Source: Dysidea avara
Lineage: Eukaryota; Porifera; Demospongiae; Dictyoceratida; Dysideidae
Length of the DNA stretch: 64,000 bases
Assembly: GCF_963678975.1 (NCBI RefSeq)
Contig: NC_089273.1
Location: 22,028,356 to 22,092,355, forward strand
Direction of reading: 5' to 3'
The notes under the pieces were generated by a model. The model ran no database searches. It saw nothing but the letters and a program-made list of their open reading frames with translations, and was not told where the DNA came from. Below, piece by piece: positions 1-64,000 of this stretch. The stretch's first letter is position 1. Every line of letters begins with the position of its first letter. The position numbers were made by a program, and so were the translations under genes.

Positions 1-329
1 CCTGATGGATGGCAGCGAGAATCATCACTAACAAACTTTTGTACCGCGTTATTTGCTGCCTGAATTGTAGACGATGGCACAAGCTTCGACAGTGGTCCAT
101 CCGGACTGGGCAGGACTGCGGCCACAGCATTGGAAGACGAGGTGGCAGATGAATTTGAAGACTTTGGCTTAAAATACTTGTAAAGAGACATCACTTCCGT
201 TTGAACACTGACTTTCTAATAGCTATTGTAAAAATTAAAATTTCGTGAATAATATTTTCGTGATCACATGCAAATTCACAAAAATCACGAAAATTTGAGA
301 CCACGAAAATTTGGAGCTATACGGTATTA

Positions 330-435
330 CGTGAAACATCCAAGGTGTTTGATCCTATTGGTGTTCTCCAGTGACAGTGAAAGCTAAGATATTCATGCAG
401 CAACTGTGGCAAAAAGGCATTGACTGGCAGACACA
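330..435 (+). pseudogene. BEL/Pao-like retrotransposon pol fragment
   Basis: The plus strand translates as the conserved linker between reverse transcriptase and RNase H of BEL/Pao elements: SKVFDPIGVL, then PVTVKAKIFMQQLWQKGIDW. The two halves are in different frames, so at least one frameshift is present near 365. The coding similarity stops about where the composite repeat starts (TCAAGACAC at about 439). This suggests the repeat inserted into, or was joined to, an older BEL/Pao copy. Family assignment is from motif recognition; the fragment is dead. Confidence 0.6.
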
Positions 436-436
436 A

Positions 437-1060
437 TTATCAAGACACACGGTAGTGTGTTGTGCGGCCAAGAAAGCCGGCGACCACACCGTGAGTATAT
501 TAACAGAAAGAAAGAAAACAGCATTTTCATGCTTGCATAGCTCCATGGCCCCTTTTCCAAAGCACACCATTATAGCATTATAGCTGTCTCCCAAGTAGGG
601 TATGCAACACAGCAAATTTGATTAAATTTTGCAACAGCCATTTGCGAGATATGGGTGTTCAAAACTTCGTTTTAATTTCTTTGTTTTTTTTCTTCTTATG
701 CTGTACGGGGGCTTTGATTTTTTTTGCACACTTTGCAAAAATTGCTATAAAATGCAAACACGTAACTTGATTGCCTCAATCTTTGGCACAAATGATGAGC
801 GCATAATGGTGGACTCATGTACCACATTTGTTGTGAATCTGAGGAATATTCAAGGAGTTATGAGCGTTTAGTCACGGCTACAGGGTAAACTGAGTATAGA
901 AATAACTTGAAAATTGTTGTGTAGATAGGCTGATCATCGTAGCAGTGCCTTTTGATAGTTTGAATAGCAATAGAGTTACAGCGACAAAGTTATAAAGCAA
1001 AAACCAAGCAAGTGTAAAATAGCGGGATCAAAATACTCTAATAGAGCATTCACTACGGGG
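437..1060 (+). repeat. Composite repeat, diverged head (copy A)
   Basis: Starts TATCAAGACACACGGTAGTG like the heads of the full composite repeats at 31,035 and 39,902. It keeps the same order of landmarks: GTGAGTATATTAACAG, the sequence around GAGATATG, CTATAAAATGCAAACACG, a stretch around GAGTTATGAGCG, then CTACAGGGTAAAC. It finishes with the CTCTAATAGAGCA motif near 1,037. It is strongly diverged and carries no minisatellite array. Short reading frames across it are not credible genes. Confidence 0.6.
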
Positions 1061-1081
1061 TAAAAAAGGTGTGCAAAAAAT

Positions 1082-1165
1082 GTTGAAAAAAAACCTACCA
1101 GAGCTTGAACCAGGGAGCTCCATACCTAACACCTGCATTTTTAACCGCTGAACCACTGCTGCTTT
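1082..1165 (-). repeat. tRNA-derived short element (SINE-like or tRNA relic)
   Basis: On the minus strand the sequence has an A-box-like TGGTTCAGCGGTTA and, at tRNA-like spacing, a B-box-like GGTTCAAGCTC, followed by a run of eight T that would terminate RNA polymerase III. The T-arm pairs imperfectly and no clean cloverleaf or anticodon arm is evident. I therefore call it tRNA-derived rather than a functional tRNA gene. Confidence 0.5.
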
Positions 1166-1489
1166 CGCTGATCACCTCACTTAATTTCTGCTTTATAAAT
1201 GGAATTTCTAGTTGAAATCTACTTATAATCAAATGTTTGTAATTTCATGGATCTACCAATAGAAGTACTAGATTGTTCTAGAACATTCTATGTATGTTCT
1301 ATTAGAAGTCCTTAAAAAAATGCGCACTCTATTAGAGTGTTACAATATATTCTCTATTAGAGTGTTACAATAATATTTGATTATTATCAAATATTGAATT
1401 GAATCATGCAATGAAATACATTTATAAGTCTGTCTTCAATAATCATCATTGTATCTATATAGAAAAGAAGAAATGTGAGTAAAAACAAA

Positions 1490-1820
1490 CTTCAAAGTCA
1501 GGCATAGGCTGATTTTGGGGCCTTATAAAGTACAAAAAGAAGTGAAATCCACACAAAAACAGCCAAGTGGTAAAAAAATTGGTGCGGCCTTAAAATGTCT
1601 GGGTGAAAAAAGTTGTGAAATCAAAGGTGGTAGCCAAGAAATGGCTGTAGTGATGTTAATGCTAAAAATTTTTGATAATAGCTGTGTGCATTGTTAAAAT
1701 TTATTAGCATTAACATCACTGCAGCCATTTCTTGGCTACCACCTTTGATTTCACAACTTTTTCACCCAGGCTTTTTAAGGCCGCACCATTTTTTCACAGC
1801 TCGGCTGTTTTTGTGTGGAT
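1490..1820 (+). repeat. Terminal foldback of composite repeat copy A
   Basis: The arms are about 1,547-1,690 and 1,694-1,820. ACAGCCAAG, GTGCGGCC, AGGTGGTAGCCAAGAAATGG and GTTAATG in the left arm recur as reverse complements in the right arm. It is preceded by a block resembling the GGCATAGGCNGNTTTGGGG block that precedes the foldbacks at 35.5 and 44.6 kb. The same foldback occurs at 9,989, 35,497 and 44,645, making it the terminal module of the composite repeat. The copy is diverged from the other three. Confidence 0.65.
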
Positions 1821-1912
1821 AATTATTTGAAGTGGTCAGACACTTTGTCAGTCCATGCAAAAAAATGATCTGACATATTATCATGATGGTCAGATATGGC
1901 AATGGCAGGGGA

Positions 1913-2030
1913 GACACATAGGCATGCTTTGCATGTCTTTTCTAGTGGAGTCTGGGGTATCCCCCCCCCCTCCCCCCCCCCCCCCCCCAAGGAATTTTTG
2001 AAAAATGAGTACTGTAAGATTGATGTTTTT
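1913..2030 (+). repeat. Relic of hAT subterminal repeat with poly-C tract
   Basis: GCATGCTTTGCATG, CTAGTGGAGTCTGGGG, a long C run (about 1,961-1,988) and AAGGAATTTTTG resemble the subterminal repeats of the autonomous hAT elements (45,418-45,660: GCATGCGAAGCATGC, CTAGGGGGGTCTGGGG, CCCCCCCAGGAAATTTTTTAAGG). The C run looks like an expansion of the short CCCCC block there. No coding sequence remains. Confidence 0.45.
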
Positions 2031-2040
2031 CAAACTTTTA

Positions 2041-2290
2041 GGGATATTATTACTAATACTGAGTGTGGCCCCGACTAGACATTGGGTGACCTGCAGTTCG
2101 AATCCTGGGGTTGGAGGGATTTTTTTCCTTACTTTGGCCCCTTTTCTGTTACACCTTTTCAGTCAGTCAGTAAGTCATTAGGTCTAAGTCCCTGAAATTA
2201 GGTTAGGTAATCCTAAGGCTGCAGCACATGTTGCTGTCAGACCTTCAGTGCTGGTCACTGTAAAGTGCTAATAATAATAATAATAATACG
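2041..2290 (+). repeat. tRNA-derived SINE with (TAA)n tail
   Basis: Contains GTGGCCCCGACTAGACATTGG followed by a B-box-like AGTTCGAATCC in tRNA spacing, then a non-tRNA body of about 170 bp and a tail of TAATAATAATAATAAT ending near 2,287. A tRNA-like head plus a simple-repeat tail is the standard SINE layout. The left boundary is approximate and no target duplication was identified. Confidence 0.55.
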
Positions 2291-2509
2291 TCAGTCATTT
2301 TCATACAGTCATACAGCTGGACCCAGCACACCATGCCTGATCTCAAGTTCTATAATTGTAGGGTATTTGGCAAATGGGATGCTTTCTGTAGCCCATCATA
2401 TAGCAAATGTCAAACCTTTTCCTCATTCTCTGCTTATAGTGTCGTCGTCAAGATTTAAAAGGGACTGACCAATGGCTGAGCTTTATACTATAGATCACTT
2501 TTATCTTAC

Positions 2510-2727
2510 CTGTTCATCCTTCAGTTTTGACATAGTAGTCTTGTATGCATCACTTGTGGCATGATCAATCACATTACTTAAGCTTTTTTTAGCCAGTAAT
2601 CCAAGCTGGGGAGAAGTTCCTTTGCAAGTGTATGTGTCGTTCAAACCTTTTACATACAGAACAGGGAAGTGATGCAACTTAACTTTTGTCCCTCTCAAGT
2701 TCACAGCATAGCCATGCATGTCATTGT
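2510..2727 (-). CDS. Possible isolated coding exon, unknown product
   Basis: An open stretch on the minus strand is bounded by an acceptor-like CCTCACCAG (AG at 2,729-2,728) and a strong donor GAACAG/GTAAGA (GT at 2,509-2,508). It encodes about 72 residues including NLRGTKVKLHHFPVLYVKG. I do not recognise the family and found no partner exons, so it may be a piece of a larger gene, a decayed transposon exon, or chance. Confidence 0.22.
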
Positions 2728-3074
2728 CTGGTGAGGTACTTCATTTTCCCTCTTCCACTTGTCAAAAAAGCCCTTGAGAAATTTCTCACTTTCTGGCTTG
2801 AACTTGCAGATGATTCCATTACAGAGAAACTACACTTCCTACTTGCCATCTCAATTATATTGAATAGAGATTTACATGTTAGAGTACAAGAAAAAAAATA
2901 CTAAAATGAAATAGATTGTTATTACAGTGGTTATACAGCCTTCCCAAGTAGCCCAATGAATAAACTTAAGAGTTTATATTATGGTTTTGGCTAATAGAGT
3001 TAGGAAAATCTGCCTACACAAACCAAGATTAATGACCAGACATTGATGACAGGTCAAATAGCTTAATGGACTGC

Positions 3075-3665
3075 CGAACAGTTCAATTAGGCTGACAAAT
3101 ATCCAGTGACCTGGGATGAACCTCTGACCACTGTGGCAGAAGAAGAATAGCTATTAATTGCCTCTGACATACAAGATTCCATGTCTACGTCCTTCATACC
3201 GCAGTACCTACCAGCCAACACCTCAACACAACCGACACAATTGGTATGTTTTTGCTGACGCCAGCCTATGGGCTTATGGAGCAGTGGCCTTCATCAGTGA
3301 GAACAACTATGTTTCCTTTGTGATGGCAAAGAGTATAGTGGCACCATTGAAACGAGTATTTCTACCCAAGCTGGAATTAATAGCAGCTCTCGTTGTAGCG
3401 AGACTCAGTAAGTTTATCAAGAGGCACTCCACTCAATGAACCTCACTCTCCACTTGTGGACAGACAGTCAAATTGTGCTATATTGGCTATAGAGCAGCAA
3501 GAAGGTCGACACATTTGTAACCCATCAAGATACTCTAACTGACTGGAGATGCCAAGTGGAACTTCTGTACAACCACAGACAATCCTGCTGATCTGTTGAC
3601 ACACGAAAGCTCAACAGAATTGTTGAATGCTGCAGAAATGTTGATGCTCATGATCAGTTGTCACC
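3075..3665 (+). pseudogene. BEL/Pao-like RNase H region, decayed
   Basis: Translation gives VTWDEPL (about 3,101), then WYVFADASLWAYGAVAF with the RNase H core aspartate, then FVMAKSIVAPLKRVFLPKLE, then after a stop and frame change LHLWTDSQIVLYWL and finally NPADLL. This is the order of the RNase H and following region in BEL/Pao pol. At least two frame breaks and a stop show it is dead. It may be the downstream part of the same insertion as the fragment at 330-435, now about 2.6 kb apart. Confidence 0.65.
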
Positions 3666-4074
3666 CAGATGGTAAGAAGTCTTAGATCCTTTCCAGATTA
3701 ATAGCATTGACATCCAACCATATCGAAACACTATGAGGTAGAGTTGGCTTCTCTTGCTTAGGGTGCATGGTAGTTTGAAATTGAAAATTTATTTCTTTGT
3801 TAGTTTTTTTCAAAGCAAGCAACCCTGTACCGGACAACCAGCATATCATTTGCTTATTACTGTGCATACTTTTTGACTACAACTTACAACTCTGGATATA
3901 AGTCCTTGTTATTAGGGAGCCAACTTTGTTATTATTAGTATAGCCATAGTAATATAAGTAGGTATGTAATTGTAATAAGTAAATATAATTTGTGTGTATG
4001 TATGTTTACCCTGGCTGTCGGTACATGTTGCCCACAGGCCATTAATGCAACCTTAACCTGCATTAAATAATAGT

Positions 4075-4203
4075 TAGACGTAAGAACCAGTGTTCTATGG
4101 GATTTAGAAAACTCAAAAGGTCCTGGGCTGTAGCACCATCACTACGCTTGGGTGCTACTAAGGGCCTGAGGGTTTTCTAAATCCCGTAGAACCCAGTGGT
4201 TCT
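4075..4203. mobile_element. Foldback MITE, about 130 bp
   Basis: AGACGTAAGAACCAGTGTTCTA at 4,077 is matched by a slightly diverged reverse complement ending TTCTTGACGTCT near 4,202, and GGGATTTAGAAAAC pairs with GTTTTCTAAATCCC. Short length, terminal inverted repeats and lack of coding capacity fit a MITE. Superfamily unknown. Confidence 0.55.
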
Positions 4204-4254
4204 TGACGTCTAACTTATTTAGACTACAACTTGTTATTGTACCCTGAGTTCATA

Positions 4255-4680
4255 GCTGCTTGTAAATGAGAAATGTATCACTAATCGCTAGAAACAAGCC
4301 CTCTACACCTCCCTACATGACGGTACCTCAGTGTGGCTGTTGCTTGTAGCTGATTCTCTACAGAGTAACTTGTTTCTAGCTGTTGTCTCTACAGGATGAC
4401 TTGTTTCCAGCTGATCTTTTGACAGGGTGATTTGTTTGTAGCTGCATGATCTCTGTACAGGGTAACTTGTTTCTAGCCGAACTATCTACTTGGTGACATG
4501 TTTCTAACTGATCTTTCTACATGGTAATTAATTTCCAGCACATATTTCTACTGGGTGATTTGTTTGTAGCTAATCTCTGTAGGGTAACTTGTATCTAGCT
4601 GATATCTCTACAGGGTTACTTGTATCTAGCTAATCTCTCTACAGGGTGATTTGTTTGTAGCTGATCTCAATACGGTTTAC
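4255..4680 (-). repeat. Short minisatellite array (composite repeat copy B)
   Basis: About 13 diverged units of the family TCTACAGGGTGACTTGTTTCTAGCTGA, in the orientation opposite to the arrays at 31.9 and 40.8 kb. It adjoins the reversed head at 4,681. No terminal foldback of the usual family is seen on its left; the unrelated 4,075-4,203 hairpin lies there instead. Confidence 0.7.
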
Positions 4681-6598
4681 TTGCAGGGTGACTGCTCTAT
4701 TAGAGTATCCCAATCTTGCACTTGCTACACCAAGTTGGATTTCGTGTTGCAACTCTGTGACTTTAAGTCTGATTCTTCTACATCATCGAGGTGCCTTTCT
4801 AAGATGATTACTCCATCTGTACAGCGATTTTATAAGCATTACTCCAAGCGGTTTTTCTGGTAGGCGTGGCAAGTAGTCTTTTTTAAATAGCTAATCTTGA
4901 TTGCATAATTGTTACACATTGTTAGTTTTTTTTTGTTGTATCTTCATTGCTCGATTTCTTTCAAACCGCAAAAGGTTTGAGGTTCAATAGTTAACATATT
5001 CACCCACCAATTTTCAGCTTCTTCCCATAAGCAGTTTACCTTGTAGGCGTGACAACTTATTGGTGTTATTTTTTGTGAATAATCACTATGACTCCTTCAC
5101 TGTTTATCATATTTCAGCCAAACTTGCTACCAAGATGCACTTTTATATTCTCCTTTTGTGTGCCAAATTTCAACACAATCGGATATGGTGTTTGTGTTTT
5201 ATGGCAGTTTGTGTAAGTGTGCGAAAAGAAAAAAATTATTATACAACCAAATACTAAGAATAATACAAAATGCGGTTGAAATTACGTCATTAATAATGAA
5301 TGAATAAATAAATAAGTAAATAATAAACAATGTTTGAGAAAACTACGAGACCTAGAGACATGAACTAAGTGGGGATAGATTCGCCTGTGAATGAAAGCAC
5401 AACCGTATAATAAGTACGCCTGTTCGTGCTGATGACTTTACCGTATATGTAATTCTATATAACGCCATGCACCACACCCTTGTTTAATTACAGATTGCTT
5501 GAAGGAGAAGAGTAGTAAACGTCCACGGAGAGGCCAGAGGCCACTTTACTGGTAAACACCAACATTACAAGTACGTTTAATGTTTGTAACTGTGTATTTT
5601 GTGTGCAGGATATGCTGGTGCTCCAGGCGTCATGCAGTGAACAACCAGCTGATTACCAGTTGGGATACCAGCTGATGCGCTCATAAACAACCAGCTGGAA
5701 CAACAAGGTAATGAGTAATGTAATACTTGTACCGGTGGTAGTTGTATTATACATCTTCATCCTTCATCTGGTTTGCTAGCGGCTGAAATTATTTTCCACT
5801 GGACTTATCTACTACTCTACTGTGAGTCTGTATAATAGCTAAACAAGAAGCCGATGCAGTGCTGCATATACAACAATGTGTAACTATCTCCTGTATGTTG
5901 TGCATGGCTGTATGCATAATATTATAGACTGTGATCACTGTGCCAATGCCACACCGCTGATATACTGGCACATCACCTGTGGCCTCTAGTTACAACAGAG
6001 TCTGTTGTGCCATATTGGCTTGATTGGGATCAATTGTTAATTGTGCCTTCACCATGTCCCTTGTTCTGCATAGCCTCACTTCACTGCTGAGTCATCTTGA
6101 GAGACACGTCACACCTACAATATATATTTACTTTCAATATAGCTTGGTTTTTGTGTGGGTTGTGGTTTTCTGATGCCAGTTAAACTCCCTTACCTGTGTA
6201 CGTATGCATATGTATCATTTCCACCGGTACACACACACTGCTCTGAGTGCTGCCTATGGCACTGTTTATACTTGCCCAATGGGTAGGTTGCAACGTTGGT
6301 GTATGCACTTGGTTGTATGTGACACGGTCCTAGTAAGAAAAATAATAGTAATAAGAAAAAAAAACCTAAGAAACTAAGCCAATTTTTGAAGTCGCATATC
6401 TCGGGAACGCTTGAAGCAGTTTCACTCAAATTTGGTATGTGGAGTACTAAAGTTGGCAGACATGTCCACCGTCTTGTTTCGAAAAGGCGGCACAGAGCTA
6501 CAGAGGTGTGAAAGTCGCATTTTATTTCTTCCTGTCAATATACTCACAGTGTCGCATGCTGACTTCTTGGCCACACAACACACTACCGTGTGTCTTGA
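4681..6598 (-). mobile_element. Composite repeat head (copy B), split by ~1.1 kb
   Basis: Read on the minus strand, 6,598 to 6,341 matches the first part of the head (TCAAGACACACGGTAGTG through CTTCAAAAATTGGCTTAG) and 5,240 to 4,681 matches the rest (GTGCGCAC-like block, AAATTTGGCACAC, GGTAAACTGC, GCCACGCCTACC, then the CTCTAATAGAG motif). The two halves are separated by unrelated sequence at 5,241-6,340, placed in the A/T-rich tract that lies between the same landmarks in the full copies. Confidence 0.65.
5241..6340. other. Unrelated sequence interrupting repeat copy B
   Basis: About 1.1 kb of AT-rich sequence with a patch of repeated CAACCAGCTG-like words (5,640-5,700). No convincing long reading frame, terminal inverted repeat or target duplication was found. 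It may be a later insertion or the product of a rearrangement. Confidence 0.35.
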
Positions 6599-6599
6599 T

Positions 6600-6905
6600 A
6601 ATGTATACTGATTGTCAAGTATCACTACTTTACAAATACTGTACGTATAGCATTTTTACTGATGAATAATTGCAGATAGTATTATAATTGCCCCAGATGG
6701 TAGCCACCTTTCAACTTTGAATTATTCTTCGGAGGGGTCATTTTCATATCAACATGTAATTGGTATACTGTAATTACAAGGATGTGACAGCCATTTTTAA
6801 GAGTCACATGACTAGTTACATAAAATAATACATTGTGCCTAGTAAAGCAGTATGCGATCTCATTCCAGTGCCTTTTTTATTTGGCTGTGACAGTAGTTGG
6901 TATTA
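6600..6905. other. No recognisable feature
   Basis: AT-rich sequence without credible coding potential or repeat structure. Confidence 0.3.
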
Positions 6906-6909
6906 CATT

Positions 6910-7205
6910 ATGGTGAACAATGCAGAGTTAACAAAGAGAGTTGAGATTCTTACAGCAAATGTCAACTCCATGCAGGACTAACTTATGATGAGGCCATACA
7001 GTATGTATTGGTGCAGTCCTGCAGTTAGTACAACAAGAAGACTAGACTGGAGGATGACAAAGAGGATTCAGAAGAGGAAGTAGAAGTTGACACTCAACAA
7101 GGTCCACTTATCCTGAAGCAGCTACTGCTTTGAATGCTTTCCTGGAGGCATCAGGAAACTGCACAATAAGATGCGGGTGGCAAAGGCTTAGGCGAATGGT
7201 ATTCT
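6910..7205 (+). pseudogene. DIRS-like gag N-terminal remnant
   Basis: Begins with ATGGTGAACAATGC (coding VNNAELTKRVEILTANVNSM, coiled-coil-like) and contains an acidic stretch. It ends with a block around CCTGGAGGCATCAGG and GGCAAAGGCTTAGGCGAATGG that recurs in diverged form at 7,970-8,050, where it leads into better preserved gag-like sequence. Several stops interrupt it. I infer it is the 5' part of the same retroelement class. Confidence 0.4.
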
Positions 7206-7214
7206 GGATTCACG

Positions 7215-7740
7215 ATGGATAAGATTGTAATAAGTGTGACCAAGGAGAAAGATTCAAAGAGATCCATGTTAGCGCCACTTTATATTCACTTAATATCAAA
7301 ACTATCATGCATGCATTATAACATCATAAAACTACACAAACATTACACACCATATACCATAATCCTAAGAGTACATACACTACAAAAGGAAATATAAAGG
7401 GCTATAATATATTACAAAAATAAACACACACTTATAAAAAGTAAATATCTCAGTCTGTCTGATGGTACACTATTTCATGTGGGTGGTATGGGTATGCTGT
7501 GTTGTAGTTTTTCTGTACAGCCACTAGTATGTGGATACCCCATGAATGACTCAGTACTTGTTTTAGGTTTGTCATCTTCCTGAGGACTGTCAGTCATTTG
7601 TTGTAAATGGTCAATGTACGTTTGACCTTCAGACACTTGAACTAAATATGATAGAGGACCAGTTTGCTCTATGTTGCAGGAACCCATTAAAATTTTGTCA
7701 CCAAGACATGAACAGTATTTCGAACCATCACTCATTGTCC
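7215..7740 (-). pseudogene. Ty3/Gypsy-like pol C-terminal remnant
   Basis: The minus-strand frame from about 7,735 to 7,475 reads GDKILMGSCNIEQTGPLSYL and then VQVSEGQTYIDHLQQM. The pattern GPLSYxVxV-x-G-x(4)-HxxxL is typical of the integrase C-terminal end of Ty3/Gypsy elements. No other pol domain remains. The 7,215-7,470 flank could be an LTR relic but I could not define its ends. It lies inside the DIRS-like sequence, so it is probably a nested insertion. Confidence 0.5.
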
Positions 7741-7929
7741 CACAAACAGTTCTCTATTGTGAGCATAACTGTCATGCTGGAACTTCTGTTTTGAAGCAAC
7801 ATTTCTGTTAACCTGCCTGTCTGTTCATATCTGGTGTCAAACTGGTTCATGTGATTAACTCATGTCATCTGTGCCACATAGGTTTTGTGATCTGTGCTGG
7901 CCAACCTTCCTTGGTATACATCAATACTT

Positions 7930-8400
7930 TACTCGCACTCATCCCTCTCTCTGGAGTGGCTGCTGCTTCCCGGAGGCACATTTTAATAGGCAACTAAACA
8001 ATAGGATTTAGGTGCCAAAGGCTAAGGTGAATCATACTCTGTATTTGCAATGGATATGATGCATCCCAGTTGGATCTTGTAGTATCAGCAAACTTGCCAA
8101 CTGATGCAAGAATATCAGAGAGAGCAGCTAGTAAGATACAGAACTTCTGGTTGGATGCAGCTACCCTTATTTTTTCATTAGAAGGCAAGAAAAACTATCA
8201 ATTCTAGCAGAAATCATCACTGTGACTCAGACCTCCCTACAGTTGATGGGTAGTGCCAATAACCAACACTTAATGAACTGTAGGTATGCCCTGATGATGT
8301 AACTCAACCTCAAGTTAAAGCGGCTGATCAATCATAAGGATTTTAAGAATGCTGTACCCCTTTTTGGGGAGAGATTTGAAGCTGTGGCCTAGGGGTGTCT
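7930..8400 (+). pseudogene. DIRS-like retroelement gag region
   Basis: The plus strand reads DASQLDLVVSANLPTDARIS, then ERAASKIQNFWLDAAT (about 8,060-8,165), then after frame changes QLMGSANNQHLMNCRYAL and LFGERFEAV. The sequence LDLVV, an L-G-x-A-N motif and a terminal LFG block are typical of gag of DIRS-like tyrosine-recombinase retroelements. Multiple stops and frame shifts show decay. Confidence 0.5.
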
Positions 8401-8559
8401 GGGGGCTGCTGAAGTTCTCAGAAAGACCTTGTCTTCAAATAATTCCAAATGGAGTTTTTAGAAAGGTTATTCTCAAAACTGACTCAAGACCAGTGGGTAC
8501 TGCAAACTGTGGCTGGTTGTCATTTGGAGCTGACAGAGACTTCTATTCAAGCCAGGCAT

Positions 8560-9345
8560 GCCTCCAGTTAAAAGTTTGTCAATCTCCTGTGGTGCCTGAT
8601 ACATCACTGCCTTACCAAAGTGAGAAAAGAAGCAGCAAGAGTAGTACTAATAACATGTATGTGGAAAACTCAACCATGGTTCTCACTAGTACTGGAACTC
8701 CTGAAGGACTACCCTTGGACAATTCCTCAACAATCAGACTTGATATCAGTGCTACTGGGACAAGAATTTATGATGCAACAGAGAATATTCGTATCTCAGG
8801 CAATCCTATGTATCACGAGGATTGCTTTGCATTGTTCAGACATCATGCTCACATCATGGAGGGATAACACTAACTCCAATTATGGTTCCTCATTCTCTAA
8901 ATGAGCTATATAGCTAGTATCAACAGAGGGATCAAGATTCCTTTGCGAGGATGTTGTGGATTTCTTAGCCAAGTTACATTCTGAACCAATCACTAAATGC
9001 TTATCATTTAGCAATATCATTTACCCTTGGATGGAGCCAGCATGGGAAATAACCCTACAGTGACATAACTCTTTCAAACTCTAGACCACCACACCCAAGA
9101 AATACTTCCTTCTGGGATGTTGCGGGGGGTAATCCAGCACATCAAAGGTCACAAGGACTTAAGTCTTAAACAGCTGACTATGAATACAGTGATGTTGTCA
9201 TCACTATTGGCTGACCTGTCCGAGTTGAGCATACAGATGAGACCCTTTAAATTAAATGGTTTAAGCCAACCCATTTGGCCAAACAGATTAGGTAGACTTC
9301 AAGTTTTGCTGAAGATATTATCGTATGGATATCCCTGTGGTTCTA
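8560..9345 (+). pseudogene. DIRS-like pol end and tyrosine recombinase remnant
   Basis: At 8,650-8,740 the translation WKTQPWFSLVLELLKDYPWT resembles the segment found after RNase H in DIRS-like pol. At 9,118-9,220 VIQHIKGHKDLSLKQLTMNT followed by VMLSSLLADLSELS resembles the recombinase segment with pattern hxxLS(L/K)xLTxKxxMLxAL-x-R-x-S-x-L-x-L. The usual arginine in that position is not seen. The reverse transcriptase is mostly missing. Family call rests on recalled motif patterns only. Confidence 0.5.
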
Positions 9346-9394
9346 CAAGGTGATATGTTTGTAGCTGAAATCTATACAGGGTGACTGGTATGCC

Positions 9395-9815
9395 TGTGCC
9401 GATTATGCCAGCATAATTTGGGGCATAATAGGTAGCCAAAAGCATCAGCATAATGCCGGCATAATAGGCAAAATTTTTGTGCATTGGTCATCAGAGAAGC
9501 TGAAACTCTGCCTATTTTTGCATGATGCAGAATGGGATAGTGTGCAAACATGGTAAAAATCAGATTTACAGCTACGTTGTGAAAAAGATTAGTTAAAGAT
9601 TGATATACTCTAATAGAACAGTCACCGCATAATGAAATATCCTAATAGAACGTTCACAGATGCATTAGGTACTGTAATAGAGCAGTCAAGGCACAATTTT
9701 ATATGAGCATATTTGGAGCATAATGGGACGTAACTGGGCATAATTGGAGCATAATAGGAGAAATTTTGGAGCAATGCTCAAAAGCATAATAGGCAATTTC
9801 AAAAGCATAATACTA
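9395..9815 (+). repeat. GCATAATAGG-rich interspersed repeat
   Basis: Many copies of GCATAATAGG or GCATAATTGG, with three CTCTAATAGA-like motifs in the middle (about 9,603, 9,640, 9,675). Related sequence in the reverse direction lies at 13,264-13,430, 30,548-30,945, 54,360-54,690 and probably 59,560-60,010. Single minisatellite units adjoin it on both sides (9,340-9,385 and 9,815-9,875). Confidence 0.5.
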
Positions 9816-9988
9816 GTGACTTGTTTATAGCTGAACTCTCTACATGGTGACTTGTTTGCAACTGAACACTCTACTGGTATTGGGTGACTTTTAGGCCTGA
9901 GCCTATTATGCTCAAAATTTTACCTATTATTCTTTCCAGAATTTCCCAAAAATTTCTCAGTCCTATTATTCTTTTTGTTATTCTTGTA

Positions 9989-10317
9989 TCTAATCAAAAA
10001 CAGCCAAGCTGTAAAAAAAGGAGTGCGGCCCTTGAAAAGGCTATGGTGAAAAAAGATGTGAAATCCAAGGTGGCGGCCAAGAAATGGCTGTGATGGTAGG
10101 TTAATGGTAAAAATTTTAATAACGACAATTCAGGTGAATTTGGTGCCGCTTGGTCAATTGGCACAAAATTCACCTGAATTGTCATTATTAAAATTTTTAC
10201 CATTAACCTACCATCATAGCCATTTCTTGGCCGCCACCTTGGATTTCACATCTTTTTTCACCATAGCCTTTTCAAGGGCCGCACTCCTTTTTTACAGCTT
10301 GGCTGTTTTTGATTAGA
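9989..10317. repeat. Terminal foldback of copy C
   Basis: TCTAATCAAAAACAGCCAAG at 9,989 is the exact reverse complement of the other end (CTTGGCTGTTTTTGATTAGA), and the arms pair almost perfectly over about 160 bp around a small centre near 10,150. A transcript would form a very long hairpin. Confidence 0.85.
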
Positions 10318-10549
10318 TTTCACTTCTTTTTGTATTTGTATACCCCAAAGCCGGCCTATGGCCAGCTTTGGGGCTTTTTAACCTATATATTTTTCTTTAC
10401 CACAAGAAAAAGAAAAAGATGAAGCAGATTTTATAAACACTTTAACTCATTCTGATTTTATCAGTAAATGTACAAATTATATATATAATGCATATATCAA
10501 GAGTTCATAATATAAAAAGAGAGCATATATTTATTACATGTCAATTAGT

Positions 10550-13500
10550 CTCCACAGGATGATTTGCAGCTGATCTCTCTACTGGGTGACTCGAAATGTA
10601 GCTGAAATCTCTACAGGGTGATCTGCTTGTACGTAGATGAACTCTTTACAGGATTCTCTCTACAGGGTGACTTGATTCTAGCTGAACTCTCTGCAGGGTT
10701 ATCTGTTTGTAGTTGAATTCTCTACAGGGTGACTTGTTTGCAGCTGAACTCTCTACAAGGTAACTTCTTCTAGCTGATCTGTCTACAGGGTGACTTGTTT
10801 CTAGCTGGTCTCTCTACAGGACGATTTGTTTGTAGCTGAATTCTCTACAGGGTGATGTGTTTGCAGCTGAACTCTCTACATGGTGGTTGCTTTGTAGCTG
10901 AACTCTCTAAAAAAGGTGACTTCTTCTAGCTGAACTCTCTACAGTGTGATCTTTTCATAGCTACATGAACTCTCTACAGGATGATTTGTTTGCAGCTGAA
11001 CTCTCTACATGATGATTTCTTTGTAGCTGAACTCTCTACAGGGTGATTTGTTTGTAGCTGAACTCCCTACAAGGTAACTTCTTCTAGCTGATCTATCTAC
11101 AGGGTAATTTGTTTGTAGCTGAGTTCTCTACAGGGTGTTTGTTTGCAGCTGAATTCTCTACATGGTGGTTTCTTTATAGCTGAACTCTCTACAAGGTGAC
11201 TTCTTCTAGCTGATCTCTCGACAGGGTGATTTGTTTGTAGCTGAACTCTCTACAGGTGATTTGTTTGTAGCTGAACTCTCTACAAGGTGATACTTCTAGG
11301 TGATCTCTCTACAGGATGACTTGTTCCTAACTGAACTCTCAACAGGGTGATCTGTTCATAGCTGAACTTTCTACTGGGTGATTTGTTTGCAGCTAAACTC
11401 TCTACATGGTGGTTTCTTTGTAGCTGAACTCTCTACAAGTAGGGATGTCAAAACCCCCGCAAAATTAAGGAATTTCTTCTCCCGTAAATTTCATTAAAAA
11501 GTGGCACAATAATTGTGCGTCTTTCAGACAGTTTAGGCACTAGAATTTTTCGTTTCGTAGTGATGAACTGGTGAAGGTAGTGCTCTTCTGGTGAGTTTCC
11601 TCGTGATTAGAGTAGCTAGGTGCGTTTGTTAGCCCAAATGTTAGTTTCCTGCCTAGAAAATGTATGGAAATGACAACAAGCTAGTTTCGTCGACCGCCAT
11701 GCACAACAGAGTTCCAGTTAATCGATAGGTTGGTTTTCAGTCAGTGCAAGATGCAACTTGAACGCCTGTATTAGTTTTCTGGAAATTCTACGCAATTGAT
11801 AATACAAAGTGGCGTAATCACCCATACGTCACTTGTTTTTGTTTTGTGCCATGGTTACCAATGGTGCTCAATAGAGAAGTCTGGAGAATCGCCTATTTGT
11901 GGGTAGTTGGAAAAGGCGGATACGGTCGGACACGGACGCGGACACGGACATTTTCAAAAAGCACTTTTACATTTATGCAGTATATGCTTTTACATTTATG
12001 CAACTTATTTTTCATACCTAATGCTGTTTTTACAGCAGTCTTCGCTTCGAGACCCAGGCGTCGATCCTTTCATAGCGCTTATCCATTTATAAGCGCACGT
12101 GCGAAGGACTAAACCAGCACTCCACAGCATGCCAAAGACCATAATGGTGTTGTACACATGTTCTAAAGTCTAATACAGAGTTATATAGTTGTAGACATTA
12201 GCTTGTATGCCCCATGCAACTTAGCTTAGCAGGCCAAATCCACAATCTTACGCCTTTTAGTATAAGGCGCAGGCGCTTATACCAAGTGTTGAGGATTTCA
12301 AGGACCTGGCCTACGAGAGTAAGTTGGGACATGCTAGATTAATCTCTGTGACTCTGAATTAGATTTCTAGAGCACGTATACAACACTATAATAGTCTTTA
12401 GAGTGCTAGTCTATCCTTCGCACGTGCGCTTATAAATGGATAAGCGCTATGAAAAGATCGACGCCTGGGTCTGGAGGCGAAGACTACTGTAAAAACAGCG
12501 TTAGGTATGAAAAATAACTGTTATATAAATGTAAAAGTCCTTTTTGAAAATGTCTGTATCCGTGTCCGCGTCCGTGTCCGCATCCGACTGTATCCGCCCT
12601 TTCCAGCTACCCCCTATTTGTTTATTGAACAATTACTGGCTACCACAAAAGCAAATGTGGCAAACCAATATATCAATCTGCAGCATTTTTCGAGCTCTAC
12701 ATGATGCCGTGGCTAAAACATGCATTTGTCAAACTTTTAAAAATCCGTTTGACATCCCTACTACAAGGTAACTTATACTACCTGATCTCTCTACAGTGTG
12801 ACTTGTTTCCAGCTGATCTGTGATTTGTTTGTATCTGAACTCTGTACAGGCTGATTTGTTTGCAGCTGAACTATCTACATGGCGGTTTCTTTGTAGCTGA
12901 ACTCTCTACATGGTGACTTCTTCTAGCTGATCTCTCTACAGGGTGACTTGTTTCTAGCTGAACTCTCTACAGGTGATTTGTTTGCAGCTGAACTCTCTAC
13001 ATGATGGTTTCTTTGTAGCTGAACTCTCCACAAGGTAACTTCTTCTAGCTGATCTTTCCACAGGGTGATTTGTTTGTAGCTGAACTCTCTACAAGGTAAC
13101 TTCTTCTAGCTGATCTTTCTACAGGGTGATTTGTTTGTAGCTGAATTCTCTACAGAGTGATTTATTTGCAGCTGAACTCTCTACAAGGTGACTTCTTCTA
13201 GCTGAACTCTCTACAGAGTGATTGATTTTTTTGCAGCTAAACTCTCTACATGGTGGTTTCTTTGTAACTTCTGCTCTATTAGACTATCGCCATCTCATCT
13301 TACATGAAATTGTATACTATGCGAATTATGCTCTTAAATCACTTCAAAATTCCAGAATAATTCCCGATTTTTTTAACCCATCATTGTGCTCAAAATTACG
13401 CATGCATAAATCTTGGACCCCTACTTGTTTGTAGCTAAATACTCTAATGGGTACCTTTTTTAGCTGAACTCTACAAGTGGCTTGAAATCTCTACAGGGTG

Positions 13501-13725
13501 ACTTGTTTGCAGCTGACCTCTCACTAGGATAGCTTTTTAAAGCTGAACCTACAGGTGACTTATTTTTGACTGAACTCTCCGCTTGGTGATTTGTTCATAG
13601 CTGAACTCTGTACATGGTGATTTTATTGTAGCTGCAGGGTGAGTTGCTCATAGTTCAACTCTTTACATAGTGATTTGATTGTAGTTGAATGTTTTAATAA
13701 TAAGAATGACTTATTATGTAGCTGA
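10550..13725 (-). repeat. Minisatellite array of copy C
   Basis: Tandem ~31-bp units, plus-strand form CTCTACAGGGTGATTTGTTTG followed by TAGCTGAA, with variant units containing AAGGTAACTTCTTCTAGCTG and ATGGTGGTTTCTTTGTAGCTG. About 1.85 kb of repeat, roughly 60 units, once the nested element (11,440-12,760) is excluded. Three unit types alternate, as in the other arrays. The far right part (13,264-13,560) is degraded and contains other repeat sequence. Confidence 0.9.
11440..12760. mobile_element. Foldback DNA transposon nested in the minisatellite
   Basis: Terminal inverted repeats TAGGGATGTCAAA (left) and TTTGACATCCCTA (right) are flanked by CTACAAG on both sides, a 7-bp direct repeat that the satellite unit would contain once. 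Inside are long inverted arms (about 11,895-12,115 and 12,410-12,635) sharing TTATCCATTTATAAGCGCAC, GACGCCTGGGTC-type sequence and a run of GGACACGG words. The TIR resembles hAT termini, but only 7 of the usual 8 target bases match. No transposase frame, so non-autonomous. Confidence 0.75.
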
Positions 13726-14452
13726 ACGTTCTATTAGAGTGACAGCACTATCGATCATGACTTGATGCACCTAGTTGACTTTTGTATTAAGTGGTTTTTA
13801 ATCTGATTCCTTGTAAACTACTAATAAACTGTTATAATCTACCTTTCTACCTATTTTCAGCTGATTCCATTAGCTAGTTTGCCTGGTAGGTGTGGCAAGT
13901 AATTCTATTTATTAACAAAACTCAATTGTGGTTACTCCATGTACAGACGGATGTTCAAGTTATTCTGTCAAGCAGTTTACCCTGGAGGCGTTTCCCTGTA
14001 TATTCTTGAAAAATTGTGCATAACTCCCTTGTCCTTTGTCTGATCTGTACCAAAATTATACTGTAAATTTGTAGTACTTATTATGTTCTTATGGCCCTCC
14101 AAAAGTTAAGTGAATTGACCTAAGCGCTTGCAAGTTAGTACGATTTTCTAAAGTGTGCAAAACGAAGGAAAAAAAGATTAAGAAGAAACACGTGAAGAAA
14201 ATAAGACAGACTTTGAAGGCTTGTATCTTATTGATGGATGGGTGGATTCACCTCAAATTTGGAATGGAAGGTGCCCTACCCCGAGGGAGTTTCCACAACA
14301 AAAATGGTTACGTCTAACCATCATTGAGCTATGAATGCATGAAAATGGCATTTTCTTTGTTCCTATTAAATACACTCTTGTCTGTCATGTGCCTGTTTGG
14401 CCACACAACACACTATCATGTGGCTTGATAATTTATTGCAAAGTGTCTTGTA

Positions 14453-17400
14453 GTGTACCACTACATTGCAATTGTGTTATACGTTTTTGCTATTTATTGT
14501 ATAGGTGAAATGCTACAAGAAGTATCAGAGTATCTTCAAAAGCTACATCAAAACATCATCCATAATCATAAGGTGACTCAAGCACAGTGGCTTCCTTTTA
14601 AGTCTAGTACTATTAGGAGTGTAATTGTAACTTATCATAACAATGTATACGTCAGCAAAACCACACTACAAATTTGCAGTGCAGTCAACCAAGAGAATAA
14701 TAAAGCTAAGTTTGCAGAAAGTAGCCATGATGAAGCAACTAACTCTATAAGTGAATATCCTAAAAGTATATCAGATTTATTTACTCCATTGGTAGGAAAA
14801 CCTCCTAATACAATTCTAATTGAAGGTGCTCCTGGCATTGGTAAGACTACCTTAGCCAATGAAATAGCTTTAAAATGGAAAAGCATTCCACTTTTATGTG
14901 ATAGAGAGTTTTTGTTTCTAATATATCTCAAAGATCCTCAGGTACAAAAGGCTAAGAATTTAAATGATTTATTACATGTTATATTTCGAAATGATAAACT
15001 ATCTACTAGTATCGATGACTTTGAAAAATTGATATTTATGAACAATGGAGCTAATCTTGCAATGATATTTGATGGGTATGATGAACTACCCCGTCACTGT
15101 ATTAAAAGATCATTCATTTCATCGATTATCAGGAGATCTTATTTAAAATCTTCTTTATTAATCATCACTTCTCGACCTTCATTTGCAAAGAAGTTGCATA
15201 TACCATGCTGCAGAAAGGTTGAAATATTGGGATTTACTGAGGCAGACAGGGACCTTTATATTAAAAGTGCTTTGAATGAACCTGCCATTATCATCGAGCA
15301 TTTTAGAAAATATCCAGCTATTAATGCCTATTGTCGTATTCCATTCAATCTGAACATGCTTTTATATCTATATTGTCACAGTAATGGTTACCTTCCAGTT
15401 ACTAAAACAGAATTGTTCAAAAAGTTTATTGATTATTCCATGTGTGCCAAGCAAGCTTGTTTACCTAAATATACACACAAAACCAAAACTGATGAAGGGT
15501 TGCAACAGCTTTTGAAAGAGTTTGGTAAATTATCCTTTGATACTTTGAAAGCTAATAAGTTAGCTTTTTCACATCAAGACCTTCAAATAACATGTAGAAA
15601 ATATCTTAAAGTAAAACAAGGTAATGTGAAATGTCCATTTGGCTTATTACAAATTTCACATTGGTTGGGTTCTCAGGAAATTTCCTACAGCTTTTTGCAT
15701 GTAGGCATTCAGGAATATCTCGCAGCGTGGCACTTATCTGAGCAGGGGCTTGAAGTAAAAGCAATGCTAGATTACTTCTGGGATGAGAGGTTCTTCAACA
15801 TGTGGGTGTTTTATATTGGTATCACAAAGGGGAAACAACTTGTGATAGATTTTGAAGGCTTTATCAGAATTCAAATCTGGTGGAAAAATGATTGTAAAAC
15901 TACCAGATTATTACGATTCAATATCATAAATGACAAAATGAAGTGCTTACATTTAGTCCAGTGTTATATGGAAGCTGAGGATAAAGATTGTTGCCAAATG
16001 ATCAGTGATTTTCTTTTTAATGAATTTGTTGATTTAAGTAATCATCATATGTTATATGAAGGTCTCAACACACTTTGTTTTGCTATAATTCATTCTTTAG
16101 AATGCTGCTTGACTGAACTGAACTTAGCAAATTGCAGAATTGGGGATGATGGTTGCAAGTACATTCACACACAATTAGTATCAGCACCATCCAACCTCAC
16201 TATTGGAGTTTTGAATCTTTCTGAAAACCAACTTACTGGGCTCTCAGTAAATTTTATTATAGATTTAGTATTAAAGTTAAACACTAAAGCATTGATACTA
16301 TCTGGTAACCAGTTGTGCTGTGATGGTACATCAAAGTTAATTCAGAATAGTTCCACCTTGTATTTTCTAGATGTCACAAATAATAATGTTCTTTCAGAAG
16401 ATACTGCTTTGTTGAATTACTTTTATTCGAACACTACCAGTGGTATGTCAATAGTGTTCTCTAAAGAAACTGTTTGTTTAAGTAACTGTGATTGCGAAGA
16501 AAAGGAATACGGCACATATTTACCTAAATTTTACTATCACTCATTTTCAGTAATTTTAACAACAGATTCCAGTGAATCAAGTAATTATATTGACAACAAG
16601 ATTGACAATGTAAGTCTCAGATCTTTATATCTAAACTGCACTCTAAACGAGAACTTGGATATTTTTTGTGCATGGATGAAAGAGTTAAAGCTTAGCAAAT
16701 TGCATCTTATTATAAACCCTAAACACTCTGAAAAAGTTTACTCGGTAATTACAAGAATGAAAACTCTTACAGAAGTGTGTATTGGTCAGTTAAATAATGA
16801 CACAGCTGATAAAATTGTTAAGAAATTAAATATTGCTGTAATAGTAACATCATTATCCAAATTTCAAGCAAAATATAGTCTAAATGCTGAAACTTTGTTA
16901 GCAAATTTCCGTACATTTAGTTTCCAGTCATTGCATACTATAAGGATAGAAAATTGTAGTATAGAAATTAACATGTTAGCAGCTGCAATTGTATCTAACA
17001 ACCATTGGGATTCGATTGGCCTGTTGGAATGCAACCTTGGTGATGAAGAACTAAGTAACCTATGTGATGGTGTGTGCTCATCAAAGCAAATTACGGTACA
17101 CTCTCTTAATCTGAAACGGAACAATATAAAACATGTCGGCAGCCTTAACAATTTACTGCATCAATGGAAAACTAAACGGTTAAATTTAGAATGCAATGAT
17201 TTACAATACGCGGGTTTTATGGATATAGTTATTAGTGCCAAACAAGGAGATCTTGAACTTGAGTATCTTGATATGCGAAATAATAGTATAACTGGATTAG
17301 AAGACTTGTGTGAAGACTTATTATTTGATGTCAAATATAAAGTAAACTTGTCACTATTGAGTAGTGAGTATATTGTGTCTAAAAACAGAAAGTTTTACAC

Positions 17401-20400
17401 AGAGGCTTTGTGCTTCTTAGTGAACTGCAGCTCTCTTAATCTTTACATTCAACCTGTATCTGATTGCTTTAATACATTTAAAGTTCTTTCCAACTTACTA
17501 AGAATTACTTCAATTCAAAAGTTATATGTAATTGCCTCAGCTATTGACTTCAAAAGCATTTCATTGTTGATACAAATGCAAGCAAGCAAACCATTTGATC
17601 TCTATTTGAATGTGAGAGCAATGGGTGATAGAGATATTGATTATTTAGTTAAAAGATTTCCACATAAATCAATTTATGTGCAATCGGAAACAAAACTGAC
17701 AGCATGTTACTTTAAGCTTAAAAAGAATTTTTTCCTTTTGCAAAGTAAAATAATAAGCTTGTCACTTTATCAATGCATATTGGATAAAGATAGTCTCAGT
17801 GTAATTGGTAAAATAATTGCCAATAGCCATAAAACCTTTCAGATGATTGATCTTTGTCATTGTAGTTTATGTGATGCTGATCTTCAGGTATTGTTGAAAG
17901 AAAAGCAGAATTACATGCCATTCATTAAGGTGTTCAGTTTATCTGGTAATGCTTTAGCAGCTTCAAGCATTAATGAGTTATTATGTTACTGGAGAGTAGA
18001 GCATTTGTCTGTATGTAGCAATCAACTGCAAGATAGCGGAGTTAAGGACATTGTTAAGTGTGTAGTACAGAGTAATAATGTCAGGAGTGTTGATCTTACT
18101 GATAATGATGCTAGTTTACAACTGAAGGAAGTATGTAAAGAAAATTTTTTTGAAGAACACAACAAGTTTAGTTTTGTACTGATGGACAATGGCTTGCTTG
18201 CTGTACAACACATCAGTGAGGTGTGTAGAGACTTTAAAGGAGTAACAGGCTTGTATATAAAAGAAAGCCCAGAAATTAATGTTGTGCTCTTACCACAAAA
18301 TTGTGACTCTTTAAGATATCTGTATATTGTTTGCAGTCAGATTCACAGTGATGAATTTAAAAACTCTTTACAATTTCTTCATCAGATAAAAGAGTTATAT
18401 CTACATGTTGAAAACCTTGTAGAAAAAGATGCTGATGCCATAGCAGATAGCTTTGGAGAGCAGTCAGTTGGTTGTGTAATCGTCACTCACACTAAATTAA
18501 AAATGATGAATGCTGATGAATCACTAACTGTTAAAGGTTTATCAACCTGTAGACATTCTGTTGTGACTGTTGAACTGAACAACTGCATGATCAATTTTTC
18601 AAGGGCCATTCAGTGTTTGGCTAAAATATTCAACAGCTGCAGTGGAAGTTTATTCCAGGCATTTAAACTGAACAAATGCTGCTTAGAAGATCATCATTTC
18701 AATACTTTACTAAACACTTTGAATGATAAAAATAAATTGATAGTCAAACAATTAGACTTGTCGCATAATTTATTGTCTTCGGTGTCATCAGATGATGTTA
18801 AAAAAATGTATAATTTCTTTATGCCTGAGCATCTAGTAATTAGCAATAACAGATTATCGTATGATAGTGTTTTGATTCTTTTAACCATTGACTGCACCAA
18901 TTTGAAGTATCTGTCATTGCAGCACAACAATTTTGCTCACTCTGATACAGACAGGCTATGTAAACAGGTTGCCTTTGATCGCAGATATAAACTTCAGTGT
19001 TTACTTATTGCAGAGAGTTTGATTGTAGATGTAACTGCTTGTTCTGAAGAAATTTGGGACATAATCAAAGGAGAGGTGTTAAAGAAATTGTACATTAAAT
19101 TATTTTCATCAATTCATCAGAGCAATAAATACACCAAGTATCTAAAGAAGTTGTTATCATCATTTTGTTTGCTGGAAAGTCTGTTTTTATTCATCAGCGG
19201 TCCATTTGATTTTGATAAAAATCTTCTCAACGTTCTTCAAAGAATACAAATATCAAAGAGATTGGTACTTTATATAGAAAAACTGCCAGATGATACATTT
19301 TCAAAATTGGTTGCATCTTTTACATCCTCCATTGGTATAGAATTATTCTCACAAAAAAAGGTGTGGATTTCCAATTCTGATTGTAAAATGATAAATGTAT
19401 TGTTGAAATACATTAGCTGTGAGGAGGTGGATTGTATTTTTGTTGCAAACACTCCAAGTATTCATGAACATCTGCATCTCCTTGCTAACACTCTCTTGTG
19501 CCAGTGTAAACAAATAAAGCAAATTAGTTTGGCAAGCTGTTGCAGTACAGATTCCAAGTTTGATGTATTATTTCAGACAATATCTTCACAGTTTCAGCAG
19601 GCTTCATTCAACATGCTAGCACTTACAAGATTAAATTTGTCTTTTAATCAATTATTACCATATTGTATGCCAAGTTTAATTAAGACTGTCTTCATTACTA
19701 GAGTTGAAGAATTGATACTGACAGGTAATAAAATTGGATTCGTTGGAGCTAAAATGCTTATCGAAGAGTTGACAATGGATTTAAATACCGTAAAGTACAT
19801 CAATATAAATCATAATGAAATTTATAAACCAGAAACTCTTTGTCAAAAATATTTTATCAATCTAAAGTTTGAATATAGCTTTTTGGCCACTAGCAGTGGT
19901 ATTATAATTACTAAAGGATTTCTCACAGATTATCCAGCTATATGGCAGGATGAATATTTAACATCATTTTCTTCAGTGTATTTGGCAAGGAAAGGTTTAT
20001 TGTCTAGTCTTGAATTGCAGAACATCATAATCAAATCAAACCAAAAGCTTAAGCAGCTGTACATGGTATTACTACAAAACAGTGAATTGCAGTTAAATTC
20101 AGATCAGATGAATTTAGTGGACATCCAAGAGCTCTGTCTGTTTACTCCATTGCTAGGTAGTAAAAGTAGAATAAACATTTGGGGAAAATATTGTCAAAGT
20201 AAAAGTGACAAGCAAAAAGTATTGTTACTTTCAAAAGAAGCATTGCAAGCAAGGAACTTTGAAAGCGAAGATAGTAGCAATGTTTTACTTAGGGCCTTTG
20301 AATACTGCCGTAGTTTGGTGGTAAATATTCAGCTAATAAATTGTAAATTATCTCCTTTGATTATGAATAATTTAACCCAAGTGTTAATAAATAACAGAGA

Positions 20401-23400
20401 ATTACATCATCTGGAAATTTGTGACACTGATGATTGTGAAATAGGTTCAACTATTCTGAACAAACAAGATATCACAATACAGATAAAATCCATCACTTTA
20501 TTTAACAACAATTTGACCATGAAATTTCTGAACAGCTTTATCAGTTTTGTTAATTGTTGGAGTGTTGATGAACTGTTCATCAAAGATAATAAAATTTCAT
20601 TTGATGGCTTTAAAAAGTTAGTCCGTGCAACTGGAACTGGAAAGTCACCACTAAAGACATTACACACATTGCAAAATTTTATAGAAATTGAAAAAGCACA
20701 AGAACTGTGCAAAACAGTGTATTTTGATTCTGTCTACTCAATCGGTTGCTTAAGGATAAAGGGAAACAATTTTGATTTCCTAGTAATTAAACCGACACTC
20801 TCTAGTTATAATGGAATCTGTTCATACACAGATGACTTTGTTAAGTCTCATTATCAGTCAAAGAGTAAGGAGAAACACAGCACCTCTCAATCCTCCTTAT
20901 TTGTTGAGACAGATTATGACTCAATTGATCCACTAGTATGGACATGTGCTAGCAAATTATGCATAGTGGCTCCAGTGAAGGATCAAGAGAGCTTGGTGTC
21001 TAATCTAAAAGAGAATAAATCTCTGTCTGAGATTTACCTGTATGTGAACAGCTTAAAAGATTCTTCATTGAAAGAGATAAGCAAAAATTTACCTGCTTCA
21101 TGTCAAACAACAGTATTTTTAACAGCAGAAGTGTTTATAGCAAAGAATGCAGGTCTCCTTTATGTTGACAAGGGATTGCAAATTTTATCTTCTACAACTA
21201 TTCTTCACACTATTATAATAAATCACTGTTCCCTTAGTATTGAAATGTTAATGCTCCTAAATCATATTCTGGAACATGGCCATTTATGGGAATGTCTTGA
21301 TTTATCTCATTGTTCACTTGGTGACAACATTAAACATATTTTGCAACCTTTATCTGGTGAAATCACTGTAAAAACTGTCAAGTTGTCTTTTAATGGACTG
21401 CAACAGACTACAGCAGCCCCAATTATAAAAACTATACTCCACTGGAACACTGAGGAACTCTTTATTAATGACAACAATTTAAGAGACACTGGAGTTCATA
21501 AAGTTGTTGCCGAAGTATGCAAGCACAGCAAGAAATGTCAACTAACTGTTTTGAATTTATCCAATAATGCTGTTACATTAGACAAAGCTAGAAGTAGTTT
21601 AATCAAAGTTCACAAAGCCTTATCTAGTAGGCAGTTGCTGTTGTCAATGGATGATGCAATACTAGTTCAGGAAACACAAAGATTTCCCAGTGGTTTAATT
21701 TGGACTTCAATCATACAAGCTTCAAAGTTGTTTTACAGCTTTAATTGTGGGCAAGAGGTAATTTTTTCTATTAAACCCCACCTAGCAAGTATAAATGAAA
21801 TTGTACTGTGCAACAATGATTTTCATGAAAGTAATAATTCAAAAAATTTAGCAGAGATTGCTTTTAAAAGTAAAGAAACCATCATTATAACATTACTTTA
21901 CCAAAACCTTAAAGCACAAAATTGTCACTTAACCTTGATTCAGATGGTTTTTAAAGAAAATGTGAAAATTAACAGTTTGGACTTTTCATTTTGTGAGGTA
22001 GATAATAATCTTTTAACTCAGATTGCAAATTTGATACAGTGTAATAGACATTTACAGTTGCTGAGTCTGAAAGGGTGTAACTTATCAAATGACTTTTGCA
22101 AAATTTTGTTAAATCCATTACAAGATACTAATAATTTACAGGTAAACTCATTAAATCTATCCTCAAACAACATTCGTTTATCTGCTGTGGAAGATTTGAG
22201 CAAGCTATGTTGCATTTTGAAAACAGAAAATTTATGCTTGGATAATAATGAACTGAGTGACAATGGTATTGAAAGATTAGTTAATGCCCTAAATGGAGAG
22301 AATCACAACCTTCAGTATATAAAGCTCACAGACAACAATACCCATTACTTGACTGAATATGAATTTAACAGGCTTTGTAATACAACCTGCACTGTGGAAA
22401 TAAACCCCAGGACACAAACACTGTACAAGTCACTGACACTTTTTCTTGAAATCATGGAAACAATTGATAATCTATATTGTATAGAGTGCACTTTTTCCAT
22501 TCAGAGCTTAGAAGATGTTTTATCGCTTAAATTGAATCGTTTGCATTTGTTAGGAACTTTAGATACAAGTGTAAGTAAATCTAGTTCTTTTTGTGGTAAG
22601 ACCACTGTTTTACGGGCGAAAGAAATAATAATTGTTTTGAAGAACTGTGATGACACACTAGCATTTGAACTCTTTAGAAAAGCAGATACAATTCCAATCG
22701 TGATAGTTTCAAAAATTTCAATACTAGCTAAAAACATCAAGGAAGCTGGACTAATTAATATAGTTCTACGACAGTGTCAAAAACACTGTTTAAAGAAGTT
22801 TTTGCTTAACAGTTGCAATGTAACTAAGTGCTTTAAAGAACTTGCATCACAACTGAATAGTGTGAGTAACAAACATTTGGAGGATTTTCAAATGCGAAAT
22901 TGTTTTTTAAGTCACACTAGCTTGATAGCATTGGTTAAGTCATTGACTTTAATTAGAATTACATCAGATGTAGTGGATTTATCCTGTAATCAAATCACTA
23001 CAGAATCAGCAGAAATCATTGGAACTATGGTCAAAGACTGGCAAATTAAGAAATTGTGTTTGAATGACAACCAGATGTCACAAGAGGGAATAAATTATAT
23101 ACTTAGTGCTTGTGTGTTAATGTACTATCTTCAAGACATAACATTTGAAGGTAACATTGATGCTAAAGATCTTCAGCAAGCAGAAACAGTAGTAGACAAT
23201 GCTGTGAGCAAATTTTTATCCTTGGATTCAAAGACTTATTTTAATGAGAGCCTCAATAACTACATCATTATGGTTGTTTGTAGATTGCTGAATTTTCACT
23301 TTCTCAGAGTTTCAGTGATTACTTCTGATGAAATTGTTTTGGAAGGTGACCAAAACAGTCTCAAAATGACAGATATAAGAGTTTATATAAATGCAAGGAA

Positions 23401-26400
23401 TTTAGCATCATTTCATAATGTTGAGAGGATCTTTAAATTAACTCCCAATTTGTACCAGCATTCAGAGGAAATATTTATACTATATGAACTTGCATTATCA
23501 CACCTTTATAGAGAAAAATTGGTGACAAATTCAGCTATGAATGTAAAACTAGTTTACTCAAAAGAAACACCTTTAAAAGAAATGGAAGTGATCAGATACC
23601 CTTGTATTAAAGTACGAATGAATTCTATCAAACTTATTCCCAAGTTGTTTAATATCTGTATGTTATCAGGTATCACAGATGTAAGTGTAGTTATAGATGT
23701 AACTAGTATACTTTTGGAAGGAGCACAGCAATCATTTGTCAATAATACAATACGATGCTTCCTTAATGATGTCAACAAAATTTCCTCGCTTAAAGAACTA
23801 ATATTTAAATCTCAATCTGTTGCCATTGATTTTTTAACAATTGTTCCTGAATTGATAACCAGTAGTCCCTGTCTTGAATCAATGAATGTTATGGGTAACG
23901 ACTTGGATGACACAAGGTTTCTGCAGATAGGCAATCAATTACACCATTTGATGTCACTACATTATCTTAACTTGAGTCACAATGGATTATCCTCATTTTG
24001 TATGCCAAGGATAATTGAGTTGATGTCATCATGTCCAATTAAGGAATTGATATTAAAAGGAAACCAAGTGGATGTTGATGGAGCTAAATTGATGATGAAA
24101 AATCTGAAAATGTTGAACCATATAAATTTCATTGACATTAGTGACAGTGATTATTCTGTTACAGATAATGACTGCCGGAAACACTTTTTAAATTATAAAT
24201 TTGAATTTAGCTTTATTTTAACCAAAAATGGAATCATAATTGCAAGGGGACTTCCTATCAAACAAGACAATGAGTTGATTTATGAAGACATTCAATTGTG
24301 TTCATTATATATCGGAAATGAAGAAATGTTAAGTAGTATAAATGGTCAGAACGTTTTGCATTCTGTAAATCCTCTTCACAAGCTATCAACGGTTTACATT
24401 GCGTTGCTTAAGAACGAGCCAAAAATGATTCAGAATATCACAAACATAATGCCTCTGTTAGAATTTACACAAGAAATTTATTTGTGTATTCCTTACTTAA
24501 ACAGTGCAATAGAAGCCCTTTTCCAGCATGACAAATACAAATCTGCCCTGATACTGACGAGTGAATTTCTATATGCAGCTAATTGTAAGGATACTGAAGA
24601 ATTGGCAGATATTTTAAATCACTCTAGAGATTCTATTAAATCACTTGAGATTTATAACTGTAAATTATCATTTTCACTACTGCACAAATTTAGTTTGTTG
24701 CTATGTAAGCATGGTGGAGACAAAGAATGGGAACGCATGTCATTTTGCAACTGCAGTCTAAGTGACGAACACTTCTCTTACTTTGCAGAAAGATGTAATG
24801 AGTACATGAAAGGACAAACAACCTTGGTACATTGTGTTAATTTATCCAACAATGCTTTAACCTCAACAGCGGTAGATAAGCTTATTAGTTTACTTGATAT
24901 GTGGAGAAGTGAAGAGCTTTACATTAGCCACAATGATTTACAGTATTCTGGATTTGAAAGATTGGTTCATTCAAGCACTAGTGGTAGTCTTTCTTTGAGG
25001 GTACTAGACATACAGTACAATAACATAGATTGCTCAAGTGCTGAAAAATTGTGTGAAGAAATATTTCTAAATTCCAAGATTTCTTTCTGCTGTCAAATGA
25101 CTTTAAAAGAAAAGCATTACAACTGCATTGTCTTGAAACACGCAACTACCTCTTGTGTATCACCTACTACGAACAATTGTGCTACTTTACCTGACAAAAA
25201 AATTTCTACAAATTCAAGGAGTTCTTTGTTTCTTCAAAGCAACGATGATGATGAAGTAATTCATCAATTAAGTAAAACAATGATGTTGAATAAGTTATAT
25301 TTAATAACAGATATCAGTGATCAATCAATAATTTCTACTTGTTTAAAAAATCAACGTCACCTGACTGAACTATATCTATATGCAAGGAACTGGTTATCAG
25401 ATCAACTCATTATTCAACAATTAACTTCTTCATGCCAACTGAAATTAGTAGTATCATCAGACAAAATTGAGGCTAGCAAAGTTACATCCTTGTTGGCTAT
25501 CACCGAAGGAGTTTCTCTGTTACCTTCATGCGTAGCGCTTAACACAATCAAAGTTAACCATTGCGTAATGAACAAAGAATGTTTAATACTTCTTAACACA
25601 TTTTTATGGACTTCTACACAACCAAGATCCCTAAAATGCTTAGATTTATCTTGTTGCTCTCTTGAAAAGAATATTTCACATATTTTAAAATCACCTGGTA
25701 AGTCAATATTTAACATTTCAATAGAAACTGTTGACTTATCATCAAATAAATTAGATTCTGCTACAATGGATTTAATTGTAAATTTTATGATTTGTTTAAA
25801 AGTCAAACAGCTTTATCTTAATGATAACAAAATTGAAAATGAAGGAATAAAAAGACTCGTCAGTGATTTAATAGCTATAGAAGATTTAGTTAAAGGTTGC
25901 AGGCTTGATTTTCTAGATATGAGTGGTAATCTTGTGGAACACAATGTTGTAAAGTCTGTGGTACTTGAAATTCATAAAATATTTTCAAACAGAAAATTTT
26001 GTTTATTTATGGACACATCAGTGCTTGTACAAGGTGCATCACAAATGCCAAGAGAACTCGAGCACATACCATTGTTTACAACACATTGTTATGTTTTCGA
26101 TTGTGGCCATGATATTATTGACTATGTAAAAGAAGAATTAAGTGATTTAAAAGAAATTGTAATTTGCAATGTTAATACACCCAATGCCGGTGAAATACCT
26201 ACAATTACTAACCAGGTACAAGTTATTTGTGGGAACAATTCAGAGGCTACTTATGTTACTGCAATGAACGGAGAAATTCATGCACATAGACAACAAGCTG
26301 ATTGGATTGAAGTTATTTTAAGTGAAATATCAACTGTAAATGTTATCAGATTAAACGATTGCGGGTTAAATGAAGGAGTGATTTCTAAACTTGCTGTATT

Positions 26401-29400
26401 GATCCAAAATACCAACAATATATCTGAAGTAAGCTTAACTGGATGTAAAGTTACAAGTGCAAATTGCAAATTCTTATCACAGTCATTGTGCAATAGTAGC
26501 ACATGCTGCAAAGTAACTTCCTTAAATGTCTCTGATAATCTCATTACTTCTTTAGCTGTAAATGAGATTGTTGATTTACTTTGTGCTTTGAAGATAGAAA
26601 AGTTATATATGAACAATAACAGACTGTGTGATAGTGGAATTAGTCAGTTTTCTAAAAAGCTTGGTAAGAGCAAACATGGCCTGACCTATGTAGAATTCAA
26701 GGGTAACAACACTAAACATGTGACAGAATATGAATTCATAAATAATTCCAGATATGAATTGATGCAAGTTACAGTTAACAAAAATGCAATGTTCTTTAAT
26801 GGAGTGTTGCCACCAGCGAATCAATTTGATGATAACATTGAAAACTTGTTTATTATCAATTACAACTTCAGTGTTGAGCAATTGACAGAGATATTAGCAC
26901 TTACACTCAGACGATTATATTTACGTGGAACTTGTAACATCAGTACATTTGATAACAGTATTAACATACAAGTGAAAGAGTTGTTTATTGTTCTAGAAAA
27001 TCTCAATGACGAAGCAGCAAAGCAAATATTTAAGATTGTTCAATGTTCTATTGTTATTGCTTCAAAATCTGCCATACGAGCAAAAAATTGTCACTATGCA
27101 GAATTAGTCAACATAGCTCTCCGTGAGTCTCAGAAATGGAATTTGAAATTTCTTCATTTTATTTCTTGTGACTTTATTGATTGTTATCAAGAATTTGCTG
27201 CTGAATTACAAAATACAAATAACAAACACTGGAAATATTTTCAACTAAGACAGTGTAATTTTAATGATGACAGAATTGTAGCCTTAATCAAACTGTTGAC
27301 CTCAGCTGGAATTAAATGTGAAGTAGTGGATTTATCCTGCAATTTGCTAACGTCACAATCAGCTGAAACAGTTGGAGATATGATCAAAAGCTGGCAGATA
27401 AAAGAATTGTATTTAAATGACAATCAAATTGGTCCTGAAGGCATGGAAAATATTGTCAGTATTTCCATGATGACAAGTCAAATACAAAATCTAAATTTCA
27501 AACATAATAACAAAACCAATTATACTGAAATTGCTATTGAAAGAATTGGAAAACAATATTTTTCTTTAAACAAGGTAGACTGTCTTAAACAATCATCAGA
27601 ATGCTGTGTTATTATGGTCATTTGTGGAAATGATACGTTTTATTTTCTAACAATACCAGTTATTGATGGTGATGTAGTTATTTGTGATGAACAAAGCGAC
27701 ATCCTAGAGAAAGATGACACAAAGATTTATGTCAATGCAAGATCCTTTACATCATCACATTTCATCAACCGACTAACTAAGTCAAGAAGCTTTGAAGAAT
27801 TGTATATACTTAGCAATGATAATGTCTTTGATTCTTACAAAAAAGACCCATTAATGGAAACAGAATTAGATATAATATTTACTATCTCAACTACTACATT
27901 AGATACATTGCAATTTAAAGGATGCAACCATCCAAGCTTTAGAATTATAGTTAACTCATGTAAAGTTCTGCCAAAGAAACTAATCAATTTACCAAACATG
28001 TACATCTTGCTTCAAGTATTGCCAATAGAAGGAGTGGAAGATGCAATGAAAGATTTTTTAAGCTTCATAGTTGAATTATCAAGTATCAGAGCACTGTACA
28101 TTAATTGCAATAAAGAATTTTCAAAAGCATGTAATCACATAACTGGGTGGATTGTTAGTATTCTAGAACTGAATTGTGATCTGGAGGTTTTAAATATATC
28201 CGATAACGAAATAGGAGATAGTGATTTCTCCAAAATATCAGAAAAATTAAAGTGTATCTCATCTTTGAAATCAATTGATATAAGTAGTAATGAAATCACA
28301 GATAAGAATTTATTTGCTTTGGAACTTGTCCTGCAAAATAATCATGGATTAAAGGAAATCGATTTTTCAGATATTTGTATTAATGAAATGGTTTATTCAG
28401 CATCTTTGAGAAGATTGACACAATTAACAACACTTAAACTAAGTCGTGCTCTCATTGGCATGAGCAAGAAAGCAGTTGCAAACCTCAGTGAAATAATAGC
28501 AAACAATGTTGGTCTAGAATACTTTGATATAAGTGGCAATCAAATAGGTGACAGTATATCAAAAATTTTTGAGGCCATGCAACACCACGAATCACTTAAA
28601 ATGTTAAATGTCAGTGGCAACCAGCTTTCCAGTGCAGCTTTTAAAAGTTTATTTAATGTTTTAGAAAATAATGTCAGTTTACAAGACATTGATTTATCAA
28701 ACAATCACTTATTGTGTGAAGATTGCATTTGTCATGGTAACCCTTCCATAGCTACATCATTGAAGAGAAAACAGCTAAAGAAACTAAATGCTTGTTGTAC
28801 TGGAGCTAGTAACAGTGACACCAATGACTACATCTCTGTTTTGGAGGATTGTAATGCTTTAGAGGAAATTGATTTTTCCCTCGGAAATTTACAAATTGAC
28901 AGTATTTTAACTGCAATGAACAACATTTCAACATTAAGAAAGGTTTGTTTAAGAAGGTGCAATATTGAATTCTCTGACACAAGCAATTTAGCAAATCTAA
29001 TAAGTCAAAACACTTTACTGGAAGTCTTAGATGTCAGTGAAAATTGGATTCAAAAAATTGGATTTCAAAGAATTCTAAGTGCTTTAGTTAACACTAGTCA
29101 TGCAAATTGTCATTTGAAAGTATTACAAGTTGCTAAGAACGCAATGTTTTTAGAATGTCCCTTGTTGGAGGAAATATCACCAAAAAAATTAGAACTCTTG
29201 GAACTGGATATTTCAAATAATTTTGTGAAAGAATCTTTTTTTCTTAATTTATTTGAAAACTTCATAGACTTGAAATGTCTAAAAACTCTGAATATTAGTG
29301 AAACCTCCTATAATATCAAGCCCTCCTATAATATCAAGAGCAGTACGGTAATAGATAAAGTCCTCCATAAGCTAATGACTTCTGCAACTGAACTTAAAGA

Positions 29401-30190
29401 ATTGGATATTTCTGGTTACACATTTACTTGTGATGGATCGATAACATTTCGGCAACATCGGAAACTGAAGGAAGTGACATTACGAAACTGTAACATGAAT
29501 AATAGCATTGCAGAAAAATTAAAATTGTTATTTGACTTGAACAATCTAAAATACTTAGATGTATCAAATAATCCCATTGAATTCTCATTTGCTGGAATTC
29601 CTATTAAAAATATCCATACACTAAAGCTTCAAGATTGCTGTGTATTTAAGACTAATGAGTGGATGCTGAACAGCAATTCATTACGTGAGCTCCATCTATG
29701 TAATAATGATTTGGGAGATGGGTGGTTTAATAAACCTACAGAAATCCTAGCCAGTTTTATAGCACAATCTGCTCTATCACTAAATGAGTTATGCCTGCGT
29801 CAGTGCAAACTAAAATTCAATGAGATGATTCGAATTGTTTGTACATTGAAGTCTATTCATGGCCTAAAAATAGTACATCTGTGCAGTAACAAGATACATT
29901 GCAAAAGCTCAGACCTCTCTAAGCTTAAAAGTGCTTTAGCAGCAAACAATACTTTGGAAATGTTGTGTATTCTTGACAATCCTATGAGCAGAGAGGAAGC
30001 TATTAGCTTAGCGATAACTTGCGCAGTGAACTGCAATTCCATTAGATGCGTACAACTCCCACGGGTAACACAAGTAGATGTATTGACACAAATCAGAAGT
30101 ATTATTGAAGACATTAAAGAAGAAAGATCAAAGAAAGGAAATTATAATGGCCTTTATGCTGTTTTCACTAATGATGGTTGTGTACACTAA
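14453..30190 (+). CDS. Giant NACHT-LRR (NLR-type) receptor, 5,245 aa, single exon
   Basis: One open frame without a stop for 15.7 kb. A NACHT NTPase sits at about residues 118-280: Walker A GAPGIGKT (125-132), Walker B MIFDGYDEL (207 is the first Asp) and sensor-like TSR (239-241). A helical region follows to about 540, then leucine-rich repeats of the ribonuclease-inhibitor type to the end. The LRRs form about 14 long modules of 260-300 residues, each with an L-x-x-N-x-L-x-x-x-G signature, then more regular 28-29-residue repeats from about 28,170. NLRs are cytosolic sensors that oligomerise through NACHT; the ligand is unknown. Most animal NLRs are 700-2,000 aa, so this is exceptional. No death-fold or CARD domain precedes NACHT here. 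The start is doubtful: residues 1-17 are hydrophobic and lie just outside a composite repeat, and TATTTATTGTATAG ending at 14,504 looks like a 3' splice site. The true coding exon may begin at 14,505, with an upstream exon beyond the repeat, or at the Met at 14,510. Confidence 0.9.
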   Translation: MYHYIAIVLYVFAIYCIGEMLQEVSEYLQKLHQNIIHNHKVTQAQWLPFKSSTIRSVIVTYHNNVYVSKTTLQICSAVNQENNKAKFAESSHDEATNSISEYPKSISDLFTPLVGKPPNTILIEGAPGIGKTTLANEIALKWKSIPLLCDREFLFLIYLKDPQVQKAKNLNDLLHVIFRNDKLSTSIDDFEKLIFMNNGANLAMIFDGYDELPRHCIKRSFISSIIRRSYLKSSLLIITSRPSFAKKLHIPCCRKVEILGFTEADRDLYIKSALNEPAIIIEHFRKYPAINAYCRIPFNLNMLLYLYCHSNGYLPVTKTELFKKFIDYSMCAKQACLPKYTHKTKTDEGLQQLLKEFGKLSFDTLKANKLAFSHQDLQITCRKYLKVKQGNVKCPFGLLQISHWLGSQEISYSFLHVGIQEYLAAWHLSEQGLEVKAMLDYFWDERFFNMWVFYIGITKGKQLVIDFEGFIRIQIWWKNDCKTTRLLRFNIINDKMKCLHLVQCYMEAEDKDCCQMISDFLFNEFVDLSNHHMLYEGLNTLCFAIIHSLECCLTELNLANCRIGDDGCKYIHTQLVSAPSNLTIGVLNLSENQLTGLSVNFIIDLVLKLNTKALILSGNQLCCDGTSKLIQNSSTLYFLDVTNNNVLSEDTALLNYFYSNTTSGMSIVFSKETVCLSNCDCEEKEYGTYLPKFYYHSFSVILTTDSSESSNYIDNKIDNVSLRSLYLNCTLNENLDIFCAWMKELKLSKLHLIINPKHSEKVYSVITRMKTLTEVCIGQLNNDTADKIVKKLNIAVIVTSLSKFQAKYSLNAETLLANFRTFSFQSLHTIRIENCSIEINMLAAAIVSNNHWDSIGLLECNLGDEELSNLCDGVCSSKQITVHSLNLKRNNIKHVGSLNNLLHQWKTKRLNLECNDLQYAGFMDIVISAKQGDLELEYLDMRNNSITGLEDLCEDLLFDVKYKVNLSLLSSEYIVSKNRKFYTEALCFLVNCSSLNLYIQPVSDCFNTFKVLSNLLRITSIQKLYVIASAIDFKSISLLIQMQASKPFDLYLNVRAMGDRDIDYLVKRFPHKSIYVQSETKLTACYFKLKKNFFLLQSKIISLSLYQCILDKDSLSVIGKIIANSHKTFQMIDLCHCSLCDADLQVLLKEKQNYMPFIKVFSLSGNALAASSINELLCYWRVEHLSVCSNQLQDSGVKDIVKCVVQSNNVRSVDLTDNDASLQLKEVCKENFFEEHNKFSFVLMDNGLLAVQHISEVCRDFKGVTGLYIKESPEINVVLLPQNCDSLRYLYIVCSQIHSDEFKNSLQFLHQIKELYLHVENLVEKDADAIADSFGEQSVGCVIVTHTKLKMMNADESLTVKGLSTCRHSVVTVELNNCMINFSRAIQCLAKIFNSCSGSLFQAFKLNKCCLEDHHFNTLLNTLNDKNKLIVKQLDLSHNLLSSVSSDDVKKMYNFFMPEHLVISNNRLSYDSVLILLTIDCTNLKYLSLQHNNFAHSDTDRLCKQVAFDRRYKLQCLLIAESLIVDVTACSEEIWDIIKGEVLKKLYIKLFSSIHQSNKYTKYLKKLLSSFCLLESLFLFISGPFDFDKNLLNVLQRIQISKRLVLYIEKLPDDTFSKLVASFTSSIGIELFSQKKVWISNSDCKMINVLLKYISCEEVDCIFVANTPSIHEHLHLLANTLLCQCKQIKQISLASCCSTDSKFDVLFQTISSQFQQASFNMLALTRLNLSFNQLLPYCMPSLIKTVFITRVEELILTGNKIGFVGAKMLIEELTMDLNTVKYININHNEIYKPETLCQKYFINLKFEYSFLATSSGIIITKGFLTDYPAIWQDEYLTSFSSVYLARKGLLSSLELQNIIIKSNQKLKQLYMVLLQNSELQLNSDQMNLVDIQELCLFTPLLGSKSRINIWGKYCQSKSDKQKVLLLSKEALQARNFESEDSSNVLLRAFEYCRSLVVNIQLINCKLSPLIMNNLTQVLINNRELHHLEICDTDDCEIGSTILNKQDITIQIKSITLFNNNLTMKFLNSFISFVNCWSVDELFIKDNKISFDGFKKLVRATGTGKSPLKTLHTLQNFIEIEKAQELCKTVYFDSVYSIGCLRIKGNNFDFLVIKPTLSSYNGICSYTDDFVKSHYQSKSKEKHSTSQSSLFVETDYDSIDPLVWTCASKLCIVAPVKDQESLVSNLKENKSLSEIYLYVNSLKDSSLKEISKNLPASCQTTVFLTAEVFIAKNAGLLYVDKGLQILSSTTILHTIIINHCSLSIEMLMLLNHILEHGHLWECLDLSHCSLGDNIKHILQPLSGEITVKTVKLSFNGLQQTTAAPIIKTILHWNTEELFINDNNLRDTGVHKVVAEVCKHSKKCQLTVLNLSNNAVTLDKARSSLIKVHKALSSRQLLLSMDDAILVQETQRFPSGLIWTSIIQASKLFYSFNCGQEVIFSIKPHLASINEIVLCNNDFHESNNSKNLAEIAFKSKETIIITLLYQNLKAQNCHLTLIQMVFKENVKINSLDFSFCEVDNNLLTQIANLIQCNRHLQLLSLKGCNLSNDFCKILLNPLQDTNNLQVNSLNLSSNNIRLSAVEDLSKLCCILKTENLCLDNNELSDNGIERLVNALNGENHNLQYIKLTDNNTHYLTEYEFNRLCNTTCTVEINPRTQTLYKSLTLFLEIMETIDNLYCIECTFSIQSLEDVLSLKLNRLHLLGTLDTSVSKSSSFCGKTTVLRAKEIIIVLKNCDDTLAFELFRKADTIPIVIVSKISILAKNIKEAGLINIVLRQCQKHCLKKFLLNSCNVTKCFKELASQLNSVSNKHLEDFQMRNCFLSHTSLIALVKSLTLIRITSDVVDLSCNQITTESAEIIGTMVKDWQIKKLCLNDNQMSQEGINYILSACVLMYYLQDITFEGNIDAKDLQQAETVVDNAVSKFLSLDSKTYFNESLNNYIIMVVCRLLNFHFLRVSVITSDEIVLEGDQNSLKMTDIRVYINARNLASFHNVERIFKLTPNLYQHSEEIFILYELALSHLYREKLVTNSAMNVKLVYSKETPLKEMEVIRYPCIKVRMNSIKLIPKLFNICMLSGITDVSVVIDVTSILLEGAQQSFVNNTIRCFLNDVNKISSLKELIFKSQSVAIDFLTIVPELITSSPCLESMNVMGNDLDDTRFLQIGNQLHHLMSLHYLNLSHNGLSSFCMPRIIELMSSCPIKELILKGNQVDVDGAKLMMKNLKMLNHINFIDISDSDYSVTDNDCRKHFLNYKFEFSFILTKNGIIIARGLPIKQDNELIYEDIQLCSLYIGNEEMLSSINGQNVLHSVNPLHKLSTVYIALLKNEPKMIQNITNIMPLLEFTQEIYLCIPYLNSAIEALFQHDKYKSALILTSEFLYAANCKDTEELADILNHSRDSIKSLEIYNCKLSFSLLHKFSLLLCKHGGDKEWERMSFCNCSLSDEHFSYFAERCNEYMKGQTTLVHCVNLSNNALTSTAVDKLISLLDMWRSEELYISHNDLQYSGFERLVHSSTSGSLSLRVLDIQYNNIDCSSAEKLCEEIFLNSKISFCCQMTLKEKHYNCIVLKHATTSCVSPTTNNCATLPDKKISTNSRSSLFLQSNDDDEVIHQLSKTMMLNKLYLITDISDQSIISTCLKNQRHLTELYLYARNWLSDQLIIQQLTSSCQLKLVVSSDKIEASKVTSLLAITEGVSLLPSCVALNTIKVNHCVMNKECLILLNTFLWTSTQPRSLKCLDLSCCSLEKNISHILKSPGKSIFNISIETVDLSSNKLDSATMDLIVNFMICLKVKQLYLNDNKIENEGIKRLVSDLIAIEDLVKGCRLDFLDMSGNLVEHNVVKSVVLEIHKIFSNRKFCLFMDTSVLVQGASQMPRELEHIPLFTTHCYVFDCGHDIIDYVKEELSDLKEIVICNVNTPNAGEIPTITNQVQVICGNNSEATYVTAMNGEIHAHRQQADWIEVILSEISTVNVIRLNDCGLNEGVISKLAVLIQNTNNISEVSLTGCKVTSANCKFLSQSLCNSSTCCKVTSLNVSDNLITSLAVNEIVDLLCALKIEKLYMNNNRLCDSGISQFSKKLGKSKHGLTYVEFKGNNTKHVTEYEFINNSRYELMQVTVNKNAMFFNGVLPPANQFDDNIENLFIINYNFSVEQLTEILALTLRRLYLRGTCNISTFDNSINIQVKELFIVLENLNDEAAKQIFKIVQCSIVIASKSAIRAKNCHYAELVNIALRESQKWNLKFLHFISCDFIDCYQEFAAELQNTNNKHWKYFQLRQCNFNDDRIVALIKLLTSAGIKCEVVDLSCNLLTSQSAETVGDMIKSWQIKELYLNDNQIGPEGMENIVSISMMTSQIQNLNFKHNNKTNYTEIAIERIGKQYFSLNKVDCLKQSSECCVIMVICGNDTFYFLTIPVIDGDVVICDEQSDILEKDDTKIYVNARSFTSSHFINRLTKSRSFEELYILSNDNVFDSYKKDPLMETELDIIFTISTTTLDTLQFKGCNHPSFRIIVNSCKVLPKKLINLPNMYILLQVLPIEGVEDAMKDFLSFIVELSSIRALYINCNKEFSKACNHITGWIVSILELNCDLEVLNISDNEIGDSDFSKISEKLKCISSLKSIDISSNEITDKNLFALELVLQNNHGLKEIDFSDICINEMVYSASLRRLTQLTTLKLSRALIGMSKKAVANLSEIIANNVGLEYFDISGNQIGDSISKIFEAMQHHESLKMLNVSGNQLSSAAFKSLFNVLENNVSLQDIDLSNNHLLCEDCICHGNPSIATSLKRKQLKKLNACCTGASNSDTNDYISVLEDCNALEEIDFSLGNLQIDSILTAMNNISTLRKVCLRRCNIEFSDTSNLANLISQNTLLEVLDVSENWIQKIGFQRILSALVNTSHANCHLKVLQVAKNAMFLECPLLEEISPKKLELLELDISNNFVKESFFLNLFENFIDLKCLKTLNISETSYNIKPSYNIKSSTVIDKVLHKLMTSATELKELDISGYTFTCDGSITFRQHRKLKEVTLRNCNMNNSIAEKLKLLFDLNNLKYLDVSNNPIEFSFAGIPIKNIHTLKLQDCCVFKTNEWMLNSNSLRELHLCNNDLGDGWFNKPTEILASFIAQSALSLNELCLRQCKLKFNEMIRIVCTLKSIHGLKIVHLCSNKIHCKSSDLSKLKSALAANNTLEMLCILDNPMSREEAISLAITCAVNCNSIRCVQLPRVTQVDVLTQIRSIIEDIKEERSKKGNYNGLYAVFTNDGCVH
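14480..14504 (+). other. Probable 3' splice site of the NLR main exon
   Basis: A pyrimidine-rich run (ACGTTTTTGCTATTTATTG) ends TATAG at 14,504 and is followed by GTGAAATGCTACAAG, where hydrophilic, NLR-like sequence begins. This suggests that the Met at 14,453 lies in an intron and that the gene has at least one upstream exon. No donor or N-terminal exon could be identified. Confidence 0.45.
19500..28250 (+). repeat. Tandem duplication of a five-module LRR block inside the NLR
   Basis: About 19.5-23.93 kb matches about 23.93-28.25 kb at protein level with a constant offset of about 4.33 kb. Matching pairs include CMPSLIKT/CMPRIIEL, VEELILTGNK/IKELILKGNQ (19,704 and 24,036), WNTEELFINDN/LKVKQLYLNDN and WQIKKLCLNDNQ/WQIKELYLNDNQ (23,040 and 27,391). 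Anchor spacings within the blocks agree: 860, 890, 780, 815 against 870, 895, 790, 805 bp. The sequence has diverged well beyond easy DNA-level alignment, so the duplication is old. Confidence 0.8.
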
Positions 30191-30258
30191 ACTGATTAGA
30201 TTTTATTACATAGTTAGATAGCATATTTAATTAACTAATATTATTTTCTATTTTTGTG

Positions 30259-30264
30259 ATTAAA
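30259..30264 (+). terminator. Possible polyadenylation signal of the NLR gene
   Basis: ATTAAA lies 69 bp after the NLR stop codon. No AATAAA occurs in the next 200 bp. Weak evidence, because such words are common in AT-rich DNA. Confidence 0.25.
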
Positions 30265-30547
30265 ATTGTATCCATTATTATTTTAAACAATAGGGTTTTT
30301 TCTTCTTTCTGAAGTTTTTCCCTAAGAAAAAAAGTTATTAGTTGTAGGTTTTTGTTTTGTATTCTGTATTTAAAAGGATTGTAAACATGTTATTGGATTG
30401 AACTTGTGCACTGTGCTAGAATAGTGTGTTCCCATTGAATGTACTAAGTAAACAACATCAATGTACATGGTAGTGTTATTAAATATACAGCTAAAGAAAC
30501 CAGCATGCAACTCTGTTTCAGTGTGTTTTAACAGAACAATGAGGAAA

Positions 30548-30945
30548 CGGAGCCATGTTAGGCATGGGACTATTGTGGTCCAAAAATTGAGCATTATGCT
30601 TTTGAGAAGTGCCCATTATTCTCAAAATTATTCCACCATAATTGGCCAGTTTATTGCTGTATCAGACCATTTTCATTGATGTTTAAGCTTCAAATGGTCT
30701 TGAATTCTTTAACTGGTTGCTGTATTAGACTATTTCATTCAATGTGACTGCTTTATTAGAGTAAATAATATTCAGTGACTGCTCTATTAGAGTACCTCGA
30801 TCTTTTTTAACGGAATTGCGCAATCTGCAGTTTCCTACTGTTAAAGCTTTATAATCACCTCAAAATGCTAGTATAATTCCTGATTCCCACACACACCTAT
30901 TATTCCCGAAATTATTCCTGCATAATCGCCGCATCCCTGGCCATG
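30548..30945 (-). repeat. Interspersed ATAAT-rich repeat with paired CTCTATTAGAG motifs
   Basis: Contains GAGCATTATGCTTTTGAGAA, CCCATTATTCTC, two GACTGCTYTATTAGAGTA motifs (30,749 and 30,777) and ends TGCATAATCGCCGCATCCCTGG. The same order of landmarks, diverged, is found at 54,360-54,690. The terminal CCAGGGATGCGG (minus strand) is hAT-like, but no matching left end was found. Confidence 0.5.
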
Positions 30946-31034
30946 TGCCACCCCACTTTATGAACAGTCACCTTTATAAGCTCTTACTAAGTTCAGTAGT
31001 TACTTACTTTACATAAAAATTGTCTAAATATATA

Positions 31035-31845
31035 TCAAGACACACGGTAGTGTGTCGTGCGGCCCAAGAAGCCGGCGCACAACCCCGTGAGTATATTGAC
31101 AGGAAGAAAGAAAACGCAATTTTCGCACCTCCGTAGCTCTGTGCTGCCTTGATGAAACAAGACAAATTTTGCTGTGCACATTCCCTCCAACTTCAGTACT
31201 CCACATTCCAAATTTGAGCGAAATCGCTTCAGGCATTCCTGAGATATGCGACTTCAAAAATTGGCTTAGTTTCTTCGTTTTTTTCTTCCTCTTTTCGCAC
31301 ACTTACAAAAACTGCTATAAAACGCGAACGCGTTATCCGATTGCCTTGAAATTTGGCACACAGAAGGGGGGTATAAAGGCGCATCTCGGTACCAACTTTG
31401 GCTGGAATACCATAAACAGACAAAGAGTTATGAGCGATTATGCACGAAAAATAACACCAATATGTTGTCACGCCTACAGGGTAAACCGCGTATGGGAAGA
31501 AGCTGAAAATCGGTGGGTGAATAGGTTAACTATTGAACCTCAAACCTTTTGTGGTTTGAAAGAAATCGAGCTAAAAACCAGGAAGATACAGCGAAAAAAT
31601 CAACAGTGTGTAACAATTACGCAATCGAGATTAGCTAATTTTTAATATTTTTATTTTATTATTATTATTATTATTATGCTTGCCACGCCTACCAGATAAA
31701 CCACTTGGGGTAATGCTTTGAAAATCGCTGTACAGATGGAGTTATCATCTTAGAAAGGCTCTTCAATGGTGTAGAAGAATCAGACTTAAAGCCACGGAGT
31801 TATAACACGAAATCCAACTTGGTGTAGCAAGTGCGAGATCGAGAT
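31035..31845 (+). repeat. Head module of copy D
   Basis: About 800 bp with landmarks GAGATATGCGACTTCAAAAA, AACGCGAACGCGTTATCC, GGTAAACCGCGTATGGGAAG and GCCACGCCTACCAGATAAAC. It carries open frames on both strands (158 aa plus, 80 aa minus). Because the DNA is nearly identical to the copy at 39.9 kb, the shared frames are not evidence of coding. Confidence 0.75.
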
Positions 31846-31879
31846 ACTCTAATAGAGCAGTCATCCTAATAGAGCAGTC

Positions 31880-34800
31880 ACCCTGAACAGAATTCAAGAG
31901 ATCAGTTAGAAATAAGTAACCTGTATAGAGATCAGCTACAAACAAATCACCCTGTAGAGAGTTCAGCTACAAACAATTCACCCTGTTAAAACATCAGTTA
32001 GAAGAAGATTTCTTGTAGAGAGTTCAGTTACAAACAAATCACCCTGTTGAAAGATCAGCTAGAAGATGTCATCTTGTAGATAGTTCAGTTACAAAGAAAC
32101 CACCATGTAGAGAATTCAGCTACAAACTAGTGACCCTGTAGATACATCAGCTAGAAGAAGTTACCTTGTAGAGAGTTCAGCTACAAAGAAACCATTCTGT
32201 AAAGAGCTCAGCTGCAAACAAATCACCTATACAGAATTCAGCTACAAACAAATCACCCTGTAGAGAGATCAGCTAGAAGAAGTTACCTTGTAGATAGTTC
32301 AGCTACAAACAAATCATCCTGTAGAGAGATCAACTACAAATAAATCACCCTGTAGAAAGATGAGCTAGAAAAAGTTACCTTGTAGAGAGTTCAGTTACAA
32401 AGAAACCACCATGTAGAGAATTCAGCTACAAACTAGTGACCCTGTAAAGACATCAGCTAGAAGAAGTTACCTTGAGAGAGTGCAGCTACAAAGAAACCAT
32501 CATGTAGAGAGTTCAGCTACAAACAAATCTCCTTGTAGAGAGATCAGCTAGAAGAAGTTACCTTGTAGAGAGTTCAGCTTCAAACAAATCACCCTGTAGA
32601 AAGATCAGCTAGAAGAGATCACCTTGTAGAGAGTTCAGTTACAAAAAAAAACCACCATGTAGAGAGCTCAGCTACAAACTAGTGACCTTGTAGAGACATC
32701 AGCTAGAAGAAGTTACCTTGTAGAGAGTTCAGCTACAAAGAAACCATTCTTTAAAGAGCTCAGCTGCAAACAAACCACCTGTACAGAATTCAGCTACAAA
32801 TAAATCACCCTGTAGAAAGATGAGCTAGAAAAAGTTACCTTGTAGAGAGTTCAGTTACAAAGAAACCACCACTGCTTGAAGTTTCTTAGTTTACTAGAGT
32901 GGTATATCCCCAGTATATGGAACAGTTAATTGTTTGGAATTTTAGTAGCTTTTCAGTAAACCTGCATTCACTGATGTTTACTGAGAATTTAAAACTTAGT
33001 AAAACAATTATGTTCCATATACTTAAAGTTACTGACATTTTACTATCAGTATAACTGGGCACAACTACAGTAAAGCAGCTTAACAAATTAGTAAACTAAG
33101 AACCTTCAAGCAGTGCACCATGTAGAGAATTCAGCTACAAACTAGTGACCCTGTAAAGACATCAGCTAGATGAAGTTACCTTGAGAGAGTTCAGCTACAA
33201 AGAAACCATCATTTAGAGAGTTCAGCTGCAAACAAATCACCTGTAGAGAGTTTAGCTACAAGCAAATGTCCCTGTAGAGAGATCAGCTAGAAGAAGTTAC
33301 CTTGTAGATAGTTCAGCTACAAACAAATCACCCTGTAGAGAGATCAGCTAGAAGAAGTTACCTTGTAGATAGTTCAGCTACAAACAAATCTCCCTGTAGA
33401 GAGATCAGCTAGAAGAAATTACCTTGTAGAGAGTTCAGCTACAAAGAAACCACCATGTAGAGAGTTCAGCTGCAAAGAAATCACCCTGTAGAAAATTCTG
33501 CCAGAAACAAATTGCCCCCGTAGAAAGATCAGCTAGAAGAAGTTACCTTGTAGATCGTTCAGCTACAAACAAATCACCCTGCAGAGAGATCAGCTAGAAG
33601 AAGTTAACTTGTAGAGAGTTCAGCTACAAAGAAACCATCATTTAGAAAGTTCAGCTACAAACAAATCTCCCTGTAGAGAGATCAGCTAGAAGAAGTTACC
33701 TTGTAGAGAGTGAAGCTACAAACAAATCACCCTATTGAAAGATCAGCTAGAAGAAGTCACCTTGTAGAAAGTTCAGTTACAAAGAAACCACCGTGTAGAG
33801 AGTTCAGCTACAAACTAGCTACCTTGTAGAGACATCAGCTAGAAAAGTTACCTTGTAGAGAGTTCAGCTACAAAGAAACCATTCTGTAAATAGCTCAGCT
33901 GCAAACAAATCACCTGTACAGAATTCAGCTACGAACAAATCATCCTGTAGAGAGATCAGCCAGAAGAAGTTACCTTGTAGATAGTTCAGCTACAAACAAA
34001 TCTCCCTGTAGAGAGATCAGTTAGAAGAAATTACCTTGTAGAGAGTTCAGCTACAAAGAAACCATTCTGTAAAGAGCTCAGCTGCAAACAAATCACCTGT
34101 AAAGAATTCAGCTACAAACAAATCACCCTGTAGAGAGATCAGCTAGAAGAAATTACCTTGTAGAGAGTTCAGCTACAAAGAAACCATCATTTAGAGAGTT
34201 CAGCTGCAAAGAAATCACCCTGTAGAAAATTCTGCCAGAAACAAATTGCTCTGTAGAAAGATCAGTTAGAAGAATTACCTTTTAGAGAGTTCAGCTACAA
34301 AGAAACCATTCTGTAAAGAGCTCAGCTGCAAACAAATCACCTGTACAGAATTCAGCTACAAACAAATCACCCTGTAGAGAGTTCAGCTCCAAACAAATCT
34401 CCCTGTAGAGAGATCAGCTAGAAGAAGTTACCTTGTAGATAGTTCAGCTACAAACAAATCACCCTGTAGAAAGATCAGTTAGAAGAAGTTACTTTGTAGA
34501 GAGTTCAGCTACAAAGAAACCATTCTGTAAAGAGCTCAGCTGCAAACAAATCACCTGTAAAGAATTCAGCTACAAACAAATCACCCTGTAGAGAGATCAG
34601 CTAGAAGAAATTACCTTGTAGATAGTTCAGCTACAAACAAATCACCCTGTAGAAAGATCAGTTAGAAGAAGTTACTTTGTAGAGAGTTCAGCTACAAAGA
34701 AACCATCATGAAGAGAGTTCAGCTGCAAACAAATCTCCCTGTAGAGAGATCAGCTAGAAGAAGTTACCTTGTAGATAGTTCAGCTACAAACAAATCACCC

Positions 34801-35225
34801 TGTAGAAAGATCAGTTAGAAGAAGTTACTTTGTAGAGAGTTCAGCTACAAAGAAACCATTCTGTAAAGAGCTCAGCTGCAAACAAATCACCTGTAAAGAA
34901 TTCAGCTACAAACAAATCACCCTGTAGAGAGATCAGCTAGAAGAAATTACCTTGTAGATAGTTCAGCTACAAACAAATCACCCTGTAGAAAGATCAGTTA
35001 GAAGAAGTTACTTTGTAGAGAGTTCAGCTACAAATAAACCATTCTGTAAAGAGCTCAGCTGCAAACAAATCACCTATACAGAATTCAGCTACAAACAAAT
35101 CACCCTGTAGAGAGATCAGCTTGAAGAAGTTACCTTGTAGATAGTTCAGCTGCAAAAAAATCTCCCTGTAGAGAGATCAGTTAGAAGAAATTACCTTGTA
35201 GAGAGTTCAGCTGCAAAGAAATCAC
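31880..35225 (+). repeat. Minisatellite array of copy D
   Basis: About 100 units of about 31 bp. Three unit types recur in loose order: CAAACAAATCACCCTGTAGAG, GAAGAAGTTACCTTGTAGAG and CAAAGAAACCATCATGTAGAG, each followed by AGTTCAGCT or AGATCAGCT. Blocks of several units (for example near 34,400, 34,600 and 34,900) are repeated almost unchanged, indicating higher-order duplication of about 250-350 bp. Confidence 0.92.
32870..33115. mobile_element. CACTA-like MITE inside the minisatellite
   Basis: 246 bp with 27-bp terminal inverted repeats beginning CACTGCTTGAAG and ending CTTCAAGCAGTG, with one mismatch in that span. The satellite context AAACCAC/CACCATG shows a 3-bp target duplication (CAC) relative to the uninterrupted unit AAACCACCATG. 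CACTG termini with a 3-bp duplication are the hallmark of the CACTA (EnSpm) superfamily. No coding capacity. Confidence 0.8.
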
Positions 35226-35335
35226 CACTGTCCAAATTTCAAGGCAATAGCTCTTTCTAATCTGAAGTTATCAATTGTCAAAGTTGGCAAATTGGATGTG
35301 TGTGGAAGACCCCTTTTCGCAAATCCGATCACATA
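35226..35335. mobile_element. Truncated TATGTGACC MITE (right half)
   Basis: Matches the right half of the complete MITE at 44,242-44,478 (CAAGGCAATAGCTCTTTC, GGAAGACCCCTTTTCGCAAA, ending TCACATA). The left half is missing and the satellite joins it at AATCACCACT, a word also present at the matching point inside the intact copy. Confidence 0.75.
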
Positions 35336-35496
35336 TGTATTATATATATAATTTGTACATTTACTGATAAAATATTTAAAGTACATCTACTTCATCTATT
35401 CTTCTTCCTGTAGTAAAGAAAAAAACATAGGTTAAAAAAGTCCCAAAGCTGGCCATAGGCCGGCTTTGGGGTATACAAATACAAAAAGAAATGAAA

Positions 35497-35822
35497 TCTA
35501 ATCCAAAACAGCCAAGCTGTAAAAAAAGTGTGCGGCCCTCAGAAAGGCTATGGTGAAAAAAGATGTGAAATCCAAGGTGGCGGCCAAGAAATGGCTGTGA
35601 TGGTAGGTTAATGGTAAAAATTTTAATAATGACAATTCAGGTGAATTTGGTGCCGCTTGGTCTTGGCACAAAATTCACCTGAATTGTCGTTATTAAAATT
35701 TTTACCATTAACCTACCATCACAGCCATTTCTTGGCCGCCACCTTGGATTTCACATCTTTTTTCACCATAGCCTTTCTGAGGGCCGCACACTTTTTTTAC
35801 AGCTTGGCTGTTTTGGATTAGA
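35497..35822. repeat. Terminal foldback of copy D
   Basis: TCTAATCCAAAACAGCCAAG at the left is matched exactly in reverse complement at the right end. Arms of about 155 bp pair nearly perfectly around a centre near 35,660 (GCCGCTTGGTCTTGGC). Confidence 0.88.
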
Positions 35823-35880
35823 TATATATATTCTTAGGGCTTATTAGGAAAATTTTCCCGGGCCAGCCCCCAGAACCCTA

Positions 35881-36516
35881 CAATGTTTATTCTAGGATTT
35901 CTACTTTGGGGGGTGACCAAGTGAAAGTCTGCTATATAGTTGTCCAAGTTCACAACTATGTTAAACACTTGAAATAGTTGCCAAACACTAGTTAGTCATT
36001 TAACGTTGTGTCATGAGTGTTGATTTTGATATTTGTGTTTGGGTTAAGCCAGATTGTATGATTGGGCTTTCTGAGATTAAATCTGGTGGGTATTTGTGGT
36101 GACTGTGCATGCCATTTTGAAAGCAGAAATTTTTACAAATTACACTTTCTGAGATTGAGTTTAAGGACAATTTTCAGAGTTAAGCATGCTAGTTGGAAAA
36201 TACTGGGTAGACTTGGGCTCTCAGATATTGAATAGCCATCACTATATGCATGTACCCTAGCAGATGTTTAAAAATTAATTGATCTGATACTGAATCTGAT
36301 AGCATTTTAAGGTTGCATTTGCAATTTTTAACCTGGGAATTTTTTTCATATTAACCACTCTGAGAATGAATCTGAGAGCATGTTTGGTGTGCCATTTTAA
36401 AAACAAGCTTAACCTATAAGTATAGTGTAGTATAGTAGTCAATCACAATTTTAGGGGGTGAGTCTGAGATTTTAGAGGGGAAAGTTCCCCCCCTAACAGC
36501 CCTAGAATAAACACTG
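35881..36516. mobile_element. Non-autonomous hAT element, 636 bp, 8-bp TSD
   Basis: Termini CAATGTTTATTCTAGG (left) and CCTAGAATAAACACTG (right) are inverted repeats with one mismatch. GAACCCTA flanks both sides (35,873-35,880 and 36,517-36,524), a perfect 8-bp target duplication as expected of canonical hAT elements. No transposase frame. Confidence 0.85.
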
Positions 36517-36524
36517 GAACCCTA

Positions 36525-36800
36525 TAAATAACAACTGCTTCAAATTTCACTGTCCAAGTTGGCTCAATCACTTCTCCACCGCCCAACACAACTTCATAAT
36601 TATATCCTACCAGTATTAACTACTTTGAATTATTATGTGTATGCAGGGGGTTAAATATAATTTAAGTCTAACTAGGTACTGCCAATTTGCAAGTTTTTTG
36701 GTGCAGAGCTGATAAACACTGACTGTATTATTAATACTTCAGTCCATGCAAATTCTTGCTGTTAATGCATGATTTACTTCAAAATTCCTACACATGCCTA
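36525..36800. other. No recognisable feature
   Basis: AT-rich sequence without a credible frame or repeat. Confidence 0.3.
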
Positions 36801-36803
36801 TTA

Positions 36804-36941
36804 GTATAGGTAATCACACACATTTGAGTGCAATTAGGGAATAATTGTACGAGTAAAAGTCAAAATTGCACGAGGCGAAGCCGAGTGCAATTTTGGCTGT
36901 TACGAGTACAATTATTCCATAATTCGTGTGATTGCCTACTA
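36804..36941. mobile_element. Foldback MITE, about 140 bp
   Basis: GTATAGGTAATCACAC at the left pairs with GTGTGATTGCCTACT at the right. GGAATAATTGTACGAGTA and CAAAATTGCAC are mirrored by GTGCAATTTTG and TACGAGTACAATTATTCC, around a centre GAGGCGAAGCCGAG. No coding capacity; superfamily not assigned. Confidence 0.65.
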
Positions 36942-37044
36942 ATCACATAGTGACCACCCTTCATGGTTTGTAGTACACATCTATCCAGTTCTATGTGGCC
37001 ATTAACTTCTACTAGGTGATTGCATCATCCTTCTTTGTATTACA

Positions 37045-37245
37045 TCATTTGTTGTTGCACTTAAAAGGCTTCACGTGTCAGCAATTCTGATTGGCTACTC
37101 AAAACGTCTACATATGTTGCACTTGAAAGGATTCTATTTGTCAGCTTCTTTGATTGGCTGTTCATTATATCACTTTCTTGTTGCACTTAAAAGGCTTCTG
37201 TTATTCTGCTATTTTATTGGCTACTTTACAGTGCAATTACAGAAA
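37045..37245 (+). repeat. Three-unit tandem repeat carrying CCAAT motifs
   Basis: Three diverged units of about 65 bp share TTGCACTTAAAAGGCTTC and (A/T)TTGGCTACT. Each has an ATTGG, the reverse of the CCAAT box. It could be promoter-like, but no gene start lies immediately downstream except the dead copy at 37,570. Confidence 0.45.
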
Positions 37246-37569
37246 CAAGGCCATGCGATTTGGGATTAATTGCACTCCTACTATTGAGACTAATGTATGG
37301 CAAATTAAATCACTATGTGATTATTCTTAAAAATTATGTAACAGTTATATCACAGCTGCTACAAGGGATAAGTTTGCTGACTAAATTAAATATATACATG
37401 CACCCAAAACCAGAGACTAAAAAAAATGGTTTATGGCAAGTTTTTTTGTGTTTAATATAATTATTTGACCTTAATAATTAACTTTTAACATACAACTCTT
37501 TTAATGTTTGTATTGTTGTATATTTTGGGGATTCCTAATCCTACTAAAGATTCCTAATCCTACTAAACA

Positions 37570-38002
37570 GTACGAGACTTCTAGATTCTTAGGTGCAAGA
37601 GATGCCTGGCTTGATAGTAATGATACAGTCTGTGATTTACTTTGATGTTCAAGTGCAAATGGAAACTAACACTACGCTGGAAGATGAACATTGATGAACG
37701 CTCCAATCAATTTTGTTCGGCGCAATTGGCTTCATTATTCCTGTGAACTCAACACATATTATATGGGATGTCCAGGGCAGAAATGCTGTGATAAAGAACC
37801 TGCCCAGCTGCAGCAAAGGCTTTAGAAATAATAGATGGTGAAGCTTTTACATAATTGCAAGAGGGAAGGAAATGGTGCAGTGATCTACAATGGTGCATGA
37901 TGTGGTGATGCTTTACTTATGCTTCAAGGAGAGAATGATAATGATGACACAAGTCTCATTTTTTTCCTGGAGTTGCTCCACTAGCCTTCCTTAGCTATGC
38001 CA
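37570..38002 (+). pseudogene. Decayed paralog of the secreted Cys/Trp-rich protein
   Basis: In shifting frames the plus strand reads SRFLGARDAWL, then TVCDL, YYMGCPG, GNGAVIYNG and LQGENDNDDTSL. These align in order with QFLGARDAWL, NVCDL, TWMGCPD, ANGAVINNG and IQGENDNDDTSL of the intact gene at 63,132-63,868. Stops and frame shifts are frequent, and the CWGE motif codons are disrupted (TGGTGAAGC). It is a dead copy in opposite orientation to the intact gene. Confidence 0.8.
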
Positions 38003-38095
38003 TTTCATGCGTATCCATACACTAACTGTATTGAGTTTTGAAATAACTAACTGTGCACAATAACTTTTGATTTTGTACTTTGCATTGACCATGCA

Positions 38096-38245
38096 TATTT
38101 GACTAAACCAGGCTTCCACACTTATCCAATTCTTTGACTTTTTAAACACTTGTAACTTGACCACTCAATATGATAGTGACCAACACTTTAAAGTCATAAA
38201 TATGGATGTTTGTGGAAGCCTGATTTAGTCAAATCTGGTCACATA
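38096..38245. mobile_element. TATGTGACC-family MITE, left end lost
   Basis: TTTGACTAAACCAGGCTTCC at the left pairs with GGAAGCCTGATTTAGTCAAA at the right, which continues to TCTGGTCACATA. The left end lacks the outer TATGTGACC. Relative of the elements at 44,242 and 53,350 by terminus only. Confidence 0.6.
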
Positions 38246-38249
38246 TAAT

Positions 38250-39895
38250 AATACAGTAGTTGAAATAATGTACCTGTATGCATTGTAATTGTTTTCCAGT
38301 AACATCAGTAATATATTAGTTCAATCTTAAAAAATATCCATTGTCATTACACCACGCACACTGCGCCTGTACTAGTCTTTAGAAGGAATTACAGGATATG
38401 TATATACCTAGGTGGCCAAATGCCCTTTTAGCCTGGTAGATTTTTGTCAGTACATACAGCTAAACTATTTGGGTCCATAACATGTACATAATACAATTGC
38501 CACCTGAAAATGGATGGCTTCATAACAAAGACAAGCCATACATTTATGTAGTGTGGGTAGGAAGTCAATAAGTACATACATATGTACGATATAACAAGCT
38601 GGTTTATTAAACAACAAAAGCATTATGGAAATCTAACATCTATAGCTTTAAGAGAGCTCGAGAGGGAAATTGCTACCTTGCTGAGCAAGTTATCCCAAAT
38701 TAAGTAAAAGCCAGACTGGAATCATCATACAAAATCTGACACAGAACTTTTTCAGTGTATGTATTGAATTTGATTTTTGTTGGAAATCAAGACTCATGAT
38801 CAGCAATTACCAGCAGACATTAAAATTCACTTAGGTTTATTAAACAGCAGAGACATCGTTACGTTTCTTTCAGACCACATGCAGTTATACTTTGCATTGC
38901 ATGTGATCTCCAGCTACTAAACTGTACAAGCCAGGAAGTAGATGTAGTCTACATGATCTCACTGATAGTCATGATCATGTGTATAATATACTTAGGTAAT
39001 AATACCAATAATCACATAGCTAGTAATTATAATAATGTGTCTATGTCTGTTGATAACCAAATATTTTTATCATTATTACACAGTGCTACAAACATTGCTA
39101 AACATTTGCAACCTGGATCCTTCTTACTATAATGCCTAGCCTTTGTGTGGTTCTCATTTAACAATATACAGTAGCAATTGTAACAAAACAAAATAATGTG
39201 ACTGAATATTGAAAAAATCAATCATAAGGATGCATTGTTGATTCACAGAAAAACATATTTTAAAGTATTGTAACTCACCAATCCTGAAAACTAAACATAT
39301 GGAATTTTCACTAAATTAAAGATGGATATATTCATGACCTTTAAGAGTAACTGCATGGTGGGCAAGGTGGCTAATGCTTGTAGAGTTCCCCATCATTTAG
39401 GTATTTTATTCACCTGTATTGCTGCTACTGTATCACGACTCCTCAAAAGACAGACTTCAAAAAGGACAAGAATAGCAATTAGCCACAAAACAGTCTGTCA
39501 GAGGAAGCTCGTAGGCTGAAACCATACAAAACAGATATATAGTGCACACATTCAGCTCCTTATGTTTATGTCCAGAGTGTTTGAACCCTCTCCAGCACAT
39601 CCCTGCATGGTATTCCCAGAGCTGTTGTGGATGTACAGGCTGCCAGAAATCTATCTAGCTATACAAAAAGCAAATCCAACGAGTTGAGGGCAAGAAATTA
39701 CAATTGTTAGCTTGATTGTGCAGTAACTTTATGCTGGTGTTTCAGGTGTATTTCATTTTAGGGTTTTGTACATTATGATTGATTTTGAATATCTACAGTA
39801 TACGTGTACCATTCAAGTGTCAACATAGAGTATGCTGAGGCAAATGTGGCTGTTCTGTTTACATACATGGTACAACCAATAGTGTCAACTAGGGT
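38250..39895. other. No gene recognised, 1.6 kb
   Basis: AT-rich sequence; open frames are short and do not look like known proteins. No long repeats or inverted repeats stand out. Confidence 0.35.
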
Positions 39896-40751
39896 GTAAT
39901 ATCAAGACACACGGTAGTGTGTCGTGCGGCCCAAGAAGCCGGCGCGCAACCCCGTGAGTATATTGACAGGAAGAAAGAAAACGCAATTTTCGCACCTCCG
40001 TAGCTCTGTGCTGCCTTGATGAAACAAGACAAATTTTGCTGTGCACATTCCCTCCAACTTCAGTACTCCACATTCCAAATTTGAGCGAAATCGCTTCAGG
40101 CATTCCCGAGATATGCGACTTCAAAAATTGGCTTAGTTTCTTCGTTTTTTTCTTCTTATTTTTCTTCCTCTTTTCGCACACTTACAAAAACTGCTATAAA
40201 ACGCGAACGCGTTATCCTGTTGCCTTGAAATTTGGCACACAGAAGCGGGGTATAAAGGCGCATCTTGGTACCAACTTTGGCAGGAATACCATAAACAGAC
40301 AAAGAGTTATGAGCGATTATGCACGAAAAATAACACCAATATGTTGTCACGCCTACAGGGTAAACCGCGTATGGGAAGAAGCTGAAAATCGGTGGGTGAA
40401 TAGGTTAACTATTGAACCTCAAACCTTTTGTGGTTTGAAAGAAATCGAGCTAAAAACCAGGAAGATACAGCGAAACAATCAACAGTGTGTAACAATTACG
40501 CAATCGAGATTAGCTAATTTTTTATTATTATTATTATTATTATTATGCTTGCCACGCCTACCAGATAAACCACTTGGGGTAATGCTTTGAAAATCGCTGT
40601 ACAGATGGAGTTATCATCTTAGAAAGGCTCTTCAATGGTGTAGAAGAATCAGACTTAAAGCCACGGAGTTATAACACGAAATCCAACTTGGTGTAGCAAG
40701 TGCGAGATCGAGATACTCTAATAGAGCAGTCATCCTAATAGAGCAGTCACC

Positions 40752-43700
40752 CTGAACAGAATTCAAGAGATCAGTTAGAAATAAGTAACCTGTATAGAGA
40801 TCAGCTACAAACAAATCACCCTGTAGAGAGTTCAGCTACAAACAATTCACCCTGTTCAGACATCAGTTAGAAGAAGTTTTCTTGTAGAGAGTTCAGTTAC
40901 AAACAAATCACCCTGTTGAAAGATCAGCTAGAAGATGTCACCTTGTAGATAGTTCAGTTACAAAGAAACCACCATGTAGAGAATTCAGCTACAAACTAGT
41001 GACCCTGTAGATACATCAGCTAGAAGAAGTTACCTTGTAGATCGTTCAGCTACAAAGAAACCATTCTGTAAAGAGCTCAGCTGCAAACAAATCACCTATA
41101 CAGAATTCAGCTACAAACAAATCACCCTGTAGAGAGATCAGCTAGAAGAAGTTACCTTGTAGATAGTTCAGCTACAAACAAATCATCCTGTAGAGAGATC
41201 AACTAGAAGAAGTTACCTTGTAGATAGTTCAGCTACAAACAATTCACCCTGTACAGAGCTCAGTTAAAAGAGGTTTCCTTGTAGAGAGTTCAGCTACAGA
41301 CAAATCACCCTGTAGAGAGATCAGTTAGAAGAAGTTACCTTGTAGATCGTTCAGCTACAAACAATTCACCCTGTAAAGAGATCAGCTAGAAGAAGTTACC
41401 TTGTAGAGAGTTCAGCTACAAAGAAACCATCATGTAGAGAATTCAGCCGCAAACAAATCACGTGTAGAGTTCAGCTACAAACAAATCTCCCTGTAGAGAG
41501 ATCAGCTAGAAGAAGTTTCCTTGTAGAGAGTTCTGCTACAAACAAATCACCCTGTAGAAAGATCAGCTAGAAGAAATCGCCTTGTAGAGAGTTCAGCTTC
41601 AAAGAAACAATCATGTGAGAGTTCAGGTACAAACAAATTGTCCTGTAGAGAGATCAGCTACAAAGAAACCATCATGTAGATAGTTCAGGTACAAACAAAT
41701 CACCCTGTAGAAAGATCAGCTATAGAAGAAATCACCTTGTAGAGAGTTCAGCTACAAAGAAACTATCATGTAGAGAGTTCAACTACAAACAAATCACCCT
41801 GTAGAAAGATCAGCTATAGAAGGAATCACCTTGTAGAGAGTTCAGCTACAAAGAAACCATCATGTAGAGAGTTCAGCTACAAACAAATCGGCCTGTAGAG
41901 AGATCAGCTAGAAGAAATTACCTTGTAGAGAGTTCAGCTACAAAGAAACCATCATGTAGAGAGTTCAGCTGCAAACAAATCACCTGTAGAGAGTTAAGCT
42001 ACAAACAAATCTCCCTGTAGAGAGATCAGCTAGAAGAAGTCACCTTGCAGGGAGTTCAGTTACAAAGAAATAAATCATGTAGATAGTTCAGCTGAAAACA
42101 AATCACCTGTAGAGAGTTCAGCTAGAAACAAGTCATCCTGTAGAAAGATCAGCTAGAAACAAGTCACCTTGTAGAGAGTTCAGCTAGAAGAAGTCACATT
42201 GTAGAGCTACAAAGAAACTACCATGTAGAGTTCAGCTGCAAACAAATCACCCTGTAGAGAACTCAGCTACAAACAAATCGCCCTGTAGAAAGATTAGCTA
42301 GAAGAAGTTACCTTATAGGGAATTCAGCTATGAACAGATCACCCTGTAGAGAGTTCAGCTACAAACAAATCACCCTGTAGAGAGTTCAGTTACAAAGAAA
42401 CCACCATGTAGAGAGTTCAGCTGCAACAAAAATCAAACACTCTGTTGAGAGTTCAGCTAGAAGAAGTCACCTTGTAGAGAGTTAAGGTGCAAATAAATCA
42501 CCCTGTAGAGAATTCAGCTACAAACAAATCACCCTGTAGAAAGATCAGCTAGAAGAAGTTACCTTGTAGAGAGTTCAGCTACAAAGAAACCAACATGTAG
42601 AGAGTTCAGCTGCAAACAAATCACCTGTAGAGAGTTCAGCTAGAAACAAGTCACCCTGTAGAGAGATCAGCTAAAAACAAGTCACCCTGTAGAGAGTTCA
42701 GCCAGAAGAAGTCACATTGTAGAGAGTTCAGCTACAAAGAAACTACCACGTAGAGAGTTCAGCTGCAAACAAATCATCCTGTAGAGAGTTCAGCTAGAAG
42801 AAGTCGCTTTTTAGAGAATTCAGCTACAAAGCAACCACCATGTAAAGAGTTCAGCTGCAAAAAACTCAATCACCTTGTAGAAAGATCGGCTAGAAGAAGT
42901 TACCTTGTAGAGAGTTCAGCTACAAAGAAACCACCATGTAGAGAGTTCAGCTGCAAACAAATCACCTGTAGAGAGTTCAGCTAGAAACAAGTCACCCTGT
43001 AGAGAGTTCAGCTAGAAGAAGTCACATTGTAGAGAGTTCAGCTACAATGAAACTCCCATGTAGAGAGTTCAGCTGCAAACAAATCACCCTGTAGAGAACT
43101 CAGCTACAAACAAATATGCAGTGTAAAAAGATCAGCTAGAAGAAGTTACCTTGTAGAGAGTTCAGCTACAACGAAACCACCATGTAGAGAGTTCAGCTAC
43201 AAACAAATCACCTGTAGAGAGTTCAGCTAGAAACAAGTCACCCTGTAGAGAGATCAGCTAGAAACAAGTCACCTTGTAAAGAGTTCAGCTAGAAGAAGTC
43301 ACATTGTAGAGAGTTCAGCTACAAAGAAACCACCATTTAGAGAGTTCAGCTGCAAACAAATCACCCAGTAGAAAGTTCAGCTATGAACAGATCACCCTGT
43401 TGAGAGTTCAGTTAGAAACAAGGAATCCTGTAGAGAGATCACCTAGAAGTATCGCCTTGTAGAGAGTTCAGCTACAAACAAATCACCTGTAGAGAGTTCA
43501 GCTACAAACAAATCACCCTGTAGAGAGATCAGCTAGAAGAAGTCACCTTGTAGAGAGTTCAGCTATAAAGAAACCACCATGTAGAGAATTCAGCTGCAAA
43601 CAAACACCCTGTAGAGAACTCAGCTACAAACAAATTGCCCTGTAGAAAGATCAGCTAGAAGAAGTTACCTTGTAGGGATTTCAGCTACAAACAAATCACC

Positions 43701-44225
43701 CTGTAGAGAGTTCAGCTACAAAGAAACCATTCTGTAAAGAGCTCAGCTGCAAACAAATCACTTGTACAGAATTCAGCTACAAACAAATCACCCTGTAGAG
43801 AGATCAGCTAGAAGAAATTACCTTGTAGATAGTTCAGCTACAAACAAATCACCCTGTAGAAAGATCAGTTAGAAGAAGTTACCTTGTAGAGAGTTCAGCT
43901 ACAAAGAAACCACCATGTAGAGAGTTCAGCTGCAAAGAAATCACCCTTTAGAAATTCTGCCAGAAACAAATTGCCCTGTAGAAAGATCAGTTAGAAGAAG
44001 TTACCTTTTAGAGAGTTCAGCTACAAAGAAACCATTCTGTAAAGAGCTCAGCTGCAAACAAATCACCTATACAGAATTCAGCTACAAACACATCACCCTG
44101 TAGAGAGATCAGCTAGAAGAAGTTACCTTGTAGATTGTTCTGCTACAAACAATTCACCCTGTAGAGAGAGCAATTAGAAGAAGTCACCTTGTAGAGTGTT
44201 CAGTTACAAAGAAACCACCATGGAG
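40752..44225 (+). repeat. Minisatellite array of copy E
   Basis: About 110 units of the same three types as in copy D. The middle (41,600-43,500) contains unit orders and variants (AGAAACAAGTCACC, CTATAGAAGAAATCACC) that are absent or rare in copy D. The ends resemble copy D more closely. This suggests internal turnover by unequal exchange. Confidence 0.92.
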
Positions 44226-44241
44226 ATTTCTGTAATCAATA

Positions 44242-44478
44242 TATGTGACCGGATTTGCGAAAAGGGGTCTTCCACACACATCCAATTCCATAAATGTAGG
44301 AGACCATAACTCAGTGTTCAAGTAACATATTAACCTTTCACCATGTATTCAGCTATAGTGGTGATCACCACTTTCTAAATTTCAAGGCAATAGCTCTTTC
44401 CAATCTGAAGTTATCAATTGTCAAAGTTGGCAAATTGGATGTGTGTGGAAGACCCCTTTTCGCAAATCCGGTCACATA
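44242..44478. mobile_element. TATGTGACC MITE, complete, 237 bp
   Basis: Inverted termini TATGTGACCGGATTTGCGAA and TTCGCAAATCCGGTCACATA are exact over 20 bp and continue into AAGGGGTCTTCCACACACATCC. The element is bracketed by TA-rich sequence, consistent with a TA target (Tc1/mariner-like, inferred). It lies at the downstream edge of the satellite. Confidence 0.75.
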
Positions 44479-44644
44479 TGTATTATACAGCATATATAAT
44501 TTGTACATTTACTGATAAAATATTTAAAGTACATCTACTTCATCTTTTCTTCTTCCTGTAGTAAAGAAAAAAACATAGGTTAAAAAAGTCCCAAAGCTGG
44601 CCATAGGCCGGCTTTGGGGTATACAAATACAAAAAGAAATGAAA

Positions 44645-44963
44645 TCTAATCCAAAACAGCCAAGCTGTAAAAAAAGTGTGCGGCCCTCAGAAAGGCTATG
44701 GTGAAAAAAGATGTGAAATCCAAGGTGGCGGCCAAGAAATGGCTGTGATGGTAGGTTAATGGTAAAAATTTTAATAATGACAATTTAGGTAAATTTTGTG
44801 AAGCGGCACAAAAATTCACCTGAATTGTCGTTATTAAAATTTTTACCATTAACCTACCATCACAGCCATTTCTTGGCCGCCACCTTGGATTTCACATCTT
44901 TTTTCACCATAGTCTTTCTGAGGGCCGCACACTTTTTTTACAGCTTGGCTGTTTTGGATTAGA
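44645..44963. repeat. Terminal foldback of copy E
   Basis: Same outer arms as copy D (TCTAATCCAAAACAGCC and its reverse complement). The centre differs: about 20 bp around 44,800 is shortened and altered relative to copies C and D. Confidence 0.87.
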
Positions 44964-44969
44964 TTATTA

Positions 44970-45343
44970 TATCATTAATAATTTAGATTTTTGTCTCATA
45001 CAATAGTCATTTCTTGCACGGCTCTTGCACTTCCTTCCTTAACAGGTGTAAATGTTTCCAAATCTATTATAGGTATTCTAGTGGATGACACCAGTTTGAA
45101 GAGAAGTGCTGTGAGGGGTTTAGCATTCTCAAAGATGACAATAAGACAAAAAGACAGCGTGAAGGTAAATGTAGCGTGCTCTATCAATTTGTTCACTTCA
45201 TCAATAAAATATTCTAACTAAATAACATTAACACACAAGCAAGGTTTATACTTTCTTTCCCTGCTATGTTAGCATTATGCTTATTATATGCTGAAGATTA
45301 TGGATTCTTATCATGGGACAAGTGAGAATGGACTACAACCAAA
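44970..45343. other. No gene assigned
   Basis: Open frames on both strands at about 44,990-45,220 (66 and 76 aa) overlap each other. Neither is recognisable and no splice context decides between them. The last bases before the hAT element (GACTACAACCAAACCACC) look like a degraded minisatellite unit. Confidence 0.3.
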
Positions 45344-45348
45344 CCACC

Positions 45349-48300
45349 CAGGGCCGTAGGCAGACCTTTAGGTTGGTAGGTTCTTTTGAAGAAAAAGTGG
45401 ACCTTTTAGTGTGATGCTGAGGTGTGCGAAGCGCACAAAACTAGTGGGGTCTGGGGGCATGCTCCCCCAGGAAATTAAAAAAAAATTCATGCTGAAAGAC
45501 TGAATTTGAGCCACTAAAATAGCACAATTATTTACTAATTCTGCACCATAATTATGCATATGGTGTGATATGGTGTGCGAAGCACACCCAGCATGCGAAG
45601 CATGCTAAAACTAGGGGGGTCTGGGGGCATGCCCCCCCAGGAAATTTTTTAAGGAATACATGCTAAAAGACTGAATTTGGTGACATTTCAGCCACTAAAA
45701 TAGCACGATTTTTACTGATGTGTCAATTTTGTACCATATGCATTGCAACAAGGGACTATGTAGTTATACACATAATAATATTATCATGATAGAGAATTTG
45801 TACACTATAAAAGTGTTAATTGTTATCGCTATTAAACTGTAAGTGGTTTAAAAAAATGTTACAAGTGCCAAATCATAATAATAATTATGTGAATTTCAGG
45901 GCAGTGAATCCAGCTCGAGTCTACGTGGATGTTGTGTGGCAAAAGTATCTACTACACTGTCAAGATCTATTGGAGTGTCATAGTGTATATGCATTAATGC
46001 CAAATGGGAGAGCCGATCTTTTCCCATTGATGCCCTTAGAAAATTATTTAAACGCCTCAATCCACTTGCACTCCTCTCACATTCGCAGGATGTTACTGGA
46101 ATGGTACAAGCAATCTGTAAAAGTACAAATATGTTGGGAAACATATCCTTGTCACACTCCTTTAGTGCTTCTCCAGCTGATGATGGTCTTTCTCTGGTTT
46201 TCTTACCAGTATAGCGATTTTTCCAACGCTTAAGTTCCATTTGGAATAGTTCTGGGGATGGAAGATCTGCACTGTATTTGGAAACAGCTGTTTCAAGGTT
46301 AATATTCTTTCTGCAAATAATAGATGGCACAAGCCCTAACAGCATAATAGCAGTAACAGATGAATCACAGAACTGCTGGTCCAAGAAAGAAATTATGTGG
46401 TCCAGCAGTGGTATTGCTACATTCCTTTGAAAGTATTCACAAGGATTATCTGCTGCAGCATTGCTACGATGCTTCTGCCTAGAGGCAATGCGTGGCATTT
46501 GAATGGTGCAATCTACTTTTTCTGCAACTCTTTTGCTGTGTTCAAATATCTTAGCAAACCCAGAGTCAACATTTTTCCGCTCAAGGCTGTAAGTTTTGGT
46601 AATCTCTGTAATTTCTTCATGAGCTTCAATAATATCAAGTGTACGTTTCTGTAGCTTTACTGTGATACCAGCTAAGTGTGAGAGATATTGGTAAGTTGTA
46701 AGAAAGACTACAATAAATTCAAAGCTGATGATTCCTGCTAGCAGTTGTTGTGCATCACTACGGCTTGTTGTACCCCAATCTGAATAGGTGGTGCCATACT
46801 TTTCCATGTGCCGTTTGTAGCCGATCAGCTCCAAAGCCTCAGTAATGAACACATATGCCTGATAGAAGTGTTGATAAGCACTCTGCCGTTCTGCCCATCT
46901 GGTCCTGCAAACATCCAACAAGGGTTTTCTTCTTGTCTCATCAACCACATTTTGCCTTATAATGAGTTCTAAAACACCCATTCGCTTTGGACTGTACAGA
47001 AAAAACTTACTGCAGCTTTGCATCCGATCAAGAACATTGCGTACTTGTGGTAATTTACAACTTTTGCTGATAACTAAATTAAGACAATGGCCATTACAAT
47101 GTACATACGTAGCTAATGGGGCTGCCTGCTTAATACGTGCTTGGACACCTACCGAATCTGAAGCCATGTTGCTAGCACCATCATACCCCTGACCACGCAT
47201 GTTTGATGCTGGAATTTGGTTCTTACTTAAGAAGCCTAATATGACAGCAGAAATTGCCTCACCTGTTATTCTTACTAAGGGCAGAAATGCCAAAAATTCT
47301 TCCCTGATTGTATTCTGCTTATGATCAAAAAATCTGACACATAAAGCTAGGTACTCCACATTGTGGGATGTTACCTCATCTGCCAGAATAGCATAAAATG
47401 GAGATGCATTGACATCATCTACTATGCCTTGGAATATTTGCTCACCTATAACCTCAATCAAATCATTCTGACTTTGAGGAGAGATGTATGTTGCATTTCT
47501 CATTGCAGGAGTTTCCAGATGTTTCCTTAATATATCATCATTTGTAGCTAGCAATTTTAGTAGAGCAAGAAAATTTCCTGGATTACCTGGTGTTTCAGGT
47601 TTCTCTGCATCTCCTCGCAAGGCTATGCACTGTTTGCCACAAAACAGCACAGCGCTAGCCAAAGATTTCAGAATGCTACGGTTGCGTTCGATATTTGCAG
47701 CTTTGCGAGCATCTACCTGAGATGTGATGGAGACATCCGGATGCTCAACATTATATTTGAAGCTATCAGCCAGTTCCATGCACTTTTGATGATACAAAGA
47801 ATTTTCATGCTCCTTAGCCTTTTCACTTTTTTTGTTCCATGCATGGAATGGCTTGTTAACAAAGCTTCCTTTGGACAAATCAGTGCAGAAAATGGCACAT
47901 ATGATGCAGAATACTCCATCAACCTGCTCACTGTACACCATCCAAGGATGCAGTGAAAGCCATGCAGGTTTGAAACTGCGATTGCAACCACCAACATGCT
48001 GTGTTGGAAATGCATGGTCCTTGTGTGGAATTTTATGGTTTGTAAGCAATTCATACTTTTCAGCCACCGTCAGCGAGTGCACTGCAGCAGAAAAATCAGC
48101 AGGTGACGTAGCCTTAGAATAGATTATGCCAATGTCCATTTGGACAAGGCTTGGTGTTTTGCTAGGTTGTGGCACATCAGTTGCTTTCACCATTTGAGAC
48201 TCAGAAGCTGATGATGATGCAGGGGTAAGTAGTGATGGTGGAGTATGGCTACTGGTAATATCTTCAACCGGATTTAAAATGACTTCCGTTCCTATAATAG

Positions 48301-49075
48301 ATTAGAAGAATGATTTATTGTGAGCCATCAGTTTCATACTACGTATTACGTACTCATACTATACATTACACTGTATTTCTACTATACATGGTATACTGAG
48401 TTGATAATTTAATGACAATTAAAATTATTAGCACAATCTATTGTTTATATGTTGTGCATTGAATTACAGCATCCTGGAGTAATCAGTAACTGACAGTCTG
48501 TTGTATAGTAGATAACTGACAGGCACAAGCCACGCCACGTTTGCATGAGCACAGTAGAATCATTTTACACTCAAAACCGGGTAATTTAATACTTGCATTT
48601 ACGAGAATTAGAATGTTTATCTACTATCTATTCACTATAGCAAGCTAACTATATAGCTAGCTAGCTATATTACCAGAAGGTAAGGAGGGAGTAGAGCTGG
48701 TCAAAACATCTTCAGCGGAATCGTCGTCAGAATTACTATCAATTGCAATCACCTCTTCTTCAAATACCTTGCTCTTCTTCGCAAAAAGTTTATCTAGTCG
48801 CTGACAGGAAGAAGCTGACCGCTTCCTCTCACGCTCTTTCTGTTTCGCGCGTCCCATCACCGTTGTTTACATAAGGTGTTAAATCACGTGTATAATGTAA
48901 AACCACAATCGATTGTTATCAGCTTTAGCGATTTGGGGACTTTAAGGAATCGATTCCAGTTTGCTGTAGACTTATATGGACTTGGAATTGTGGACCTTTT
49001 TACTGAAATTGTGGACCTTTTTCCCAAGAGGGCGGTTCGTCCGAACCTACCGAACCCCCCTTGGCTACGGGCCTG
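45349..49075 (-). mobile_element. Autonomous hAT element with 5-bp TSD, copy 1
   Basis: 3,727 bp. Termini CAGGGCCGTAGGC (left) and GGCTACGGGCCTG (right) are imperfect inverted repeats. CCACC flanks both sides (45,344-45,348; 49,076-49,080), a 5-bp duplication; the sixth base C is ambiguous with the element's first base. Two subterminal direct repeats (about 45,418-45,500 and 45,577-45,675) contain GGGGTCTGGGGGCATGC. The right flank is a minisatellite remnant, so it landed in satellite sequence. The short duplication fits the hAT group that makes 5-6-bp rather than 8-bp duplications. Confidence 0.88.
45896..48860 (-). CDS. hAT transposase, two exons, about 860 aa (copy 1)
   Basis: The main frame (48,193 to 45,896, 765 aa) has a TTF-type zinc finger (C96, C99, with H129 and H135), a DUF4371-like region (about 200-380) with core D272 in ILADE, GYDGASNM (336-343), CNGHCLNL, and the C-terminal hAT dimerisation block with CECERSAS (E706). 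Upstream, a first exon at 48,860-48,674 (MGRAKQKERERKR, basic then acidic) ends TTCTG/GTAATA. An acceptor CTATTATAG ends at 48,292, so 48,291 onward stays in frame through 33 more codons to the Met at 48,193. The 382-bp intron joins the codon as G/GA. I infer the full product is about 860 aa. It probably catalyses cut-and-paste transposition. All motifs are intact, so it may be active. Confidence 0.85.
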
Positions 49076-49255
49076 CCACCCTGTAGAGATATCAGCAAGA
49101 AACAAGTTACAGAGATCAGCTAGAAGAAGTCACCTTGTAGAGAGTTCACCTACAAATAAACCACCATGTAGAGAGTTCAACTACAAAGGAACCATCCTGT
49201 ACAGAGTTCAGTTAGAAACAAGTCACCCTATAGAGGGATCTGCTAAAGTTTAGCC
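49076..49255 (+). repeat. Minisatellite remnant beside hAT copy 1
   Basis: Six degraded units (CACCCTGTAGAG, GAAGAAGTCACCTTGTAGAG, CCACCATGTAGAG) with small deletions. It is the downstream half of the satellite into which hAT copy 1 inserted. Confidence 0.8.
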
Positions 49256-49833
49256 ACATGCATGCTTGCATGATTTGTATAGCTGTTGCAATAACCTTTC
49301 AAAGACAGTTATTTATTACCCAATTATTATCAAGCATGGGGCAAGTGCATGCCTTAAGCACTTGCTTACTAGTTAAGCACAAAATTAATGCTTAAATATA
49401 TATATATATATAAGGGAGACTTTATAAGATAAAGGCTGGTAGCCTTTGTGCTGTTTTGCATAAAGGGCTAAGTACCAGCACAAGCACTTCAAAACAAATG
49501 CTTAAAGTGCTTACCCTATGCCCAATTATTATCGTGTATAAGTTGAACTGGTATTGAGTTTACAATGACACGGTTATGGTTTGCTATGCTTCACTAAATT
49601 ATCCAGCTTATCTGGCACACATTAGTGTATGCATGCTCATCACATTACAAATCTAACATTAAGCATAGAGCATATGCACCTGCAGTATACAAGTCAGTAG
49701 CCTTTTATAAGTACCTGTAATTGAAAATTACTTCAAGCATTATAATTGTGAAAAAGTACAATCAATAATTTGTGCATGCTATAGATAATTACAAGTTGTG
49801 GATACAAGAAATGGCATGCTTCTGTTCCAGTAT
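49256..49833. other. No gene recognised
   Basis: Noncoding sequence with AGCACTTGC/GCAAGTGCTT words on both strands (49,340-49,500), suggesting a weak inverted repeat around a TA microsatellite at about 49,395. It includes the probable 3' flank of the F-box gene. Confidence 0.3.
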
Positions 49834-51681
49834 TCAATCAAATGACCAATCCCACATTGTAAAAAGGTCTAAGTTATGCTTTATCGTCAAATCACGCAGC
49901 TCTTCACTAAAGAGCTTTCTTTTTATCAAACGGTAGCTACCACACAAAAACAATTTCCTATGAGAATAATTTTTCTCTAGCGTAGACTTGAAATCTTTTG
50001 GATTAAATGATATACGCCACACAGCACCAGATGGTATATGAACATGGCAAGTTATCAGGTGAGGAGAGTTTTCTATTAGAGTAGCAATACCATTCTGGGA
50101 AACAAAATGTACACTCAAAATTACATGTACCAGTTGACCGTGAGCAGATATACTGTCCATAAAACCATCAGGAAGAGCTAACTGATCTGATAATATACAC
50201 AACTGTTCCAAGTGGCAATTCGCTAAAGACCAAGAACAAGATAAATCATCACCAGTATACTGCAAGTATCTCAGCCTCTCACATACATCAACAATGTCAA
50301 TATATTTTGTTATGCAATGGATCAGTGATGGAAAGTTAGACAGCAACAATGGTTCCTTATTTTCAAAGCACATGGTACAATTATTGCAACAGTATGATTC
50401 TAATGCTTTCATCTTTAAACATTTTTGGTGAAAGGTCCACCTAGTTTGGTCATCTCCTTCAACACATTGCAAACAACATAATTCAATGGCTAGATAGGTC
50501 AGCTGCAAATCAACTAAAATTTCCCACAGTTGTATACAACTCTCCACTTCGTCAACCGAGATGAATAATATGTTTAGACCTTCTAGTCTTTGACAACAAG
50601 TAGCGATTGTACGTAAGCCTTGCAGGCATTTCAAACATTCAACATTACCCATTAAACTAAGTTCTTGCAAGTTGGGACAAGCAACAGCTAGTTGCTCTAG
50701 ATGGCCTGAGTAAACGTTATGACAATTTGCGGTACAAAAATGTGTCAAAAACTCAATATTCACAATTCCAGTGTTTGATGGGCCACGCAGGACATTATCA
50801 TGGCTCTGTATCATCACTGCCTTGTATAGTACATGACCATCTCTAACTGTACGGTCACTTAACAATAAACGATCTTTATCCAGTCCTAACAACCCATACA
50901 TGCTAGCATTTATACATGAAACAAAGCCGTTTTGTCCTCCAAACTGTAATTGGAATTTGGGAAGTGTAGGAACAGAACCAATGGCAATCTTGAAATAAGT
51001 ATACACCTTTAGATGGCCGGTGTAACCAACGAGTAAGGCAAGGTTGGAAGTTAACCACTGTTCAAGTACATCAAACACTTGTGTAACAGCAGTGGTAACA
51101 AGGTTTAATGTTGGTGGAACTGACTTTAATCTTGCCCACTCACTCAGCAACAAATACACTGCACCATAAAGTGATGAATCAGTCACTTGCACTCTGATAG
51201 TAATTTCTTTGAGATTAGCACCAACTGATAGCAGATGCTTAATGTCATTTTTTGATGTCCACAAAACATCTAGATATTCTAGTTTTTTCAAAGACTTCAC
51301 AACTATCCTTAGTTGGTTACGGTTTAGTTTAGCTGATGGCAAACTAAGTTGTACGAGGTGACAACAATGCTGCAGGATTTTGAGAGGCACCACGTGATCT
51401 GGAAAAGATAATCTCTTCACATGTTCTCCACGGGACTTCAATGCACTATCAACAGAACGCTTCTCACGAATATCAAAATATGGCCAGGAAAAGTCCCTCC
51501 ACAACGATGGGGTTTCCACTGCTGATCGTAGTCGCTGTGAAACATAACGTAATTTCACTCTGTCACGTGTGGTTGTAACAAATGAGATTATATACACTAG
51601 TAACTCTATCGGAAGAACCATCAAAGTATACAAGGGTTCTCTTAACAATTTGGAAGGTGTATCATGGACACTTTGCTCCAT
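49834..51681 (-). CDS. F-box protein with degenerate LRR-like C-terminus, 615 aa
   Basis: A single-exon frame on the minus strand. Residues about 22-66 form an F-box: MVLPIELLVYIISF, then RLRSAVETPSLWRDFSW. F-box proteins bind SKP1 and bring substrates to SCF ubiquitin ligases. The remainder has spaced leucine motifs such as LVQLSLPSAKL, LEYLDVLW and LQELSLMGNVECLKCLQGL, consistent with irregular LRRs for substrate binding, and many Cys/His residues (for example CCNNCTMC). No transmembrane segment is evident. The start Met at 51,681 lies just before the F-box. No AATAAA is seen in the 100 bp after the stop. The substrate is unknown. A decayed copy lies at 60,203-60,565. Confidence 0.8.
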   Translation of the reverse strand: MEQSVHDTPSKLLREPLYTLMVLPIELLVYIISFVTTTRDRVKLRYVSQRLRSAVETPSLWRDFSWPYFDIREKRSVDSALKSRGEHVKRLSFPDHVVPLKILQHCCHLVQLSLPSAKLNRNQLRIVVKSLKKLEYLDVLWTSKNDIKHLLSVGANLKEITIRVQVTDSSLYGAVYLLLSEWARLKSVPPTLNLVTTAVTQVFDVLEQWLTSNLALLVGYTGHLKVYTYFKIAIGSVPTLPKFQLQFGGQNGFVSCINASMYGLLGLDKDRLLLSDRTVRDGHVLYKAVMIQSHDNVLRGPSNTGIVNIEFLTHFCTANCHNVYSGHLEQLAVACPNLQELSLMGNVECLKCLQGLRTIATCCQRLEGLNILFISVDEVESCIQLWEILVDLQLTYLAIELCCLQCVEGDDQTRWTFHQKCLKMKALESYCCNNCTMCFENKEPLLLSNFPSLIHCITKYIDIVDVCERLRYLQYTGDDLSCSWSLANCHLEQLCILSDQLALPDGFMDSISAHGQLVHVILSVHFVSQNGIATLIENSPHLITCHVHIPSGAVWRISFNPKDFKSTLEKNYSHRKLFLCGSYRLIKRKLFSEELRDLTIKHNLDLFTMWDWSFD

Positions 51682-51805
51682 TTCCGAATTTCACATCGCG
51701 CAGGAGTTAATCGATTGGAAAATAATAAGCACCTGGCGCTTCCAGTCATGTCAGTTCGCCGTCAAAAGCGAGCAAGATGTAGATGTCAATCCCCAGTAGA
51801 TGCCG

Positions 51806-51827
51806 GGGGGGGGGGGGGGGGGGGGAG
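51806..51827. repeat. Poly-G tract
   Basis: About 20 consecutive G, 5' of the F-box gene on the plus strand (a C run in the gene's own orientation, about 125 bp upstream of the start). It can form G-quadruplex DNA and is prone to length error. Confidence 0.6.
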
Positions 51828-51959
51828 GCTTGACGTTGATAGGTGTATTTTCACTGAACCAAAAATTTGCTTGCTAGCTAAATCCCTTGATCCTCCCCTC
51901 CAGAAACCCCTCTTTTGAGGTGGCGACATAGTGGGATTTTCACAAATATCTTAGCTCCA

Positions 51960-52596
51960 GTACTGGGGAATTTGACACTAGACTTTGTCAAAGCACTTGT
52001 TAGACCTCACTTAGAATATGCTTGACTGTGCAGTATGGTCTCCATAGCTACACTACCCATGATATTGGTTTACTGGAGTCAGTGCAACATAGAGCTGCTC
52101 GCTGGATCAAAAGTTTTTGGAATTCGTCTGCTAATAAATGTTCCAAATCTCCTATTGTTTGTGTAAATGAAATGGGGTGGCCTTCACTCAAAATGTGTTG
52201 AATCTACCTATTTTGACTCTCCATCTTTCATAAGAGAACAGCCATTGATTTTCCAAATATTTTCATATTAACAGGTTAACTACCAGGTCACATTCCTTGA
52301 CTTTGAACCTAGTGTCATCTACCTCAAGGCACTCCTTTTTGTGGCTGTACCACTGTTATGGAACTCCATAGTCCATACCTTGTGGTTTTGTCTCAGCCGA
52401 CTGCAGGCAGTTTTAAGCATATAAGCTTAAGCATCTTCTTTTTTGTAATTAGGTATTTTGTTTCTTAGTTAATTTTTGTTTTGTACTTGTCTGTGTCTAT
52501 CTGTATGTGTGTATGTATATTCTGTGTTGGGGACCACCTTGTACAGGCTTTTGTGCTACCCTTCTTTGGAGAAATTGATAATAATAATAATAAATC
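51960..52596 (+). pseudogene. Non-LTR (LINE) 3' end, truncated
   Basis: The translation ALVRPHLEYA, then VWSPYSYTTHDIGLLESVQ-like sequence (one frame break), then HRAARWIKSFWNSSANKCS matches the reverse transcriptase C-terminal end of CR1/L2-type LINEs. A later FVAVPLLWNS resembles the conserved terminal PLWNSLP block. A stop in LEYA* (about 52,023) and frame changes make it dead. It ends in the simple tail ATAATAATAATAATAAAT at about 52,579-52,596. 5'-truncated, as is usual for LINEs. Confidence 0.75.
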
Positions 52597-52599
52597 CCC

Positions 52600-53345
52600 T
52601 GTATTCCTCGCCCTACCAGGGGGGTGGTCGGGGGAATACTGAAGAGGTGCAAAAGTATTATGATGGAATTTATGGCTGCCAGAGGCCATTCCAATAAAAT
52701 TTTCAGTTCATTGTTTCCCATAAAATCAGAATGTTGAACCATACAGGCGTGCAATTAGCTAAATGATTGCAGAACTGATTTGTTAGTGTGGAGCAACAAA
52801 AGTTTTGAATGATACACTAAATTTGATATGGTGCAGTGACCTCAGAAAAACTTTCCAGAAACTCATCAAGTTTTTCCAAATAGGGGTGGAGGTTTTCTGT
52901 GGCCGACTCCAACGGAACCACTCCTATGGGTGTTGTGATTTACCATGTAGTTGATAAGGTTTATAAGCATCTTTTCGAGTTAGGCTACCTCCAGGCATGA
53001 TAGCAATTCATAAATATCATATGAAACTGAATGATGCATGCATGTGCTATGTATAGTGTTTATTCAATAGGTTCCTTTCAAATTAGTTGGTATTATGTTT
53101 CATGCTTACTGCATGGAGAATTATTTTTATTTTCAATTTTACTGTCGATTCATAAAACACTATGAAAAGTTTCTGTTGATAAAATTTATAGCGTTAGTTA
53201 CTCAAGGAGTGACAACATGGACTAAAAATCAAACAGTGCTCTGTAAATGGCAATGCTCTGCTATAGCTACTGTATACAGTAGTTGATAGCCATGTCAACA
53301 TCACAGCATGATTGTGTGATTTACAATTGTATGGACAGTCAAGAG
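52600..53345. other. No gene recognised
   Basis: No credible coding frame; AT-rich from 53,090. Confidence 0.3.
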
Positions 53346-53349
53346 GATA

Positions 53350-53592
53350 TATGTGACCGCATTTGCAAAAAGGTACCTTTTTTACACTCAGAATTTGAAC
53401 TTTACAGCCTCATAACTTTTTAATCATTACATATAATCATTTGAAATTTTCCATGAGTGTAGCTACAGTATCTGATTGGATTTTGATGCAAAGAGCAACT
53501 TAATCAGTATAAGAAGTTAACAGTTATGACATTTTGTTTGCTGGTACGTAAAATGTGTGGAAAAGGTACCTTTTCGCAAATCCTGTCACATA
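53350..53592. mobile_element. TATGTGACC MITE, 243 bp
   Basis: TATGTGACCGCATTTGCAAAA at the left and TTTTCGCAAATCCTGTCACATA at the right form terminal inverted repeats with a few mismatches, continuing to AGGTACCTTTT on both sides. Same termini as the element at 44,242, but the interior is different. Confidence 0.72.
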
Positions 53593-53674
53593 TAGTGGAT
53601 AAAAGTATAACGCCAAACTGAATGCTAATTATGTCCAGCCATCTAAATTTACAGACCACCAGCTAGTGATCAAG

Positions 53675-53994
53675 TCAAAAACTTTTGTCTCTATGTACGG
53701 TGGTAACTAGTAAAGTAGCTGTTACAAAAATTTTATCTAAGTGTGTCCCTCTAGTTATGAATAGTTCTGATAGTGCAGAGAAGTCAGTTGTCATATAAAG
53801 GCCATACTGACCACTGATGGACTGGCTAATATGAACTCTCGCTAATAGAGTATACAGCATTTTACTTTTAGTAGCTTTAGAATTTACCAGATTGGATACA
53901 CACTTACTTGTGATAGCAGATATATTTACTTTAAACAGACCAGGTGTCCTAGACACCTTCAGCACTTGTGCTGTAAAGTCTTTTAAAATACTAA
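53675..53994 (-). CDS. Possible coding exon, unknown product
   Basis: A 111-codon minus-strand frame with non-random composition (VLKVSRTPGLFKVNISAIT, then SGQYGLYMTTDFSALSELF). TCTTTTTATTAG ending at about 53,995 could be a splice acceptor. I do not recognise the family, saw no partner exon, and no related copy occurs in the window. Confidence 0.25.
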
Positions 53995-54051
53995 TAAAAA
54001 GATAGAGCATTAATTAACCTTTCAGCAATATCAGACAAACTCATTCACATT

Positions 54052-54235
54052 ATAAAACTGTAATATTAATAATGGCATTGCAGAAAATTTAAAATTCCCA
54101 TTTGACATTAATAATCTAAAATGCTTTGATGTATCATACAATCCCATGGAAATTTCATTTACTGGAATCTCTATTAAAAGAATTCATACATTAAAGCTTC
54201 AAGATTGCTGTGTTCTTAAACATACAGTGTATCAA
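54052..54235 (+). pseudogene. Broken fragment of an NLR leucine-rich region
   Basis: Closely matches the NLR gene at 29,485-29,665: GGCATTGCAGAAAA, AATAATCTAAAATGCTTTGA (LKC instead of LKY), and CTAAAGCTTCAAGATTGCTG at the end. The open frame MEISFTGISIKRIHTLKLQD matches FSFAGIPIKNIHTLKLQD. Only about 60 codons remain and an unrelated tail follows. It is a dead piece of a paralogous NLR gene. Confidence 0.85.
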
Positions 54236-54359
54236 TTAACAAGGCTTTGTGCATTCCCTATGTTTCGTGCTTCTAGGACAGAGTTTGTAATATTCAGTCA
54301 CTTAAATACCTTCTATATAGCCATGAGGCTACAATGCTCATAACATTGAGAATGATGTT

Positions 54360-54690
54360 TTTAAGTTTTTAAGCAGTGCTCAAAAATGACCTATTATGCA
54401 GAAATGCCCATTATCTCAAATTATACCACCATCAATGTCAGATTGTTATACTAGCCCATTTACATGTTTTGATGCTTCAGTATAGAGTATTCTATTTTGT
54501 ATAATTATTACATTAATGCTTTTTAGTATAATTGCATGGTGGCTCTGTTAGTATTTCTGACTGCTCTATTTTAAGTATCTAATGGAATTGTGCAGATTTT
54601 GGTACTGTTATAGATTTACTTATGATTCCAAATTCCCAAACATACCTGAAAGTATGCTGGCATAATCGTCACATCATTGATAACTTCAGT
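54360..54690 (-). repeat. ATAAT-rich interspersed repeat, second copy
   Basis: GTGCTCAAAAATGACCTATTATGC, GCCCATTATCTCAAATTATACCACC, TGACTGCTCTATTTTAAGTAT and GGCATAATCGTCACATC follow the same order as 30,548-30,945. The downstream flank of the NLR fragment thus parallels the downstream flank of the intact NLR gene. Confidence 0.5.
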
Positions 54691-54927
54691 TTGTGCCATA
54701 ACAGTTTTAGTTAGTTGGCCCCAAATTTAATATGCTCTAAAATTTACCAGAACCAAGGATATTATGTAAATCAAACCAGAACTCAATACTGTAAGACCAT
54801 GATGATATAGTTATGGTCTTTTAAATAATTAATCCCATAACTTTTGTACTCCATGATGTATAACTCATGACACATCAAAGTACACTCACCACATTGCAAT
54901 CCTGAATAACATTATACGTAATACCTA

Positions 54928-55711
54928 CAGGGGCATAGCCAGGATTTTTTGAAGAAGGGTTCCAACAACAGTATTGAGTTACCAGAAGCTGGGGGCGCAG
55001 CCCCCAGCCGCTGAGAGACTTTCCATATTTTAATAAATCAAAACTCAGCAAATTACTATATTTTATGCAAAAAAGCTGGAGTACATTAATTATAATGCAT
55101 ACAAGTGCCCCTGGGGTGAAGCTCAAGTAGTACTAGGTAAAGCTATAATACCATGTGCATGGAAACAGACATAACTGTAAGCTTAGAGACACATATAGAT
55201 AATTGCCCCACTAAAGTATAGGATTGGAACCAAGAATCGACTGATACAAATAGAATGACTTACAATCAAAACATTATAACTACAAACATGCATAGCATGG
55301 ATTCCGACATTCTGCATGCCCAAGTGATGGAGTTCTATATCTTTTAACCAAAGTGTAAATAAAGGTCATGCTCAGTTTTGCATTCAATAGAATGTCTTAG
55401 AAACTCCGAAAATGAAGTCCTTTAAAATGGATATTACAGTTAGAGTATAGGTGACTGTTCTATTAGAGTATTTACCTGACTGCTCTATTAGAGTATATCG
55501 ATCTTTTCAAAAAGTTTCCAAGAGGGCCCAGTAAATCCTTCCAGTGCAAGCTTTATCAATTGTTGTGCTGTGACATACACTATTACTCACTCATTTTGTT
55601 GCACTGCATGTACTAAATGGTGCGGAGTCCTGCTGAAAACCCAGAAGCCTGAGTCTGAATTTTTTACAGGGGGTTCCTGAACCCCCCGAACCCCCCCTCC
55701 CTACACCCGTG
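54928..55711. mobile_element. Non-autonomous hAT-like element, 784 bp, 5-bp TSD
   Basis: Termini CAGGGGCATAGCCAGG and CCTCCCTACACCCGTG are imperfect inverted repeats. ACCTA flanks both sides (54,923-54,927; 55,712-55,716), the same 5-bp duplication length as the autonomous copies. It contains GGGGGCGCAGCCCCC near 55,000 and two CTCTATTAGAG motifs (about 55,455 and 55,485). No transposase frame. It lies 37 bp from hAT copy 2. Confidence 0.75.
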
Positions 55712-55748
55712 ACCTAGTATACAAATAGCTAAATAAAATGTACATGTA

Positions 55749-58700
55749 CAGGGCCGTAGGCAGACCTTTAGGTTGGTAGGTTCTTTTGAAGAAAAAGTGG
55801 ACCTTTTAGTGTGATGCTGAGGTGTGCGAAGCGCACAAAACTAGTGGGGTCTGGGGGCATGCTCCCCCAGGAAATTAAAAAAAAATTCATGCTGAAAGAC
55901 TGAATTTGAGCCACTAAAATAGCACAATTATTTACTAATTCTGCACCATAATTATGCATATGGTGTGATATGGTGTGCGAAGCACACCCAGCATGCGAAG
56001 CATGCTAAAACTAGGGGGGTCTGGGGGCATGCCCCCCCAGGAAATTTTTTAAGGAATACATGCTAAAAGACTGAATTTGGTGACATTTCAGCCACTAAAA
56101 TAGCACGATTTTTACTGATGTGTCAATTTTGTACCATATGCATTGCAACAAGGGACTATGTAGTTATACACATAATAATATTATCATGATAGAGAATTTG
56201 TACACTATAAAAGTGTTAATTGTTATCGCTATTAAACTGTAAGTGGTTTAAAAAAATGTTACAAGTGCCAAATCATAATAATAATTATGTGAATTTCAGG
56301 GCAGTGAATCCAGCTCGAGTCTACGTGGATGTTGTGTGGCAAAAGTATCTACTACACTGTCAAGATCTATTGGAGTGTCATAGTGTATATGCATTAATGC
56401 CAAATGGGAGAGCCGATCTTTTCCCATTGATGCCCTTAGAAAATTATTTAAACGCCTCAATCCACTTGCACTCCTCTCACATTCGCAGGATGTTACTGGA
56501 ATGGTACAAGCAATCTGTAAAAGTACAAATATGTTGGGAAACATATCCTTGTCACACTCCTTTAGTGCTTCTCCAGCTGATGATGGTCTTTCTCTGGTTT
56601 TCTTACCAGTATAGCGATTTTTCCAACGCTTAAGTTCCATTTGGAATAGTTCTGGGGATGGAAGATCTGCACTGTATTTGGAAACAGCTGTTTCAAGGTT
56701 AATATTCTTTCTGCAAATAATAGATGGCACAAGCCCTAACAGCATAATAGCAGTAACAGATGAATCACAGAACTGCTGGTCCAAGAAAGAAATTATGTGG
56801 TCCAGCAGTGGTATTGCTACATTCCTTTGAAAGTATTCACAAGGATTATCTGCTGCAGCATTGCTACGATGCTTCTGCCTAGAGGCAATGCGTGGCATTT
56901 GAATGGTGCAATCTACTTTTTCTGCAACTCTTTTGCTGTGTTCAAATATCTTAGCAAACCCAGAGTCAACATTTTTCCGCTCAAGGCTGTAAGTTTTGGT
57001 AATCTCTGTAATTTCTTCATGAGCTTCAATAATATCAAGTGTACGTTTCTGTAGCTTTACTGTGATACCAGCTAAGTGTGAGAGATATTGGTAAGTTGTA
57101 AGAAAGACTACAATAAATTCAAAGCTGATGATTCCTGCTAGCAGTTGTTGTGCATCACTACGGCTTGTTGTACCCCAATCTGAATAGGTGGTGCCATACT
57201 TTTCCATGTGCCGTTTGTAGCCGATCAGCTCCAAAGCCTCAGTAATGAACACATATGCCTGATAGAAGTGTTGATAAGCACTCTGCCGTTCTGCCCATCT
57301 GGTCCTGCAAACATCCAACAAGGGTTTTCTTCTTGTCTCATCAACCACATTTTGCCTTATAATGAGTTCTAAAACACCCATTCGCTTTGGACTGTACAGA
57401 AAAAACTTACTGCAGCTTTGCATCCGATCAAGAACATTGCGTACTTGTGGTAATTTACAACTTTTGCTGATAACTAAATTAAGACAATGGCCATTACAAT
57501 GTACATACGTAGCTAATGGGGCTGCCTGCTTAATACGTGCTTGGACACCTACCGAATCTGAAGCCATGTTGCTAGCACCATCATACCCCTGACCACGCAT
57601 GTTTGATGCTGGAATTTGGTTCTTACTTAAGAAGCCTAATATGACAGCAGAAATTGCCTCACCTGTTATTCTTACTAAGGGCAGAAATGCCAAAAATTCT
57701 TCCCTGATTGTATTCTGCTTATGATCAAAAAATCTGACACATAAAGCTAGGTACTCCACATTGTGGGATGTTACCTCATCTGCCAGAATAGCATAAAATG
57801 GAGATGCATTGACATCATCTACTATGCCTTGGAATATTTGCTCACCTATAACCTCAATCAAATCATTCTGACTTTGAGGAGAGATGTATGTTGCATTTCT
57901 CATTGCAGGAGTTTCCAGATGTTTCCTTAATATATCATCATTTGTAGCTAGCAATTTTAGTAGAGCAAGAAAATTTCCTGGATTACCTGGTGTTTCAGGT
58001 TTCTCTGCATCTCCTCGCAAGGCTATGCACTGTTTGCCACAAAACAGCACAGCGCTAGCCAAAGATTTCAGAATGCTACGGTTGCGTTCGATATTTGCAG
58101 CTTTGCGAGCATCTACCTGAGATGTGATGGAGACATCCGGATGCTCAACATTATATTTGAAGCTATCAGCCAGTTCCATGCACTTTTGATGATACAAAGA
58201 ATTTTCATGCTCCTTAGCCTTTTCACTTTTTTTGTTCCATGCATGGAATGGCTTGTTAACAAAGCTTCCTTTGGACAAATCAGTGCAGAAAATGGCACAT
58301 ATGATGCAGAATACTCCATCAACCTGCTCACTGTACACCATCCAAGGATGCAGTGAAAGCCATGCAGGTTTGAAACTGCGATTGCAACCACCAACATGCT
58401 GTGTTGGAAATGCATGGTCCTTGTGTGGAATTTTATGGTTTGTAAGCAATTCATACTTTTCAGCCACCGTCAGCGAGTGCACTGCAGCAGAAAAATCAGC
58501 AGGTGACGTAGCCTTAGAATAGATTATGCCAATGTCCATTTGGACAAGGCTTGGTGTTTTGCTAGGTTGTGGCACATCAGTTGCTTTCACCATTTGAGAC
58601 TCAGAAGCTGATGATGATGCAGGGGTAAGTAGTGATGGTGGAGTATGGCTACTGGTAATATCTTCAACCGGATTTAAAATGACTTCCGTTCCTATAATAG

Positions 58701-59475
58701 ATTAGAAGAATGATTTATTGTGAGCCATCAGTTTCATACTACGTATTACGTACTCATACTATACATTACACTGTATTTCTACTATACATGGTATACTGAG
58801 TTGATAATTTAATGACAATTAAAATTATTAGCACAATCTATTGTTTATATGTTGTGCATTGAATTACAGCATCCTGGAGTAATCAGTAACTGACAGTCTG
58901 TTGTATAGTAGATAACTGACAGGCACAAGCCACGCCACGTTTGCATGAGCACAGTAGAATCATTTTACACTCAAAACCGGGTAATTTAATACTTGCATTT
59001 ACGAGAATTAGAATGTTTATCTACTATCTATTCACTATAGCAAGCTAACTATATAGCTAGCTAGCTATATTACCAGAAGGTAAGGAGGGAGTAGAGCTGG
59101 TCAAAACATCTTCAGCGGAATCGTCGTCAGAATTACTATCAATTGCAATCACCTCTTCTTCAAATACCTTGCTCTTCTTCGCAAAAAGTTTATCTAGTCG
59201 CTGACAGGAAGAAGCTGACCGCTTCCTCTCACGCTCTTTCTGTTTCGCGCGTCCCATCACCGTTGTTTACATAAGGTGTTAAATCACGTGTATAATGTAA
59301 AACCACAATCGATTGTTATCAGCTTTAGCGATTTGGGGACTTTAAGGAATCGATTCCAGTTTGCTGTAGACTTATATGGACTTGGAATTGTGGACCTTTT
59401 TACTGAAATTGTGGACCTTTTTCCCAAGAGGGCGGTTCGTCCGAACCTACCGAACCCCCCTTGGCTACGGGCCTG
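55749..59475 (-). mobile_element. Autonomous hAT element with 5-bp TSD, copy 2
   Basis: Offset exactly 10,400 bp from copy 1, with no length change and no base difference noticed on reading. ATGTA flanks both sides (55,744-55,748; 59,476-59,480). Since the target duplication differs from that of copy 1, this is a separate insertion rather than a segmental duplication. Confidence 0.88.
56296..59260 (-). CDS. hAT transposase, two exons, about 860 aa (copy 2)
   Basis: The translation of the main frame (58,593 to 56,296) is identical to copy 1, as is the first exon (59,260-59,074). The same donor (TTCTG/GTAATA) and acceptor (TATTATAG) are kept at the equivalent positions, so the same 382-bp intron is predicted. 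All zinc-finger and catalytic motifs listed for copy 1 are present. Identity of two intact copies implies transposition too recent for decay. Confidence 0.85.
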
Positions 59476-59559
59476 ATGTACTTGCCTGTAAAGTTACTCA
59501 AATCTCAATTATTACAGTCAGCCAGTGCCATCATAATACTCATATTAAACAATCAAAGT

Positions 59560-60010
59560 GCAACTATAGGAATGAGTCCTTCAATCATGCTCATAAAATT
59601 GAGCATTGCGCTTTGACTTCTGAGAAGTTCCAAAAAAAATCACCCATCATGTCCATGTGAAGTGCCCATTGTTCCAATACTATTATGTGACTCTGGTTTG
59701 TCTTATAAACGTTCCAGTGAATATAACCTGACAATTCATAACTTGTCTGAAGAATGAGGTGACACCTTAGCACTTGGTTGGCTTATAGCACAATAATATG
59801 ACAAAGTCGCTAGTAGGTTCATATAATAACATGTGGAGACGTATGAGTTACTGGACTTGGATATCCTGAAGGCCAATTACAATGATATTTTTGCTTTCTA
59901 TTCTTATATCTGGTCAGTAGCATTAGTATTAATTTTCATATACTTCCTGAAGTGACTGCTTTATTGGAGTAGCAACTGTTCTTTGGGAAATTCTGACTGC
60001 TCTATTAGAA
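59560..60010 (-). repeat. Relic with paired CTCTATTAGAG-type motifs
   Basis: ATTGAGCATTGCGCTTTGAC, GAAGTGCCCATTGTTCC, GACTGCTTTATTGGAGTA and GACTGCTCTATTAGAACAT recall, in order, the elements at 30,548 and 54,360, but diverged with insertions. Confidence 0.4.
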
Positions 60011-60202
60011 CATAAGGAATTATTATCAGAATATTCTTACTTACTGTTTGTGCTCATCATTCAACATAATATACCTCTAGCATAACTCCTACATCTCTAA
60101 TACAACCACATTATAATGAAGCATATTACAAGCTGTATATATGTACAGTATACAGTCTACAATAATATTTTCCTCATATGTTTTGTATTCTATCAAACTA
60201 CA

Positions 60203-60565
60203 ACATGGTAAGGTCTATGTTTTGCTTTATCATCAAATTAATCACATGGCCCATCACTAGAGATTTTCCTCTTACCAAATGGTACAGAAGCAATTTCCTA
60301 AGCGAGTATTTCTGTCTGGTTGGACAATGATTTAAAATCTTTTGGATAACATAGAATACATCAAACAGCATCTGTTCATATTATGAACATGGCAAGTTAA
60401 GAGGTATGGAAATTTTTTATAAGAGCAGAATACCATTCTGTGTGACAAAGTGTACACTGAGAATTAGCCAATTGTTGCAATTTGCTAATGACCAAGAACA
60501 TGATACATCTTTACTAATTACAGTATCTTGGGTGCTCACACTGTCACCTGTGAGGCATGGTACAG
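60203..60565 (-). pseudogene. Decayed copy of the F-box gene 3' end
   Basis: Aligns in order with 49,860-50,260 of the intact gene: AAGGTCTATGTTTTGCTTTATC, CATCACTAGAGATTTTCC, GAAGCAATTTCCTA, TTTAAAATCTTTTGGAT, GAACATGGCAAGTTAAGAGGT, ATACCATTCTG, AAGTGTACACT and ACCAAGAACA. Insertions and deletions shift the frame repeatedly and the 5' two-thirds are absent. Same strand as the intact gene. Confidence 0.8.
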
Positions 60566-60569
60566 TCTT

Positions 60570-61220
60570 CTACTACTGTTCCTGCCTAGAGAGGATTTTC
60601 CTACATTGACTCACTACACCTTAATAGTACACAGGATATTCCAGTGCTGGTTAACCGTTACTGTTCTAGCATGGTAACCAAAAGCTTTGCTTTGACTTTG
60701 TATGCATGTGTCACATAATGTGTGTATATAGCTTGGGGAGAGTATAACATTAACAGGTCATGGACACTGTGGCTAAATAACTTATTTATTATAACAATCC
60801 CTAGCTTAGGAAGGGGGAGCATTTGCTAAACATGATAACTATGTACGTATATTGACAAGCAATTTGTGCTCTGTTGTCTCATGATTCAAAATTGAAGTGT
60901 CAAAACAGTTACAGTAAAAGTATGGCTTATGTAGATAGCTAAGTGTAAGGGAATTACTACTAGTGTGGCATGAATATGCACCAGTTAAAGGGGAAGGCTA
61001 GGAAATGTGAAAAGCAATTTTAATCAACTATTTACTGAAAATGGTGTGAAAAAGATGGAAATTTTGTTGAAATTTTAAAGACTGAAATGAAAGTTAATAG
61101 GTTGAGTTTGGAAGAGCTACATAATTATTTATTTTACTGTAAAAAGAAAATTAAAATGCATAGCTATGAGTACATTAGACTCAGTGTAAGTAAATGATAG
61201 ACCACAAAAGGGATTTTTAC
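60570..61220. other. No gene recognised
   Basis: AT-rich, short frames only, no repeat family identified. Confidence 0.3.
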
Positions 61221-61223
61221 CAA

Positions 61224-61942
61224 TATGTGACCAGATTTTACAGAACCGAACCAAATCGCACACCAGGCAAAATCAAACTAACACCACCAGTGGATAGCTA
61301 CACTATCGTACTACAAGTTTTGACCGGCCTCAGCACTACTCAAACTACACGAGGCTGGTTTTAATAGACGTCTCAGTTTTCTGGGTGGTGTGGGGTGCCC
61401 AAATGGCGGTTTCAGGCCTTGTGAAGGACCTGGCTTGGCAAGAATCAGTGGTTTACTGGTGGACAGCCTTATAATGTTGGCCAGACGTGTTCTCTGTAGA
61501 TTTTGCTACATATCAGCCACTAAGGAGCCAGCACAGCCCTGTAATCTCGTGTCTGGACTCCAATCGTGGTCTGCCTCCATTTTGAGGTCTATCTCTTGCC
61601 CTCCCCGCCACCCCCCAGCCTCCCCGCCACCCCCCAGCCTCCCCGCCACCCCCCAGCCTCCACCCCACCCCCCAGCCTCCACCCCAATTTGTGAGCACTC
61701 GTGATACTACTTCGCTCGTCCAACTGCTCAGATTTTTTCTTATTTGGCGGGAAACTGTACAAGCAGCTACAAGTACTGGAAGTGGCTTGAAAGGTAACAG
61801 ATTGATGCATCTTTTGAGTAAATTTCATACGCGTGCTTGCTATCCTTGGAGAGTTATGCCGCTGGCTTCAATTCTTTAAAACCGTTTATCTCGAAACTTC
61901 TAATGTGCGATTTGGATCGTTTTTCCAAAATCCAGTCACATA
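61224..61942. mobile_element. Longer TATGTGACC-terminal element, 719 bp
   Basis: Starts TATGTGACCAGATTTTAC and ends CCAAAATCCAGTCACATA, with interior unrelated to the shorter family members. It has a GC-rich centre with a CCCCGCCACCCCCCAGCCTC minisatellite (about 61,599-61,685). The Pro-rich frames across it on both strands come from this repeat and are not real genes. The termini are short (about 16 bp), so membership is tentative. Confidence 0.5.
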
Positions 61943-62021
61943 TAGCTATCAAGAGACTAGATCTTACTGCACTTTTGGTCAAATGTTAGATTGTTAAAGA
62001 TGGTTAAATGCACACACAATG

Positions 62022-62357
62022 CAGGGGCGGATCCAGAGTTTGGAAAGAGGGGGGGCACCTTTCTGAAAAACAGTTGAAGACCAAAAAAACTTGCTGAAAA
62101 CCAGTTGAAGACCAAAAAAAAAAGGTCACGACAATAATAGCTAGTTATCTTTACCAACTATATCACGTCTGTTATGTAAAATAAAATCCTATTTATAGCT
62201 TCATAGGTAAGCTACACTGCCTCATGAACATTGTGACTGCTTTATTAGAGTAATTGACTGCTCTATTAGAGTATCTCGATCTTGTATGCAATTTCTTGAA
62301 GGGGGGGGGGGGGGGGGGGGCATTTGCCCCAAATGCCCCATCCTGGATCCGCCACTG
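62022..62357. mobile_element. hAT-like MITE, 336 bp, 5-bp TSD
   Basis: Termini CAGGGGCGGATCCAGA and TCCTGGATCCGCCACTG are inverted repeats. CAATG flanks both sides (62,017-62,021; 62,358-62,362). It contains a direct repeat of GCTGAAAA-CAGTTGAAGACC (about 62,067-62,117), a paired GACTGCTYTATTAGAGTA motif (62,235, 62,258) and a G run of about 19. No coding frame. Confidence 0.78.
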
Positions 62358-62362
62358 CAATG

Positions 62363-63130
62363 TAACTTTGACTTTATACCATTCTGTGGCACTACATGCA
62401 AGGTTTGCTGTTTCTGTCTGACTATCATAACTGATTCCCATTTACAACTACCCCAAAGTCATTTATAACTCCTTTTAGTCCTTGTGTGGCTGCTTCTCGG
62501 TGATAAAATTGATCACCAAATTCTAAAGTAGTCTGCTAGATGTAGACATGTTTGGCTTGCACTGATAAAACTGAGTCAGTTTAGATATAATTAATTCATA
62601 TTCATATGGTGTGTACACCTGTGCAACCTGAAACATTTGTTTTTGTAGGTGTCTTTGCACATAACTATCTCACAATAACTAGTAATTTGTGATAGGTGAG
62701 ATACTGACAACAATAATACAATTGGAAGAGCAACATGCACATGATGAAGGAATGAGGCAAAAACCAGCCTCATTAAAGCTGATGATGGTTGATAACACAT
62801 CATAACTATAGCTATCCACAGTTTAGAGTCATGGAAGTATCTCAGACTGCCATTCGTACTTCTGTCAGCCTCATATAAAAGCAGAGGCAAAGCTATTGAC
62901 TAGTAGTGAGAAGAAAGGTATACTAGGTTATTGCTCTATGATTGTACCTATCAAAAGTTGAGGTGATATAACCTCAGAATTATACTAAACTGCATGTTGA
63001 AATTACTTGTGCTGTCATGTAGGAGTTTTCTAGATCCAGTCAAACATTGTTGTGAAAAGGTAGCTGTTACATATTAATTATGCAATTAATACATGTACAA
63101 TATATTGCTGCAAGATACTTTAAATTTCAG
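62363..63130. other. No gene recognised; 3' flank of the secreted-protein gene
   Basis: No credible frame. It should contain the 3' UTR of the minus-strand gene ending at 63,132. No AATAAA is seen within about 70 bp of the stop. Confidence 0.3.
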
Positions 63131-63131
63131 T

Positions 63132-63868
63132 TCAGTTACCAAAATAATATCGATAGATACGGAATGCATTTTTAGAGCACAAAGCATAGCTAAGGTAGGC
63201 TGGTGGAGCAACTCCAGGACAAAAATCGAGACTTGTATCATCATTATCATTCTCTCCTTGAATAGACACATACAGTCCAGTATGGGGATAGTAAAGCATC
63301 ACTACATCACCATTGTTGATTACTGCACCATTTGCTTTCCCTCTTGCATAAATGAAAAATGTCTCACCCCAGCATCTATCACTTGTAAAATTCTTTCCTT
63401 GGTCAGTTGTTCCTGGGCAGGTTCTTTTATCACAACGATTGTAATCTGGGCATCCCATCCATGTGTTTTGGTCATGTGGATAACGTAGCCGAATGCGATG
63501 GCCAGACTTAATTGGGCCATAGTTGGGACCTTCACCAATTATTTGGAATTCTTCTCCCCAACATCTCCCAGGGTGACGATATCTTTCACTTTCACTCGGG
63601 CATCGACGCAAATCGCATACATTATCAAGGCAACCAAGCCAAGCATCTCTTGCACCCAAAAACTGTAGTCTCAGCCAGTCTTGATCCCTTAGTTCTAAAG
63701 ATTTATCTGTGATGGGAGATACAATATTATAGTCTCTTATATGTACATTAATACATGACACATACTTTGTTTTAACTCTTGAAATCTTTTCCCTCCAAAT
63801 TCCAGCATCTCCTCAACTGAAAGTGCTTTAACTCCCAAAATTAGCCCAAGTAAAATGATAGGTACCAT
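63132..63868 (-). CDS. Small secreted Cys/Trp-rich three-repeat protein, about 225 aa
   Basis: Exon 1 (63,868-63,766) starts at an ATG in good context (AACCATGG) and encodes a signal peptide, MVPIILLGLILGVKALS, then VEEMLEFGGKRFQE. A donor AAACAAA/GTATGT and acceptor CCATCACAG define a 59-bp intron (63,765-63,707), with the frame kept through a split Asn codon. Exon 2 (63,706-63,132) encodes three related units of about 55-60 residues. Units 1 and 2 each contain a W(L/M)GC segment, Cys pairs and end with RCWGE-x-F. Unit 3 lacks CWGE and ends CSKNAFRIYRY. Three repeats with conserved hydrophobic spacing suggest a beta-trefoil fold, stabilised by disulfides; this is inference. The family and ligand are unknown to me. 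It is secreted or matrix-associated if the signal peptide is correct. A dead paralog lies at 37,570-38,002. Confidence 0.78.
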
Positions 63869-63942
63869 GGTTGAGATCATTCAATCAGCAGCAGTCATTC
63901 AACTCTTCTTAAACTTACTACAGCATAGTGAACTAGTGCAGT

Positions 63943-63951
63943 CTTTATATA
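63943..63951 (-). promoter_or_regulatory. TATA box of the secreted-protein gene
   Basis: TATATAAAG on the minus strand lies about 75 bp upstream of the ATG, placing transcription start near 63,915 (GCACTAGTTCAC resembles an initiator). Spacing is as expected for a short 5' UTR of about 45-50 bp. Confidence 0.55.
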
Positions 63952-64000
63952 CAGATACCTACACATTTGTATGGAATCAGTGGTTAGCCACATGTAGGAG

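Follow-up and report, generated by a model that had tools for sequence, protein, structure and literature searches.

A high-copy, probably Helitron-type element with a giant terminal palindrome and a minisatellite in the sponge Dysidea avara

We analyzed a window of 64,000 nucleotides from contig NC_089273.1 of Dysidea avara (the whole stretch of DNA under study) and found that it contains several copies of a composite element, which is probably a high-copy non-autonomous rolling-circle (Helitron-type) transposon whose terminal hairpin may be re-copied on a single-stranded intermediate. Because the element is inserted between A and T without target duplication, begins with 5'-TC and carries a short 3' hairpin 11 nt from its end, rolling-circle transposition is indicated, and the integration of this non-autonomous element is, as far as sequence can tell, of the Helitron type. 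A large palindrome at the 3' end is its novel part; apparently re-copied and turned repeatedly, it distinguishes the element from its closest resemblers. The preliminary description of the window had proposed a recurring composite unit of fixed order; it missed the mechanism class, the likeness of the palindrome arms and the occurrence of the palindrome in two orientations. The element also illustrates how a gene-free unit can carry a minisatellite across a genome.

Anatomy of the element in the window

In the window, five heads and four foldbacks belong to one element with constant order and orientation, and all five places are real, far beyond chance. The boundaries, A^TC...GATTAGA^T (^ marks the junction with flanking DNA), set the exact limits of copies E1, E3, E4 and E5. 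E4 (31,035-35,822), which with its parts lies on the plus strand, is complete within these boundaries. Its head of ~860 bp (31,035-31,895) contains a 5' hairpin with a 7-bp stem, GACACACGGTAGTGTGTC (31,039-31,056), and at nt 23 the left subterminal motif GTGCGGCC (31,057-31,064), the partner of an inverted motif near the 3' end. Two 17-bp units, CTAATAGAGCAGTCACC (31,849-31,884), mark the start of the array, which consists of ~31/30-bp units (31,897-35,231) and holds a short insertion with inverted ends (~32,870-33,115). An upstream hairpin with a 13-bp stem (35,442-35,470), of which E1 keeps 12 of 13 pairs, two of them through changes on both sides, precedes the terminal palindrome of 326 nt (35,497-35,822). 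The inverted motif GGCCGCAC (35,782-35,789) ends 33 nt from the 3' end, and the short 3' hairpin ACAGCTTGGCTGT (35,799-35,811) ends 11 nt from it.

E5 (39,902-44,963, plus strand; array ~40,766-44,226, palindrome 44,645-44,963) is likewise complete, as is the reversed copy E3 (9,989-14,428, minus strand; palindrome 9,989-10,317), the array of which is interrupted by a TIR element at ~11,440-12,760. Three full copies had been proposed, and their completeness holds, but the head motif they were said to share is inexact in E3: the exact 13-nt head occurs in four of the five window copies, while E3 (14,428, minus strand) reads TCAAGCCACATGATAG and yet aligns as a head. The array length of 2-3.5 kb does not hold for E3, where 31-mers make up ~1.4 kb and a degenerate stretch is added at ~13,426-13,689. 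Both copies described as degraded are real. E1, with limits corrected to 440-1,819 (plus strand), is diverged and without the 31-bp array found in E2-E5; its palindrome spans 1,548-1,819 and its 3' end is GTGTGGA. E2 (4,340-6,598, minus strand) has a head at 6,598 and a short array (units at 4,340-4,668), but an interruption of ~1.1 kb lies at ~5,230-6,345 and no foldback was found by BLAST. The CTCTAATAGAG motif, listed earlier as a constant component, does form part of the elements but is unspecific, since 11 of the 19 window occurrences of it or of CTCTATTAGAG (at most one mismatch) lie outside them. Short runs of 31-mers were also observed outside the elements, at 9,811-9,878 and on both sides of an hAT copy at 45,349-49,075. 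A search of the window with Rfam and ARAGORN (bacterial settings) returned nothing.

Abundance and integrity across the genome

The exact head occurs 7,658 times in the 551-Mb genome, compared with 16 occurrences of the reversed pattern. Among the first 20 listed heads, a non-random sample from the first ~1.8 Mb of one contig, 16 reach the common 3' end GATTAGA in the same orientation 1.0-5.5 kb downstream, and paralogous empty sites exist, in agreement with the proposal of a single mobile unit in which the ends are fixed and the array varies. The 31-mers lie between head and end in 15 of these 16 complete loci, the exception being L027, which lacks the array. One further locus (L036) retains the palindrome with its end mutated to GATTATA, and three of the 20 heads (L018, L024 and L032) have no foldback within ~9.4 kb; heads and foldbacks are thus not mostly apart in this sample. 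L030 holds a head-to-tail tandem copy, and nested copies also occur.

The 3' terminus is GATTAGA in 19 of 20 complete copies and GTGTGGA in E1, although loci were chosen by a TC-initial pattern and 3' ends by a probe ending GATTAGAT, which makes TC and GATTAGA in part a product of the selection. A reversed copy in L029 ends in GTATAGA. Pattern scans of viral and prokaryotic contigs gave no match for the head or the 31-mer, and patterns of the foldback and the 17-mer gave nine viral loci (L001-L009), which are pattern matches only.

The terminal palindrome

The palindrome consists of two ~160-nt arms, the last ~160 nt of the element being repeated in inverted form. In the window, the foldback arms measure 73-159 nt, are 93-99% complementary and are separated by 2-13 nt, and the 3' end of E4 (383 nt) folds as DNA at -215 kcal/mol (z = -38 against 100 shuffles). 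At the 5' end a short hairpin was found and no large palindrome. The base of the palindrome shows the A^TC context, as at the 5' end. For comparison among copies we kept 23 palindromes from 68 raw matches, dropping inner matches of the same palindromes and matches shorter than 260 nt (L019 at 3,783 and a reversed match in L036 among them) and excluding by hand one match of 276 nt (L030 at 8,413). The linker matches to the left of 22 of the 23 palindromes and to the right of none, and no integrated inverted dimers were seen.

The two arms vary jointly within a copy. Across the 23 palindromes, minor bases occurred in both arms in 81 cells, a count reached in none of 1,000 permutations (mean 19.7). 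Similarly, E1 differs from each of E3, E4 and E5 by 19-20 double changes, where independent evolution of the arms would give ~0.9 (0 of 5,000 simulations). Both orientations of the palindrome are present, in 10 and 13 of the 23 copies, with a noisy call in which 40 of 253 palindrome pairs (22 of 123 and 18 of 130) contradict a two-class split. E5 and L020, for instance, differ in 13 columns when aligned forward and in 2 when one is reverse-complemented. On a tree of 18 heads, taken from those of the 23 palindromes that are plainly joined to a head, L036 excepted, the orientations are scattered, with five changes, at least four of them forced; shuffled orientations gave a mean of 5.8-5.9 changes, and 160 and 182 of 500 shuffles were equally low.

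We read the joint change of the arms and the two orientations as signs that the 3' hairpin is re-copied during transposition, with arm-to-arm conversion as a strong rival. A RepHel protein encoded elsewhere in the genome would nick at the 5'-TC end, and one strand would be peeled off or copied as far as the 3' end, where the short hairpin would signal the stop. The product is joined between A and T without duplication, as the flanks and the paralogous empty sites show. The 31-bp array would be passive cargo between two functional ends, as in tandem-repeat-carrying HINEs. Because the last ~160 nt are present again in inverted form, the transferred single strand would terminate in a ~160-bp hairpin, and re-copying or repair of this hairpin on the single-stranded intermediate may make the arms alike and turn the palindrome. 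To our knowledge, the conversion of the single-stranded Helitron intermediate to double strand is little understood. The present element offers a natural test, since its copies number in the thousands, have exact ends and would each store in the palindrome the orientation of the last event.

The rival reading keeps the Helitron-type element but makes the palindrome's behaviour independent of transposition: as in other large palindromes, gene conversion, cruciform processing or replication slippage would even out its arms and tip and invert them in the chromosomal copy. We incline slightly against it, while granting that it may well be correct. The inversion between E3 and E4 is confined to the tip, and the next mismatch outward keeps its side, a pattern that fits local conversion better than the turning of the entire palindrome; partial conversion tracts would yield such mosaics. 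Moreover, asymmetric sites lie mostly near the centre, so that turns of the whole palindrome and of its tip look the same in most pairs. However, near-random orientation on mostly short terminal branches (median 0.022) needs frequent events, and E5 and L020, apart from two other differences, are turned relative to each other at every asymmetric site they share (positions 134-186 of 319).

A more specific form of re-copying during transposition can also be considered, in which a Helitron-type transposon has acquired a parvovirus-like 3' hairpin telomere that folds on itself, primes its own copying and is nicked by a Rep-type activity at the palindrome base. The folded 3' end of the single-stranded intermediate would prime second-strand synthesis, and the nick would resolve the turn-around, so that in each cycle the arms would be re-copied and the palindrome turned. 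According to excerpts of PMC11575299, the AAV ITRs are terminal palindromes that also occur in two orientations (flip and flop), a phenomenon connected there with nicking by Rep at the trs and with hairpin priming. Compared with the parvovirus described there, the sponge element has a palindrome at one end only, no viral genes and the form of an integrated transposon with A^T insertion. We regard this specific form as a speculative and rather unlikely possibility; if true, it would unite rolling-circle transposition and rolling-hairpin replication in one element.

Termini, insertion sites and related elements

In all 20 complete copies the short 3' hairpin, ACAGCyTGGyTGT or the variant of E1, stops 11 nt short of the terminus; its stem is 5 bp and it folds no better than shuffles over 59-60 nt. 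The small head hairpin noted earlier is present in E4 (z = -3.6; 61 nt folded as DNA) and E2 (z = -1.2), but E1 folds differently and none is predicted in E3; the right side of the 5' stem, TAGTGTGT, follows the head in 19 of 20 listed loci. Of the 20 complete elements, all but L027 have the left 8-bp motif starting at nt 23, and 19 carry its inverse at a distance of 32-35 nt from the 3' end. This similarity is weak, being equalled in 16, 28 and 32 of 1,000 shuffles for E1, E4 and E5 and in 521 for E3, where it is not significant.

All 25 copies compared have A immediately before 5'-TC, and this A is unselected; in all 20 copies compared at the 3' end, a T follows. The 5'-TC terminus itself is found in all five window copies (E3 through alignment), and in the 20 genome loci, selected by a TC pattern, only the place of the boundary is tested. 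If the A were counted as part of the element, just 14 of 25 copies would have a flanking T. No sign of target duplication was seen: direct repeats of at least 2 bp at the ends occur in 9 of 20 copies, compared with 8.2 for permuted partners. Comparison with empty sites, which we carried out on paralogous sites, gave a clean A^T joint in four cases, L031 (96.5% over 200 bp), L035 (96% over 200 bp), L026 (75.6% over 172 bp; one of three paralogues has A after the junction) and L023 (82% over 45 bp), but a fifth, L037, deviates in that three weak paralogues carry T at the expected A.

Canonical Helitrons carry a 3' hairpin 10-12 nt from the end, according to the available text of PMC5148889. With Helitron1 elements such as Helibat/Helraiser, as partly covered in PMC4778049, the sponge element shares 5'-TC, the A^T target and a short hairpin that stops 11 nt from the 3' terminus. 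It differs from them in ending with GATTAGA and not CTRR, a 3' end absent from all 20 complete copies, in having no coding region, and in its additional 5' hairpin and giant palindrome.

A tandem array between end modules, a 5' hairpin, and an inverted motif with a 3' hairpin are features of HINE/Helitron2 elements in the parts of PMC4067079, PMC7492417 and PMC3627910 at hand, raising the question of true membership in the Helentron/HINE (non-autonomous Helitron2) group rather than mere likeness. The sponge element indeed has two end modules around a tandem array, a 5' hairpin and an inverted subterminal motif upstream of a short 3' hairpin. Nevertheless, we consider membership improbable, though by no means negligible. 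Insertion is at A^T, neither at T^T nor after TTTT; T^T, which the window alone left possible alongside A^T, is disfavoured by the variable base at -2 in the genome copies. Central tandem repeats are frequent and not obligatory in Helentrons/HINEs, and the subterminal inverted repeats of these elements measure ~11-15 bp, whereas the motif here matches over 8 bp, starts as far in as nt 23 and not at a distance of 0-4 nt from the 5' end, and is not significant in E3. Cg_HINE of Crassostrea gigas, non-autonomous Helentrons with tandem repeats, resembles the sponge element in its non-autonomy, end modules around an array, subterminal inverted motif, short 3' palindrome and lack of target duplication. 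However, in the portions of PMC7492417 available, its target is TT, the screen took monomers of 100-500 bp as opposed to 31 bp, and only a short 3' palindrome is described, to which the sponge element adds a terminal one of ~320 nt in two orientations. Helitron2 elements and FoHeli1/2, the latter starting with TCAG, likewise have hairpins at both ends and an inverted motif upstream of the 3' hairpin, but in excerpts of PMC3627910 and PMC5148889 the left part of their asymmetric terminal inverted repeat starts 0-2 nt from the 5' end (22 nt inside in the sponge element), their target sites are different and a terminal palindrome of this size is not described. In the open-access literature we found no Helitron with a terminal palindrome of such size and no report combining "Helentron" with "sponge".

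The large inverted repeat, together with TA on both sides of E1, E3 and E4, might point to cut-and-paste movement, as of a foldback or MITE-like DNA transposon that duplicates TA or a longer target, but this is very improbable: as had been argued against a classical DNA transposon, the two ends have little in common beyond a short and weak inverted motif, and duplications such as those of MITEs, mariner or foldback elements are disfavoured by direct repeats at the permuted level (none of at least 2 bp in 11 of 20 copies) and by empty sites without duplication. An immobile product of satellite or segmental duplication, suggested by 31-mers outside the elements at two places in the window and by nested and tandem copies, is hardly credible given thousands of heads, exact ends, empty sites and unlike flanks, which when compared with one another (800 bp each, fewer left of E1; E 1e-3) gave only three matches of 22-90 bp, all between E3 and E4 in dispersed repeats.

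Coding capacity and candidate RepHel partners

The element was described as having no coding region, and this agrees with our data. The longest frames in the heads of E1, E2 and E3 are just 81, 61 and 52 aa, and a coding head was rejected; longer open frames occur in the heads of E4 (181 aa), E5 (207 aa), L022 (156 aa) and L025 (189 aa), and a Pfam search of the E4 head frame, the sole frame tested, returned nothing. Two loci were rejected as autonomous copies: L018, the head of which is cut off after 43 bp by TA repeats, and L052, in which the head and a 1,817-bp RepHel match run in opposite directions, suggesting a nested or captured fragment.

In the RepHel surroundings read, no autonomous copy with shared ends was found. 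Group A RepHel (L041-L057 type) was rejected as a partner, the 2 kb upstream of one member being without a head; this sequence extends past the stretch common to the other members and gave only short dispersed-repeat matches. Coding sequence continues through the 2.6 kb read upstream of a group C RepHel, the 5' end of which lies beyond this stretch. Across the genome, Helitron_like_N gave 150 scored matches (of 230 candidates), compared with no match in 14 control genomes, and 30 of these matches lie in open frames of at least 1,200 aa (up to 2,798).

Distribution and organization of the element

We located copies of the element in the window, which spans 22,028,356-22,092,355 of contig C2, by self-comparison and with probes. 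Five heads were found (440+, 6,598-, 14,428-, 31,035+ and 39,902+), and each of the four foldbacks lay 3' of a head that shared its orientation, in copies E1 (440-1,819, +), E3 (9,989-14,428, -), E4 (31,035-35,822, +) and E5 (39,902-44,963, +); no foldback in the window lacked a head. The preliminary description had claimed a constant order around a variable array, and both parts of this claim held. E4 and E5 were 98-99% alike in their heads and foldback arms, and their flanks were unlike; under strict matching, the arrays of ~31-bp units were colinear at the edges and not in the middle, and thus the array turns over within a stable frame. E1 and one genome locus (L027) contained no array.

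We then searched the assembly of the host, the keratose demosponge Dysidea avara (550.8 Mb, 108 contigs), with the exact head. It gave 7,658 matches (3,844 + 3,814; reversed control, 8 + 8). In a sample of the first 20 listed head places (~9.9 kb each, all within 1.8 Mb of the start of contig C1), the 3'-end probe matched to its last base, downstream and in the same orientation, in 16 loci, delimiting elements of 1,006-5,459 bp. The 3' end was not seen within the ~9.9 kb of three of the 20 loci (L018, L024 and L032). L030 is a composite with a second, truncated palindrome inside, and in L036 a reversed copy interrupts the element, whose own palindrome ends GATTATA; the 3' end matched by the probe there is not that of the L036 element. 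At a mean length of ~3.75 kb for these 16 elements, the family may account for ~4-5% of the genome, a coarse estimate based on a single contig end.

Structure of the termini and the insertion site

Directly after the 5'-TC, the 5' end carries the hairpin sequence GACACACGGTAGTGTGTC, which folds in E4 and in the head-and-array copy E2 (4,340-6,598, -), takes another fold in E1 and does not fold at that place in E3. The motif GTGyGGCC lies at nt 23 from the 5' end in 19/20 copies, and GGCCrCAy lies 32-35 nt from the 3' terminus, likewise in 19/20. The match between these inverted motifs of head and tail is modest, being equalled by 16 (E1), 28 (E4), 32 (E5) and 521 (E3) of 1000 shuffles. ACAGCyTGGyTGT or its E1 form ends 11 nt from the 3' terminus in all 20 copies; when the last 59-60 nt were folded, this short hairpin was no more stable than shuffles, and its likeness to Helitrons rests on place rather than energy. 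Upstream of the palindrome lies a 13-bp hairpin; in E1, two of its pairs are altered at both positions and four at a single position, and one pair is broken.

The flanks of the copies are AT-rich. The base before the 5'-TC was A in 25/25 copies of the window and genome sample, a position outside every search pattern. The 3' end was followed by T in 20/20; this T is the probe's last base, and a mismatch there would be trimmed off. Direct repeats matching at both ends occurred at the permuted level (9/20 versus 8.2). Paralogous empty sites were found for several loci. For L031, the two flanks put together align with an unbroken part of this family's head in E4 and E5 (96.5% over 200 bp, GAAGAA^TCAGAC), and L035 has an empty paralogue 96% alike that differs at base -2; weaker cases are L026 (75.6% over 172 bp), where one of three paralogues has A after the junction, and L023 (82% over 45 bp). 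L037 is a counterexample, with T where A is expected in three paralogues (70-78%), and the paralogue matches of L028 are TA repeats. The best of these cases therefore show a single split between A and T, with neither duplication nor loss of the target.

Covariation and orientation of the terminal palindrome

The palindrome comprises the element's 3'-terminal ~160 nt and an inverted copy of them (272-339 nt in all), and the counts below rest on 23 instances kept from a larger set of matches. Between E1 and each of E3, E4 and E5, 19-20 sites had changed alike on both arms (0.9 expected), as had 5 sites between E3 and E4 and E5 (0.1 expected). Over the 23 palindromes, minor bases occurred 81 times on both arms and 73 times on one (both-arm permuted, 19.7), and in the outer 125 columns the arms diverged by 0.030 within elements versus 0.078 between them. 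The two arms of one palindrome thus follow each other in their changes.

The palindrome is also present in both orientations. The inner 58 nt of E4 are the reverse complement of the inner 60 nt of E3 except for a 2-nt gap, and the palindrome of L020, a sampled locus, differs from that of E5 in 13 columns when read forward and in 2 when reverse-complemented. The 23 palindromes divide into 10 of one orientation and 13 of the other, a division contradicted by 40 of the 253 pairs; E1 gives hardly any orientation signal. On a tree of 18 heads, orientation changed five times, at least four of them forced by well-supported branches, a number about equal to that obtained with shuffled labels.

One possible explanation is that the palindrome acts as a single-stranded hairpin. 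For Helraiser, the 3' hairpin is described as a stop signal, and circles are formed (PMC4778049); in the same place, the present element has a small hairpin plus a giant one. The giant hairpin should close on itself in single-stranded DNA, and repair or copying of the folded strand would homogenize the arms. Were synthesis also primed from the folded 3' end and the product resolved by a nick at the palindrome base, the palindrome would be turned, as in AAV, for which both orientations are described (PMC11575299). A-TC stands at the palindrome base as it does at the 5' end, a context that could serve such a resolving nick.

Nearly as likely is arm-to-arm conversion on the chromosome. The E3/E4 case is a turn of the tip alone, the large palindrome is present at one end only, and no inverted dimers occurred among the 23 palindromes; these observations count against hairpin priming.

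Relationship to Helitrons and a candidate transposition protein

We consider the element a non-autonomous Helitron-type element, of a known general kind. As far as the cited sources describe these groups (PMC5148889, PMC3627910, PMC4067079, PMC7492417), it shares the TC end, the A^T insertion point and the hairpin 11 nt from the 3' end with Helitron1, the canonical Helitrons, and the two hairpins and the central repeats with Helitron2 and its non-autonomous Helentrons (HINEs), which it also resembles, more weakly, in the inverted motif before the 3' hairpin. It appears to mix both sets of traits. No earlier case of a terminal palindrome of such size and behavior was found in the open-access literature searched.

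In the genome, the Helitron_like_N domain of the Helitron protein RepHel gave 230 candidates, 150 of them scored matches, whereas 14 control genomes yielded no match; 30 of the matches listed lie in open frames of at least 1,200 aa. A source of RepHel in trans thus exists in principle. Except at L052, no head lay near RepHel in the 20 loci of this search. Two RepHel groups were followed further upstream: one member of the first had no head in the 2 kb upstream, and the second was still coding 2.6 kb upstream. At L052 (contig C6), a RepHel fragment comes after a family head and runs the other way, an arrangement suggestive of either nested insertion or capture.

Other elements and genes in the window

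A tRNA-like stretch was seen by eye inside E1 (~1,080-1,170, -), and neither ARAGORN nor Rfam gave a match there. Near the truncated end of E2 lies a further quasi-palindrome (4,064-4,221; ~158 nt, 73% self-complementary). The E3 array contains a TIR element (11,440-12,760) with ends TAGGGATGTCAAA, flanking CTACAAG and inner inverted repeats, and the E4 array contains a short element (32,870-33,115) with inverted ends CACTGCTTGAAG and CAC on either side, which we take from its ends to be CACTA-like. Another TIR element, ATATGTGACCGGATTTGCG, lies in E5 (44,230-44,490); only its right half occurs in E4, and related arms occur at 53,348-53,594.

Units of 31 bp were also found outside the elements, at 9,811-9,878 and at ~45,330-45,348 with 49,076-49,245, shortly 3' of the E3 and E5 ends and in the same direction as the arrays of those copies. 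The second run is split by one of two hAT-type transposons (45,349-49,075 and 55,749-59,475). These are 3,727 bp long and 100% identical, differ in their flanks and are bordered by 5-bp direct repeats (CCACC and ATGTA), and both carry DUF4371 and a hAT dimerization domain in an 801-aa open frame. Unless it is an assembly duplicate, the pair was probably recently active.

Between E3 and E4, a single open frame of 5,252 aa without a stop (14,432-30,190) encodes NACHT and leucine-rich repeats and is a predicted intronless giant NLR-like gene. An F-box protein at 49,834-51,690 belongs to a very large family, with 295 proteins at E 1e-3 among 7,995 candidates scored.
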